NCBI GenBank assembly: GCA_964017235.1
Contig: OZ024928.1
Location: 88,283,566-88,347,565, forward strand
Origin: Sabellastarte sp. h YS-2021
Lineage: Eukaryota; Annelida; Polychaeta; Sabellida; Sabellidae
DNA length: 64,000 nt
Reading direction: 5' to 3'
The first letter of the stretch is position 1; the number at the start of each line of letters is the position of its first letter. The notes below the pieces were generated by a model. That model worked only from the letters and a program-made list of their open reading frames with translations. It made no database searches and was not told where the DNA came from. The position numbers and the translations under genes are program-made. This document shows, in pieces, positions 1 to 64,000 of this stretch.

Positions 1-70
1 TAATATCAATTTCTCGAGCACAACTTTAACTTAAAATACCAGTTACAGATAAAGGTAAAAGTGACCCCTA
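1..70. other. Left flank, nothing recognised
   Basis: This is AT-rich sequence before the first terminal inverted repeat. I see no exon or repeat in it. By the gene model it should lie in an intron of NOL6 or upstream of the gene. The TA at 69-70 looks like the left target duplication of the next element. Confidence 0.5.
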
Positions 71-771
71 AAGGGTGTTGCACACAGGAAACGACCCGAC
101 ACGATCCGACATATTAATGACAGTTTGCCTACATGTTGACAGGCATGGTAAAACACACTGGATCCGATGCGATCCGATCTGTATGTTTTGATATTTTACA
201 ACAGTTTTTTTTTACTTTGCTTGTACAGTCATACATACAAGTTCTCAGATCTCTGTATCTGATCCCAGAGTAATAAAACTGGTACTTGTATCTAGGAGTG
301 TGTAACAGTTGAAAGAGGAAGTTGGATTTATATAAAATACAGGATAGCCTTTACCTGAGCTTAAAGTGTACAATATGTTTTTGAAATATAAATAACTGGT
401 GTAATAATGAAGTATTACATGTTTTAGGAGAGGCAGAATAATCAGTAAATTACTTTAAAAGCTAAAATATGTAAGAGTATAATTTAGATTGTGCTCTGTC
501 TAACAATATTTTTACCTCAATATAAAAAAAAATTGAGCTTTGGGCAATACTATGCCTTTTATTGATGCAACCAATAGAGAACCCCCTTTCCCCCTCCCTA
601 CGACCACATAAAAATTGGAAACTTTTCTAATTTAGAAATGTCGGGTCGTGTCTTGCAGTGTCTTATCTGATAGGATCGGAGTATGTGTGCATACATTACA
701 AAGAAACACCATGGTCTATATATTTTGTCTGATTGGATCGTGTAGGATCGTTTCCTGTGTGCAACACCCTT
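71..771. mobile_element. Non-autonomous TIR DNA transposon (MITE-like)
   Basis: The left end reads AAGGGTGTTGCACACAGGAA and the right end (to 771) is its reverse complement. The match continues with a few mismatches through the following ACACGATCC, giving roughly 40 bp of inverted terminus. TA dinucleotides flank both ends (69-70 and 772-773), consistent with a TA target duplication. The 701-bp interior is AT-rich with several GATCCGAT-like words and has no open frame of note. No transposase is present, so it would need one in trans. The superfamily is not settled: TA duplication points to Tc1/mariner-like or similar, but the terminal sequence alone does not prove that. Confidence 0.75.
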
Positions 772-879
772 TAGTCATGTAGATAGGAAAATGTGCACTT
801 TTTTATATTTCATCGTGAATTGTACAATTTCATGAGTTAAAAATTCATATGTTAGAAACAAGATTTATCCAAGATATAT
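772..879. other. Spacer between two mobile elements
   Basis: A short AT-rich stretch between the TIR element and the DIRS left end. No feature recognised. Confidence 0.5.
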
Positions 880-1073
880 TTTTATTGCGTTAATACATCC
901 TATCCAATGGACAATATGCTAAACCGGTCGGCGCAGACCGGCCCGCCAAACGTCAGAAAAAGACGTCCTGTGTTGCCACCGGCTGGCCGGTCCGTAGTAC
1001 TGTGCACTCCCCAGATGGCGCCTCATACTTCCTTCCTGTCTAGACAACCTGACGTCATAGCATCTTTTTCGTT
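880..1073 (+). repeat. DIRS-1 left inverted terminal repeat
   Basis: From about 890 to 1073 this is the reverse complement of 6779-6958, nearly identical over about 170 bp. The translated 61-residue open frame at 907 and its mirror at 6945 on the minus strand are a by-product of this inversion. It contains a TGACGTCA (CRE-like) word near 1050. The terminal ten bases TTTTATTGCG are repeated at the left end of the second DIRS element (23462). Confidence 0.9.
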
Positions 1074-1539
1074 TGGCGCGTGTACTGTGCAGACGTAGTT
1101 TCTACAATCTCCAGATTTTTTAAAGAAAAGTGTGCATTATGGCGGTTTTTCAACCTCATATGTGGATATTTTCAGTGTAGGAGTGTTATCTACTGATCAA
1201 GCACGGATATACCTTTAGAAATCTGCTGGAAACGTTCCCTAGTTATCTCAATTTAATGATAGGGCAGTAATCGACAAGAAATATGAAGGTAGCCATTTTG
1301 CTAGTTTCCTCCCATTCAACCATTGGGTTGTTTAGGGGCAGATCGACTATATGGAGGAATTATGGATATACTTCTTACAGGTATTTTTATCCGTGTCTTT
1401 TGTTTCAATGAACCTTCTGTAACCTTCCAGCTACAGTTACCATAGAAACGTCTTCTAGTACTACAAATAGAAATCACGGGAAACTTCAATCTACGTAGTT
1501 TTGAGCATTGTATATAGAGGGAATTCCCCTATGGAAGGT

Positions 1540-2520
1540 GCATTCTTCATCAGAGCAGAAGTCTTCAGATTTCTTCAGAGCGCACTGGTCCAGACATCTT
1601 TGCTTTTAAAGCATTAGTCGACCGGTAAGCTTATATATATATATATATATATATATGTACATCAGCAGCAAGAGATGAATTCTTCAGATTTCTTCAGAGC
1701 GCACTGGTCCAGACATCTTTGCTGTAAAGCAATAGTCGACCGGCAAGCTCATGTTCAGCCGACCTCGCCAAGTATTTTCATAGAAGGAACTTCATCTTTA
1801 ATCACTCTCAGTCCCCCCCTTGTGGACCCGGCACTGGTGTCGGTAGTAAGGGAGGTGGATGGCCAGGAAACTGGTTTGAGTGTACAGCCGGCTGAGAAGA
1901 AGAATCGACTTCAGACCGGCCAGGACTTCATCTACAGAGCGCACTGGCCCAGGCTTCTCTGCTTTTAAAGCATCAGCCGACCGGCCAGCACAAAGAACGC
2001 GACCTCTGACGTCATATCCAGTCAGCCAATCGCGTGTCCTTCCGACCATCACGAAGCAGGTCACGTGTTTTCACCGACCAGGAAGGTCGGAAGTGCGTTC
2101 TTCAGAACTCACATCTACTGTGACTACAGTCCCTGCTTTGCAGACCCGGCCTGGTTGTCGGTAGTGGGGTTTTGTGGACTGTAAAGTTGCCGGTAAAGCA
2201 TCACACAAAGAACGCGACTACTGACGTCATCCCCAGTCAGCCAATCGCGTGTCCTTCCGAACAATCACGAAGCAGGTCACGTGTTTTCACCGACCAGGAA
2301 GGTCGGAAGTGCGTTCTTCAGAACTCACGTCTACTGTGATTCCAGTCCCTGCCTTGCAGGCCCTGCTTCGTTGTCGGTAGTGGGGTTTGTGGATTAGCAG
2401 AATACTGCGCATTTGCATGTGTAAATATCACAAAAGAACGCCACAACTGACGAGCTCCAATCAGCCAATCGCGTGTCTTTCCGACCAGCAAGCTGGTCAC
2501 GTGACACAACGAACACCAAG
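1540..2520 (+). promoter_or_regulatory. DIRS-1 internal tandem repeats with CRE, CCAAT and E-box words
   Basis: Two repeat sets lie here. A unit containing GCGCACTGGTCCAGACATCT recurs near 1578, 1698 and (diverged) 1937. A second unit of about 210 bp recurs near 1993, 2207 and, partly, 2433. It carries GACGTCAT (TGACGTCA), AGCCAATCGCG and GTCACGTG in the same order, followed by a stretch ending in GTCGGTAGTGGGGTTT. Spaced CRE, CCAAT and CACGTG motifs repeated in register resemble a multimerised promoter or enhancer of the retroelement. Function is inferred from motif order only. Confidence 0.55.
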
Positions 2521-2675
2521 TGTTTCTAAAAATAGATCACAGGGGCTTTCCCAGCAACTGTCAAATCTACAAATTAGACGTGCGATTCAAGGGATACCTT
2601 AATTAATGGAGGAAACCTACAGCAAGCTGAATTCAACACATAAGATAGTTGTAACATTGCTTTAGCAAATGTTTT

Positions 2676-2890
2676 GTACTGGCTACACAGCCTTGTACAC
2701 TTGCTTCAACAACTGGTTACAGAGTGTACCGGCTGGTACTTGCTACACAGCCTTTTACACTTGCTTCAACAACTGGTTAGAGTGTACCGGCTGGTACTGG
2801 CTACACAGCCTTGTACACTTGCTTCAACCTACCAGTTACAAGTCTACAAACAGGGTGCTGGCTACACAGTCCTTACTGTACAGGAGTTCA
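2676..2890 (+). repeat. ~60-bp tandem repeat inside DIRS-1
   Basis: Three to four copies of a unit starting GGCTACACAGCC lie at 2681, 2741, 2799 and 2860 (spacing 60, 58 and 61 bp). Each carries TTGCTTCAACAACTGGTTA-like text. Two overlapping frames stay open through it but no protein family is recognisable. The block lies where a gag-like ORF might be expected, but I cannot show it is coding. It is followed by an A-tract at about 2907-2925. Confidence 0.75.
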
Positions 2891-2929
2891 CCCCAACTGG
2901 TTACATAAAAAAAAAAAAAAAAAAAGACC

Positions 2930-3500
2930 GGTAGCTGTCTAAATTCATTGGTGACCCTAACCTGCCAGTTTTTTTGTGCCAGTTACAGAGACTTAACTGT
3001 TTACAGTGAATTACCGGTTATGGAATCTTGGTACCGGACAGAATTGCCTTGGTAGATTTGGTTACAGAAAATTCTTAGACCAATCAGTGGACTTGGTGAT
3101 ATGACAGTGTCCCCAGCTACTGCCAGGCAACCTTCCCTTATCACACCTCTCAATAGCGTGTTATCGGACTTGACTGGACAGATAATAGATTTCACCTTGA
3201 CAAATAAATAGTCAGACAAGTTCTTCATCATGGGTCAGCCATCTCAATCTCTTGTAAATGCTGCACCTTGCAGGATGCTGGCCTGGGGCAAGAGTCTTTT
3301 AAATGTGAAAAGTCGTGTCAGCCCCACTGGACCGGACCACAGCAAGAACAGAGAGTCTGTTTTCTCGGATCATTGTCACCAGACCGGACCAGTATCCGGA
3401 AGCCAGAGGGATAGAAATGTTTGTCAGACTAGCAAATGTCCCGAATGTGGCACACATTTGCCTGTAGGGTCCAGACTAACCCCGTTTTGGGACTTAGGAA
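2930..3500 (+). other. DIRS-1 5' coding region, possible degraded gag-like ORF
   Basis: The region sits between the internal repeats and the reverse transcriptase. A short open frame at 3230-3523 has two CxxC-like cysteine pairs (CQTSKCPECGTH), which could be a relic of a zinc-knuckle or simply chance. No confident match to any gag was made, and stops interrupt both flanks. Confidence 0.3.
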
Positions 3501-6264
3501 GCCTTGGGGGGGCTGGACCCTAGGTAGTACAATGTTGAAGGAGGGCTGCACTCTCCCTTTCCAGTCAAGACCAAGCTTGACAAGGTCACCCAAATTATCA
3601 AATGCTACACACATCTCCACAGGAACCTATATTGGTTAGAAGCATTACATCAGCTTATGGACAAGGAATGGTGCAGTCGAGCCAGCTCAAAATCTCTGAG
3701 CTTCTTCAACCTTGCTTGGTTCCAAAACCACACAACCATTGGAGACCTATTGTAGGTCTGAGCAAACCAAACCTTTCGGAGACCATCAGGACCACCCTCC
3801 AACAATGGGAGTGTGTTACCTCAATAGATTTCAAGGACGCCTACTTCCATATACCTATACAGGAACAGTCCAGGACATATCAAATGTCATGTCCAGGGTC
3901 GGACATACCAGTTCAAAGCACTGTCTTTCGGTCTGTCCACTGCACCCATGGAGCTCACTGTAGTAGCAAAGGAGGTGAAACTGATGGCCATACACAAGGG
4001 TATGATAATCCACCAGTACTTAGACGACTGATTGGTGAAAGCCACATCCCACCGGGGTTTGCCTCCGGCATACACTAGATCTAGTGGAAATATGCCCAAG
4101 TTCAGGTTACCAGTTCGACCTCATGGTCGGTCGGGTCCGACCTATACCGGACCATTGGCAGAACCTTCAGGACAAATACTAGAAATACTGTCACTACTGG
4201 TTTGTCCGGTCCGGCAGTTCATGTCTGATAGGTTTACTAGCAGCCACAGGAAAGCAATTTCACCTGGGCCGACTTTATAGGAGACCCATACAGTGGCATC
4301 TCAAAAACAACTGGAGGGAACCAGAGTCACTAGAAAAGGTGATTCCAATACCAAGGTATTGCACCCACATTTACAAGGGTGGTTGCAAGAGGACAATGCC
4401 AACCATTACACCCAAATAAAACATGATCTGCAAATTTTACAGATTCATCAAACGCAGGGTGGGGTGCTCACTTAAACGAACACACAGCAGGTGGCACCTA
4501 GTCCCTCCGGGAAAGCAAGTTGCATATCAATTACCTAGAACTCCAGGCAGTTCCAAGACCCCTGTATGCACAAGATAGTACTTGTAGAGACAAACAACAC
4601 CACAGTGGTGTCATACATAAACAGGGAAGGAGGCATGAGGTCGGGCCCACCTTGTGCTTTACTATGGAGAATCTTGACCTGGTGCGCCAGAAATCAAGTA
4701 ACTCTAAAAGCCCGACACAGGCTGGCTGAGTGTGGTCGCAGACAAGCTATCCAGGCTAGGCCAGACCACCCGAACAGAGTGGTCTCTCCTTCAGGAGCTC
4801 TTCCAAGCCATATGCAACAGGTGGCGCCGGCCTCAACTAGATCTATTTGCCACGAGGTTCAACAACAAGTTGCCCTTGTTTGTGTCACCGGTACCGGATC
4901 CCCTGGTTACAGCAGTGAATGCGCTCAGTTTGTCATGGTAGGATCAGGAAGCATACACCTTCCCACTGTCAGTCATATTGGGCAAAGCGGTGATGTTGCA
5001 GGGCTCCCCATACAAGAGAATCATTCTGATTGCTCCGGGGTGGCCCATCATGCCTTGGTTTTGGGATCCAGTGGCCAAGTCCAGCCAAATCCCACTGAGC
5101 CTGCCCAATCTGCCCAACCTGTTGACACAACCATTCAATCAGATCCCTCACAGAAATCTGACAAATCTTAATCTCGATGCTCGGCTCCTGGAGCTTCAGC
5201 ATTTGAGGAGCAGGGCTTCGCTGAGGCGGTGGCAGCAAGAATTGAGGCTCCTAAAAAGGGATCAACCAGATCAGGCTATGAGGCAAAATGGACCATTGTT
5301 ACAAGTGGTGCGTCACCAATCAGGTGGAACTCAGGGTACCCCTATAAAGTCAGTTGCTGACTTCCTTATGTACCTTATAAGGACAGGAAGATTCAGCCCA
5401 GCACCATTGATGGTTACAGTTCAGCCATTGCTGTAAACTGAGAAATCCCCCCTTCAACATCAGCAAGGACAAAAATCTCGCTCGTCTCCTGGATAGTTTC
5501 CACAGAGACGGACCCAAAGGCAGGAGGGGCATCCCCTCCTGGAACCTCTCACTGGTTTTGCACCAACTGAATAAGGCTCCGTTTGAACCAATCAATGAGG
5601 CCTCCTTGAAGTATTTGACCTTCAAGACGGTTTTTTTCTTGGCCCTTGGGTCGGGTAAATGCAGAAGTGAGATTCATGCTTGGCAAAGCAAAAATATTAG
5701 ACACCAATCCATGAATCCAATTGGTCAACGGTGTCCCTGTATCCATTACCCAGCTTTCTATCCAAGAATCAGCTGGTCAGGAGGGTCCAGACAGTGTGCC
5801 CCCAGTGGTTACAACAACCCTGGCCCCCTTCTCTGGATAGATCCCTCTAGTCTGACTGGTCTCCTTGTTTTCCGGTTAGAGCATTGCGCTACTAATTGGA
5901 CAGGACCTCAGACCTCAAGTAGAATAAGGAGGTGGTTGTTTTGTCTCCTTTAAGAAAGGTTCGACAAGACATCTGCCTCTATCTCCTCTTAGATCAAGCA
6001 GACTGTGATCCTATGTTATGAGCTCTCTGACCAGGAGGCCCACTCTTTACATCAGGCTAAAACCCATGATGTCAGGGCCTTTGCTGCTCCTAAGGTCTTC
6101 CAGTCGGGAGTCTCATTAGATCCAATCTTGTCAGCCTGCCACTGAAGTCACATAATACCCTCACACAGTTCTATCTGAGGGGTGTGGCTTGGGCTGACTC
6201 AGAGCTTTACCAATTGGGCTCGGTAGTGGCTGCTCAGCAGATCCACAGGTGGCCCTTAGATTGA
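3500..6264 (+). pseudogene. DIRS-1 pol relic: reverse transcriptase, RNase H, tyrosine recombinase
   Basis: The reading frame shifts several times. RT signals in order are a LVPKP..WRPIVGLSK stretch (about 3715-3770), TSIDFKDAYFHIPI (about 3815-3860), LSFGLSTAPME (about 3925) and YLDD at 4017-4028. The tryptophan usually following YLDD in this family is a TGA stop here. RNase H and downstream words include VADKLSRLGQ (4735) and RRPQLDLFATRFNNKLPLF (about 4825-4880), typical of DIRS elements, then APGWPIMPWFWDPVA (about 5033-5075). The tyrosine recombinase shows LGSGKCRSEIHAW (about 5645-5685, first catalytic Arg), HDVR at 6065-6076, and HNTLTQFY with the Tyr at 6172-6174. The final frame ends near 6264. 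All catalytic landmarks are visible, but the ORF is broken. Confidence 0.9.
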
Positions 6265-6623
6265 GGAGATTTGTATATATGTACAGAGTATAAACATTTT
6301 CTAATTGTACATAGTAAAAATGTGATGTACTTCCTTTGGGAGGTTTATTGACATTCTGGGACTGAACTCATCCCTCTCTTCCCCCTACCTCAGAGCAGGT
6401 CTGTTAAAAAGGGGGGGGGGGCGACGTCGGTATAGCCCCGGGTAACCGGCTGTTGGCAACCGACCAAGGCCTTATAGGGTTTCCTGACCTTAAGGTCAAT
6501 CCAGGCCTGGGCCTATAGGTCTCCTGACAAAGTCAGCCTAGACCGTAGGTTAAAATTTATTATCATTTGTGAGTTCACATAGTTCCCTAGTAACTTACCC
6601 GCCGACCAAGCGGTAGTTATTCA
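6265..6623 (+). other. DIRS-1 3' untranslated region
   Basis: Non-coding sequence lies between the recombinase stop and the internal complementary region. It includes an 11-nt G run near 6411 and GC-rich text with repeated GACC/GGTC words. No separate feature was recognised. Confidence 0.5.
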
Positions 6624-6720
6624 GCATATTGTCCATTGGATAGGATGTATTAACGCAATAAAATTGCAAATTTAATAAGTAAATTAAATTTTTATAAGTT
6701 AATACCCTATCCAATGGACA
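6624..6720 (+). repeat. DIRS-1 internal complementary region (ICR)
   Basis: Positions 6624-6663 are the reverse complement of the element's left end (880-919). Positions 6664-6720 are the reverse complement of its right end (6939-6995). The junction reads CGCAATAAAA|TTGCAAATTT. In DIRS biology this region is thought to template circular-intermediate formation by pairing with both termini. The join therefore records the sequence of a circle junction. Confidence 0.9.
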
Positions 6721-6778
6721 CACAAGACCCTCCCACCGACCCCGCTATCAGCTTACTAGGGGTCTAAGAGGTTTAGAC

Positions 6779-6995
6779 AACGAAAAAGATGCTATGACGT
6801 CAGGTTGTCTAGACAGGAAGGAAGTATGAGGCGCCATCTGGGGAGTGCACAGTACTACGGACCGGCCAGCCGGTGGCAACACAGGACGTCTTTTTCTGAC
6901 GTTTGGCGGGCCGGTCTGCGCCGACCGGTTTAGCATATTGTCCATTGGATAGGGTATTAACTTATAAAAATTTAATTTACTTATTAAATTTGCAA
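6779..6995 (-). repeat. DIRS-1 right inverted terminal repeat
   Basis: Positions 6779-6958 mirror the left repeat. The outermost 37 nt (to 6995) differ from the left end, as in DIRS elements with unequal termini, but are mirrored in the ICR. Right flank reads ATTACCTACC. Confidence 0.9.
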
Positions 6996-7251
6996 ATTAC
7001 CTACCTTTGCAGAAAATATTTTCAGGAGATTGATGGCAAAGGACAATAATTTGTATCCACCTCTAAATATTTACTTTCTCACAATAAATGAAACACCTCA
7101 TTTAAGGTGTTACTCACTTAAGACATTGTGCCATTTTAGGCATTCTTTAAGGCATTCTTGCAACATTTCATTTCCACTGTTTCTTACTGGAACCAGAAAT
7201 TTCTTTCCTGTGGACATTACCCAATAGAATATCATGACATGTATTATTCAG
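6996..7251 (+). other. NOL6 intron sequence
   Basis: AT-rich sequence between DIRS-1 and the first visible NOL6 exon. It contains two copies of AAGGCATTC-like words. No feature recognised. Confidence 0.5.
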
Positions 7252-7422
7252 TTGTATAATGTGTACACAACAGGCTATGAAGTTCCGTAGTTTCTGGGGT
7301 GAGATGGCTGAGTTGAGGAGGTTTCAGGATGGCAGTATTTGTGAGGCGGTGGTGTGGGACTGTAAGACGGTGGCAGAGAGGAGGAGGGTAGTAGGAAAGA
7401 TTGTCAAGCTTATACTCAACAG
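7252..7422 (+). CDS. NOL6: NOL6 visible exon 1
   Basis: The exon encodes the FRSFWGEMAELRRFQDGS and EAVVWDCKTVAERR stretch, the signature of the second nucleotidyltransferase-like module of Nrap proteins. Donor AACAG|gtttgt at 7423; it ends with two bases of a split Arg codon. The acceptor is uncertain. An AG at 7250-7251 (after attattc) gives an in-frame start at 7252, and an AG at 7272-7273 gives a start at 7274 with GCT ATG AAG. The pyrimidine tract is poor for both. The previous exon is outside the window. Confidence 0.9.
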
Positions 7423-10400
7423 GTTTGTAGTACGAGTTAGGCCACTAAAACTATTACTACCCATTCTAGCTCTACTGTACAAAATTAAAACCTACCTGCT
7501 TCCCTGTCGAGAATGGTAACCGGTCCACAGACCTGTATCTTTCTAGTGTTACAAGTTCGGATATTCTGAAACTTAGAGAAGTTGTTTAGAAATTTTTCTG
7601 CTGTAATTATTTTAGGACTAGGGCCACATTCTTGCCATTTTAGAAACTAAAATTAAACCATTTATTCTTAAGCACCTGCCACTTGGTCAACTTTGAAACT
7701 AAATATTGATTCAGAATTTCAAGTGTCTACATCGTCAGTGGGTGTAATCTTTTTAAAATCCATGTTATCATCATATTTTTGAAATTGCAAGTGCCTCATG
7801 GTCATATCGAGTTTTTTTACAGGATGAAGATGTCCCTGTTCTGTTTTTCAACTAGTATCCATATAACTCTAGTTAGCTATATGGCGCAAATGTAGTTTAC
7901 TAATTTGTTAAAGTACTGATTTATTTGATGTTTAAGGTAATATGGATACCCCCCATATTTTCAAAAGGCATTAAACATATTTCATGGAAATATGTTTTTT
8001 CTGGGAATTTTTAGCTTAGAAAAATTTGAAAAGAAGAGCAGTTAAAAAGCTTGGTACCGGCAAACTGTATTGTAACCAACTATATCATGCCTTTCAGACA
8101 CTGTGACATTCCTAGAGACAGTATTACAGTCATTGGCAGTCAGTTGGATGAAGTCCTACGACTTCCAGACCCAAGAAAAAAGAAGAAGAAGAAAGACTTG
8201 GAGGAATCAAAACTACATGAGATAAAGTTTGTTGGAGAGGAGTTGGTGTACGGTACAGGAGAGGAGCAGCATACAGCAGTCATGAGAGTGTACGATGAAC
8301 TCTGTAAAGAGTTACGCTCCCTGAGAGACCTGCCACTGGGTATAAGTACAGTGCATGGAACAGCTGAGGTGTTTAGGTATAGTCAGGTGAGTACTGTATT
8401 AGATTACAGGTTACAAAAACCAGACAGGAGGGTGTATGATGAATTATTTAAAGAGAAATACTGACAGATCTGTCACTGGGTATAAGTACAGTGAATTGAA
8501 CAGCTGAGGTGCTTAGGTATACAATCAAATGAGTAATGTATTGCATTACAGATAATAGAGTGAAGAGGGGGGGGAGGAGGGTGTACTATTAATTGTATCC
8601 ACCGGAAGCATCCGGTGATACTTTGGTTTAGCGGTCGCTACGCCGCCGCCGCCGCGCGTAGAGAGATTTTCGGCGTTAACGCTCTAAGTGGAAAACAACA
8701 GCAGCTAGGTTCACCAAATTTGCAGGATATCTTCATTGGGGGGTAAGCTTCTCTGGGAAGGAAAATAGCCTCATTCTGAATAACAAGATGGCCGCCACGG
8801 GCATTTCTTTGAAAATAATCTACATTTTTCTACTGGCTGTTCCTCATAGGTAGAAGGTTGAATCTCTTCATAGGTGATATGTATGACACATATACATGTC
8901 CTCTACAACCTTGCACACATTTGACCTTGAAGCTCCTAACTCAAGGTCATCCACGGAGTGCCGAAGTAACCCACATAGAGGACTTTAAAAGTGCCCATAT
9001 CTCCCTTATTATTGGTCCTAGAGGTTTGCAATGTGAAGCCAACCTATAGGAAATCATGTGCTGCGAATCTTCTGATGTTGTCAGATTTGACCTTGGACCC
9101 CTCCTTCAAGGTCAAACGAGGATAGCCAAACTTAAAAGTGCTTATAACTCGCTTATTATCGATCCTAGAGGTTTGGGATGGTAAACCAACATATAGGAAA
9201 TCATGTGCTGCGAATCTTCTGATGTGGTCAGATTTGACCTTGGACCCCTCCTTCAAGGTCAAACGAGGATAGCCAAACTTAAAAGTGCTTATAACTCGCT
9301 TATTATCGATCCTAGAGGTTTGGGATGGTAAACCAACATATAGGAAATCATGGGTTCGGAATCTTCTGGTGTGGTCAGATTTGACCTTGGGCCCCTCCTT
9401 CAATGTCAAATGAGGACAGCCAAACTTAAAAGTGCTTATAACTTGCTTATTATTGGTCCTAGAGGTTTGGGATGGTAAACCAACATATAGGAAATCATGG
9501 GCTGGGAATCTTCTGGCGTGGTCGGATTTGACCTTGGGCCCCTCCTTCAAGGTCAAACGAGGACAGCCAAACTTAAAAGTGCTTATAACTCGCTTATTAT
9601 TGGTCCTACAGGTTTGGGATGGTAAACCAGCATATAGGAAATCATGGGCTGGGAATCTTCTGGTGTGGTCGGATTTGACCTTGGGCCCCCCCCTTCAAGG
9701 TCAAACAAGGATAGCCAAAGGTAAAAGTGCCTATAACTCACTTATTATTGGTCTTAGAGGTTTGGGATGGTAAACCAACATATAGAAAATTATGGGCTGG
9801 GAATCTTCTGGTGTGGTCGGATTTGACCTTGGGCCCCTCATTCAAGGTCAAACGAGGAGAGCCAAACTTAAAAGTGCTTATAACTCGCTTATTATTGGTC
9901 CTAGATGTTTGGGATGGTAAACCAGCATATAGAAAATCATGGGCTGGGAATCTTCTGGTGTGGTCGGATTTGACCTTGGGCCCCTCCTTGAAGGTCAAAT
10001 GAGGATAGCCAAAGGTAAAAGTGCTTATAACTCGCCTATTATTGGTCCTACAGGTTTGGGATGGTAAACCAACCTGTAGGAAATCATGGGCTGGGAATCT
10101 TCTGGTGTAGTCGGATTTAACCTTGGGCCCCTCGTTCAAGGTCAAATGAGGACAGCCAAACTTAAAAGTGCTTATAACTCGCTTATTATTGGTTCTAGAG
10201 GTTTGGGATGGTAAACCAACCTATAGGAAATCATGGGCTGGGAATCTTCTGGTGTGGTCGGATTTGACCTTGGGCCCCTCATTCAAGGTGAAACGAGGAC
10301 AGCCAAACTTAAAAGTGCTTATAACTCGCTTATTATTGGTCCTAGATGTTTGGGATGGTAAACCAGCATATAGAAAATCATGGGCTGGGAATCTTCTGGT

Positions 10401-13400
10401 GTGGTCGGATTTGACCTTGGGCCCCTCCTTGAAGGTCAAATGAGGATAGCCAAAGGTAAAAGTACTTATAACTCGCTTATTATTGGTCCTAGAGGTTTGG
10501 GATGGTAAACCAACCTATAGGAAATCATGGGCTGGGCATCTTCTGGTGTAGTCGGATTTGACCTTGGGCCCCTCGTTCAAGGTCAAATGAGGACAGCCAA
10601 ACTTAAAAGTGCTTATAACTCACTTATTATTGGTCCTAGAGGTTTGGGATGGTAAACCAACATATAGGAAATCATGCGCTGGGAATCTTCTGGTGTGGTC
10701 GGATTTGACCTTGGGCCCCTCCTTCATGGTCAAATGAGGACAGCCAAACTTAAAAGTGCTTATAACTTGCTTATTATTGGTTCTAGAGGTTTGGGATGGT
10801 AAACCAACCTATAGGAAATCATGGGCTGGGAATCTTCTGGCGTGGTCGGATTTGACCTTGGGCCCCTCCTTCATGGTCAAATGAGGACAGCCAAACTTAA
10901 AAGTGCTTATAACTCGCTTATTATTGATTCCAGTGGTTTGGAATGGTAAACCAACATACAGGAAATCATGGGCGGGGAATCTTCTGGCATTGTCGGATTT
11001 GACCTTGGGCCCCTCCTTCAAGGTCAAGTGAGGACAGCCAAACTTAAACTTAAAAGTGCTATAACTTGCTTATTATTGGACTTAGAGGTTTGGGATGGTA
11101 AACCAACATATAGGAAATCATGGGTTGGGAATCTTCTGGCGTGATCGGATTTGATCTTGGGCCCCTCCTTCAAGGTCAAATGAGGACAGCCAAACTTAAA
11201 AGTGCTTATAACTCGCTTATTATTGGTTCTAGAGGCTTGGGATGGTGAACCAACCTATAGGAAATCATGGGCTGGGAATCTTCTGGCGTGGTCGGATTTG
11301 ACCTTGGGCCCCTCCTTCGAGGTGAAACGAGGATAGCCAAACTTAAAAGTGCTTATAACTCACTTATTATTGATCCCAGTGGTTTGGGATGGTAAACCAA
11401 CATATAGGAAATCATGGGCTGGGAATCTTCTGGCGTAGTCGGATTTGACCTTGGGCCCCTCCTTCAAGGTCAAACGAGGACAGCCAAACTTAAAAGTGCT
11501 TATAACTCGCTTATTATTGGTCCTAGAGGTTTGGCATGGTAAACCAGCATATAGGAAATCATGGGCTGGGAATCTTCTGGTGTGGTCGGACTTGACCTTG
11601 GGCCCCTCCTTCGAGGTCAAACGAGGATAGCCAAACTTAAAAATGCTTATAACTCACTTATTATTGATCCCAGTGGTTTGGGATGGTAAACCAACATATA
11701 GGAAATCATGGGCTGGGAATCTTCTGGTGTGGTCGGATTTAACCTTGGGCCCCTCTTTCAAGGTCAAACGAGGATAGCCAAAGGTAAAAGCGACTATAAC
11801 TCGCTTATTATTGGTCCTAGAGGTTTGGGATGGTAAACCAACATATAGAAAATCATGGGCTGAGAATCTTCTGGTGTGGTCAGATTTGACCTTGGGCCCC
11901 TCTGTGAAAGTCAAATGAGGACAGCCAAACTTAAAAGTGCTTATAACTCGCTTATTATTGGTCCTAGATGTTTGGGATGGTAAACCAACATATAGGAAAT
12001 CATGGGCTGGGAATCTTCTGGTGTGGTCGGATTTGACCTTGGGCCCCTCCGTGAAAGTCAAATGAGGACAGCCAAAGGTAAAAGCGACTATAACTCGCTT
12101 ATTATTGGTCCTAGAGGTTTGGGATGGTAAACCAACATATAGAAAATCATGGGCTGAGAATCTTCTGGTGTGGTCAGATTTGACCTTGGGCCCCTCCGTG
12201 AAAGTCAAATGAGGACAGCCAAACTTAAAAGTGCTTATAACTCGCTTATTATTGGTGCTAGATGTTTGGGATGGTAAACCAACATATGGGAAATCATGGG
12301 CTGGGAATCTTCTGGTGTGGTCGGATTTGACCTTGGGCCCCTCCTTCAAGGTCAAATGAGGACAGCCAAACTTAAAAGTGCTTATAACTTGCTTATTTAT
12401 GTGTCTAGAGGCTTGGGATGGTGAACCAACCTATAGGAAATCATGGGCTGGGAATCTTCTGGCGTGGTCGGATTTGACCTTGGGCCCCTCCTTCGAGGTG
12501 AAACGAGGATAGCCAAACTTAAAAGTGCTTATAACTCACTTATTATTGATCCCAGTGGTTTGGGATGGTAAACCAACATATAGGAAATCATGGGCTGGGA
12601 ATCTTCTGGCGTGGTCGGATTTGACCTTGGGCCCCTCCTTCAAGGTCAAACGAGGACAGCCAAACTTAAAAGTGCTTATAACTCGCTTATTATTGGTCCT
12701 AGGGGTTTGGCATGGTAAACCAGCATATAGGAAATCATGGGCTGGGAATCTTCTGGTGTGGTCGGATTTGACCTTGGGCCCCTCCTTCGAGGTCAAACGA
12801 GGATAGCCAAACTTAAAAATGCTTATAACTCACTTATTATTGATCCCAGTGGTTTGGGATGGTAAACCAACACATAGGAAATCATGGGCTGGGAATCTTC
12901 TGGTGTGGTCGGATTTGACTTTGGGCCCCTCTTTCAAGGTCAAACGAGGATAGCCAAAGGTAAAAGCGACTATAACTCGCTTATTATTGGTCCTAGAGGT
13001 TTGGGATGGTAAACCAACATATAGAAAATCATGGGCTGAGAATGTATGTATGTATGTATTTATACTCAGCGCAATATCTCCATATACTACAGGACTCAAA
13101 GCGCTATTTAACCAATCCGACTGAACAGGTACAGCCCCAACTCACAAGTAACTCACATTCCCCTAACTGGAAGATAGAGGCTCAAGGATGACCATTTATC
13201 AACGTCCTTGAGGTTCTTTAACCTGCCACTGGGGATAGGACCCAATGACAGAGGACCGCCATTTTAAGTGGTCATCCGAGCCACTATGTATCTGCCTGTA
13301 CCTGGGATTGAACCCACGTCCTCTGAGTTCCTAGACAAGTGTGTTACCCGCTAGGCCAAGTGAGAATCTTCTGGTGTGGTCAGATTTGACCTTGGGCCCC

Positions 13401-16400
13401 TCCGTGAAAGTCAAATGAGGACAGCCAAACTTAAAAGTGCTTATAACTCGCTTATTATTGGTCCTAGATGTTTGGGATGGTAAACCAACATATAGGAAAT
13501 CATGGGCTGGGAATCTTCTGGTGTGGTCGGATTTGACCTTGGGCCCCTCCTTGAAGGTCAAATGAGGACAGCCAAACTTAAAAGTGCTTATAACTTGCTT
13601 ATTATTGGTCTAGAGGTTTTGGTGCATTGTCTTTACGGTGGATACAATTTGCATCGGTTTTCCGATGCACTAGGTCTAGTTATGTCAGGAGTTACACTTA
13701 CTGAGAGATCTGTCACTGGGTAAAGGTATGGTGGAAGGAACAGCTGAAGTGTTTAGGAATAGACTAGAAGCATATATATAATGCAAAATTATAAAGACCG
13801 GAAGTGCGCAGGCTACAGAAAACAATGCAGTGCGCATAGTTTTGCGTACAATTATCTGAGGCAATAACTGGCCAATCGCCGATAATACAGAACCAAACGA
13901 TACAGACAAAATATAGTGCAAAAAAATCCCTACGTACAGAGGCAGTACCAACGCACCTCCGGTATTCAACATTCAGCAAATTCCAGCAAAAATGCTCATA
14001 CAGTTAGCCACTCAGTCTAACTTTAACACCCTCAAGGGATATACTCATTATTACTATAACAGACTCTAGTCATAATGGCATCTGATGAGCCTCTCCGGGG
14101 AAACTGTGTTTTTCACACAAATATAGAACTATTACCACATGGGTCCTTTCCCTCATACAAAAGCACATACATAAAGTATTTGGGACTGTGATGTCATCAA
14201 CACCTCATATAAATGATGTCACACCTTATGACATCATACCGGATGACATCATAATCACCATAACAACAACCTACATCTCCAGGATCACCTTCAAATCTTG
14301 GATTTTGGTACTTGTTCCTAGGCGACCTAAACATCTGAATTGCTCAAACTCAGTTCAAACACAGTCACGCAATAGAGCACACGTGTTTTGGGAATTGTAG
14401 TTCACTTTAGCCAGGTTTACCATTGATAAATTTTCCAAAAAAAGGTTGGGGCCAAAGTACATTGTATTCAAGTACACAAGTACATTTTTTCTTATACTTA
14501 GTATGTATGTGTACTCATTGTACTCATGAGAAAATGTACTCGTACTTGTATTCGAATACATTCAAAAATAGGCTGTACTCATGACTACATTCTAAGCACA
14601 ATACGAGTACTTTTTCTCAGTATATTCCCTGTGATTAAGGACAAATCTGTTTTGCAAATTAATAATAATCTTTTCACAAAAGTCACACTTCCAATACAGT
14701 TAGCAGCAACTCATTTTGAAAATACAGCCCTGTTACTTTGTATATAAATTTTCCATTTACAAAGCTTTTGATATTTCCAGGTGTTTCCCATGCTTCCTGC
14801 ACCTTACACAGCCTCAGTATTGACAAGGGAGGGAGTCAGTTGTCCACTTTCAGACCAGCCTGCTCCACCCTTCACTCCAGCTATATCAGGTACTTGTTAT
14901 TGGGGATAGTATTGATATTGATAAAAAGGGAGTACCGGTATGTGGTGTAGTTGGCTACACACTCAACTCCATCGTAGTTCATGGATGTAATGCCATGTAA
15001 TGAATGTAATGTAATGAAGGGAGATAGTTGATAGTTGCTTGCCACATTGTTTGTGGCTCCTGTTATATAGTGATAAATATTGTAGTTTCAAACCTGCTTC
15101 AGTTGATATTTGTTAAAAGTCATTGGATCACAACTCCTCATAGAGTGATCAGTAAAAGTTGTTCTGTGATACTGATTTTTTATACCTTTTCATTTTTGTT
15201 ATCAACCCAATGACCTAGTTAAAAGAAGAAATGTTGAAACTCAATCAAAGTAGACTGAAATTGCATAATTTTTGTGATAAACTTATAAAAATGACTCTGT
15301 TGGGATCAGATCAGATTTGCAAAACTACTGATATCACACAAGGAAACTTTATACTGGAAGTAGTCATAACTCTTGAATAAGCGCTGTTTTACAGCCTTAG
15401 TTAAGGTGAACTTGAACCTGGTTGAAAAAAAGTTTTCTCATTCTCTTTTTATTCAGTGCTGTGTATGCTTGAAGCCAGTGGCAAGTGGCCGGATGACCTT
15501 GAAGCAGTAAAAAGGGTGAAGGCTGCCTTTCACCTTCAGCTGAGCAGTTTGCTAAATTCTAAGTGCAATCTCCAAACAAATGCGTTTCCAACTCATGTTG
15601 ATGTATTCAAGGTGAGTTTACGCTTCCCTTTTATTTTAAAACCTCCCACATCCATACTTATTCAAGTATACTATTTCACACAAATAATATAATAAATAAG
15701 GTTGTGACATGAGGGGCATAAGCTATTCTTTTAAGAGCCTATCCCTAAATTACTGATTCTCATCAAATTGAAAATGTTTATTCTAGCAGATTAACAACCC
15801 TCTTGTGAGGACTCCTCATATTAATGTTTGTGTATCTCCAAAGAGACAAGCTTTAGGTCAACCGTAAGTAGTGCAATTATTAAAGTATCACAATGAAATC
15901 CGTATAGAATATCCTTTTCTCAGAATTTTGTTGATTTGGCTTCCCAATTGTGAAATTTCAGAATGGAGATACTTGACAGAGGTCTGCATTCCATGAGTTT
16001 TTTCCAGTCTCGGTTTATATTTAAAAAAATATTGCTTGTTTGCCAACATCTCATTGTGACCAAGAAACAGAGACCATAGTGACATATACATTATGTTTGT
16101 GACTAAACAGCTCAACCCAGTTGATTCAAATAGAAAGGGTATGAATATGTCTACATTTTTATCCAGATAACAGGGCACCTTTTAATGCAAAAAGGTGAAT
16201 GCAAGGACTTCCAATACGTAGAGTATCTGGTTTCTACTTATGCCTAAATTCCACGTGCACCTACATAAATACAGCATTTTCTGGCTTTATTAGAATTGGA
16301 TAGACTTTGGACTAAACTGACTTAAGGATTCAACCCAGTCTTCTGTATATATTTAGCCTGTATATATAGTGTTTTTCAGGGCGGCTTTGTGTTCCGTGTA

Positions 16401-19400
16401 GAAGTGGGCTACTCCAAAGAAGTGGTTCTCATGAAGACAGTGAGAACTTCAGAAGGAATGGTGAAGATGGTGGACACAGAAGAGTCTCACCAGCTGGAGA
16501 GAAAGTACACCTTTATACCCAAACTCACTACCACGTTACAGAGGTAGGACTGAAGGTTTGCCTTTATCCTTTATGTACCCTCAGAATCAACTGCAAGACT
16601 CCCACGGATGGGCTTACAATAGCAATCTGAGAGCACACACCTCTGCCAAGGCACATAATAAGTAAATGGGAAAATTAGGATATTTTTTTTCATTTTGGTA
16701 TCCAGACTGTGATCCAGATCCGTCTCAAGATTTAATGGGACCTGACTTGGACCAAGACCCATCTTCTGTTTTTTTTTTTTTTTGTCATGAAGTTCTAGCC
16801 AGTAGTATTTGCATAATCCTGCTAACAAACTAACAAACAGACAAAATGTCATGAAAATACTATCTCCTTGGCAGAGGTAAAAATGGAGACCATTTTCCTT
16901 GATTTTTTTCCTAATAGTAGGCTGATGGAATTGTGGGTAATATATTCCTATACTTTGAGATTATGGGTGTGAGTTGTGGTTTAAATGGGAATGTTTAGGT
17001 GCATGCCAATGGAGTTTACAGTGATGTATCTTTACTTCTAGGATACACTGCCTTTCTCCATCCTGTCAGGTACCTGTCTTTATATGAACTATAGAATGTG
17101 TTAAAATTAGCATATAACTCCCAAAATATTAAATAAGACTCCACATTCATCAGAGTATCACAAGTTGTTGCAGTATTAAGAACCTGGTGTACATATCGCC
17201 CAGTTTTGATAAATTAAGAGCATTTGTTGACATTATTTTTCAGCATCCAACAGCGTTACCCAAGTTATTGTAGCAGTGTGAGACTAGCCAAGCGCTGGCT
17301 GGCTGCACACATGTTTCTCGGGGAGTACATCCCTGAGGATGCTGCTGACCTCATCATGGCCCACATCTACCTACATCCTGCTCCATACCAGGTGCCTGGG
17401 TAAGCATATATTCTGCAAAATATGTTAAATACAAGTGTATCCAAACTGTGCATGTAACCTTCAGTATTGTTCCAATATTGCACAAATGGACCTTTGTTTT
17501 GAAAAGCTTGTCTTTAATGTCTGACACCATGTCGCATCAATAAATAAAATGATTTGTTGCTTTTAAATCCGTCACAGAAGTTATCACTGATGGTTACAAC
17601 AGTTACAAACTATTGTGACACAAATCCTACACATGTCTTTCTCTTACTGTTGGTTCAGAAGGGCCATATCTCAGAAACCGTAAGGTGTAGGAAGTTAATA
17701 CGTGGTAGGGACATTAGTTAGGGGTGTAGGTGTGCAACCTCATTTTCTGACCTTGATTTGACCTTGCCGTAGTGACCTTGACTATAAAATCTTGTCCAGG
17801 CTGTATCTCGGAAACCGTAAGGTGTAGGAAGTTGATACTTGATAGGGACATCGGTTAGGGGTTGTAGGTGTGCAACGTCATGGTATGACCTTGATTTGGC
17901 CTTTGACCTTGCCGTAGTGACCTTGACCTATAAAATCTTGTCTGGGCTATATCTAGGAAACCATAAGGTGTAGGAGGGACATTGGTTAGGGGGTGTAGGT
18001 GTGCAACGTCATGGTCTAACCTTGATTTGACCTTTGACCTTGCCGTAGTGACCTTGACCTTTAAAATATTGTCCCGGCTGTATCCCGGAAACCGTAAGGT
18101 GTAGGATGTTGATACTTGGTAGGGACATTGGTTAGGCGGTGTAGGTGTGCAACGTCATGGCGTGACCTTGATTTGACCTTGCCGTAGTGACCTTGACCTA
18201 TAAAATCTTGTCTGGACTATATATCGGAAACCGTAAGGTGTAGGAAGTTGATACTTGGTAGGGATATTGGTTAGGGGTTGTAGGTGTGCAATGTCATGGT
18301 ATGATCTTGATTTGATTTTTCACTTTGCCACAGTGACCTTGACCTATAAAATCTTGTCCGGGCTATATCTCGAAAACCGTAAGGTGTAGGAAGTTGATAC
18401 TTCGTAGGTACATTGGTTAGGGGTTGTAGGTGTGCAACGTCATGATGTAGCCTTGATTTGACCTTTGACCTTGCCGTAGTGACCTTGACGTATAAAATCT
18501 TGTCCGGGCTATATCTCGGCAACCGTAAGGTGTAGGAAGTTGATACGTGGTAGGGACATTGGTTAGGTGGTGTAGGTGTGCAACGTCATGGTGTGACCTT
18601 GATTTAACCATTGACCTTGCCGTAGTGACCTTGACCTATAATGACTTGTCCAGGCTATATTTCGGAAACTATAAGGTGTAGGAAGTTGATATTTGGTAGG
18701 GACATTGGTCGGGGTTTATAGGTGTGCAATGTCATGGTGTGACCTGGATTTGACCTTTGATCTTGCATATCTGATGCTATTTTATCTCTCTACAGGGATA
18801 TGTGATACTATTTTGTCTCTCTTATATCTCTCATATCTTTTTACTTGAATCTTGGTTGTTGCACCTTTGGGTATCTTTTGATGTAGATTAAGCACTGTTA
18901 AAGTCATATTAGAATTCATTAAGGGTTTTACTTTTGCAATATCCCATTGTAACAGATGGTATTGCACCAAGTGAGTCACAGGTTTTGCCCCAACTCCACA
19001 TATAAGCATATATTGCCACATCTGTATGTATGGGTAATATTCAAAACATTCAAACCATAATTCGACCGTACATAATTGTGATATTTTCATTGACAGCTAT
19101 TCTCCAGGTAAGAAATTTTACAGCTTCATAACTTTAAGTTTACGGAATTGTCTTGCTTTATTGTTTAATCTTTACATGCAGTGCTCTGAAAGTATCCCAA
19201 TCTGTGTACTGTTTCACTACTTCTATATCTCTTGGTGTTGAAAACTATTTCCCCAGGCTGTGAGGTACGGGCATCTCTGATGCTATTTTTATTGAAGACT
19301 TTTGCCACACCCCAACCTCGCCTGCCCAATTAAAACAGTTTCAAAATTACATCCAAACAGTTTAGCTGAAAAAAAAGTGAACCGAGGATAAACCCTATTT

Positions 19401-22400
19401 TCAAAATAGTTCTTCTTGTGGCAATGAGTTTATTTTTAATTCAACCTTCACACCTCAAAATTATTTCTAAAATTTAATTGCTTTATTGTGTTTTGAATTT
19501 TTGGTAATTTTACACTGCTTAACCTTTTGGAAATTGAGTAGCTGTCAGTGTATTCCATTGTGTGAAATAATATGTTAGTACTATTCATCAATAACTACTC
19601 AATATAAATCCCATTAACTTTCTTTTCTTTGTAAATGGCCCATGTTTGCTAATCAGTGAGATGATTTTCGACATAATGGTTGTGGTCACTGTGCCTTAAA
19701 ATCTGGTTGAAGAGAGATTAAGTTCAATAAGATATTGGTTATATTGGATCAGATGATCCCTTGATATGTGACATGTTAATGTGTGGAAAATGAATCTGTA
19801 TCTCCTTCTTCATGAAGTATATTCCAAGAATTGTAAGTAGTTGCACTGCTCGCATGTTTTATTGCAGAGGCCCATTGGCTGGTTTCCTCAGATTCTTGTA
19901 TTTATTGTCCTCGTGGGATTGGAAGGCTCAGCCCATGTTAGTCAATCTGAATGAGAAATTCACAGGTCAGTTGCTAAAATAGTAATGTGTTCTTGTTGCA
20001 AGTACTTTCTACAAACAAAGGCCCAAAACAAAGTTATTTCAGAAGCAAAATCTTGAATATTTTAGTTATTTCGGGGGACACTAAAACAGGTCATTATGTC
20101 AATAAGAAATGCATTTTGAACACAAATGGTAATCAAAGTTGTACACTTGCAGGGGGGGGGGGGGGGGGGGGGGGGGATAATTTCAGTTACTTTGAAATAT
20201 GTTTCAGTGATTAAGAATATGCTATAACTAGCTTGTATAATAGAAATTAAGGAGACAAGCTCGTACTTGGTTGACAGATGAAGGACAGTCATCTGACTTA
20301 AGGGACTATTCACAAAACTTTTTATTCACAGAGAAATTGAGCTGATTTTTTGCTGGAATTTAGGGATGACTTTGATCCACCAGGTAGGTGGTTTAAATAT
20401 TTAATTATGGCTGAATATTCTGACTTGACCCCAAAAATTAGTGTAACTTTGTGAATACCATTCTAAGCCAAATGTTAACTTAGCCATTTTTAATAGCTCT
20501 TTTCCCATTATTCTGCCATAAGTAAAAGTAGGTCCTTTCCACAATATTGTTTAAATGTGACCTTTAAAAAACACAAATCTCTTGAATATCAGCAAGTGCA
20601 AGATAATTTTTTGGTACTACAATGTTGTAGTGGTTACTTTTTAGAAAATTTTGTAGTGAAATGACGTCAATATTGATACTGCGGTAAACAAAAAGTCAGT
20701 CACTTTACATCCTCTAATGTTACATTTGACATAACATGTTAACTATCTAACAGATAAGTTAATCCTTTTGAAGTGTTTATTTTGTCAACAAGTTACAATA
20801 GTACAGGTATATGTTAAGTATCTAAAATTTTTGAGAAGTATTTTATAGTCACTTAAACTGAACCCTCAGTTCTTCTTTTAAAAGAATTTTTTAGCCTTAT
20901 AAAACTTATTAAAGATGTATACAAAGTTAGATACATATATTCCGAAGTTTAATTTTGGAAAGTAGATGGCCTATTTAGTTTTATTATCTCAGTTTAAAGG
21001 TAAACAAAAAGTTAGATCTAAAATGTAAAGGGTCTTGGCTAAAAAGGATAAAACTGTCTCGTGAGGTCAAGTTCTTACATTTTTGTCATTATCATAGTTT
21101 TTTTATTGAATGACTCTTCAAGAATCATTGTACCTTAGTGTAAGTGGAAATAAGTGAAAAAGTTTTAGTAATTTTGACAAAAGACAATTTGTTTCAGTCT
21201 ACATGCAGAAGCTGCAAAGCAATAAGAAACAAGAGTAGTGCACTAGAGTAATGCACAATTCAAATTCTGGAGACAAAATAGTGATCTCTAGAAGCGTAAG
21301 CCTCAAGTAGAACTTGCACATGAAGATCACCAAAATTAATAATAAAAAGTAATAATCATTTTCCGGTTCAGCGATGAACACAGATATAAATGTTCTTAGC
21401 CATTCAAACAACTTTCACCATCCAAGATCAGGAGGTAATAAGCCTGGTTAAAATTTTCACCGCTGTCTCCATTTCTACTTGTCATTTGTGTCTCCAGATT
21501 AATCCAGTTTACACCCATTGTCTCAAAGGATGATAATCTGGTGCCACAATTCAGCTATAATAATACTTTGTGTTAGTGGTCGGACCATTTACAAAAATCA
21601 GAAGGAACAATTTTCAAAACAAGTATTTGTTATGCAATAAAATTGAAATTGAAAATGAGGTTAATTTTGTTATTCAGTGTTAAGAATATTTGCCAGTTTG
21701 CAAACTACTTTGTATCAATTCGAGAATGTAGAATGTCTACTATGTGTACCAATAATTAGTGTAGGGGAGAACTGATTTTGTTTTATAGAAGTTCCTTTTA
21801 TCATATACACATTTTATTTAAATATTATGACTTAAAGTGACTTGTAAACCTCTATGGTGGGGTACTAAACGTGTATTTTATATCTTTGAAATAACTGTGC
21901 TATAACACAACTTCAGTAAAAGATAAATTTATGTATGTAATATTTTTTTGAGTAACCAGATCACTACTTCTCATTTTCTAAACAGACTTGTGCTGTTTTG
22001 AGGTGCCCTGTACCCATTCATAACCTTAAATACTGCTAACTATAACACAGACCTCCACCAAGTATTCCGATATTGTAATTTCTCCCAAATATTGCTAATA
22101 ATCAGATAGCAGGACACAGAAAATATAAGGACTGATATTGTACACTAGGTCATGGGCCCTGAAAGCTCAGTGAAAATGGGACTGTTGGCCATTCCGGATG
22201 TTTTTGTATCCAGAACACAATCCGGATCTTTTCCAAAATTAATTTACTTAATCTTTCTTTGGTCAAGTGCTGCCCACATGAGTAAAATTCAGAAAGATAT
22301 GTTCATTAATTTTGAAATAATTGCAAACACAGACAACAAAACAAAACAAAATAGGCAAAAGCATAACATTCTTAGCAAAGATTGTAATCAAAGAGGAGCT

Positions 22401-25400
22401 AGCTTTTCTCTGTCATTTTGTGTTATTGTAGTGGAAGATTATATGGAGATTAAGAACCAGTTTAGTAAGAATCGCAGCACCCTTCCTCTGATGTATATCT
22501 CTACTCCTGAGGATAAACACACCTCTTATATCACCAAACGCCATCCCTCCGCTCCAATACTCAACAGAGTGGCTGTGCTGGCGCTAGAGTCACTGAATGT
22601 GTTGCAGAGTCAGCTCGAACATACATACTTGGGGGTGGATTTTAAGGTGAGATGATTTAGTCATACTTATCAAAGGCAGAAATTTATGCATAGGTTTCAT
22701 ATCAGTTTATGTAATGAAATTGGGAGGATTTATGGTGTTTGTAGTTTATGGTGAGAGATTTGTTAGACTATACTTCACACCATTCATATATAATGACAAT
22801 GCTGCAGATAGTAAATGAATTCTGTCTTCCACCAGACTTAACAAATGATTTTTGGTTGTTCAATATGTAGAGTTTTCTTCAGTACACACTACACAATATC
22901 AGAGTGATAGCAATAGTTCCTCTGTAATATAGATGAAAACAGTAGAAATGAATGGCGTAAAAGTATTAATTTTAGTAGTTAGGGCTGCAGAAATACTTAC
23001 AATTCCTGTACAAAGTAAGAAATACAACAAACCGCCATATTTGTGATTTCACTTTGCAGCATGTGTTCAGACCTCCTGTTGGAGCATTTGATCTTGTGAT
23101 ACACCTTGACAGGGACCAGGTGTCGACCCGGCATCAGGCACTTGATGCCACTCCCCAGGCATGCCTGCCATTCTTTAAACGCCTGACAAGGCCACTTAGT
23201 GCAATCCCTGTGCTCAATTATAACCCTGCACAGATCTATGTTAAGGAACTGCAGGTGAGTGAGGACAGAAGATACAAAATGACTGAGGATCTACCAACCC
23301 CTTGGATTGTGGGAATGTCTTCTCAAGACATTCAAGATTTCTGTCAACATTTTAGGCTATGTATCATATGTGATAAGGTTGTTTTGTGAATTGTATTTAG
23401 TCGGCCTTAGTTTTAAGGGGTGCTTATAGTAAAGAGTTGAAATATAATTTGAGAATGTTACTTTTATTGCGAAAAATACACTTACCATTTCCTGACCATT
23501 GCTATATGTTGGTGCCATCCAACTCACTGGCCAACGTTGAGAAACGTTTTAAGAAACCTTAAGAGGCCAGTGAGTGAGTGTGAACTAGCATGTCCCCCTA
23601 GTGGTCATGTGACCACGCTAGTAAACAACCTTCATTATTAAGCGTCCCGCAAGGGACGCTTGTTTGTGTATGGGAGAGCTTCTGGCTCCGCCGGCTCCGC
23701 CGGCTCCGGCGGCTCCGCCGGCTCCGCCGGCTCCGCCGGCTCCGCATTTTGTTTTCCTTATAACTCTGTAACCGTTAGGCGGATTCTTTTCAAATTTGGC
23801 AGGTTTAGGCAGTAGCCTTGGGGAATTTTTTTGAATATGCTGCAGTGACATTTCAACCAATCAGAGAGGTCACATGACCAAAAATGTCTTTTTTCGATGG
23901 GGAAGCTTGTCCGGATGATAACTTGAAAGGAATTTTATCAATTCACCTGAAACTTGGCAAATACATTCATTCTATTAAAATCTGGAAATCATTAGATTTT
24001 GGCATTGATTGGTCAAGAAATGGCCGAGTAATTAATGATTAATTAATTATTACGAATTTTCCAAATAAGGAAAACACAAAAATGCTTATATCTCGAAAAC
24101 CGTGCTAGATAGAGCGATTTCGACGAAATTTTTGACCCGCAGGGTATCTCTGCGGAGTAGTTTTCCCAATTTTCAAAAAATTTTTGTCTCGCCCAAAATG
24201 GCGGCCATTTTGAATTTTCGAAATTTTCGCAAAAATTGCAAAACACAAAAATGCTTATATCTCGAAAACCGTGCTAGATAGAGCGATTTCAACGAAATTT
24301 TTGAGCCACAGGGTATCTCTGCAGAGTAGTTATCCCAATTTTGAAAAAATTTTTGTCTCGCCAAAAATGGCGGCCATTTTGAATTTTCGAATTTTTCGCA
24401 AAAATTGAAAAACACAAAAATGCTTATATCTCAAAAACCGTGCTAGATAGAGCAATTTCGACAAAATTTTTGACCCGCAGGATATCTCTGCGGAGTACTT
24501 TTCCCAATTTTCAAAAAATTTTTGTCTCGCCAAAAATGGCGGCCATTTTGAATTTTCGAAATTTTCGCAAAAATTGCAAAACACAAAAATGCTTATATCT
24601 CGAAAACCGTGCTAGATAGAGCGATTTCGACGAAATTTTTGACCCACAGGGTATCTCTGCAGAGTAGTTATCCCAATTTTGAAAAAATTTTTGTCTCGCC
24701 AAAAATGGCGGCCATTTTGAATTTTCGAATTTTTCGCAAAAATTGCAAAACATAAAAATGCTTATATCTCGAAAACCCTGCTAGATAGAGCGATTTCGAC
24801 GAAATTTTTGACCCGCAGGGTATCTCTGCAGATTAGCTGCCAATTTTCAAACAAAAAATTTCTCGCAAAAAATGGCGGCCATTTTGAATTTTCGAATTTT
24901 TCGCAAAATTGCAAAACACAAAAATGCTTATATCTCGAAAACCGTGCTAGATAGAGCGATTTCGACGAAATTTTTGACCCGCAGGGTATCTATGCAGAGT
25001 AGCCATGCCAATTTTCAAAAAAATTTTATCTTGCCAAAAATGGCGGCCATTTTGAATTTTCGAATTTTTGCGCAAAAATTGCAAAACACAAAAATGCTAA
25101 TATTTCGAAAACCGTGCTACATAGAGCAATTTCAACAAAATTTTTTATCTTCAGGGTATCTCTGCAGAGCAGCTATCCCAAAGAGCTTTCACTTGGTGAA
25201 GTTTCAGACCCATAGCTAATTGCTCACCTACTCAAAAAGAGTAAATGCGAATTACCTCTAAAAGTATTGCAGATGGCCAATTTTTCTCAAATAACTCATT
25301 CACCTACTTTTGGAAGAGCTTTCACATGGTGAAGTTTCAGACCCATAGCCAATTACTCACCTACTCAAAATGAGTAAATGTGAATTATCTCTAAAAGTAT

Positions 25401-28400
25401 TGCAGATAGCCAATTTTTCTCAAATAACTCTTTCACCTACTTTTGGGAGAGCTTTCACATGGTGAAGTTTCAGACCCATAGCTAATTATTTACCTACTCA
25501 AAATGAGTAAATGCTAATTATCTGTAAAAGTATTGCGGATACCCAATTTTTATCAAATAACTCATTCATCTACTTGTGGGAGAGCTTTCACATGGTGAAG
25601 TTTCAGACCCATAGCTAATTACTCACCTACTCAAAATGAGTAAATGCGAATTATCTCTAAAAGTATTGCAGATAGCCAATTTTTCTCAAATAACTCATTC
25701 ACCTACTTTTGGGAGAGCTTTCACTTGGTGAAGTTTCAGACCCATAGCTAATTACTCACCTACTCAAAATGAGTAAATGCGAATTATCTCTAAAAGTATT
25801 GCAGATAGCCAATTTTTCTCAAATAACTCATTCACCTACTTTTGGGAGAGCTTTCACTTGGTGAAGTTTCAGACCCATAGCTAATTACTCACCTACTCAA
25901 AATGAGTAAATGTGAATTATCTCTAAAAGTATTGCAGATAGCCAATTTTTCTCAAATAACTCATTCACCTACTTTTGAGAGAGCTTTCACTTGGTGAAGT
26001 TTCAGACCCATAGCTAATTACTCACCTACTCAAAATGAGTAAATGTGAATTATCTCTAAAAGTATTGCAGATAGCCAATTCTTCTCAAATTAATCATTCA
26101 CCTACTTTTGGGAGAGCTTTCACTTGGTGAAGTTTCAGACCCATAGCTAATTACTCACCTACTCAAAATGAGTAAATGCGAATTATCTCTAAAAGTATTG
26201 CAGATAGCCAATTTTTCTCAAATAACTCATTCACCTACTTTTGGGAGAGCTTTCACTCTGTGAAGTTTCAGACCCATAGCTAATTACTCACCTACTCAAA
26301 ATGAGTAAATGCGAATTATCTGTAAAAGTATTGCAGATAGCCAATTTTTCTCAAATAACTCATTCACCTACTTTTGGCAGAGCTTTCACTCTGTGAAGTT
26401 TCAGACCCATAGCTAATTACTCACCTACTCAAAATGAGTAAATGTGAATTATCTCTAAAAGTATTGCAGATAGCCAATTTTTCTCAAATAACTCATTCAC
26501 CTACTTTTGGGAGAGCTTTCACTTGGTGAAGTTTCAGACCCATAGCTAATTACTCACCTACTCAAAATGAGTAAATGCGAATTATCTCTAAAAGTATTGC
26601 AGATAGCCAATTTTTCTCAAATTAATCATTCACCTACTTTTGGGAGAGCTTTCACTTGGTGAAGTTTCACACCCATAGCTAATTACTCACCTACTCAAAA
26701 TGAGTAAATGCGAATTATCTGTAAAAGTATTGCAGATAGCCAATTTTTCTCAAATAACTCATTCACCTACTTTTGGGAGAGCTTTCACTTGGTGAAGTTT
26801 CAGACCCATAGCTAATTACTCGTCTACTCAAAATGAGTAAATGCGAATTATCTCTAAAAGTATTGCAGATAGCCAATTTTTTCTCAAATTAATCATTCAC
26901 CTACTTTTGGGAGAGCTTTCACTTGGTGAAGTTTCAGACCCATAGCTAATTACTCACCTACTCAAAATGAGTAAATGCGAATTATCTCTAAAAGTATTGC
27001 AGATAGCCAATTTTTCTCAAATAACTCATTCACCTACTTTTGGGAGAGCTTTCACTCTGTGAAGTTTCAGACCCATAGCTAATTACTCACCTACTCAAAA
27101 TGAGTAAATGCGAATTATCTGTAAAAGTATTGCAGATAGCCAATTTTTCTCAAATAACTCATTCACCTACTTTTGGCAGAGCTTTCACTCTGTGAAGTTT
27201 CAGACCCATAGCTAATTACTCACCTACTCAAAATGAGTAAATGTGAATTATCTCTAAAAGTATTGCAGATAGCCAATTTTTCTCAAATAACTCATTCACC
27301 TACTTTTGGGAGAGCTTTCACTTGGTGAAGTTTCAGACCCATAGCTAATTACTCACCTACTCAAAATGAGTAAATGCGAATTATCTCTAAAAGTATTGCA
27401 GATAGCCAATTTTTCTCAAATTAATCATTCACCTACTTTTGGGAGAGCTTTCACTTGGTGAAGTTTCACACCCATAGCTAATTACTCACCTACTCAAAAT
27501 GAGTAAATGCGAATTATCTGTAAAAGTATTGCAGATAGCCAATTTTTCTCAAATAACTCATTCACCTACTTTTGGGAGAGCTTTCACTTGGTGAAGTTTC
27601 AGACCCATAGCTAATTACTCGTCTACTCAAAATGAGTAAATGCGAATTATCTCTAAAAGTATTGCAGATAACCAATTTTTTCTCAAATTAATCATTCACC
27701 TACTTTTGGGAGAGCTTTCACTTGGTGAAGTTTCAGACCCATAGCTAATTACTCGTCTACTCAAAATGAGTAAATGCGAATTATCTCTAAAAGTATTGCA
27801 GATAGCCAATTTTTCTCAAATAACTCATTCACCTACTTTTGGGAGAGCTTTCACTTGGTGAAGTTTCAGACCCATAGCTAATTACTCACCTACTCAAAAT
27901 GAGTAAATGCGAATTATCTCTAAAAGTATTGCAGATAGCCAATTTTTCTCAAATAAATCCTTCACTTACTTTTGGCAGAGCTTTCACTTGGTGAAGTTTC
28001 AGACCCAAAGCTAATTATTCACCTACTCAAAATGAGTAAATGTGAATTATCTCTAAAAGTATTGCAGATAGCCAATTTTTCTCAAATAACTCATTCACCT
28101 ACTTTTGGGAGAGCTTTCACTCTGTGAAGTTTCAGACCCATAGCTATTTATTCACCTACTCAAAATGAGTAAATGCTAATTATCTGTAAAAGTATTGCGG
28201 ATACCCAATTTTTATCAAATACTCATTCATCTACTTGTGGGAGAGCTTTCACATGGTGAAGTTTCAGACCCATAGCTAATTACTCACCTACTCAAAATGA
28301 GTAAATGCGAATTATCTCTAAAAGTATTGCAGATAGCCAATTTTTCTCAAATAACTCATTCACCTACTTGTGGGAGAGCTTTCACTTGGTGAAGTTTCAG

Positions 28401-31400
28401 ACCCATAGATAATTATTCACCTACTCAAAATGAGTAAATGTGAATTATCTCTTAATAGTATTGCAGATAGCCAATTTTTCTCAAATAACTCATTCACCTA
28501 CTTTTGGAAGACCTTTCACACACGAAAATGAAAAATTGTGAATATCTCGGAAAAGCTATTTATTCTGCTTTAATGCTCGGCGGGAGATACACACCACGGC
28601 AGTGGTCTTGACAAAAAATTTTGTCTCCCCAAAAATGGTGGCCATTTTGAATTTTCAAAGTTTTTGCAAAACACAAAAATGCTTATATCTCGAAAACCGT
28701 GCTATATGGAGTAAACTCAACAAAATTTTGGACCTGCTGGGTATCTCTGCAGAGTAGCCATGCCAATTTTCAAAATATTTTTGTCTCGCCAAATATAGCG
28801 GACATTTTTAATTTTTTTATTTTTTGCAAAACACAAAAATGCTTATATCTTGAAAACCGTGCTAGATAGAGCAGACTGCGCTGACTTTGGTTGCCACAAC
28901 AGTATAAGGCTAGAAACGAAGCATTTTCTTAATACTTTAGCACTCACCTTTATATCCTTTTCGGGACGCTTTGTTTTTGTTATGCAAAAACATTATCTTT
29001 TTTTTTTTGCGAGCGATCCTCTAGTTTTTGTTGGCCATCCTAGAGTGTGGATGTTTATTTTCTTTTCGGATTTTTATTTAGTATTTGGACTTTTTGAGTT
29101 CTGTTATAAGACGTCTGTATTGACAATGTCTTCTCAGGACAAATTAAGAGGAAAAGCACAGAGGAAAAGTGCTTTTGTAGACATTTCTTCATGGATTGTT
29201 TACCACTTTTTGTAAAATGGCGACAGGGAAGTTTGTCGCTGGATGAAGATCTTCTGCTGCTCAGAATGCCTGTTTTTTCTTCATAACTCTCGTATTACAT
29301 CATATGGGAGTTCTTTTTTATGCAATTTTTGAAGATTTACTTCTTTTATTAACACTGAAACTGTCGGCAGTCATACTAGCTCCGGCAGGGACAGTTTACA
29401 TGTTGCTAGGCGACAAAGGAAACGATGGAGACAATTCGATTGTCACAAAGCTTATCACACGTCGGGTTCGTATAGCCAGGCGTTTGGTAGCAAAGATCTC
29501 ACCACATCATGCTCTACCGAACAGGTCACCGGTTGGAATTCCCCGTGGTGGCAGACATCATTGTTTTTCTTGGTTACTACATCGTGGGCAAGTTCCGGAT
29601 GCAGAGTTGATCTTTTTCACCGTGCATTTCCTCCGGTGAGGTTCAGTCGGAACTTTTCACGGAGGAAAATACCTGCATGACGTCATCCGAAGACAATCGA
29701 GTTTCCATACCTCCCAAAAGGTCAGGAATCGGTTTGTCAGTTTCCCGGAGCTGTGATTCATCTCAGTAATTGGCTTTTGTTCTGTGATGTTTTTACCGGT
29801 TTTTCAGCTGGTCTGAAACCGTCACCGGTACATATGAACTTGTAACCATTGTCAATTTATTATTCAGGAGTACAGGTTCTCTGGTTTCTGCTACAGAGAG
29901 CTTGTTAAGGCCTGGATATTTTTTTGAAGTGGTCTAGCAGGACCTCTGGCAGGACGTCTTCAAGGAGCTAAGGATTAACAGGAGCTCACAGAGTTTCTTT
30001 TTTGCCTTGGGCTGTGTGCAGAGTTTTTTGCAATTACAGTCCTCAGTGATCAGGAATTTTTGTTGGGCAGTGCTGGGATCAGTTCTCCAACTTGTTATTC
30101 AACAGGAGTGTTACAAGTCGTACTTTTCTCTATCTTATCTCTTAGATGAGTTTGGTAGAATTAAAAGTGCATTTTTCACTCTTAATGAGGTTTTCTCCTG
30201 CTGAACTTTTGACCAGATGTCCAGGAAAACTTCATTTTGTGATCTCAGGTGTATAGTGTTTCTTCTGTTTGGGAAGGAGCAAACTCCTACACATGGCTAG
30301 AAAGGGGATGAGTGCCCAGGGCACTTTTCTGCCCATTATGATACTTTATCCTCCAACTCTGTTACAAAACTCTCCTCTGAAGATTTAGAGGGGTTAGGAG
30401 TAATCTTTAGGAGTAGTGGTTGTCCACTAGTGCAGATATACTACACCTTACATCTCAACATAGTAAGAGGATAATCTTCAACCATTCTTTACCTTTCACA
30501 GAGGCAACAGTACCATGAGGGATTGCTTATTCATGTTCCTAAAGCAGTTTGTGCACATGGGTGTTAAGAATAAATGAATAATGCGGCAGACATCAGTTTG
30601 CATAAAGCTGTGTATGGAATGATCGACAAAAGGGCGATAACACCAGTGAGATGGTGATATCGCTACAATTTTACACTTTATTGGTTGTGATAAGCTGGGA
30701 AGAGATGGCTACCACTAATAATTGAGGTCAGGTAATAAACCTTTACATGTACCTTAATTTCGCATAGTTGGGATTTTATTAATTAATTGTTACTAGTAAG
30801 TAAATGGGTGTGCCTACTCGTTTCCTTACAGTTGCATTCTTTCGTAGCCGGATTCACGCAATTCTTATTTTCACTTCCCTGTTGATGACAATTCACATCG
30901 GTTCACTGCCTGTTTGCTATGTTAGTCCATGGTGAGAATGTGGGATCTATAAGAACGCATCATTCTTTACCAGTACAGACCATTTCATTGCTTGCGCTTG
31001 AAAATGGTTTATTTTCGACTTTACTATGGCATCAACGGATACTGAACCTGATGGCTGCAGTAGAAGGCATTGGGTTTCACCAGCTTATAAAATAAAAAAT
31101 AAAAAAAAAAAAAAAACTTCTTGGCTAATACACCAGGATTTTTAGTTTGGATTGCAGATTACACCTTAGGGTACATCTTTACTCATAGCAAAGCATCTTC
31201 TCCGGCTAATGGTTTCTAAGGAAGCCATTTCTTTGGTGGCGGTAGGGCTTCATAGGTGAAAACAGTGCCATTGGGTTATTTGTTTATCAGGTAACCCCAA
31301 GGCTATCTGCTAATGTACCACAGATACCACACATAATACACAGATAATGTACCAGTTTTTCTGTTCTCAGGTTCCATCTTCAGTGGTGGAACGACTTTTC

Positions 31401-34400
31401 AATTTGCAGGAGCTTCCATTACTTCATCAGAAGGAGCACAATCTCCTTCTGTTATTAGATGCTTTCTTTAAGGGTTGGGATGCACAATTATGGCATCAAA
31501 CAGCCAGTGGTCTGTTGTATCATGAGGGGTCAAGACTCCACATTAACAGGGCTACTACCTTTAGAATCATTTGGAGGTCTGATTCGGATTCTGAATCTGT
31601 TGATTTCCCCAGATATTTCTTCAGTGGTTTCCTATCTGAACAGGTAGGGAGGTACCCACTTTCAGGAATTTGTTTCCTTATCTGAAGAATCATTCCTTGG
31701 ACGAATGCCATGGGTTCAGATTCAGGCATATCACTTCCCAGGGTATACAAATATTCCAACAAATTCTTTGTTCATGAAAGTCAAGATGATTCAAATTGAA
31801 TGTGTTTTGGATGACTTTTGAATCTTCTATTCTGATTCAGGTGTTCAATCAAATCTGTCTTTGATTACAATCACCAATGATGGGTTTGTTTTGCAACTAG
31901 TTTGAACCACAAGCTTGTCTTTTTCAACTTTTCTTGGGATGGACTGGACAGTTTGTTTGGTCCTTTGACCTTGATTCTTCAGGTGATGCAGGTGAATCAT
32001 TTGGCTTCTAAGGCTTCTTTGGTTTGCAACCTGTAGTCATTCCTGCTTTGGAACCTTCTTTAGATCTTGCTTTGGTCAAGATAGGTTTCTTTGTCCAGGG
32101 AGAGCCTTGAGAGGTTATCTGGATAAGTCAAAGATCTCAGGAAAGGCAAGGAAATTCTTTTTGTACCTAGTAAGAAGGGCTACTCCAAGATTTAGGTGCA
32201 GAATCCTCTGGATGGCATCAGAGTGGCTAGGGATGTCTTATCTTTGGGATCTGGTGGATCTATTCCACAAAGGTTCCTTTTAAGGCTTCCCTTGCTGGTG
32301 AGTTCAATCATTATGCCATTGGTATCCAACAACCTGAATCTTAAGCTTCCAGTGTATGTGTTTCCTTTCTTAGACTGTGGGGCTTGGGGAACAGGTCCAT
32401 TCTCATTTCTTGGGAGGATCTGGACAGCTTTGTGTTTGTTCCAGTGGCTCTCATTCCTCAAGTGACTCAAGATGATCACCTACAGGTGCAGAATCATCAT
32501 GATTGCACCAGGATAGCCAAGATTCTTCAGGTGATTTAGAAGATGACCACCTTCAGTTGCAGATTCATCATGTTTGAATCATGATGGTCATGGTGGATGT
32601 TCTTGGTTGTGGGACCTGGTAAATCTATGCACATCTGAGGCTTCTTGGTGGTGAACTTCTCAGATACTACTTTTCTAGATGTAGCAAATTTCCTTAATTA
32701 TTTCTTTAAGGAAAGGAATCTTAAGCCATCTACTATTGCTGGTTACAGAATAACAATGGTAGATTGCTTTCCTTGAAGGGGAATAAGTCTCTAGAACTCT
32801 TCAGCTGTATAGATTGTTGACATATTTCTATAGAGACAATCCAGTAGCCAATAGGTTAAGCCTTCTTTTCCTTTTGTCTCTGGTCTTGTTTGGTCTCACC
32901 AGACAGCCTTTTGAGCCTTTGGGGAAGATTTCTTGGAGGTTATTAACTTTCAAGACAGTCTTTCTTTTGACTTTGGCATTAGGCAAAGGAAGAAGGGTAT
33001 TCTCGTTGGCTTTGTCTTCCCTTACTTTGAATAAGTATTGCTCACAAGTGGCTCTGGCCATTTATTAGCCAAGATTCAGTTGGCTTCGGATGGGCCTACT
33101 TCAGTTAAGCCGGTCGATATGCCAGCTCTCAATCACTGGGACAGCAGTTTTATTCAAGATAGATCTCTTTGTCTTGTGAGGTTTTGAAATACTTTTACTT
33201 GGGACTAAGGATTCAATGAGGAATTATTATGTCTTGTCTGTGCCTAGTTAAGAAGGCTTTACAGCAGATATTTTCAGGTCAACTATCTTTTCTTGCTGTA
33301 GGCAGACTAGCATTTTGACTGAGGAGAAGTCAAATTCTGACTCTCAACAGCAGCGAGTCAAAGCAAGAATCTTTGGGTTTTAGGATAGTGTTTCTGTATA
33401 TGAATTTTCAGATGCCAGTTAATGGAAACCATAACTTTTTCACCAATTTTCAGTCTCACCTGCTTGGTTTGCTTGTGGTCAGACTTTGATATTGTGTCCT
33501 ACAGTTTGTTATCTTATAAGTATATGTGTGATACTTATTTTGATACTTTAGTATACATTTGCATCTGTATGTCTGTCATACTATCTGTCTTTTTATTAGG
33601 CAGAATTGTTGACTTCATTCAGGCTTGGAATTACACAATATGCTGATGACACTTCCAATATTTGTGTCACATGTGTGGGTGTTGGATGTTTGTCTAGATA
33701 CAGCATTCAACTGTGACAGTGACTGTCAGTTTGTGAGAACTTCAACTACATACTATGATTTAGGGGATCTGTATGGTATGTGGTGACTGTTGGAAGTTTA
33801 TATGTTGTGGTATGCATGTAAATTTCAATGTAAACTTCTCATAATGTTTTAGTTGTAGGCTAGGTAGTGAGTCTCTGTTATGATTACTTCCTTCCTACAA
33901 CAGCAACAACAACAGCAACAAGGCTGTGTTGTTTTGTAGTGCTCAACAGTTCCACTGCCTCATCTGGGAGGTGAGTTTGGATCTGAATGCCTATAGGTTT
34001 GTGCTGTGTATGATAGCTGTGCAGAGTGGTGTACTGGGTCTTTAAATTCTAGTACTGCCCTCCTTCCATGAAGGCTGCATTCAGCAATGGTCAGGAAATG
34101 GTAAGTGTATTTTTCGCAATAAAATTGAAAAATTTTGTTGTAATTTTAATTATATCCCCAGACGAAAGTCGGGGATATATTGGATTCAGGTCCGTCGCGC
34201 CGCCGCCGCCGCCGTAGAAATTTCCTTGTGGACGCGATAACTCAAAAACAAATTAATATTTTTTTTTCAAACTTGGTACACATGTTAAGGGTGCCCAAAG
34301 GAAGATCCCTATTTTAAGGTGACCTTAAACTCCCAGTAAAAAAGAACTTATGGCCACCTTAAGGTCAGAAATTGCACTTTTGGCCACTTAGAGCCCTGTA

Positions 34401-37400
34401 GGTCACAAACTATGATGCTCAGCTGGCTGAAATTTTACCTGACAACACATTAATATGTTCTTAGTACATGTGCCGAAAATCATGACTTTAAGTTGAGGAG
34501 AAAATTGTGTTTCAGGCCCATAAATACCCCCACTTAGGGATTTTTTGCTATACTTTACACATATTTTGCCCTATAATTTGGAAGTGATAATTCTGATGAG
34601 TCTCAAACTGCGCTAGGTATAACTTTGATATGTAATCCTTGTCTGTAGAAAATTTTAGGGCTGTAGGTTTACCCAAAGGGGTCGACTTAAGGTCTCAAAA
34701 GTGCCCACAGAGACCCAATTTATGCACTTTTTGCCACTTTCAAGCACTGTAGCTTTCAAACTATGTCTCTCATCTAAGTTAAATATCATCTGGGAATATA
34801 TCTATGTGTTTTCTTATATGTGCCCCAACATTTAGGCCTTTAATAGACAGTTAACCTGTGTATCAGGACCATAAACACCCACCCGAGTGACCCTTATAAG
34901 ACATTTTTCACATCTTTTTCCCTGTAACTTGGAAATGGTAAGTCTGAGAAGTTTCAAACTGTATTAGATATATATTCTGTGTGTAATCTTAGTATGTAAC
35001 AGATTTTAAGTCTGAAGCTTTAATTTTGAAGGTCAAATTGAGGTCTCTAAAAGGCTCCCAAAGACCCAATATTTGGACTTTTTGCTACTTTTAAGCCCTG
35101 TGACTGTCAAACTATGTGACTGATAGAGCTCAAATCCTATCTGAGAAGATATTAGTATGTTATTTTTATATGTGCCAAAAATTAAGGCTTTAAGAAGACA
35201 TTTAACCTGTGTATGAGGACCATAAATCCCCACCCGAGTGACCATTTTTAGACATTTTTCACATATTTTTCCCTGTAACTTGGAAATGGTAAGTCTAAGA
35301 AGTTTCAAACTGTATTAGATGCATATTCTATGTGTAATCTTAGTATGTGACAAATTTTAAGTCTGAAGCTTTAATTTGAAGGCCACATTTAGGTCTCTAG
35401 AAGGTCCCATAAAGACCCAGTATTTGGACTTTTTGCCAATTTTAAGGCCTGTGACTGTTAAACTATGTGACTGATAGAGCTGAAATCTCATCTGGGAATA
35501 CATTATTATGTTCTTTTTACATGTGCCAAAAATCAAGGCTTCAAGTAGACATTTAACCTGTGTATGAGGACCTTTAACACCCACCTGAGTGACCCTTTTA
35601 AGACATTTTTCACATATTTTGCTCTGTAACTTGGAAATGGTAAGTCTGAGAAGTTTCAAACTTTATTAGATACATATTCTATGTGTAATCTTAGTATGTA
35701 ACAAATTTTAAGTCTGAAGCTTTAATTTGAAAGCCACATCGAGATCTCTAAAAGGCCCACAATGACCCAATATTTGGACTTTTTTCCACCTTTAAGCCCT
35801 GTAACTGTTAAACTATGTGATTGATGGAGCTGAAATCCCATCTGGGAATGCATTATTATGTCCTTTTTACATATGCCGAAAATCAAGGTTTTTAGTAGAC
35901 ATTTAACCTGTGTATGAGGGCCATAGACACTCACCCAAGTGCCTTTTTTGACATTTTTTCCGTATTTTGCCCTGTTATTTGGAAATGCTTAGTGTGACAA
36001 GTCTTAAACTGTATTATATATGATTTTTGTTTGTTATGTATGTCCCCCCAAAAAGTTTCAAATCTGTAGTTTAATTGCTAAGGTCTCTTTAACAATTGTA
36101 AAATGCCCACAGAAACCCAATTTATGGATATTATGCCACTTAAAGCCCAGTAACTGTCAAACTATGTGGGTTATAGAGCTGAAATCTTTGAATTTTTAAA
36201 AGGAAATGCCTGTCTATTTAAATTTTGAATATTAATAATGTTATGGCTATCTTAGTCTTTTAAGAACTTATTTTTGTGTGTTATACCTCTGCTTGCTGAG
36301 TTTTTCACTTTTTAAAATGAAACTGGTTAAACATATTGAAGTAGACAAAATGGACACTTTAAGTGAGCTTTAAGTCCCAATATTAATGAAATTATATCCT
36401 TATGTAGTAAAACTAGGGGATTTTTAACCCTCAACTAGCCCAGTTTTATTCAACTTGCCTCAGTTAATTTTGGCACAGCTCCTACAGTTATGAACTCATT
36501 TCAGTTGATAATCACATACTTAAAATTCTCAATTCTTTTTGTATTTGAGTACCCCTTTTATATAGATTGTTTGTTTACCATTTATGCTCAACCCACATCC
36601 CCCACCCGGATTCCCCCCACCCACCTCTGGGACCTCCAGCTATATTGAGTGACACTAAATAAACAAAGGTATTTAATGATATCAGATGAGAAACAAAGAA
36701 CTCAATGGGGTTGCAGATCTTGTGTAATAGTGAGAGAGGTGTGGAGAAGGGGAGAGGGGTGGGGGTGGGAGGTGGTGGGCTTCATTACATATAACACAAA
36801 GGGGAGTCAGAACTGAGATTGTGTCACATATTTAGGTTGCATATATATGGACCACATATATAGGTATAGAGGAAATGAATAACTGAAAACAATTTGCAAA
36901 TTCTAAAAATAATATAATAAAATAATAATATAAATAATTTTTTTTTAAATAATATTTTATTTGTGAACAAATATAGAAACAGATATGCGCTTTTGGGATT
37001 ATGAATTTTAGAATGGACATTGAATCATCAATCATTTAAATACTTTGAAGGAAGATTGAAAAATATGATGAGTTGAGTTAAAAATAATATTTTATTTGTC
37101 AACAAATATAGAAACAGATATGCTCTTTTGGGATTATTATTAAGCGTCCCGCAAGGGACGCTTGTTTGTGTATGGGAGAGCTTCTGGCTCCGCCGGCTCC
37201 GCCGGCTCCGGCGGCTCCGCCGGCTCCGCCGGCTCCGCCGGCTCCGCATTTTGTTTTCCTTATAACTCTGTAACCGTTAGGCGGATTCTTTTCAAATTTG
37301 GCAGGTTTAGGCAGTAGCCTTGGGGAATTTTTTTGAATATGCTGCAGTGACATTTCAACCAATCAGAGAGGTCACATGACCAAAAATGTCTTTTTTCGAT

Positions 37401-40400
37401 GGGGAAGCTTGTCCGGATGATAACTTGAAAGGAATTTTATCAATTCACCTGAAACTTGGCAAATACATTCATTCTATTAAAATCTGGAAATCATTAGATT
37501 TTGGCATTGATTGGTCAAGAAATGGCCGAGTAATTAATGATTAATTAATTATTACGAATTTTCCAAATAAGGAAAACACAAAAATGCTTATATCTCGAAA
37601 ACCGTGCTAGATAGAGCGATTTCGACGAAATTTTTGACCCGCAGGGTATCTCTGCGGAGTAGTTTTCCCAATTTTCAAAAAATTTTTGTCTCGCCCAAAA
37701 TGGCGGCCATTTTGAATTTTCGAAATTTTCGCAAAAATTGCAAAACACAAAAATGCTTATATCTCGAAAACCGTGCTAGATAGAGCGATTTCGACGAAAT
37801 TTTTGAGCCACAGGGTATCTCTGCAGAGTAGTTATCCCAATTTTGAAAAAATTTTTGTCTCGCCAAAAATGGCGGCCATTTTGAATTTTCGAATTTTTCA
37901 CAAAAATTGCAAAACATAAAAATGCTTATATCTCGAAAACCCTGCTAGATAGAACGATTTCGACGAAATTTTTGACCCGCAGGGTATCTCTGCAGATTAG
38001 CTGCCAATTTTCAAACAAAAAATTTCTCGCAAAAAATGGCGGCCATTTTGAATTTTCGAATTTTTCGCAAAATTGCAAAACACAAAAATGCTTATATCTC
38101 GAAAACCGTGCTAGATAGAGCGATTTCGACGAAATTTTTGACCCGCAGGGTATCTATGCAGAGTAGCCATGCCAATTTTCAAAAAAATTTTATCTTGCCA
38201 AAAATGGCGGCCATTTTGAATTTTCGAATTTTTGCGCAAAAATTGCAAAACACAAAAATGCTAATATTTCGAAAACCGTGCTACATAGAGCGATTTCAAC
38301 AAAATTTTTTATCTTCAGGGTATCTCTGCAGAGCAGCTATCCCAAAGAGCTTTCACTTGGTGAAGTTTCAGACCCATAGCTAATTGCTCACCTACTCAAG
38401 AGGTCCTCAGTGGCCTAGTGGTTAGCAAGTTTGGCATCTAATCATAGGCTGTCACCTCTGTGGGTTCGAGTCCCACAAGTGGCAATTCTGAGGACCTGTC
38501 CCAATATGACCCTGGCTGTTGAACGGGACGTAAAACCCCAACTTTGACCTTTGAACTTTGACCTACTCAAAAAGAGTAAATGCGAATTACCTCTAAAAGT
38601 ATTGCAGATGGCCAATTTTTCTCAAATAACTCATTCACCTACTTTTGGAAGAGCTTTCACATGGTGAAGTTTCAGACCCATAGCCAATTACTCACCTACT
38701 CAAAATGAGTAAATGTGAATTATCTCTAAAAGTATTGCAGATAGCCAATTTTTCTCAAATAACTCTTTCACCTACTTTTGGGAGAGCTTTCACATGGTGA
38801 AGTTTCAGACCCATAGCTAATTATTTACCTACTCAAAATGAGTAAATGCTAATTATCTGTAAAAGTATTGCGGATACCCAATTTTTATCAAATAACTCAT
38901 TCATCTACTTGTGGGAGAGCTTTCACATAGTGAAGTTTCAGACCCATAGCTAATTACTCACCTACTCAAAATGAGTAAATGCGAATTATCTCTAAAAGTA
39001 TTGCAGATAGCCAATTTTTCTCAAATAACTCATTCACCTACTTTTGGGAGAGCTTTCACTTGGTGAAGTTTCAGACCCATAGCTAATTACTCACCTACTC
39101 AAAATGAGTAAATGCGAATTATCTCTAAAAGTATTGCAGATAGCCAATTTTTCTCAAATAACTCATTCACCTACTTTTGGGAGAGCTTTCACTTGGTGAA
39201 GTTTCAGACCCATAGCTAATTACTCACCTACTCAAAATGAGTAAATGCGAATTATCTCTAAAAGTATTGCAGATAGCCAATTTTTCTCAAATAACTCATT
39301 CACCTACTTTTGGGAGAGCTTTCACTTGGTGAAGTTTCAGACCCATAGCTAATTACTCACCTACTCAAAATGAGTAAATGTGAATTATCTCTAAAAGTTT
39401 TGCAGATAGCCAATTTTTCTCAAATAACTCATTCACCTACTTTTGAGAGAGCTTTCACTTGGTGAAGTTTCAGACCCATAGCTAATTACTCACCTACTCA
39501 AAATGAGTAAATGTGAATTATCTCTAAAAGTATTGCAGATAGCCAATTCTTCTCAAATTAATCATTCACCTACTTTTGGGAGAGCTTTCACTTGGTGAAG
39601 TTTCAGACCCATAGCTAATTACTCACCTACTCAAAATGAGTAAATGCGAATTATCTCTAAAAGTATTGCAGATAGCCAATTTTTCTCAAATAACTCATTC
39701 ACCTACTTTTGGGACAGCTTTCACTCTGTGAAGTTTCAGACCCATAGCTAATTACTCACCTACTCAAAATGAGTAAATGCGAATTATCTGTAAAAGTATT
39801 GCAGATAGCCAATTTTTCTCAAATAACTGATTCACCTACTTTTGGCAGAGCTTTCACTCTGTGAAGTTTCAGACCCATAGCTAATTACTCACCTACTCAA
39901 AATGAGTAAATGTGAATTATCTCTAAAAGTATTGCAGATAGCCAATTTTTCTCAAATAACTCATTCACCTACTTTTGGGAGAGCTTTCACTTGGTGAAGT
40001 TTCAGACCCATAGCTAATTACTCACCTACTCAAAATGAGTAAATGCGAATTATCTCTAAAAGTATTGCAGATAGCCAATTTTTCTCAAATTAATCATTCA
40101 CCTACTTTTGGGAGAGCTTTCACTTGGTGAAGTTTCACACCCATAGCTAATTACTCACCTACTCAAAATGAGTAAATGCGAATTATCTGTAAAAGTATTG
40201 CAGATAGCCAATTTTTCTCAAATAACTCATTCACCTACTTTTGGGAGAGCTTTCACTTGGTGAAGTTTCAGACCCATAGCTAATTACTCGTCTACTCAAA
40301 ATGAGTAAATGCGAATTATCTCTAAAAGTATTGCAGATAGCCAATTTTTCTCAAATTAATCATTCACCTACTTTTGGGAGAGCTTTCACTTGGTGAAGTT

Positions 40401-43400
40401 TCAGACCCATAGCTAATTACTCGTCTACTCAAAATGAGTAAATGCGAATTATCTCTAAAAGTATTGCAGATAGCCAATTTTTCTCAAATAACTCATTCAC
40501 CTACTTTTGGGAGAGCTTTCACTTGGTGAAGTTTCAGACCCATAGCTAATTACTCACCTACTCAAAATGAGTAAATGCGAATTATCTCTAAAAGTATTGC
40601 AGATAGCCAATTTTTCTCAAATAAATCCTTCACCTACTTTTGGCAGAGCTTTCACTTGGTGAAGTTTCAGACCCATAGCTAATTATTCACCTACTCAAAA
40701 TGAGTAAATGTGAATTATCTCTAAAAGTATTGCAGATAGCCAATTTTTCTCAAATAACTCATTCACCTACTTTTGGGAGAGCTTTCACTCTGTGAAGTTT
40801 CAGACCCATAGCTATTTATTCACCTACTCAAAATGAGTAAATGCTAATTATCTGTAAAAGTATTGCGGATACCCAATTTTTATCAAATACTCATTCATCT
40901 ACTTGTGGGAGAGCTTTCACATGGTGAAGTTTCAGACCCATAGCTAATTATTCACCTACTCAAAATGAGTAAATGTGAATTATCTCTAAAAGTATTGCAG
41001 ATAGCCAATTTTTCTCAAATAACTCATTCACCTACTTTTGGGAGAGCTTTCACTCTGTGAAGTTTCAGACCCATAGCTATTTATTCACCTACTCAAAATG
41101 AGTAAATGCTAATTATCTGTAAAAGTATTGCGGATACCCAATTTTTATCAAATACTCATTCATCTACTTGTGGGAGAGCTTTCACATGGTGAAGTTTCAG
41201 ACCCATAGCTAATTACTCACCTACTCAAAATGAGTAAATGCGAATTATCTCTAAAAGTATTGCAGATAGCCAATTTTTCTCAAATAACTCATTCACCTAC
41301 TTGTGGGAGAGCTTTCACTTGGTGAAGTTTCAGACCCATAGATAATTATTCACCTACTCAAAATGAGTAAATGTGAATTATCTCTTAATAGTATTGCAGA
41401 TAGCCAATTTTTCTCAAATAACTCATTCACCTACTTTTGGAAGACCTTTCACACACGAAAATGAAAAATTGTGAATATCTCGGAAAAGCTATTTATTCTG
41501 CTTTAATGCTCGGCGGGAGATACACACCACGGCAGTGGTCTTGACAAAAATTTTTGTCTCCCCAAAAATGGTGGCCATTTTGAATTTTCAAAGTTTTTGC
41601 AAAACACAAAAATGCTTATATCTCGAAAACCGTGCTATATGGAGTAAACTCAACAAAATTTTGGACCTGCTGGGTATCTCTGCAGAGTAGCCATGCCAAT
41701 TTTCAAAATATTTTTGTCTCGCCAAATATAGCGGACATTTTTAATTTTTTTATTTTTTGCAAAACACAAAAATGCTTATATCTTGAAAACCGTGCTAGAT
41801 AGAGCAGACTGCGCTGACTTTGGTTGCCACAACAGTATAAGGCTAGAAACGAAGCATTTTCTTAATACTTTAGCACTCACCTTTATATCCTTTTCGGGAC
41901 GCTTTGTTTTTGCTATGCAAAAACATTATCTTTTTTTTTTGCGAGCGATCCTCTAGTTTTAGAATGGACATTCAATCATCAATCATTTAAATACTTTGAA
42001 AATAGGTTTAGAGTTATCATTGCAGGAAGATTGAAAATATAATTTGAGTTATGTATTCGGCGTCTGGGGATACACCATCTTCCTTGGGGAGATATAAACA
42101 GAGTAGATTGATGTGCTGAAGTTCATATAATAATGGGTAATTATGTTTTAAAAAATTCCCGATCAAAACCTGTGGTGTGAGTGATGACCTGTCTGGGGAT
42201 ATGTTGGCGCCGAGTTGGCCCAATCTAGTTTTTATTAGATAAATACTTACCATTTCCTGACCAGGATAGTCCCCCCCCTGCCTCCCCGCAGATTCAGTAC
42301 TAGGGGAGTATTTTCTGCAACAAAAATAATGAAGGTTGTTTACTAGCGTGGTCACATTACCACTAGGGGGACATGCTAGTTCACACTCACTCACTGGCCT
42401 CTTAAGGTTTCTTAAAACGTTTCTCAACGTTGGCCAGTGAGTTGGATGGCACCAACATATAGCAATGGTCAGGAAATGGTAAGTATTTATCTAATAAAAA
42501 TTAAAATTACAACAAAATTTTTCAAATTTCTTTTGTTGACCCTAAAATATGCATATTGTCAAGTAAAAATAATTGAGTATATGTTGGTGCACAACTTAAG
42601 ATACCAGCAAAACTTAGGATCCTGAGCTCACGCCAGTCTTATTAATGGCTGACCCATGTTCAGATGTGTTTTTTGCTTGCTTAAAGTTATGTTTATTTTT
42701 GCTATTTTAACCAAATAGTACTGTGTTGTCCTAGTGTGTAATAATAGCCTGGACCCAAGGATTTGCATTCAACTCAGTGTCAAATTATTATTTATTATTC
42801 TGTGCAAATTAAAAAGGCCGTGGGTTACAGCTTAATGTTGCTTGAATGCCTTCATATGCTAGATTTGTCTCTAGTTGTACACTTGGGTTCTTGTCATCTC
42901 TGATAACATTTAACTATTATTATTTTGACAAGATTTACTTGGGTTTGCAGGCAGCATTTGGAGACTTGGCCCTGTTTTTCTATGATATATATGGTGGGTC
43001 TGTCGTTGGTGTGATATGGAAGCCCCAGGCACTCTCTGATAAACCTTTCCAGGTGAGTACATAGAGCTAGTGGTGAATGGTGAGAAAGTTTGAAGTGTAG
43101 GAAGGTTAATTTTCAACACATGGTCAAAGAATACATTGCTTAAAATTTGTACACAAACGAACTATGGACAGTGGCTACCAGACTACAAGTAAAAGATAAA
43201 CAGAAGCAACAGAACGTGAAATATAAATTGCAAGGGATTAGTTTTAATGAAGGTTTCAGCATAATGTAATCTAGTCCATAGTTTGTGTTTGAACTAGTTG
43301 TTTTGATTTTCTCTTGTTATCTCTAGAAGATGTGAGGAGTTCATTAGTTTAAGCATTTTTCTCAGTAAGATTACTATAAGATTAAACAACAACAGAATCA

Positions 43401-44559
43401 AATAACTATAGTTTATAAAGTTTCATAAATATGCAGAAGAAGTATGGTTGTATGATATGGTTTCCACCTTCAATCACTTTACATATTCTCTTTCCACTAC
43501 ATATAGATTGTAAATGTGTATCATGCTAGGTTTGGTTCTTTAACAAATCATTTATAGAAACTGACTGCACTGTATCTACATAACTCCTGAAACATATTCT
43601 AAGCAAATAAATTTTTGATGGGGCATCTACTTGGCAGAAAATGTCAAAAGTTCAATCCAGTTTGCTTGTTTTTTTGTTTTAGCCACATTTGGTTATTGTA
43701 AAATTGAATTCCTTTCCTTCCAAGATTTTACCTTTTGACCATCCCAGTAATGTCCTGAGTATAATGTTCTTGATCATATTACATTTGCTTCAGTCTTTTA
43801 AGTCAAGAAATTAAGCAGGACCATTGTAGATACTCACTCAAAATGTTCAACATGCTGAAAAGTCTTTGCTAGTGAGTATTTCTTTTCCCAGTACTGATCT
43901 TTGCAGCTATAAGGCAGTTACTCTGTTCTTTAGCATGTTACAGCCTAGCATTAAGTTTTTAACACCAATGTTTAAGTACTGTGACCCATGTTGTACACTC
44001 TGATGACAAAATATTGCCAAGTGATCTTGTCCTTAAGAGGGGAGTTGTAGTTGTAAGAGTGCATTGATTACTGCACATGAGTCATCTGAATAAATAGTAT
44101 CAGGCAGCAGGAAGTAAGGCTGATCAGTTGGTTCACCCGACTGATCTTTTGTCTTTGTAAAAATTGTGTGATTTATCAGTTTTTAAGTCCTTTTTTTGAT
44201 GGGATAAGTTGTAGATGCACCCCAAGCTTAAAATCACCTAGAATTACAGCTGGTTTCGACAGTAGAATAGTGGTATAAGAAGTAATAACCAGCTTTCTTA
44301 TTGAAGGCCATACAAGATAGTGGAATCCACAACATTGTTGTTTAACTGCCATATCCATGTCCTCATTTTGTAGATGTAAATGTTGACATGTTTCTACTTT
44401 ATCATGCAGATTTCACACATTACTGGACACATGCTGAAGACATCTGACAGTACAATGAAACTGACTCCCAATGTAGAGGCTATGGTGGCCGATATGAAGT
44501 ATATAGGTCAAGGACTGGTGTGTGATGTGCAGCTCAACACTGAAAAGTGGAATGTCTGA
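7252..44559 (+). CDS. NOL6: NOL6 (Nrap/Utp22 family nucleolar protein), 3' half of gene, 11 exons
   Basis: NOL6 is a nucleolar component of the small-subunit processome (UTP-C/Utp22-type subunit). It is needed for maturation of 18S rRNA and is built from repeated nucleotidyltransferase-like and PAP/OAS1-like helical modules without expected catalysis. Exons: 7252(or 7274)-7422, 8098-8386, 14781-14889, 15457-15611, 16380-16543, 17244-17399, 19868-19965, 22432-22646, 23060-23254, 42951-43052, 44410-44559. All introns are GT-AG and every exon junction keeps frame, giving about 593 residues plus a stop. Diagnostic words are FRSFWGEMAELRRFQDGS, RLAKRWLAAHMF, GFLRFLYLLSSWDWKAQP, HVFRPPVGAFDLVI, AAFGDLALFFYDIYGG and a C-terminus ending EKWNV. 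These follow the order of the C-terminal half of animal NOL6 (vertebrate protein about 1150 residues). The N-terminal exons must lie left of the window. No internal stop was found, so the gene looks functional. Confidence 0.95.
7423..8097 (+). other. NOL6: NOL6 intron
   Basis: A 675-bp intron, AT-rich, from donor gtttgt to acceptor cctttcag. No repeat or gene recognised inside. Confidence 0.8.
8098..8386 (+). CDS. NOL6: NOL6 visible exon 2
   Basis: The split Arg codon is completed, then HCDIPRDSITVIGSQLDEVL follows, matching the conserved H-x-DIP region of NOL6. A lysine-rich linker (RKKKKKKD) follows, then VMRVYDELCKELRSLRDLPL and GISTVHGTAEVFRYSQ. Donor CAG|gtgagt at 8387, phase 0. The lysine run is an insertion relative to vertebrates as I recall them. 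Partial, decayed duplicates of this exon lie just downstream. Confidence 0.95.
8429..8570 (+). pseudogene. Decayed duplicate of NOL6 exon 2 (copy 2)
   Basis: This segment resembles 8284-8410. It includes GTGTATGATGAATTATTTAAAG against GTGTACGATGAACTCTGTAAAG, then TCACTGGGTATAAGTACAGT and a match through AACAGCTGAGGTG. The copy has a TGA stop after EKY and another in the HGTAEV counterpart. The donor site is degraded (ATCAAATGAGTAA). It looks like a tandem duplication of the exon's 3' part and donor-proximal intron, now non-coding. Confidence 0.75.
8575..8589 (+). pseudogene. Decayed duplicate of NOL6 exon 2 (copy 3, left fragment)
   Basis: GAGGAGGGTGTACTAT resembles the start of the duplicated unit (AGGAGGGTGTATGAT at about 8427). 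It is cut off by the Helentron-like element starting at 8590; the rest of this copy resumes at 13680. Confidence 0.5.
8984..13620. repeat. 147-bp tandem satellite, about 29 copies
   Basis: Monomer phase marks (CTTAAAAGTGCTTATAACTC) fall at 8984, 9131, 9278, 9425, 9572, 9720 and 9867, i.e. 147 bp apart with one 148. The array continues to about 13620, interrupted by a SINE. Each monomer contains TTTGACCTTG...CAAGGTCAAA (a 10-bp inverted repeat with an 11-bp spacer) and ATCATGGGCTGGGAATCTTC. Because 147 is a multiple of three, long minus-strand frames (up to 233 codons) run through it. They are a period effect, not genes. Confidence 0.95.
13044..13360 (-). mobile_element. tRNA-derived SINE (family S2) inside the 147-bp array
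   Basis: The insertion is flanked by a 7-bp direct duplication TGAGAAT (13037-13043 and 13361-13367). On the minus strand it begins TGGCCTAGCGGGTAACACAC (A-box-like) with a B-box GGTTCAATCCC, then a body ending in a (GTAT/ATAC)n tail. A close relative in + orientation lies at 62445-62766, and a degenerate one at about 61862. It interrupts a satellite monomer, so it post-dates the array. Confidence 0.9.
13680..13780 (+). pseudogene. Decayed duplicate of NOL6 exon 2 (copy 3, right fragment)
   Basis: GAGTTACACTTACTGAGAGA resembles exon 2 GAGTTACGCTCCCTGAGAGA at 8308. It continues with TCTGTCACTGGGTAAAGG and GGAACAGCTGAAGTGTTTAG. It has an in-frame TAA where the exon has TAT, and no usable donor. 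With 8575-8589 it forms the third copy, split by element C. Confidence 0.75.
13781..14780 (+). other. NOL6: NOL6 intron 2, right part
   Basis: Intron sequence. It contains a cluster of TGACATCAT words (about 14207-14260). A block rich in GTACTC/GAGTAC and TATTCGAATACA words (about 14460-14610) resembles the interior of some hAT-type non-autonomous elements, but I could not define its termini. The acceptor is ATATTTCCAG at 14771-14780. Confidence 0.5.
14781..14889 (+). CDS. NOL6: NOL6 visible exon 3
   Basis: Encodes VFPMLPAPYTASVLTREGVS and a proline-rich continuation ending FTPAIS. This corresponds to the VFPP-starting segment of vertebrate NOL6. The acceptor is atatttccag and the donor CAG|gtacttg; one base of a Val codon is left at the end. 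Confidence 0.92.
14890..15456 (+). other. NOL6: NOL6 intron
   Basis: A 567-bp AT-rich intron. A short ATGTAATGAATGTAATG repeat lies near 14990-15015. Nothing else seen. Confidence 0.8.
15457..15611 (+). CDS. NOL6: NOL6 visible exon 4
   Basis: Completes the split Val and encodes LCMLEASGKWPDDLEAVKRV, then KAAFHLQLSSLLNSK and THVDVFK. The SGKWPDDLEAVKRVKAAF word matches the conserved SGQWPxDxEAVxRVxAAF of NOL6. Acceptor ttattcag, donor AAG|gtgagt, phase 0. Confidence 0.95.
15612..16379 (+). other. NOL6: NOL6 intron
   Basis: A 768-bp AT-rich intron. No repeat or gene recognised. Confidence 0.8.
16380..16543 (+). CDS. NOL6: NOL6 visible exon 5
   Basis: Encodes GGFVFRVEVGYSKEVVLMKT, then VRTSEGMVKMVDTEES and a stretch ending PKLTTTLQ. 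It aligns with the DGFVFR-start region of NOL6. Acceptor gtttttcag, donor CAGAG|gtagga, leaving two bases of a split codon. Confidence 0.95.
16544..17243 (+). other. NOL6: NOL6 intron
   Basis: A 700-bp intron with a short T tract near 16770. No other feature. Confidence 0.8.
17244..17399 (+). CDS. NOL6: NOL6 visible exon 6
   Basis: The split codon gives Ser, followed by IQQRYPSYCSSVRLAKRWLA, AHMFLGEYIPEDAADLIMAH and IYLHPAPYQVPG. VRLAKRWL is the conserved Nrap VxLAKRW word. The exon has acceptor tttttcag and donor GG|gtaagc. Confidence 0.95.
17641..18780. repeat. Pearl-like ~146-bp tandem array (element D1), 8 copies
   Basis: The TAAGGTGTAG mark recurs at 17681, 17818, 17964, 18095, 18234, 18380, 18525 and 18672 (spacing 131-147 bp). 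Each unit has TATATCTCGGAAACCGTAAGG, TTGATACTTGGTAGGGACAT, a TGTGCAACGTCATGG block and several TGACCTTGA words. A second, shorter array of the same unit is at 47577-48190, and both are followed by the same tail sequence. A tandem core with a fixed right module is the layout of bivalve pearl elements (Helitron/Helentron relatives). I could not define the left terminus. Confidence 0.85.
19083..19290. mobile_element. Right module of pearl-like element D1
   Basis: Shares GTGTTGAAAACTATTTCCCC, TACTGTTTCACT and TCTGATGCTATTTTTA in order with 48316-48620, which follows the second array. The repeated pairing shows array and tail move as one unit. Confidence 0.65.
19868..19965 (+). CDS. NOL6: NOL6 visible exon 7
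   Basis: Encodes GPLAGFLRFLYLLSSWDWKA, then QPMLVNLNEKFT. GFLRFLxLxSxxDWKxxPxxVNLN is a strongly conserved NOL6 stretch. Acceptor attgcag, donor ACAG|gtcagt, with one base carried over. Confidence 0.96.
19966..22431 (+). other. NOL6: NOL6 intron
   Basis: A 2.5-kb AT-rich intron with a 25-nt G run at 20152-20176. No gene or defined transposon was recognised. Confidence 0.75.
20152..20176 (+). repeat. poly-G tract (25 nt)
   Basis: Twenty-five consecutive G residues. A run of this length can form G-quadruplexes and is prone to length error in sequencing. Confidence 0.95.
22432..22646 (+). CDS. NOL6: NOL6 visible exon 8
   Basis: The split Val is completed and followed by EDYMEIKNQFSKNRSTLPLM, YISTPEDKHTSYITKRHPSA and PILNRVAVLALESLNVLQSQ. 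It matches the conserved TPxD...P-x-x-L..V-x-LA-x-E segment. Acceptor ttattgtag, donor AAG|gtgaga, phase 0. Confidence 0.95.
22647..23059 (+). other. NOL6: NOL6 intron
   Basis: A 413-bp intron with no recognisable inserts. Confidence 0.85.
23060..23254 (+). CDS. NOL6: NOL6 visible exon 9
   Basis: Encodes HVFRPPVGAFDLVIHLDRDQ, VSTRHQALDATPQACLPFFK and RLTRPLSAIPVLNYNPAQIY, ending KELQ. Acceptor actttgcag, donor CAG|gtgagt, phase 0. The next exon is 19.7 kb away. Confidence 0.96.
23462..23638 (+). repeat. DIRS-2 left inverted repeat
   Basis: Contains ACTTACCATTTCCTGACC, CCAACTCACTGGCCAACG and AACAACCTTCATTAT. The mirror image lies at about 42310-42490. Continuity resumes at 29025 (TTTTG) after element A1, where the mirror copy reads uninterrupted. 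Confidence 0.9.
23685..23745. repeat. GGCTCCGCC-type repeat
   Basis: A short array of GGCTCC / GCCGGC units next to the 5' hairpin. It is duplicated exactly in copy 2 (about 37187-37247). It gives a Gly-Ala string in the minus-strand frame, which is a by-product. Confidence 0.9.
24061..25180. repeat. ~169-bp tandem array in element A1, about 6.6 copies
   Basis: The unit begins AATGCTTATATCTCGAAAAC (24091 and 24260, 169 bp apart). It includes the near-palindrome CAAAATGGCGGCCATTTTG. Copy 2 (37563-38345) has two units fewer; the length difference is about 2 x 169. Two more diverged units occur near 28670-28870. Confidence 0.92.
25184..28510. repeat. 133-bp tandem array in element A1, about 25 copies
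   Basis: The ACCCATAGCTAATTACTCACC mark recurs every 133 bp (25741, 25874, 26007). Each unit has a small hairpin TTCAC-nnn-GTGAA and the near-palindrome TACTCAAAATGAGTA. A block of six units (about 799 bp) is repeated: marks CTCTGTGAAG at about 26253/26386 recur at about 27052/27185, and GTCTACTC at 26822 recurs at 27621. Confidence 0.93.
29025..31340 (+). other. DIRS-2 5' region, possible gag-like and RT remnants
   Basis: The DIRS body resumes after A1. Short open frames (28850-29215 crossing the boundary, 29304-29639, 30007-30204) do not show a convincing domain. An ATG at 29127 opens MSSQDKLRGKAQRKSAF, which could be a gag start but is short. No RT catalytic motif was located here, so most of the RT seems lost or too diverged. 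An A tract lies near 31100. Confidence 0.4.
31347..33420 (+). pseudogene. DIRS-2 pol relic: RNase H and tyrosine recombinase
   Basis: An RNase H-like GWDAQLWHQTASGLLYHEGS (about 31478-31535) and RLHIN (about 31540-31556) are followed by a frame-shifted SYLNR. The recombinase part shows YRDNPVANRLS (about 32830), PFEPLGKISWRLLTFKTVFL (about 32905-32965) and LGKGRR with the first catalytic Arg. These words parallel PFEP..FKTVFFLALGSGKCR in DIRS-1. The HxxR and Tyr boxes are not clear. Multiple stops and shifts make it non-functional. The sequence between 31690 and 32810 is highly degraded and repetitive, with GATTCAG-rich text. Confidence 0.8.
33421..34086 (+). other. DIRS-2 3' untranslated region
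   Basis: Non-coding sequence between the recombinase relic and the ICR. It holds a short CAACAACAACAGCAACAA stretch near 33901. No gene seen. Confidence 0.5.
34087..34150 (+). repeat. DIRS-2 internal complementary region, left part
   Basis: It reads GCAATGGTCAGGAAATGG and onward to CGCAATAAAATTG, mirroring the left end (23462 on). It then mirrors the right end until element B interrupts at 34151. The ICR continues at 42229-42262. Confidence 0.88.
34330..36200. repeat. ~351-bp tandem repeat in element B, 6 diverged copies
   Basis: The AACTATG mark recurs at about 34409, 34760, 35111, 35462, 35812 and 36161 (spacing 349-351 bp). Units contain GCCCTGTGACTGTCAAACTATG, an ACATTTAACCTGTGTATGAGG block and GTAACTTGGAAATGGTAAGT. 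Minus-strand open frames of 70-100 codons repeat with the period and are not genes. Confidence 0.9.
36201..37140. other. Element B interior with a local tandem duplication
   Basis: AT-rich sequence. A block AACAAATATAGAAACAGATATG...CTTTTGGGATTAT occurs at about 36966-37003 and again at about 37102-37140. The first copy continues GAATTTTAGAATGGACAT, and the same text resumes after A2 at 41957. The first copy therefore approximates the empty site of A2. Confidence 0.7.
37563..38345. repeat. ~169-bp tandem array in element A2, about 4.6 copies
   Basis: Same unit as in A1 with two fewer copies. Sequence of the shared copies is nearly identical. Confidence 0.9.
38400..38560 (+). mobile_element. 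tRNA-derived SINE (family S1)
   Basis: Flanked by a 10-bp target duplication ACCTACTCAA (38390-38399 and 38561-38570). The head has an A-box-like TGGCCTAGTGGTTAGC and a perfect B-box GGTTCGAGTCC (38463-38473). The tail reads GACGTAAAACCCCAACTTTG. Relatives: a minus-strand copy at about 63665-63806, and fragments at about 46010-46083, 61218-61242 and 61530-61600. It is not a working tRNA gene: there is no paired acceptor stem. Confidence 0.92.
38571..41445. repeat. 133-bp tandem array in element A2, about 22 copies
   Basis: Same 133-bp unit as A1. The six-unit block present twice in A1 is present once here. A different block, with GCTATTTATTCACC and CGGATACCCAATTTTTATC, is present twice (about 40814 and 41075) but once in A1 (about 28143). 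Confidence 0.92.
42229..42525 (-). repeat. DIRS-2 ICR right part and right inverted repeat
   Basis: Positions 42229-42262 complete the ICR (TTTTTATTAGATAAATAC...). After about 45 bp of unique sequence with a C run, 42310-42490 mirrors the left repeat. The outer end to 42525 mirrors the ICR. The match runs without a gap where the left copy is interrupted by A1. Confidence 0.88.
42951..43052 (+). CDS. NOL6: NOL6 visible exon 10
   Basis: Encodes AAFGDLALFFYDIYGGSVVG, then VIWKPQALSDKPFQ. The FGDLALFFYD..GG..(V/I)G(V)(I/L)WKP word is a hallmark of the NOL6 C-terminal module. Acceptor gggtttgcag, donor CAG|gtgagt, phase 0. Confidence 0.97.
43053..44409 (+). other. NOL6: NOL6 last intron
   Basis: A 1357-bp AT-rich intron. 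No repeat or gene recognised. Confidence 0.8.
44410..44559 (+). CDS. NOL6: NOL6 last coding exon
   Basis: Encodes ISHITGHMLKTSDSTMKLTP, NVEAMVADMKYIGQGLVCDV and QLNTEKWNV, then TGA (44557-44559). The P-N-VEA-x-x-x-D-x-x-x-x-GxGLV pattern and the ending (E)(K/R)W(N/T)V match animal NOL6. Acceptor atcatgcag. Confidence 0.96.
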   Translation: MSHITGHMLKTSDSTMKLTPNVEAMVADMKYIGQGLVCDVQLNTEKWNV

Positions 44560-44560
44560 A

Positions 44561-44566
44561 AATAAA
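44561..44566 (+). promoter_or_regulatory. AATAAA, candidate NOL6 poly(A) signal
   Basis: The hexamer begins two bases after the stop codon. Used as such, it would leave a 3' UTR of only some 20-30 nt. Further AATAAA words lie at 44914-44919 and 44956-44961, so a longer 3' UTR is equally possible. Confidence 0.5.
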
Positions 44567-44953
44567 GAATTATAGAAGATTATAATAATTTAATCAAACA
44601 CTGCATTTCATTATGTCTAAGACTTATTAAAGCAATGTGCATTAACACATGAAATAGGGATTGGTTTTTAAATCAACAAATCACTGACAATGTTGATTGA
44701 CTTAACATATTAAATATAACATATAAACTTTATTGGAATTTTCCCTATATATGTCTATTACCCCAAGATATACTCCATATCTGTTCTGGTGCTCACTTTT
44801 TGAAACAGTATAGTGTACTCCTATCATATACTTATCTGAATGCTGATTTTAATAGTTTTGTCTTGAAGTTATGAGAAAGTGACTTCACCCCATATGAATA
44901 CCCATATATGAATAATAAATCAATATAAAACTGCATTTGATTGTTATATTATA

Positions 44954-45071
44954 GGAATAAAAGACATATTCGAGTGCTTTATGATGGTTTTTAAACTATC
45001 GAGCGGCTGTATTAAAGCCGCTCGATAGTTTAAAACCATCATAAAGCACAAGAATTTGTCTTTTATTCCTA
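44954..45071. repeat. Long foldback palindrome (~55-bp arms, 7-nt loop)
   Basis: The left arm (44954-45008) and right arm (45016-45071) are near-perfect reverse complements with three or four differences and one indel. The inner part, TAAACTATCGAGCGGCT, pairs perfectly. It could be a small foldback transposon or a hairpin-forming transcript end; the flanks do not show a clear target duplication. Confidence 0.85.
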
Positions 45072-46009
45072 TTCTAAAATGGTTACACTAATATTTTGGT
45101 CAAAATAAGCAGTAAATCTTACGCAAAATTCAAAACAAATCCAGCGCCATGTTGGCTGTTCCATTAACTAAACGTGCTTAGTGATGGATGTGCAAGCAGC
45201 CTTGTGGTTAAAATCCCCCACAGAATTCTGTAATGTCATATTAATGAGTAGTCGATCTTTAAATGAAATATTGATAAAAATCCCCACTGAATTATTTAAC
45301 TTTATATTTGCTGCATATAATTTACGTTTTATTTTACCGTGAGTTGTTTGTTTACATTTGTACGCAAAGGGATGATGTACGTAGAATTCAACAGCGTTAC
45401 TTTATTTACCGTTCTATATTCGCGATTTCTGAATTGCGCAAAAGACGTGTCCAAGGTCACTGCGCAGCCTACCATTTTAGAATAGTGTTTTATATACATT
45501 GTATACATTGAAACTTGGTCATGCACAAATAGGATTGGTTATTTGTTAATAACCCAGCACTAATAAAAGGAAGATCTGAATACATGCACTAAATATAACA
45601 ATAACAGTAGGAGTTCTGGAATGTTAGTTTGATATCTTACACTATACATACAGTATAAATTTAAACTGACAACTGGAAAAAATTGTTTTAACCTAGAACT
45701 GTGTATCAAATACATACCACTACCATCATGAATATTGTTCACTAGAGGTTTAAAGATATCATACAGAATGTATGGGGGACAATGTGTGTCTTCTGTGCAA
45801 CTCAGTACAAACAAGTGGAGCCTCAGACCCGTAAATGTGTTAATGAAATACTGGTGTATACAGAATCATATACAGTATTGCTGAATTAAAGAATCTTTTC
45901 TCAAACTCAAACATTCTTTTAATTAAAGACTGTGAATATAGTATGTATGAGTCATCAGTGACATAGTGCTTAGGAAGTTTTGAATCAAATTGTGGTCTTT
46001 CACCTTGAC
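45072..46009. other. Intergenic, nothing recognised
   Basis: AT-rich sequence with only short chance frames. Confidence 0.5.
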
Positions 46010-46083
46010 TCTCACAAGTGGCAATGCTGAGGGCCTGTCCCAATATGACCCTGCCGGTGTTGAAGGTGATATAAAGTCCTAGT
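46010..46083 (+). mobile_element. SINE S1 3' fragment
   Basis: CACAAGTGGCAATGCTGAGG and CCTGTCCCAATATGACCCTG match the S1 body at 38474-38520. The tRNA-like head is missing. Confidence 0.75.
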
Positions 46084-47576
46084 TACCTTCGGAGGCTGTA
46101 TATGTACATGTATTAACAAAACTTCAAATGGAGAGGTCTGCTGGTCAGCACATGCTGTTATATTCTGACCTGTCTGCATGCCTTCATTCTGCAGATTGTG
46201 CTAGTATTCTAGTTTTATAATATGCTCATGACTACTTGTCAACCATTAATTTACAAAACAAAAAAATGTTTTTTTTTTGATCAGCCATAATCTATGGATA
46301 ATACTTTGTCTGGTGGATGATCACCAATTCTGTCTTGGTGATACTTCGGGTATGATAGAAAATAAACTGGGACTTTCTACTGATAGAAACTCCGGATGGA
46401 CTTTCTACTGGTGGAATTTGAAATTTTATACCATGACATATATATGGAGATCAGAATAACTTCTACTGAGTCAAATGTTTTATTACAAGGATCACTTGCT
46501 CATCTGTGCATCATGTTTCTTTAATGTCTACAGAAAGCAGACATGGTTATAGGTGCCATATGTCCTCCAGATTTATATCAACAAAAATGAGGAAGAATAA
46601 TAACTGAAATTGAAGAAATAGTAGTAATGTTAAAAAAGCCTGGAGTTCATTTTAGTTCTATGAATAATAATAATAATAGTCTAAACTGTAAATTCTGATT
46701 TACATTAAATTTTGAAAGAACAGCCGGTGAAACAATTTCAACGTAAAGTATATTTTAGAGCAAACACCTTTCTATAAATTTAGTAGTGCTCAAACCAAAG
46801 AAAGTTAAAGTTAAAAGTAATTTACTACCCCAGTCTATTATCAAGCTGCTTGTGTTATAGGCCAATCCCATTTCCATGTAAGAACTCCCGTATTATCTCC
46901 AAATTCCGGAAAATTGCAAATTTTTGCTGGTCTTGCACATCTTATTGGCCATTCATAATGATCGTGAACATTCTGGATCATTCTTGACACTTTCGGCCAT
47001 ATCCGGCAAAAAGCCCCAGAATATTTGATGTGACATTTTTTCCAGGACTAAACCAGCAGCACATTCCTAAGTCATCTGGGGCTGCTACATGGGCACAACA
47101 TGAGCTACGGGATGGATAAGTTTTGGGTACATTAATGTTCTTTATGTCATGCTAAAATGGGGTGTGCCTTGCCCCCTCTCGAACATTCCTTAATGACAAG
47201 CATTATTCCAGTAGTTGCTGGCAAGTACACAGGCCACAGCCCTAATTACACTCTCAAATGTCCTCGATCTAGTCTTTAACCGGACATAGAGCACCCCTGT
47301 AACTCTCGAACATGGTCCAAACCATGTACCAATCACATATATCTCCCTTAGCTCCCAGACACTCAAGTGCTTCCCCTGAATGTAGCTGGTTCAAATACCC
47401 AGCAACATAGCTCCCAAACCTTCTTGGACTCCCCACATGCTGGTTCCAGATGTTGACTGGCCTATATAAACCCCCACATTTCTCCAGTGGCAGGCATTTT
47501 TACCCCACAGCCTTTAAGGGCTGTCAGGGTTTTGTTTTCACCCATGATGTCTGGATGGGCGGGTGGCGGGAAAAAG
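46084..47576. other. Intergenic, nothing recognised
   Basis: AT-rich sequence up to about 46850, then more GC-balanced sequence. I find no exon-like frame with splice sites and no defined repeat. Confidence 0.45.
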
Positions 47577-48190
47577 TTTGTTGGGGCTGTATCTCGGAAA
47601 CCATAAGGTGTAGGAAGTTGATACTTGGTAGGGACATTGGTTGAGGGTTGTAGGTGTCAAACGTCATGATGTGACCTTGATTTAATCTTGATGTATTGAC
47701 CCTGACCTATAAAATCTTGTACGGGCTATATCTCAGAAACATTGATTGGGGGCGTAGGTGTACAACATCATGGTGTGACCTTGATTTGACCTTGCTGTAG
47801 TGACCTTGAGTTTGAAAATCTTGTCCGGGCTATATCTCAGAAACCGTAAGGTGTTGGAAGTTGATGATTGGTAGGGACATTGGTTAGGGGTTGTAGGTGT
47901 GCAACATCATGGTGTTACAATGATTTGACCTTGCTGTATTTACCTTGACCTATAAAATCTTCTCCGGGCTATATCTCGGAAACCATAAGGTGTAGCCAGT
48001 TGACACTTGGTAGGGACATTGGTTGGGGGTTGTAGGTGTGCAACATCATGGTGTGATCTTGATTTGGCCTTTAACCTTAGTGACCATAAGTTTTAAAATC
48101 TTGTCGAGGCTCTTGAATTCTGTAAGGTGTAGAAGGTTGACACTTGTTAAGGACATTGGATAGGGGGTGTAGGTGTGCATCATGGTGTGA
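47577..48190. repeat. Pearl-like tandem array (element D2), about 4-5 copies
   Basis: The same unit as 17641-18780 (CTGTATCTCGGAAACCATAAGG, TAGGGACATTGGTT, TGTGCAACATCATGGTG, TGACCTTGATTTGACC), more diverged and with internal deletions. Confidence 0.85.
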
Positions 48191-48315
48191 CCTTTAGCTG
48201 TGTTTCTGCCAGAGTTTGTTTACCTGCCATATTTGAGACATGTTTCTCTTATTACAAAGATACATGGATTGCTGCAACTGACTATTATATGTACTTTTAC
48301 ATAATTGTGCTATTT

Positions 48316-48620
48316 CCATTGACATCTATTCTCCAGTGTATAAATTTTACAGCGTCATTACTTTTAGTTTACTGTTAATTATAATGTTGTCATCTTGCTA
48401 TTGAATTGTCTTGTTTTAATACTTCATCTTTACACACATTTTCTTTCTCTTAGACATTATTTTCTCAACTTAAACATTATTTGGACCTTTATAAAACTGA
48501 CACTGCTCAGAAAGTGTCCCGATCTTAGTACTGTTTCACTGCTAATATATCTCACGGTGTTGAAAACTATTTCCCCTGGCTGTGGTGTACGGCCATGTCT
48601 GATGCTATTTTTACATGGAT
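48316..48620. mobile_element. Right module of pearl-like element D2
   Basis: Shares ordered words with 19083-19290, including GGTGTTGAAAACTATTTCCC and GTCTGATGCTATTTTTAC. It has a ~90-bp insertion relative to D1. Confidence 0.65.
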
Positions 48621-48727
48621 GCCAAGAGCACAAGTTTAATCTCTGGGGATAATATTTTAAAAAGTATGGACATGCCATTAAAGAACAAGAGAGGAGGAGT
48701 TTCATGAACACTGGGCAGAAGGAGAGT

Positions 48728-48747
48728 CCCCCCCCCCCCCCCCCCCC
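48728..48747 (+). repeat. poly-C tract (20 nt)
   Basis: Twenty consecutive C residues inside a purine/pyrimidine-skewed stretch. Confidence 0.95.
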
Positions 48748-48759
48748 TTCCTCCATCTT

Positions 48760-49750
48760 CCCGTTAGAGGGGACACGTGTATGGATTCAGGAAGAGGAGA
48801 ATGATGGCACTGACACATCCAAAACCCGAATGGAGAGGGATGCTCTGGTGAGACCCAGATGCTAGAGATGCCAATAGTTTACCAAATACCAAAAGCCAAG
48901 TTTTTACTTGGGATAGCAGTGAAGGCAGTGATAAGGAAGGCACCCAAAAGTGGTGGATTGGCTGAAGGACATGAACCATGACTTGTACAAGCACTCTCAG
49001 GCCCATGGTACCAGAGTCATAGCCACAGTAGCTGAGACACCAACCAAGCCCTTCCATGTCTGCCACAGTTTCCCAGACCTGATTATAAGAGTGATGATCC
49101 AGACCCAGTCCAAGCAGTCACACTACTGTCATTATGTATGATCTGTCTGTTTAGATGTGAACATGTACCATATATATGCTTTCAGCATTTTCAAAATGAG
49201 ACATTTGACCTGATAAAGAGGCAGAGCAGGAAGACGAACAGGGCCTGCCTACTGCCGCATCCTTTTCCCTCCCCATCACAGCCAACCCCAGGTTACTTGT
49301 CCCAAGTCATCCCCAGACATTCCAGTAGTTAGTCCAGCAACCAGTACAGCAGTCACTGCAGGCATTGTGTTAGCCAGTCAAGTAGCCAATGCAGCAGACT
49401 CTGCCCATCCACCAGCTAGTGCAGTAAACTCAAACCATCCAGTCCTGAAAGCCAGTCCAGCAGCCAATGCAGAAGCAGACTCAGCCCGTCCAGCACCCAT
49501 TGCAGCAGTAGGCCCACCTGGTACAGGAGCCTCATGTCTGCCCAACAACACACTATGTGCCACCCAAGAATGTGACAGTTTTGGTATCGGTTGTGGCTAC
49601 CAACCAAACACAAACAGCAAAGATGGCCACAGGTGCAACCCATGCCCGGCTCATCGTTTTTGACATGCCATTCACTGCAGCACACAAACCCACAACTATA
49701 GAAGAGATCTTAAACACATCATCAGTGTTAAATAAGGGAAAATGTTGAGG
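48760..49750. other. GC-balanced block with open but unrecognised frames
   Basis: This block is richer in GC than its surroundings. It contains imperfect CCAGTCCAGCAGCCAATGCAG-like repeats (about 49330-49510), which give Ala/Pro/Ser-rich frames (49367-49663 on +) with equal openness on the minus strand. It may be a decayed transposon or processed pseudogene. I recognise no domain and see no splice-site support. Confidence 0.3.
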
Positions 49751-51002
49751 GGAAATTTGACAACAGCTTCCATGGAGTTTTGGCATCACACATGCCACAG
49801 TTTGATAATGACAATAGCTCCACATAGCCTGCCCAATGAATGAGCATCACAGCCAATAGGACTTGCAACCTGGATAACAATGCTCAGTGACTTTGCAAAG
49901 AGAAAGCAAATGAAGAGAACGTTCATACTTCAGACTTTGAGAAAAAAAATAAAACAGAAAAAAAGATTTAAAGAGATGGACAAGAAAGAAAAATATAACA
50001 CACACACACACCCCAAAAAGAGAGAAAAAAGGCATGACTGCTGTGTACAAAAATATGAAAAGCCCAGTGCCTGTCCATCCCAAACAAATGTACTTTCCTG
50101 CTCTGCACCACAAGACTTAAATTTTTACTTCTGGCAAGCTCCCTATAATTTGTAATTACAGTCCTAGTAAAAATAAAAAAGATATTTAAGTGTCCCAAGT
50201 GCCCCCTTTATATAACAATTTACAGATGGCCCTCTCACAGAAGAGGAGATAACATCTGGCCCATGTAGGTAAGGCTTAAACCCCAGTCGACTTGCCCCTT
50301 CATAGCACAGCAGGGTTCAAACCCCAAGGATTACCCAGTAAGGCCAAACCTTACCTCGGGTAATCCCAGACGGACCTCTTAAGGTGTAGGGTTGTACACA
50401 TCCTACTGGGTTCAAACCTTGCCTTTGAATGGACCGCCTTTACAAAACTTGAGGTGTGGGTTTGAACCTTTACAAACAAGGGCTTTAACTTTGTTAAGCT
50501 TTATCGGGTGAGTGAATGGTGTTTCGTCTGGATACATCCTGGATAATCTGTGAAAAAAACGAGCCCTGAGTGATCCAGCAGGACAAGGAATGGTCCCATG
50601 CATGTCCCATTTTGGAACGGGAGCAGTTTTACAAGGATGCATTTAGGATGATTCGGTATCAATTGTGCAAATCCAGGGGCATCCAGGATCCAAACAATGC
50701 AGGGGCATCAATTGGGGCCACTTATCCAGTACTGTTCCTGCTTTAACCCAGGTTAAGTACTGAAGCTGTATGTTGCTGTATATTGCAGCACTGGGAATAC
50801 ATTGGAAGGTGCTGAAAATAGGGCCAAGTCAAATTTGTGATCAGTGATGGCGGACACAATTCCTCCCACTGTGCCCTACTCCCTGCTGGACCATCTACTG
50901 ACGTGGAACAGGCCCATCTGCAAAACAACAGAGTCATAATATTTGCTGAAATGTGGTTTGGTTGAAAATAAGTTTGTATAAGTATGTATTCCAGATTGCC
51001 TG
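49751..51002. other. Intergenic, low-complexity and unrecognised
   Basis: Includes an A-rich stretch (about 49940-50035) with a short CA run, and a block with repeated GGTTCAAACC/TTCAAACCCC words (about 50285-50480). No gene found. Confidence 0.4.
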
Positions 51003-51383
51003 GGGGCCAGTTTCACAAAAGGACTTGCCCCTGGCTTAGACTTATAGGTTAAGCCTTTTGTCGTTAAGGCTAAGTCTGTGGTGTTAGAGGTTTTCACAAA
51101 TCTAAATTTTGGCTAGGTCTATCTAGGAGTGGGTTTTACTTTGGTAAACAAAGCCTTAAATACGGTTGCCTTTGAATTTTTTTCACTTGAAAATTGAATT
51201 GCTAAAAATGAGTTAAAGGATATATGTCACCAGTAAAATATTTTGACTGGAAAGAAAGGGTTACATGACATGGTTATTTGATAAGCTTAGACTTAGCTAA
51301 GTCACCCTTGGTGAATTCCATTAACGTCCTAGACTTAGCCAATACAAAAATCTCACATTTAAGTCCCTGTGAAACCATTCCTT
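51003..51383. mobile_element. TIR element of the TTTCACAAAAGGACTT family (E1)
   Basis: Left CCAGTTTCACAAAAGGACTT and right AAGTCCCTGTGAAACC are imperfect inverted ends. The interior is rich in TTAGACTTA/TAAGTC words arranged in both orientations. Relatives are E2, E3 and E4 downstream. Confidence 0.65.
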
Positions 51384-52149
51384 GAAATTGTTTCGGTTTT
51401 TATACATCGGGGTCACCAAGTTTGGGTTGATTAACCCAATGTGTAGTGGTTGCTTTGTAACCACTTGCTAAGTTTATGCTTGCCAATGATGATTGTGATT
51501 ACATACACATTAAGACAGTAATGTAAAAATATCTGAGCCATAAACAACTAAAACATTAAACACACACAAACAACCCCACAAAGATCTGTAGAGAGGGATG
51601 CTCGGGTATGGATACAAGAGTCATGTGGTACATATGCCCAAAGGTAGGTAAGCCATTGTGTTCAAAATCATATGAACAGTTCAGACAGTTTATAAACAGT
51701 TCAAAGACGTTGTTTATGACCGTTAAATTTAACGTTGCCTTGCGAAGTAAATAAAAAGCAAGTTACAATACAACCTGACACTTAAGGAGCAAACAAAACT
51801 TTTCAAAAGCGAGACCAACATATACTTGCTCCAGTCCATTCTGCTTGATAAACTTATTTTAAGAACAAAACAAATGTTCAAGACATGGACCCTATAAACC
51901 CTATGGTCTCGTAAAACAAGAATCTATGTTTAGAGGGGTGTTCCACTGGAGCCTACCCATAACCGACTTACTCGGGTGAGTAGGGATCGGGAACACTTTT
52001 CAGTGGAAAAAATGAAGAGTCGGTTAAATTTTCACAACAGGACGTAATACATCCCAGCTGGTCGACTGGATCTACATCCCCATCTGACTTTGAGTCGGGC
52101 TGTTTCCTGTATTTGTTTACGTTGTATCGGTTGTCGTATCATGAGAGAT
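51384..52149. other. Intergenic, nothing recognised
   Basis: Mixed sequence with no defined feature. Confidence 0.45.
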
Positions 52150-52330
52150 AGTTTTATGGGCAGAGGAAACCAGTACATAGTTGGTCAAGGTTCTGTACCG
52201 TAAACTGCAGACCATCGGTAAGAAACTACCAACTTTTCCTCATAGGGTCTGGGGTTTGTATTGCCGACCTCAGAGGTGGGAGGCAAGTGTGGACAATCCT
52301 TAGAGGCACAAGGGACAAGTTGTAGCTAAT
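52150..52330 (-). mobile_element. tRNA-derived SINE (family S3), minus strand
   Basis: Read on the minus strand it has CTTGCCTCCCACCTCTGAGG, a degenerate B-box region, then the body AACCTTGACCAACTATGTAC and GGTTTCCTCTGCCCATAAAA. This matches the split + copy at 54457-55208. Confidence 0.8.
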
Positions 52331-52972
52331 CTCAACAAGCCATAGTGATGCCCGGATAACACTCTAGAAGTGTATTGACTCGCCACAACCAGACTTGCAG
52401 TCGGTAGTGCCAGTCCAGTCTATCATGCAGCAATTTCTGTATGGATCAAGAAGAAGATCAAAGAAGGATCAAGTGTCGACCAATTAACAAATTGAAAACC
52501 AGGTCAATACTTAATATTTGTATGACATCACGTGACCAGAACTACAGCATCTTTTCCCTTATGTCCAGAATTGGTAATTTACCAGGTCCGAGTTTGGAGT
52601 TTAAAAGTCAGGAACAAACAAGAGGGTTTTCATTATCACACGATATTTGTACAAGATGCAGCATTGTTAATGAAAATTTTCCATTTTAAATAGCTTTCTT
52701 TTGTCATATAATCAAAATCAGAAATAGGTTGATACATTTTTATGTAAAATTAAAGTCCAAACCTGAAAACCATGATTACAAAATATAAAAATAATAGTCT
52801 ACTTTGCAAAGAAAAATAAGCAACTCTAAGACAAATCTATATTGCTTTGGTCATTTTTGGATAAGTATTGTCAATAACTTTTAACTATATCACATAGATT
52901 TTATCTTTCGAGTTTTCCTTCAATGTAAAACAACATCTGCAATCTGTTTTAATGTACATTTTATTGACCAGG
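52331..52972. other. Intergenic, nothing recognised
   Basis: AT-rich sequence with chance frames only. Confidence 0.45.
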
Positions 52973-52975
52973 GGT

Positions 52976-53668
52976 GGGATTCACAAAAGGTCTTAAGTCT
53001 AAGCTTTGCCTTAAGTCTAAGATAAAAGTCTTAAATGTTAAAAACTTTGCCATAAAGTTAAGACAAAATTTATGCTTAGACAAAATGGGATTCATAAAAG
53101 GTCAAAGACAAAATTTTGTCTTCAGTTTTGTCTCAACTTTAAGACCACTGCTGGGCAGACTTGAGTCATTTTCAAAATATTCCATTGCATGTATTTACAT
53201 TTTAACCTTTGTTATGTCACCAAAAATATACTATGGGGATCTGTACTTTCTATAAAATTAATTTATGTGGATTGTAATAAAAATTTACATTGTTCAATTT
53301 CCTATAAATTTACACATTTTACCTCATTGTGGTGAAAATATGGTCATAAAAATGGCTGACTCAATAAAACACAAGGATTACTATTTTTACATTATTTTAC
53401 CCAAAAAAGTAACAAATCTGTTTTATAATTTCGAAAAGCATGTTTGGTGTATCTATTGGTTAAAAATATTTTTGTTTTGTTAAAATTTGTTAATTTTGAT
53501 ACAAAAGAGTTAAGACTTTTTGCATAACTTTTGTCTCAGCTAAGATTTTGCTAAGCACTTTTTGTGAATCCCAACTTAAGCTAAAATCTCAGCTAAGATA
53601 AAAGTCTTAAACTTAAGACTGGTCTTAGCTAAAATTTTGTCTAAGATTTAAGACCTTTTGTGAATCCC
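52976..53668. mobile_element. TIR element E2 (693 bp)
   Basis: There are perfect 21-bp inverted ends, 52976-52996 (GGGATTCACAAAAGGTC..) and 53648-53668. Inside, AAGTCTAAG/CTTAGAC-type words form further inverted pairs near each end, so almost the whole outer 150 bp can fold back. There is no transposase. Confidence 0.85.
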
Positions 53669-54456
53669 GGTCCAGACTCTTATTTATACACTTTATAATA
53701 ATTGTTTTATTTTATTACATATATAGGAATTTTAAAATAACAGAGGTAATCTCAAATGTATTCATTTTAACGTATTTCCAGTTTCAAGGGGATTCCCTTA
53801 ATAATATAAACATGAGGATATGAATATTTCACTTCAGTTTCTCCCATTGAACACTATTGTTCAGACACGGACAGGTCCTGCACAACAACAACAAAAAAGT
53901 TTTCCGGGCGTATGTCTTCTGTTTGAAAATGATCATAACGACAATGGTTGTTGAGCCAAAAACATGATATTAACAGTTTTCAATTATTTTTTTGATGACA
54001 AGTATATCTGATAGTTATAGTTTTTTTACACAATGAAGAAAAACCCATTATCATGTTCAAACCATAGTGTTAGGCTGATTAATTTAGCACGATATTTCAA
54101 GAAGAGATTTTGTTTTTGGAATATGGTTGTGGGAGTTTCATTATTCTTTCAGTATGCAAGTCAACAGCATTTGTATAACTTTCAAGTGACTGTATGTGTG
54201 CTAATTAATGACAGAGTTAATGGGTTTATCAACTGGACTTATTAATTTTACATATTACATTTATCTCTTGTTGAAAGGTGAAACCCAAACTGGTTTCATC
54301 CGCTTTTAATCCGGTGAAAAACCAGTCTGATGGACCAGCATTTGTATGACGTTTCAAATGGTCACACAGATAAAATTCCAAATATAAAAATAACGGAAAA
54401 TTGAAAAGAAAATACATCATGTTACTGGAGTCTCATCATTATCTTGGATAAGGGCC
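53669..54456. other. Intergenic, nothing recognised
   Basis: AT-rich sequence without a definable feature. Confidence 0.45.
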
Positions 54457-55208
54457 ACGGTGGTGCAGTGGTAACCCACTTGCTTCCCACCTCTGAGGTC
54501 TGCGGTTTAAACCCTGGGGCCGATTTCACAAAGGGACTTAAGTCCAGATTTAGACTTAAATTTAAGACTTTGGTCTTAAATTTTGTAACCAGTCCGTGGT
54601 CTTAGACTTAGCGGATTTCATAATGCAGCCAAGTCCATTAAATTGCTAATACAGTGGACTTAACTTTAAGTCTGGGGGGTAGTGAGCTTAAATTTTGCAA
54701 AGAGGACTTAAATATGGCCACCATAAACTTTTCTCCACTTCAAAATTTGAAATGGCTGTAAATAAATTATAATTATATATAACACCTCACTAAAGTAGTA
54801 TTTGGGAAGTTTACATGTGGTAACAAGGCTATCCATTTCAAAACAGCACTTATCCTCAGATAAAATGCATCAAATGAAGGATATAAAAGGTCATATGACA
54901 CAGAAAATCACTGTGGTTATTTGATAAGCTTGGGCTTATCTAAGTCACCCTTTGTGAAATTAATTTTAAGTCCCAGACCTAGCTAAGACCAAAGTCTTAG
55001 ATTTAAGTCCCTGGCTTAGCCAAAAACTAAGTCCCTTTGTGAAATCGGCCCCAGGACCCCATGTGGGAAAGTTAGTAGTTGCTTAACGATGGTCATCAGT
55101 TAATAATACAGAACCTTGACCAACTATATGTGCTGGTTTCCTCTGCCCATAAAACTGTTTATCGTTATATGGCATATATACAGTGTTGAAAGCGACATTA
55201 AAACCCAA
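54457..55208 (+). mobile_element. SINE S3 interrupted by TIR element E3
   Basis: The head at 54457-54515 has GCCACGGTGGTGCAGTGGTA and a B-box-like GGTTTAAACCC. The body resumes at about 55053 and continues to 55208 (GAACCTTGACCAACTATATG, TTTCCTCTGCCCATAAAACT). The minus-strand copy at 52150-52330 is uninterrupted here. Confidence 0.85.
54516..55052. mobile_element. TIR element E3 (537 bp)
   Basis: Perfect 25-bp inverted ends: 54516-54540 (GGGGCCGATTTCACAAAGGG..) and 55028-55052. The interior has CTTAAGTC/GACTTAAG words like E1 and E2. It lies inside SINE S3, so it is the younger of the two. Confidence 0.88.
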
Positions 55209-55812
55209 ATAAATAAATTATCTTTGATTTTTTCATGATTACTGAAATCGTTAACAAAGAATTTATTTCCACTGTCCAAATTCTTGAACTAAAATGATGA
55301 ATATTGAAAGTGTTTCAATTGTATCAGGTTATATAATTTAAATGTCTTAATTTTATTGCAAAATGAGATGGGGCAAAGGGGGTGATTGGATTTAATAAAC
55401 TTTCATAGTTCCATTATACGAAGAATCTTTTGACAGGTCATGCTAGAAAAAACAGTCAAATCTCCACATAAGAGGCTTTGATATAACTAGTCTTAGTGGT
55501 TTAATGCAGAAGTGACATCCTTGGTTTTTTTTTCAGACAAAATAAACATACTGCAAGATCAATGTAAACTTTCCTTGACTCATCAGCTAGCTGATTGGGA
55601 TGATTGTTCACTTTCACAAGGGATAGTCTAACAGAAAGGGTTCTCTGGCATACCTGTACTGTCTTGGATGCAAATTTCCTGATCATTCCTAAAGATGGCC
55701 AGCCATGGTGCTCCCTGACACAAGGTATGGACAAATCCAAAATATATTATAAACTACTAACCACCTGGCATCCAGGTTATGCCCTACATCCTTATTTTGT
55801 CTAAAGTAAGAT
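55209..55812. other. Intergenic, nothing recognised
   Basis: No feature beyond chance open frames on both strands. Confidence 0.45.
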
Positions 55813-55915
55813 CTGGGGTCGTTTTCACGAAAGGGATCAATATCATGTTGTGCCAAAAATCAGCCCAAGTTTAGTATCAACTTGAGGCTGATCCCCTTTG
55901 TGAATTCCCACCCTG
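55813..55915. mobile_element. Short TIR element E4
   Basis: GGGGTCGTTTTCACGAAAGGGATC and GATCCCCTTTGTGAATTCCC-type ends face each other about 100 bp apart. It is a likely miniature relative of E1-E3. Confidence 0.55.
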
Positions 55916-56015
55916 AATTACTCTCCCATTCGCCCTGGGCATCTTCCAGGGCAACAATAATACAAATAGACGATGGAGCTTTTATTCAGTTTTTGACAAG
56001 TCTGAAAAAGTTAAG

Positions 56016-56075
56016 ATACGGAAGAGTATTAGGGCCAAGTAATTTTTTTTACTAGGCCCTAATACTCTTCCGTAT
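56016..56075. repeat. 21-bp perfect inverted repeat, 18-nt loop
   Basis: ATACGGAAGAGTATTAGGGC(C) at 56016-56036 pairs exactly with 56055-56075. It is a strong isolated hairpin in intergenic DNA. Confidence 0.9.
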
Positions 56076-57424
56076 TAAGGGGTTTCCCCAAGAAAAAATG
56101 CAATGTAACCCAACCTCTCATAAGCTCCAAATAAATATGCTATTTTTCAGAAATTTGTTATCATTAAAGAAGTCCATTTTCTATATTAAAGGCATGTCTA
56201 TGTACCCACTTGTTACCAATTCATGCTGTCTGTCTACTTTAATAGAATAACCAAATGGACAAAGAACAGGGAGCAGATGATCCAGATAATATATATGACA
56301 TCTCACTGTGAGAAGACAAAAGTTCCTACTCTTTAATGAAATAATAAAAGTTATGACTGCTTAAAGTATGGTGAAGTAATATAGTTGTGGTGAAGAAGCA
56401 AAAGGTCATTACCTTATCTGTATTAAATTTATTTTCAAAAGTACAAAGAAAATTGAAATATCTATGAATTTTATTAGGAGAGGTGCAATCTGTTTTGTTT
56501 CTTTCTGCTACCTTGTAATTTTGCCATTTGTCTCTACTGAAATCAATTTCCAAAACTAGGTGACATCAATTGCTTGACAGTGAAAATCTCGTGGCGTTCT
56601 GAAGTGTTTGTGATTCTCTCTAAAGTGTTTTGTCACATTAAAAAGTTCCAGGTTGACTGTAAAAGTAAATATTCATGCATTAATTAGCCGACCCTTTTCA
56701 ACATATATTTGATAAGGCAAGATAACAACTGGGTAAAATCTTTTAAATAGATATTAATTATTAGTTAATCGATCATGACTTCTTTCAACAAAGACGAAAC
56801 ATTTGATGTGGCCAGATAACTATAATGACTGGAATTTATAAAGTAGAGATATATTAGTTTCATCTCAAAATCGGTAAATTTGATAGAATATACGTAGTTT
56901 TAAGGTTTGAAAATGAGAGAGAACTTGTATTTCAAGTTTTCATGCAATTTTTACACGTCTTTATTTACTGTTGGAGGGACAGGGCGATATTAAAAATGCA
57001 TGTAGGCAATCGGACAGTGTGAATATTACTCTCACCAATATGCTGGTTACAGCTTATGTACAAGGTGAAACTATAGCATTTCTGTAATAAGTAAGGTGAC
57101 CATAGTATTGAAATAAAATTAGGAACACTACAAGTTTCTGGAAACAGCTTTCACAAATTGCATAAGTGAACACCGAACAAAAACTCAAAAAGGGTATGTT
57201 GATTATATTATTTAGCAGATATTTCCCACTGATATCAATTTAGTGAATACAATCCCATAGATCATATTCAGAGATATTATATATGAACGACAAGAAATTT
57301 TTAGGGTAAAATGGCTGCATGTATACTCCATTTTGTCAATTCAAGCACCGTCTCATAGAGCGTATTCCGCAATATACATCGGTGTATGCAGCGAACAAAG
57401 AATTGTTGTCGAACGCCTAAGTCT
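56076..57424. other. Intergenic, nothing recognised
   Basis: AT-rich sequence without identifiable genes or repeats. Confidence 0.45.
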
Positions 57425-57693
57425 ACGTACACATGTATGCGGCTCACGACATCCGACGGCCGATTTGCGACAGCGAATTTTGTTTCAACCTTCCCATTAT
57501 TCTGACGGCACTCATCTAAAGTCACTTGCCATCCGATTTTTTCGGTCCCAGATCGAAAAAATCGCTGTCGCACATCGGACGTCGCAAATCGGAGTCGGAC
57601 ACATGTAAACAACCAAACATAAATGAGAAGGAGGGAAAAATTCGCTGTCGCAAATCGGCCGTCGGATGTCGTGAGCCGCATACATGTGTACGT
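57425..57693. mobile_element. Foldback element with 57-bp perfect arms
   Basis: Positions 57425-57481 (ACGTACACATGTATGCGGCT..) are the exact reverse complement of 57637-57693, separated by 155 bp. The arms are CpG-rich against an AT-rich background, and a diverged partial arm copy (GTCGCACATCGGACGTCGC) lies between them. It is likely a foldback/MITE-like insertion; the termini beyond the arms are not defined. Confidence 0.8.
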
Positions 57694-58716
57694 ACACTCA
57701 GATGTAATCCTCGGAACGTGAAATTTATCTGCGCCGAGTAATCTCCACTTGTCATGGTAGCACTCGGAATTTCAAGATGGCGACATAAACAAAGTGGGGT
57801 AAAACACCAGTAGATACAGGTTATTTTGTTACATTTATGCAAGCTTTGTAGCACAATGGAGGGAAGGCCACCCATAATAATTTTTATTATAATTATTACA
57901 TGTTACTTATTGCACAATATCAAAACTGAACATTTTTTTCTGATGTGGCAAGTATTGATTTTTTTGTAACCCAGAGCAAATACCATCCAGATACGCCCAC
58001 TGTGTGATCACTTGGTTAGTGATTAAACTGATCGTTGATCACCCCCATCCGAATTCTCCTAAAATGTCTCTCATTTTCCTTTCAACCCAATCACTGTTCA
58101 TTTTATCCTAGATTTTCATTGCGTTCGTTGTGAATGTATTTCAAAAGTGATCGTCCTTACATTAGTAACATATCCAACACCACAAGTAAGTGTAGTTTTT
58201 CTTTCTTGAGGGTGTAGGGGCTTGTAAATCAAGATATAATGCTCTGTATTTATTATAACTGAAGATATCATTAACGTCAATACGTTACCAATCTCTCATA
58301 CTTTATATATTGACTTTGTGTTTTGATAAATATTTATAACCTGGAGTGACATTATCAGAGCATCTGTAAACTTTTTATCAACACAAATGCGTGTATATAT
58401 CAGTGTGTATTTTGCCTACTCCAAGTGTAACACAGTGGGGCAGTATAAATACATGAACTGCACTAATGACCCCCATAAATCATAATTTACTTCAGTAAAT
58501 ATTTGTAGAGGATAAAAAACTGTCCAAATGACTAACGCAAATAGCAACAGTCAGTGAGACATTAAACATTCTTCTTGTGATGCAAGTGAACATGATTCAA
58601 CATGATTCAATAATCAGTTAAAACAATGATAGGTTATATTTATCTCCATTTAGTTATTTTTTCTACTTTATAGCTATGCTATTTTCAGTCATCCTTTTTT
58701 CTTTCCTAATTTTATT

Positions 58717-58718
<2 letters not shown>
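57694..58718. other. Intergenic, nothing recognised
   Basis: AT-rich sequence without a supported feature. Confidence 0.45.

Positions 58719-58750
<32 letters not shown>
58719..58750 (+). repeat. poly-G tract (32 nt)
   Basis: Thirty-two consecutive G residues. It could form G-quadruplexes, and its length is likely imprecise in the assembly. Confidence 0.95.
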
Positions 58751-58751
<1 letters not shown>

Positions 58752-61044
58752 GGTCAGGATTGTAGGTTAGTGGTGAAATTTCCACTAAGTAACCCTCTTG
58801 TGCAAGATTGTTGTCAGTATTTGATTTTTGCAAAATACTTTTTATTAGTCTCTGTTTCGTCACACTGTTGATGATACTAAGTCTCACTCAATGGGCCTTG
58901 CTTTTCATGTTTTTGTATACTTTTGAATAATCAATACACATAATTAACTGAACTTAACCGTATCTGTCCAAGCTATTCTAAATAATACCTTTTTGATCTT
59001 TGTTTAAATTTCCAGGGTAATATATTGTTACCCCCTTTTCCTCACCACCTCAAACGTTTTTACATGCCACAAGACACTATGAATTATGTAAACATTAACA
59101 AATTCTGTTTTTGTTCCTATTACTTTCATCAGGACGTAAGGATTTTGTGTGTTTTTTAACTCCAAGTGGCATCAAGTTACTTTCTTATTACCTCAACTTG
59201 CTACCTCACTCCCTGAAGACACTCCCATTACTTTAAGATGGAATCGCATTCCCTAAAATAAGATCTCAATAGCTAAGGTTTCTAAGTCATTTCGGCAAAA
59301 TACTATCTTTTATCTTATAGATACTGTTTTGAGATTTCAGGATGAACACTTCTTATCTCAAGGAATCAAGATAATACATTTAAGGACTGACATACTCTCT
59401 AGTGGTAATGAATTAATATCTTGATCGAATATACCTTCTAGATACTATCTTATTATTTCAAGATGGGTACTTCTACTCCCTAGGAATCAAGAAAATAAAT
59501 TGAGGGAACGGCCTACTATCTACTCTTAATGACTTGATGGAATGACCTCCTATTTTGAGGTAAGAAAATGGTATCTGGAGGCAGTATTTTACTGCCATAT
59601 GGTAACAATGTACTTAATGTGGAAAGGCCTCTTTCTCACCCCCTTCAGTAAAATGCTACAGTACAGCAAAAAAAATAAATAAATAAGAAACATGTATGGT
59701 CTTATTTGTAGCCAGTTACGTGAATCTTCCATTAATATAACTACAGATAGTACCAATCCAGCATTACTTACTGTGCAGTAAAATACTCACAACTACTGCA
59801 CATGCCTGCCTTGTCTCAGCCTTGAAGGATATTGCTGGGTTGGTTGTCCTTTAGGAGGGTAACTCACTATCATCCACCACATCCTTGGTCACTTTAAGGT
59901 TTCCATCCAGGTTTGTGTCAGACAAAGAGCAAAAACTTTTAAACATGTATATCTAGCTCAAGAAACTGCATTGGGCTTACAAATACTAATTATGCTGCAG
60001 GGAGGGGGTGGGGGTGGTATTGCAGTCACTTTGGACTTCTTTCCATGGTACACTGCTTTAAGCTGCCAGGCAATTCCATTTCTAATAGAATGGTATGCTT
60101 ATCTTGTCGACCCATACTATGAAACCATTTGCTAGCTTAAAAAAGTTGAATGTGGTATCTATCACATATCTATCACAAAGTGAAAAAACTGGTGTCACCT
60201 GAGCCTTACCATAGTATAACATGTTACTCATGGGCTGTGACCCTCCACATGGAAAAGGAAGAGCCATGGTAACAGTTGAACTGAAATTTAGATGTCATGA
60301 TGGCCCCTTGCTAATTTCCTGACAGGAGGCATTCAGAAGTAAACTATAGCCCAGTTCATTTATCTGGAATATTATCTGGAGTCTTCATCTGGACAATGAA
60401 AGGATTGTTTGTGTATCTAAATAAATCTTGGCTATTTGTAACACTTGTCCATACAAGCCAGTGAGTGTTCTCCAGATTGAGAGATAACAATTTGCTCTTT
60501 GCAAAGATTTGAAGTAGCCTTTTATCCAATGTTAAGAACAGGCCTGACAGATAGCAAAATACTTAATAAAGATCTCATCTGCAGCTATATATCATGCATA
60601 GATATAAAAACATGCCTTTCTTATACGTCATCAAGATATAGTTATGGTATTTAATTTTCAGGTTTAAAATTATAACAGCCATTTGTAGTGGTGACTGGTT
60701 GTGGGTTTGGACCATTCAAACTAGGTCTGCAACATGATAGTCAGGATACAATTATTTTCCAAATTTCAGATGCCTGTTTTATAACTTTCCAATAATGTGT
60801 CAGTAAGAACATCCTACTAAAACTGCTGTATAGTCTTTGTAAAATATACACTATATTTCAAAAAGTGTTAGTTGTTTGTTATGCTGATGGTTATAGCAGA
60901 AATAGGAATAGCACATACAAATATAACATAAAATTTACCTGAATATAAACAAATATCTACAACAGCAAAGTGGAACTTATTTTGGTGAAATAAAATCATC
61001 ACCCGGATGCAAGTGATATAGTGTCTGCTTTAAACCATAATAAA
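58751..61044. other. Intergenic or intronic, nothing recognised
   Basis: AT-rich sequence with several weakly repeated words around TTTCAAGATG/CTATCTTAT (about 59280-59600), but no clear unit. Confidence 0.4.
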
Positions 61045-61143
61045 ATGAGTGAGAAGTCTGACAAACCTCTATCACCGCCTGTGCTATTGACATTGGATGT
61101 ACCATCAGGCAATGCTCTCGTGAGAAGAGACAGCAAAGTCAGG
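61045..61143 (+). CDS. Possible first coding exon of an unrecognised gene
   Basis: ATG at 61045 opens MSEKSDKPLSPPVLLTLDVP and continues SGNALVRRDSKVR (33 codons). It then reaches a good donor consensus AGG|gtaggt at 61144, phase 0. The residue composition (charged start, LTLDVPSGNALVRR) looks protein-like and unlike the surrounding chance frames. I do not recognise the family. No downstream exon was identified in the last 2.9 kb, so the remaining exons would lie beyond the window. It could be chance. Confidence 0.35.
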
Positions 61144-61861
61144 GTAGGTACTGACATATCACAGCAGATTTTATATAAATATATAATGAGAGACTGGCCT
61201 GATATAACTGAAGTTGTTAAACGGGTGTAAAACCCCAACTTTGACTTTATTTGAAACTCCAATATGACAATTTGATTCAAGTCTTTAAAACTTTCAACAA
61301 TTTTCAGCAAAAACTTTGTTATTTACATACATTTTAAATGCCACATTTCTTCGATTAAATCTAAACAACAGCATGATAGTCCTATTTATCACCAAACTTG
61401 TGTTAACTAATATCTAGGGACTGGTGCCACAACAATCAAACTTCTACTTATATATATCTATGATTTCCAACATCTTCTGATGTTGGAAATTCAAAGCTGG
61501 TTCTACCAAGTACCTGTACCTAAAACCACAAGTAGCAATGCCGAGGGAATATCTCAATATGACCCCTGCTGTTGAATGGAACACCCATTTGACTTTGTTT
61601 TAGTTATATTCTACATCCCACGGTGATGATATTTATGTCAAATACTAGTATCTAGCATGAAGAAAATGATCTCAGGATTTTGGGCCCTCAAAACTGGTTT
61701 TACCTCGTTTGAACTTATACTAGCTCTATTTATGTTGTTGTACAACAGATTGCCCTGGCAGTTTACAGGCGTAAATAAGCTGAGGCAACCATAATGATTA
61801 CTATTGTGTCAAGTAAACTAAGCTTTTGACACAAAGATTGTCACTGTTACATAAAAATTGC
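61144..61861. other. Unassigned sequence with SINE S1 scraps
   Basis: 61218-61242 (AAACGGGTGTAAAACCCCAA) and 61530-61600 (CCACAAGTAGCAATGCCGAG, ATATGACCCCTGCTGTTGAA) match the S1 tail and body. A small hairpin TTTCCAACATC-ttct-GATGTTGGAAA lies near 61465. Confidence 0.6.
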
Positions 61862-62155
61862 TGTGTACCTAGCTGGTAACACACTTGCCTAGGAATACAG
61901 TTACATACATAGTGGCTAGGATGAACGTTTAAATCGGTAGTCCTTGGTCAATGGATCCTATCCCAAGTGGCATGCTACAGAATCCCAGGAACATTGATCA
62001 ATGGCCAATGCTGAGACTCTGTCAGGGGAATGTCAGCTGCTACAGTTTGGACAATGCTTGTGCAGTCTGGATTGGTCAAATAGTGTTTCGAGTTTTACAT
62101 TAAAAGGAGATGCAGTACATTGTCATTGACCATAAATACACAATACAAAAACAGT
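61862..62155 (+). mobile_element. SINE S2, degenerate copy
   Basis: Starts GTACCTAGCTGGTAACACAC and follows the S2 body (ACATAGTGGCTAGGATGA, GGGGAATGTCAGCTGC). The B-box region is deleted. Confidence 0.75.
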
Positions 62156-62444
62156 GGCATAATTTGGTACAAGCGCTAAATCGGCATACACCAGAAGTAC
62201 ATAGATGCAAGAACTGTTCAATAAAGAACACCGATGCAAAGAGGTCAACCTTGCAATCTCCATGTTGATTAACTTTGCATGGATTTGGGGCATGATTTTC
62301 TTTTGGTATTAAAGGTTAGTAAAATGCTACAATGTAACAAAATTATTAAACTATCGCAAGAAAATGGAAATATTGGATCTATCGTGTCAGTGTTGTCATA
62401 CTGTACTGAGGGCTGTGTATTTATACCTGATTAATCAGATAAGC

Positions 62445-62766
62445 CACTGTGGCCTAGCAGTGACACACTTGTCTAGGAACTCAGAGGACGTGGGTTCAAT
62501 CCCAGGTACAGGCAGATACATAGTGGCTCGGATGACCACTTGAAATGGCGGTCCTTTGTCATTGGGTCCTATCCTCAGTGGCAGGTTAAAGAACCTAAAG
62601 GACATTGATAAATGGTCATCCTTGAGCCTCTATCTTCAAGTTAGGGGAATGTCAGTTACTTGTGAATTGGGGCTGTACCGGTACAGTCGGATTGGTTAAA
62701 TAGCGCTTTGAGTCCTGTAGTATATGGAGATATTGCGCTGAGTATAAATACATAATAATAATAATA
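62445..62766 (+). mobile_element. SINE S2, well-preserved copy
   Basis: Flanked by ATAAGC (62439-62444 and 62767-62772). The A-box-like region is TGGCCTAGCAGTGACACAC and the B-box GGTTCAATCCC. The body matches the minus-strand copy at 13044-13360, and the tail is (ATA)n. Confidence 0.9.
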
Positions 62767-62772
62767 ATAAGC

Positions 62773-63664
62773 ATTTTTTGATGCATCATATTTCTAATGG
62801 TGCAGATGCATTAGACGACAAATGTATGTAAGTTAGTATTGATAATGATAACACACACAAAAAGGTTTTCTCCCTATTTTTTGTGTGGTTTATTATTTAT
62901 TTCAGAACACATACCAACAGTTATTAGGTTTCTATACAGTATTGGTCATTACAATAAACAGTTCAAAAGAGAAGTGGTACAAAAATATAAAACACTCGTT
63001 AGAAACAGGTTAACTTGAGAATTGCTCCAAACTTGAAAAATATGTATTCTATCGCCTTGAGTCTGCCCAATAGTTACATCATCATATGTAAAGATATTAG
63101 CTCAATGAATGGATGAAGACCAATCAATCTATGAATGGATATACACGACGATTCTTGCTCACTGAAATGCAAACAATTGACCACACCGGAGGTGAGATAA
63201 AAACCTGCTTAATATAAAAAACAATGTCACTTAACATAAATAGATAAATAGTAAACTGATATGACACACTCATCACCCACCAATGTCACCATACTCTATA
63301 TCACAAGAAGATACTACAGAGAAGTGTCACTCAATCACTTTCAATCAAACCAATGTCTCACTTTTCAGTGCTACAAAAAAACAAGAACTCCACAAAAATA
63401 TGTATATATTTACAAAGTAAAGCCTATAAATGTGGAAGATTAGAATTGCTTTCAGACCCACAAAAAGTGTTTTTAAATAGACAAAAACAATAAATATGAT
63501 AAATAGCTGAACAGAACAGTTTTTGACCAAGCGAGAGAGATATTTCATCAATTTTCTAGTAAGTTAAGACTATGTTTCTGTAATATTTCCCATGTTTTAA
63601 TTATGCAGTGATATTTTATATCAGGTCACAACCACATAGAACTATATTGACCTAAGTAACAGTT
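62773..63664. other. Unassigned sequence
   Basis: AT-rich sequence, no gene or repeat recognised. Confidence 0.45.
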
Positions 63665-63806
63665 TAGGTCCTGTTCAACAGCCGGCGTCATCTATGGGGA
63701 TGGGTCCTCAGCCTTGCACCTCGTGGGAGTCGAACCTACATGTACACAAAGGTGATAGCCTGTGATTAGATGCCAAAATTGCTAACCACTGGGCCAATGA
63801 GGGCCT
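63665..63806 (-). mobile_element. SINE S1, minus-strand copy
   Basis: On the minus strand: TGGCCCAGTGGTTAGCAATT (A-box-like), GGCATCTAATCACAGGCT, GGTTCGACTCCCAC (B-box) and a tail with GGCTGTTGAACAGGACCTAA. It matches 38400-38560 with point changes and small indels. Confidence 0.85.
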
Positions 63807-64000
63807 CTAAAATTACGTTGATGTATAAACCTGAAAAATAATATATTATTATTATTTGCACTCAATCCAATTTTTCTTTTCAAATAACTTGTGTGTACAG
63901 TTCCGAGACATTTGTTCACCCGGACATGTGTGAAAGCCCCCATTGCCATGGTGTCTACAGTTATTGTAATTAACTACATTGTCCAGTCTCTTACTACTCG
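63807..64000. other. Right edge, nothing recognised
   Basis: AT-rich sequence to the end of the window. No feature supported. Confidence 0.5.

Follow-up and report, generated by a model that had tools for sequence, protein, structure and literature searches.

Three satellite-bearing element families with one terminal layout in a Sabellastarte genome, probable HINE transposons

Results

Three element families, present as four copies (C, A1, A2 and B; Table 1), share one order of parts in the window, the whole stretch of 64,000 nucleotides that was analysed. The order is a 5' hairpin, a microsatellite, a satellite array, an inverted copy of the 5' arm, a 3' palindrome and CTAG|TT. We consider it very probable (about 0.93) that A, B and C each represent a family of non-autonomous Helitron2/Helentron-type rolling-circle transposons (HINEs) with satellite arrays, moved by a Rep/helicase encoded elsewhere. 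Both the common layout and the HINE/Helentron reading with T/T insertion had been proposed in the original prediction, and both are supported by the termini, by genome copies (of A and C) and by empty sites. To judge from the available sections of two earlier reports, the layout is the known, already published HINE signature (PMC7492417, PMC4067079). What is added here is the TNAT|T target, the 3' CTAG, a near-identical full copy of A and a recurring motif of about 32 bp.

Table 1. Coordinates of the elements and their parts in the window
Feature	Position	Strand	Basis or remark
Element C, probable HINE with 147-bp satellite, 27.6 monomers	8594..13679	+	subTIR pair, 3' palindrome, CTAG|TT, gap-free junction against diverged exon-fragment copy
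C 5' hairpin, loop AGCA, one-base bulge in window copy	8595..8621	+	DNA folding
C GCC microsatellite	8642..8655	+	sequence and genome copies; length differs among copies
C satellite array, 147-bp unit	8985..13043	+	TRF; by reading, runs on to about 13615 past a SINE-like insertion
C 3' subTIR	13636..13649	+	14-bp inverted copy of 8591-8604
C 3' palindrome	13650..13669	+	-9.1 kcal/mol, 0/200 shuffles as good
Element A1, 5386 bp	23639..29024	+	near-identical full-length genome copy
A1 5' hairpin, loop GCAA	23640..23661	+	DNA folding; identical in 28/28 fetched copies
A1 microsatellite, 9-bp unit GGCTCCGCC, 6.9 copies	23684..23745	+	TRF
A1 satellite arrays, 169-bp unit then 133-bp unit	24071..28519	+	TRF
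A1 3' subTIR	28962..28971	+	followed by palindrome 28972-28992
Element B, 351-bp satellite, split by A2	34151..42228	+	both flanks match a single contiguous stretch, reverse of 42455-42570; window copy alone
B 5' hairpin, loop GAAA, one bulged A	34151..34179	+	DNA folding
B GCC microsatellite	34200..34215	+	sequence
B satellite array, 351-bp unit	34690..36186	+	TRF
Element A2, 4816 bp, nested inside B	37141..41956	+	similarity to A1; empty site
A2 3' subTIR	41895..41904	+	inverted-repeat comparison
B 3' subTIR	42191..42202	+	followed by palindrome at about 42204-42223

The first look gave 552 candidates for A and 179 for C, from which 40 were scored and 28 A and 30 C copies fetched. The limits of the elements were compared among these best-scoring genome copies, so that older, divergent copies are under-represented. 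The boundaries coincide in these copies as predicted: the position at which the 5' end begins is constant within each family, in 28/28 fetched A and 30/30 fetched C copies, and all 40 scored C matches start at query base 1. The predicted T-initial 5' ends hold for every element, and the start of C has been corrected from 8590 to 8594. The A flanks all differ save for one pair (L044 and L053, 97.9% alike), as do the C flanks save for L014 and L028 (83.7% alike). At the 3' end the expected CTAG before T was found, CTAG being followed by TT in all four window copies and in each complete copy of A or C that was read (13/13). These comprise the eight C loci out of eight that reach the end, the window C and all four complete A copies (A1, A2, L061 and L062); 22 of the 30 C loci show no complete 3' end.

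Among the fetched best-scoring copies, the full TNAT|T target was observed at 26/28 for A and 26/30 for C. Base by base, the A sites read T (28/28), T (25/28), A (26/28), T (28/28) and T (28/28), and the C sites T (30/30), A or T (27/30), A (26/30) and then TT (30/30). Since the C monomer itself contains TNATT, elements could land in one another's satellites. A paralogous empty site is present inside the window for each of the four insertions, and their quality is uneven. For A1 and B the filled site is two Ts longer than the empty site, with TT at both junctions, the right side of the A1 site matching over 9 bp only. The A2 site (36945-37080) requires a one-base gap, and that of C, a diverged exon-fragment copy, requires none. 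Exact ends, a target preference and empty sites free of duplication beyond TT are thus seen directly, as is recent copying. A1 is 99.98% identical over 5386 bp to L061 on contig C5, array included, and the alignment stops at both element ends. As these two copies differ by about one base, the A family has spread very recently, a complete 5.4-kb element having been copied nearly unchanged together with its arrays. Two long blocks of A2 match A1 at 95.9-97.0% identity; A2 has a shorter array and one SINE-like insertion.

The remaining parts agree with the class assignment. In each family one copy of the inverted repeat lies at the 5' end and the other tens of bp inside the 3' end, as in subTIRs. 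The repeat measures 10 bp in A (52-53 bp before the end) and 12 bp in B (26 bp before the end). In C the inverted copy lies 30 bp before the end and measures 14 bp in the window copy; 8591-8593 belong to the left flank, so 11 bp are the element's own. A range of 23-50 bp from the end had been given for copies of 10-13 bp, which fits the distances in B and C and is slightly exceeded in A. An inverted repeat follows the 5' subTIR and precedes the microsatellite and tandem repeats, as in HINEs of the oyster/DINE-1 type. All three families have a palindrome near the 3' end, statistically weaker in A and B, and insertion is at TT without further duplication, as read from the junctions and from empty sites of uneven quality. 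Like HINEs, the elements have no transposase coding capacity among ORFs of at least 150 aa (stop to stop): there are none inside A1 or A2, the single one of B is on the minus strand, spans its 3' end and has no Pfam match, and the three of C, also on the minus strand, are satellite read-throughs. No Rep/helicase motif was found in the window by a simple six-frame pattern search, and the Rfam and tRNA scans each gave 0 matches. With canonical Helitrons (Helitron1) the elements share a 3' CTRR after a hairpin, which takes the form CTAG in B and in every complete A or C copy read (13); where those have 5' TC, an AT target and no inverted repeats, we find 5' TA/TG, TNAT|T and subTIRs.

Hairpins were folded alone as DNA and each was compared with 200 shuffles. 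The 5' hairpins gave -9.5 kcal/mol in C (1/200 shuffles as good), -11.1 in A (0/200) and -9.5 in B (0/200), and the 3' palindromes -6.3 kcal/mol in A and -5.2 in B (3/200 each), and -9.1 in C (0/200). Their occurrence at the 5' end of all three families, the C-GNRA-G loops of A (28/28 fetched copies) and B (one copy), and the GAA loops of the fungal FoHeli1/2 hairpins in the part of that study at hand (PMC5148889) would all suit a structure of hairpin, GC stretch and GNRA loop that the transposase recognises as such. We nevertheless hold this to be unlikely. GNRA as a loop rule is ruled out by C, whose loops are AGCA in 27 of 30 copies, GGCA in two and AACA in one. The proposed GCC/GGC trinucleotide stretch is present as a GCC microsatellite in B and C, but A has a 9-bp unit; in C its length varies, and such a stretch is the microsatellite of published HINEs as the available text describes them (PMC7492417, PMC4067079), which speaks against the original view of stretch and loop as extra recognised structure. 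When hairpin and GC stretch were folded together, as good an energy was reached by 0/200 shuffles for A, 4/200 for C and 23/200 for B, which makes the longer structure of B unremarkable. The suggested check for covariation in the stem likewise failed: across 12 pairs in 30 C copies there were no both-sided changes, 13 stems were intact and 17 had a broken pair.

Two further features of the hairpins were considered and rejected. A bulge is seen in B and in the window C, which lacks one base of the 3' arm (the same base is missing in 6 of 30 genome copies), but the perfect stem is the commonest form in C (13/30). Secondly, the 5' arm appeared more constrained than the 3' arm of the hairpin, with 4/360 against 16/360 changed cells in the C stems. 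A recount reduced the 16 to four variants, carried by 6, 6, 3 and 1 copies, and the 4 to three variants; there are therefore few independent events, and the claim was dropped. Nine C loci have both ends; all nine have an unchanged 3' subTIR, and six an unchanged hairpin 3' arm.

Inverted repeats near both ends are also a property of MITEs and other TIR elements, which a cut-and-paste transposase mobilises, and similar elements of bivalves and insects were formerly classed as MITEs, according to the sections available of two reports (PMC5139131, PMC4067079). The repeats described here are however subterminal and asymmetric, with one copy at the 5' end and the other 26-53 bp short of the 3' end; the target-site duplication of such transposons is missing, the empty sites having none beyond TT; and CTAG closes B as well as all 13 complete copies of A and C that were read. 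A cut-and-paste origin is accordingly very improbable.

Coincidence among ordinary satellite arrays is hardly credible, even though a loose layout scan of 60 simulated sequences gave a mean of 0.72 matches per strand and a maximum of 4, because the boundaries are common to all fetched copies, nearly all with different flanks, and empty sites exist. The same scan of the window gave four matches on the plus strand (A1, A2, B and one chance-like), none on the minus strand, and did not list C; taken alone it is weak evidence, and it is the genome copies and empty sites that settle the question. A candidate fourth element at 22380-31900, with a 15-bp inverted repeat near CTAGT, was on reading without hairpin, microsatellite or 3' palindrome and was taken as chance.

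The families had been described as having different bodies and satellite cores. They are indeed three families, but a motif of about 32 bp (approximately GGGCTTATAACTCGAAAACCGT) recurs in the leaders behind the microsatellite and in the satellite monomers, so their bodies are not wholly unrelated. The null was built from dinucleotide shuffles of the eight sequences; a first run used 60 starts against 15, and the rerun 80 starts on both sides. In the latter, the real set scored 107.7 at width 32, against a mean of 79.6 (sd 2.8, maximum 87.3) for 40 shuffled sets, and 81.3 at width 24, against a mean of 61.7 and a maximum of 71.3. Motif width affects where the motif is placed in the C leader and, for some widths, in the A 133-bp unit. 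Four of five held-out sequences were recovered in a hold-out check for which three training stretches came from the first fit: of 1000 shuffles, those as good numbered 0 for the A leader, 0 for the B satellite, 25 for the C leader and 34 for the A 133-bp unit. The B leader was not recovered in this check (663/1000). Separately, a satellite motif scan of viral contigs gave two stretches. Bivalve satellites share conserved motifs, two of them common to BIV160 and Cg170 in the accessible part of one study (PMC5139131). It is conceivable, if rather unlikely, that the ends are not the only thing tying unrelated HINE families together, their satellites having grown by tandem amplification of one putative functional module such as a binding or replication-pause site.

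Discussion

The likeness to Cg_HINE of the Pacific oyster is one of described layout. The available portion of that report lists a 5' subTIR, complementary IR, microsatellite (3-8 nt units), spacer, satDNA-like repeats, 3' subTIR and palindrome (PMC7492417). The order of parts, variable spacer and TT insertion are the same here, and there too unrelated families have one layout, at times with two arrays per element. Our arrays of up to 27.6 monomers fall inside the Cg_HINE range (average 3.6, longest 29.3), whereas the A microsatellite unit (9 bp against 3-8 nt) and A subTIR (10 bp against 11-12) differ and the target is, unlike in that account, resolved to TNAT|T. HINE/DINE-1 elements and Helentrons, as far as the pertinent sections describe them (PMC4067079), have the same subTIRs, 3' stem loop and TT preference, with a variable number of Ts and optional microsatellites or tandem repeats. 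The 3' subTIR lies 38-60 bp from the end in mite families, against 26-53 bp here, and an autonomous Rep/helicase/endonuclease partner was demonstrated for Helentrons, whereas the copies described here are non-autonomous.

The FoHeli1/2 Helitron2 elements of Fusarium, in the part of their description consulted (PMC5148889), have the same 5' hairpin with an arm recurring inverted near the 3' end, a loop that begins with G and ends with A as in A and B, and the same insertion after TNAT (TNAT|T in the figure legend, TNAT|A in the text). Unlike our elements they end in ATTTT rather than CTAG, some copies encode transposase, and that part of the description contains no satellite array. Helraiser, a canonical Helitron, agrees in its 3' palindrome, behind which CTAG-3' is joined to T, but differs in having 5' TC, an AT target and no inverted repeats; its 3' hairpin acts as a stop signal, according to the sections available (PMC4778049).

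By analogy with published Helitron work, movement of A, B and C as HINEs might proceed as follows. The process would begin with a nick at the 5' end of the donor strand, behind the TNAT of the target, made by a Rep/helicase supplied in trans, and a single strand would be peeled off until halted at the 3' palindrome. The strand would then be cut after CTAG and joined into a new TNAT|T site, with the satellite array carried along as cargo.

The window provides clean examples of satellite DNA spread by rolling-circle transposons. The oyster study, in its available sections, could not pair its HINEs with an enzyme that moves them (PMC7492417), and a HINE that was active recently and whose ends are exact offers a good way into the search for one. 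The occurrence in unrelated families of TNAT|T, as in fungal Helitron2, together with CTAG|T, as in the bat Helitron Helraiser, suggests which bases Rep reads, and the junction data also suggest features that it may not need, namely the GNRA loop and the GC stretch.

Element limits, empty sites and genomic copies

All four window elements that we read as non-autonomous Helentrons (HINEs), namely C, B and the two family A copies A1 and A2, share one order. It starts with a 5' hairpin and a GC-rich microsatellite, runs through a leader and one or two satellite arrays, and closes with a 3' part, in which the 5' arm recurs inverted (the 3' subTIR) and is followed by a palindrome, CTAG and then TT. 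The window (C2:88283566-88347565, in a genome of 1.786 Gb and 647 contigs) contains several other mobile elements. Exons of a gene of the Nrap type, known in animals as NOL6, also lie here (Pfam Nrap_D3, E 1e-19; Nrap_D5, 1.7e-10; Nrap_D6, 4.7e-4, under the Pfam cut-off).

Features of the window, with corrected limits for the four elements
Feature	Position	Remark
Element C	8594-13679	
Element A1	23639-29024	
Element B	34151-42228	
Element A2	37141-41956	nested within B
Empty site of A1	42290-42390	reverse strand
Empty site of B	42455-42570	reverse strand
Empty site of A2	36945-37080	
Exon-like tandem duplicates	8277-8409, 8421-8551, 13683-13762	78-83% alike; third is host site of C
Repeat E	17661-19291, 47560-48613	satellite ~140-146 bp; common 3' part ends near GATGCTATTTTT
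Reverse-transcriptase region	3581-5953	decayed; Pfam RVT_1 E 3.7e-5, under cut-off
MITE-like sequence	42226-42503	~280 bp; 38-bp inverted ends (97%); adjoins B
Relative of MITE-like sequence	23462-23639	inverted, 96.6%; adjoins A1
SINE-like (by reading), in A2 array	38399-38534	relatives at 45951-46075 and 63663-63808
SINE-like (by reading), in C array	13053-13362	relative at 62445-62754
Inverted-repeat palindrome	44951-45072	91% self-complementary
Inverted-repeat palindrome	57417-57701	72% self-complementary

That the elements begin at the hairpin and end at CTAG, as originally noted, was borne out by four concordant checks, on empty sites, A copies, C copies and 3' ends. In the first, each element was cut out and its joined flanks were aligned to a paralogous copy within the window. 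The junction was gap-free for C, whose empty site is a diverged tandem copy of the exon fragment, and carried a one-base gap and mismatches for A2. For A1 the left flank matched over 178 bp at 96.6% and the right over only 9 bp. Filled sites of A1 and B exceed the empty ones by two Ts and have TT at each junction, which leaves the insertion point uncertain by as much as two bases, an ambiguity that the HINE literature also describes.

Probing the genome with the A 5' end gave 552 first-look candidates, 40 of which were scored; among the 41 matches listed, 39 were at 100% (rounded, and including A1 and A2), one was at 98% and one was partial at 89%. For C, 40 of 179 candidates were scored and all 40 matches begin at query base 1; the copies read in both families are the best-scoring ones, which under-represents old copies. 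The A flank ends TTATT-like (T 28/28, T 25/28, A 26/28, T 28/28, T 28/28), and the C flank, over 30 fetched loci, reads T 30/30, A or T 27/30, A 26/30, then TT 30/30. Compared over 95-97 bp, flanks were mutually different, apart from one A pair (L044/L053, 97.9%), one C pair (L014/L028, 83.7%) and one 23-bp match of a C to an A flank. Copies L014 and L028 lie at an identical position within an E element. The 3' end was CTAG followed by TT in 13 of 13 cases (eight C loci reaching the end, window C and all four complete A copies), and likewise in the window copy of B.

The target TNATT was present in 26/28 A and 26/30 C copies, and the single B copy fits it (TAAT, then T). Insertion between TNAT and T is also what the figure legend gives for FoHeli1/2, Helitron2 elements of Fusarium; the section text of that source has TNAT and A (PMC5148889). 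For oyster HINEs, a preference for T-rich sites and for TT is on record (PMC7492417). The CTAG-T junction equals that of Helraiser, a canonical Helitron in which the 3' hairpin is described as a stop signal (PMC4778049).

Hairpin, loop and microsatellite

Stem covariation was scored on C alone, since the A hairpin was identical in 28/28 fetched copies. No pair had changed on both sides among 30 C copies, and all 12 pairs were intact in only 13. The breaks, mostly of two adjacent pairs, fall into three variants held in common by 6, 6 and 3 copies, plus a few that are rarer; because several copies carry each common variant, C elements with an imperfect stem probably went on moving. Changed cells numbered 4/360 in the 5' arm and 16/360 in the 3' arm, few independent events which support no ranking of constraint on the arms. 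The 13-bp 3' subTIR of C, 11 bp of which pair with the 5' end, was unchanged in 9/9 loci reaching it, and six of these nine also had an unchanged hairpin 3' arm.

The GNRA loops proposed originally hold for A (GCAA, 28/28) and B (GAAA, one copy) and are not general: C has AGCA in 27, GGCA in two and AACA in one of 30 copies, and GNRA in none. Against a chance of 1 in 32 from base counts alone, GNRA in two of three families is at most suggestive. FoHeli1/2 loops are given as GAA (PMC5148889), and no paper joining Helitrons with GNRA was among the literature matches listed for Helitron, GNRA and hairpin loop.

The adjacent GC stretch had been suggested to be a possibly recognised structure. HINE papers place a highly variable microsatellite here, with units of 3-8 bases (PMC7492417); the GCC run of C varies in length between copies, and the A unit has nine bases. 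None of this calls for a recognised structure.

Shared motif and satellites

A motif was fitted to the three leaders and five satellite units (two from A, one each from B, C and repeat E at 17975). The 32-bp motif scored 107.7, against 79.6 (sd 2.8, maximum 87.3) in 40 shuffled sets. A partly dependent hold-out check recovered 4/5 held-out sequences, missing the B leader, and the position in the C leader moves with motif width. The element bodies, thought at first to be unrelated, are thus probably less so, as judged from this motif common to leaders and satellites. Bivalve satellites have already been noted to share conserved motifs (PMC5139131). No HINE-type ends were found in either tabulated E copy.

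TTATT occurs twice in the C monomer. One of the 28 fetched A copies (L006) lies in a C array, as does a degenerate C-like end, identified by reading, at locus L033.

Age and cargo

The layout, T-rich target and satellite carriage of non-autonomous Helentrons are in print (PMC7492417, PMC4067079, PMC8268682, PMC11136912, PMC5139131). By analogy with the Helentron family, we infer the autonomous partner, enzyme type and mechanism steps for A, B and C. A1 and locus L061 (contig C5) match at 99.98% identity along the full 5386 bp, with exact ends at both sides and different flanks. A2 and another A copy, L062 (contig C14), have shorter arrays and differ by 2-4% in their long matching blocks. The array is thus carried along with the element, and some of family A spread very recently.
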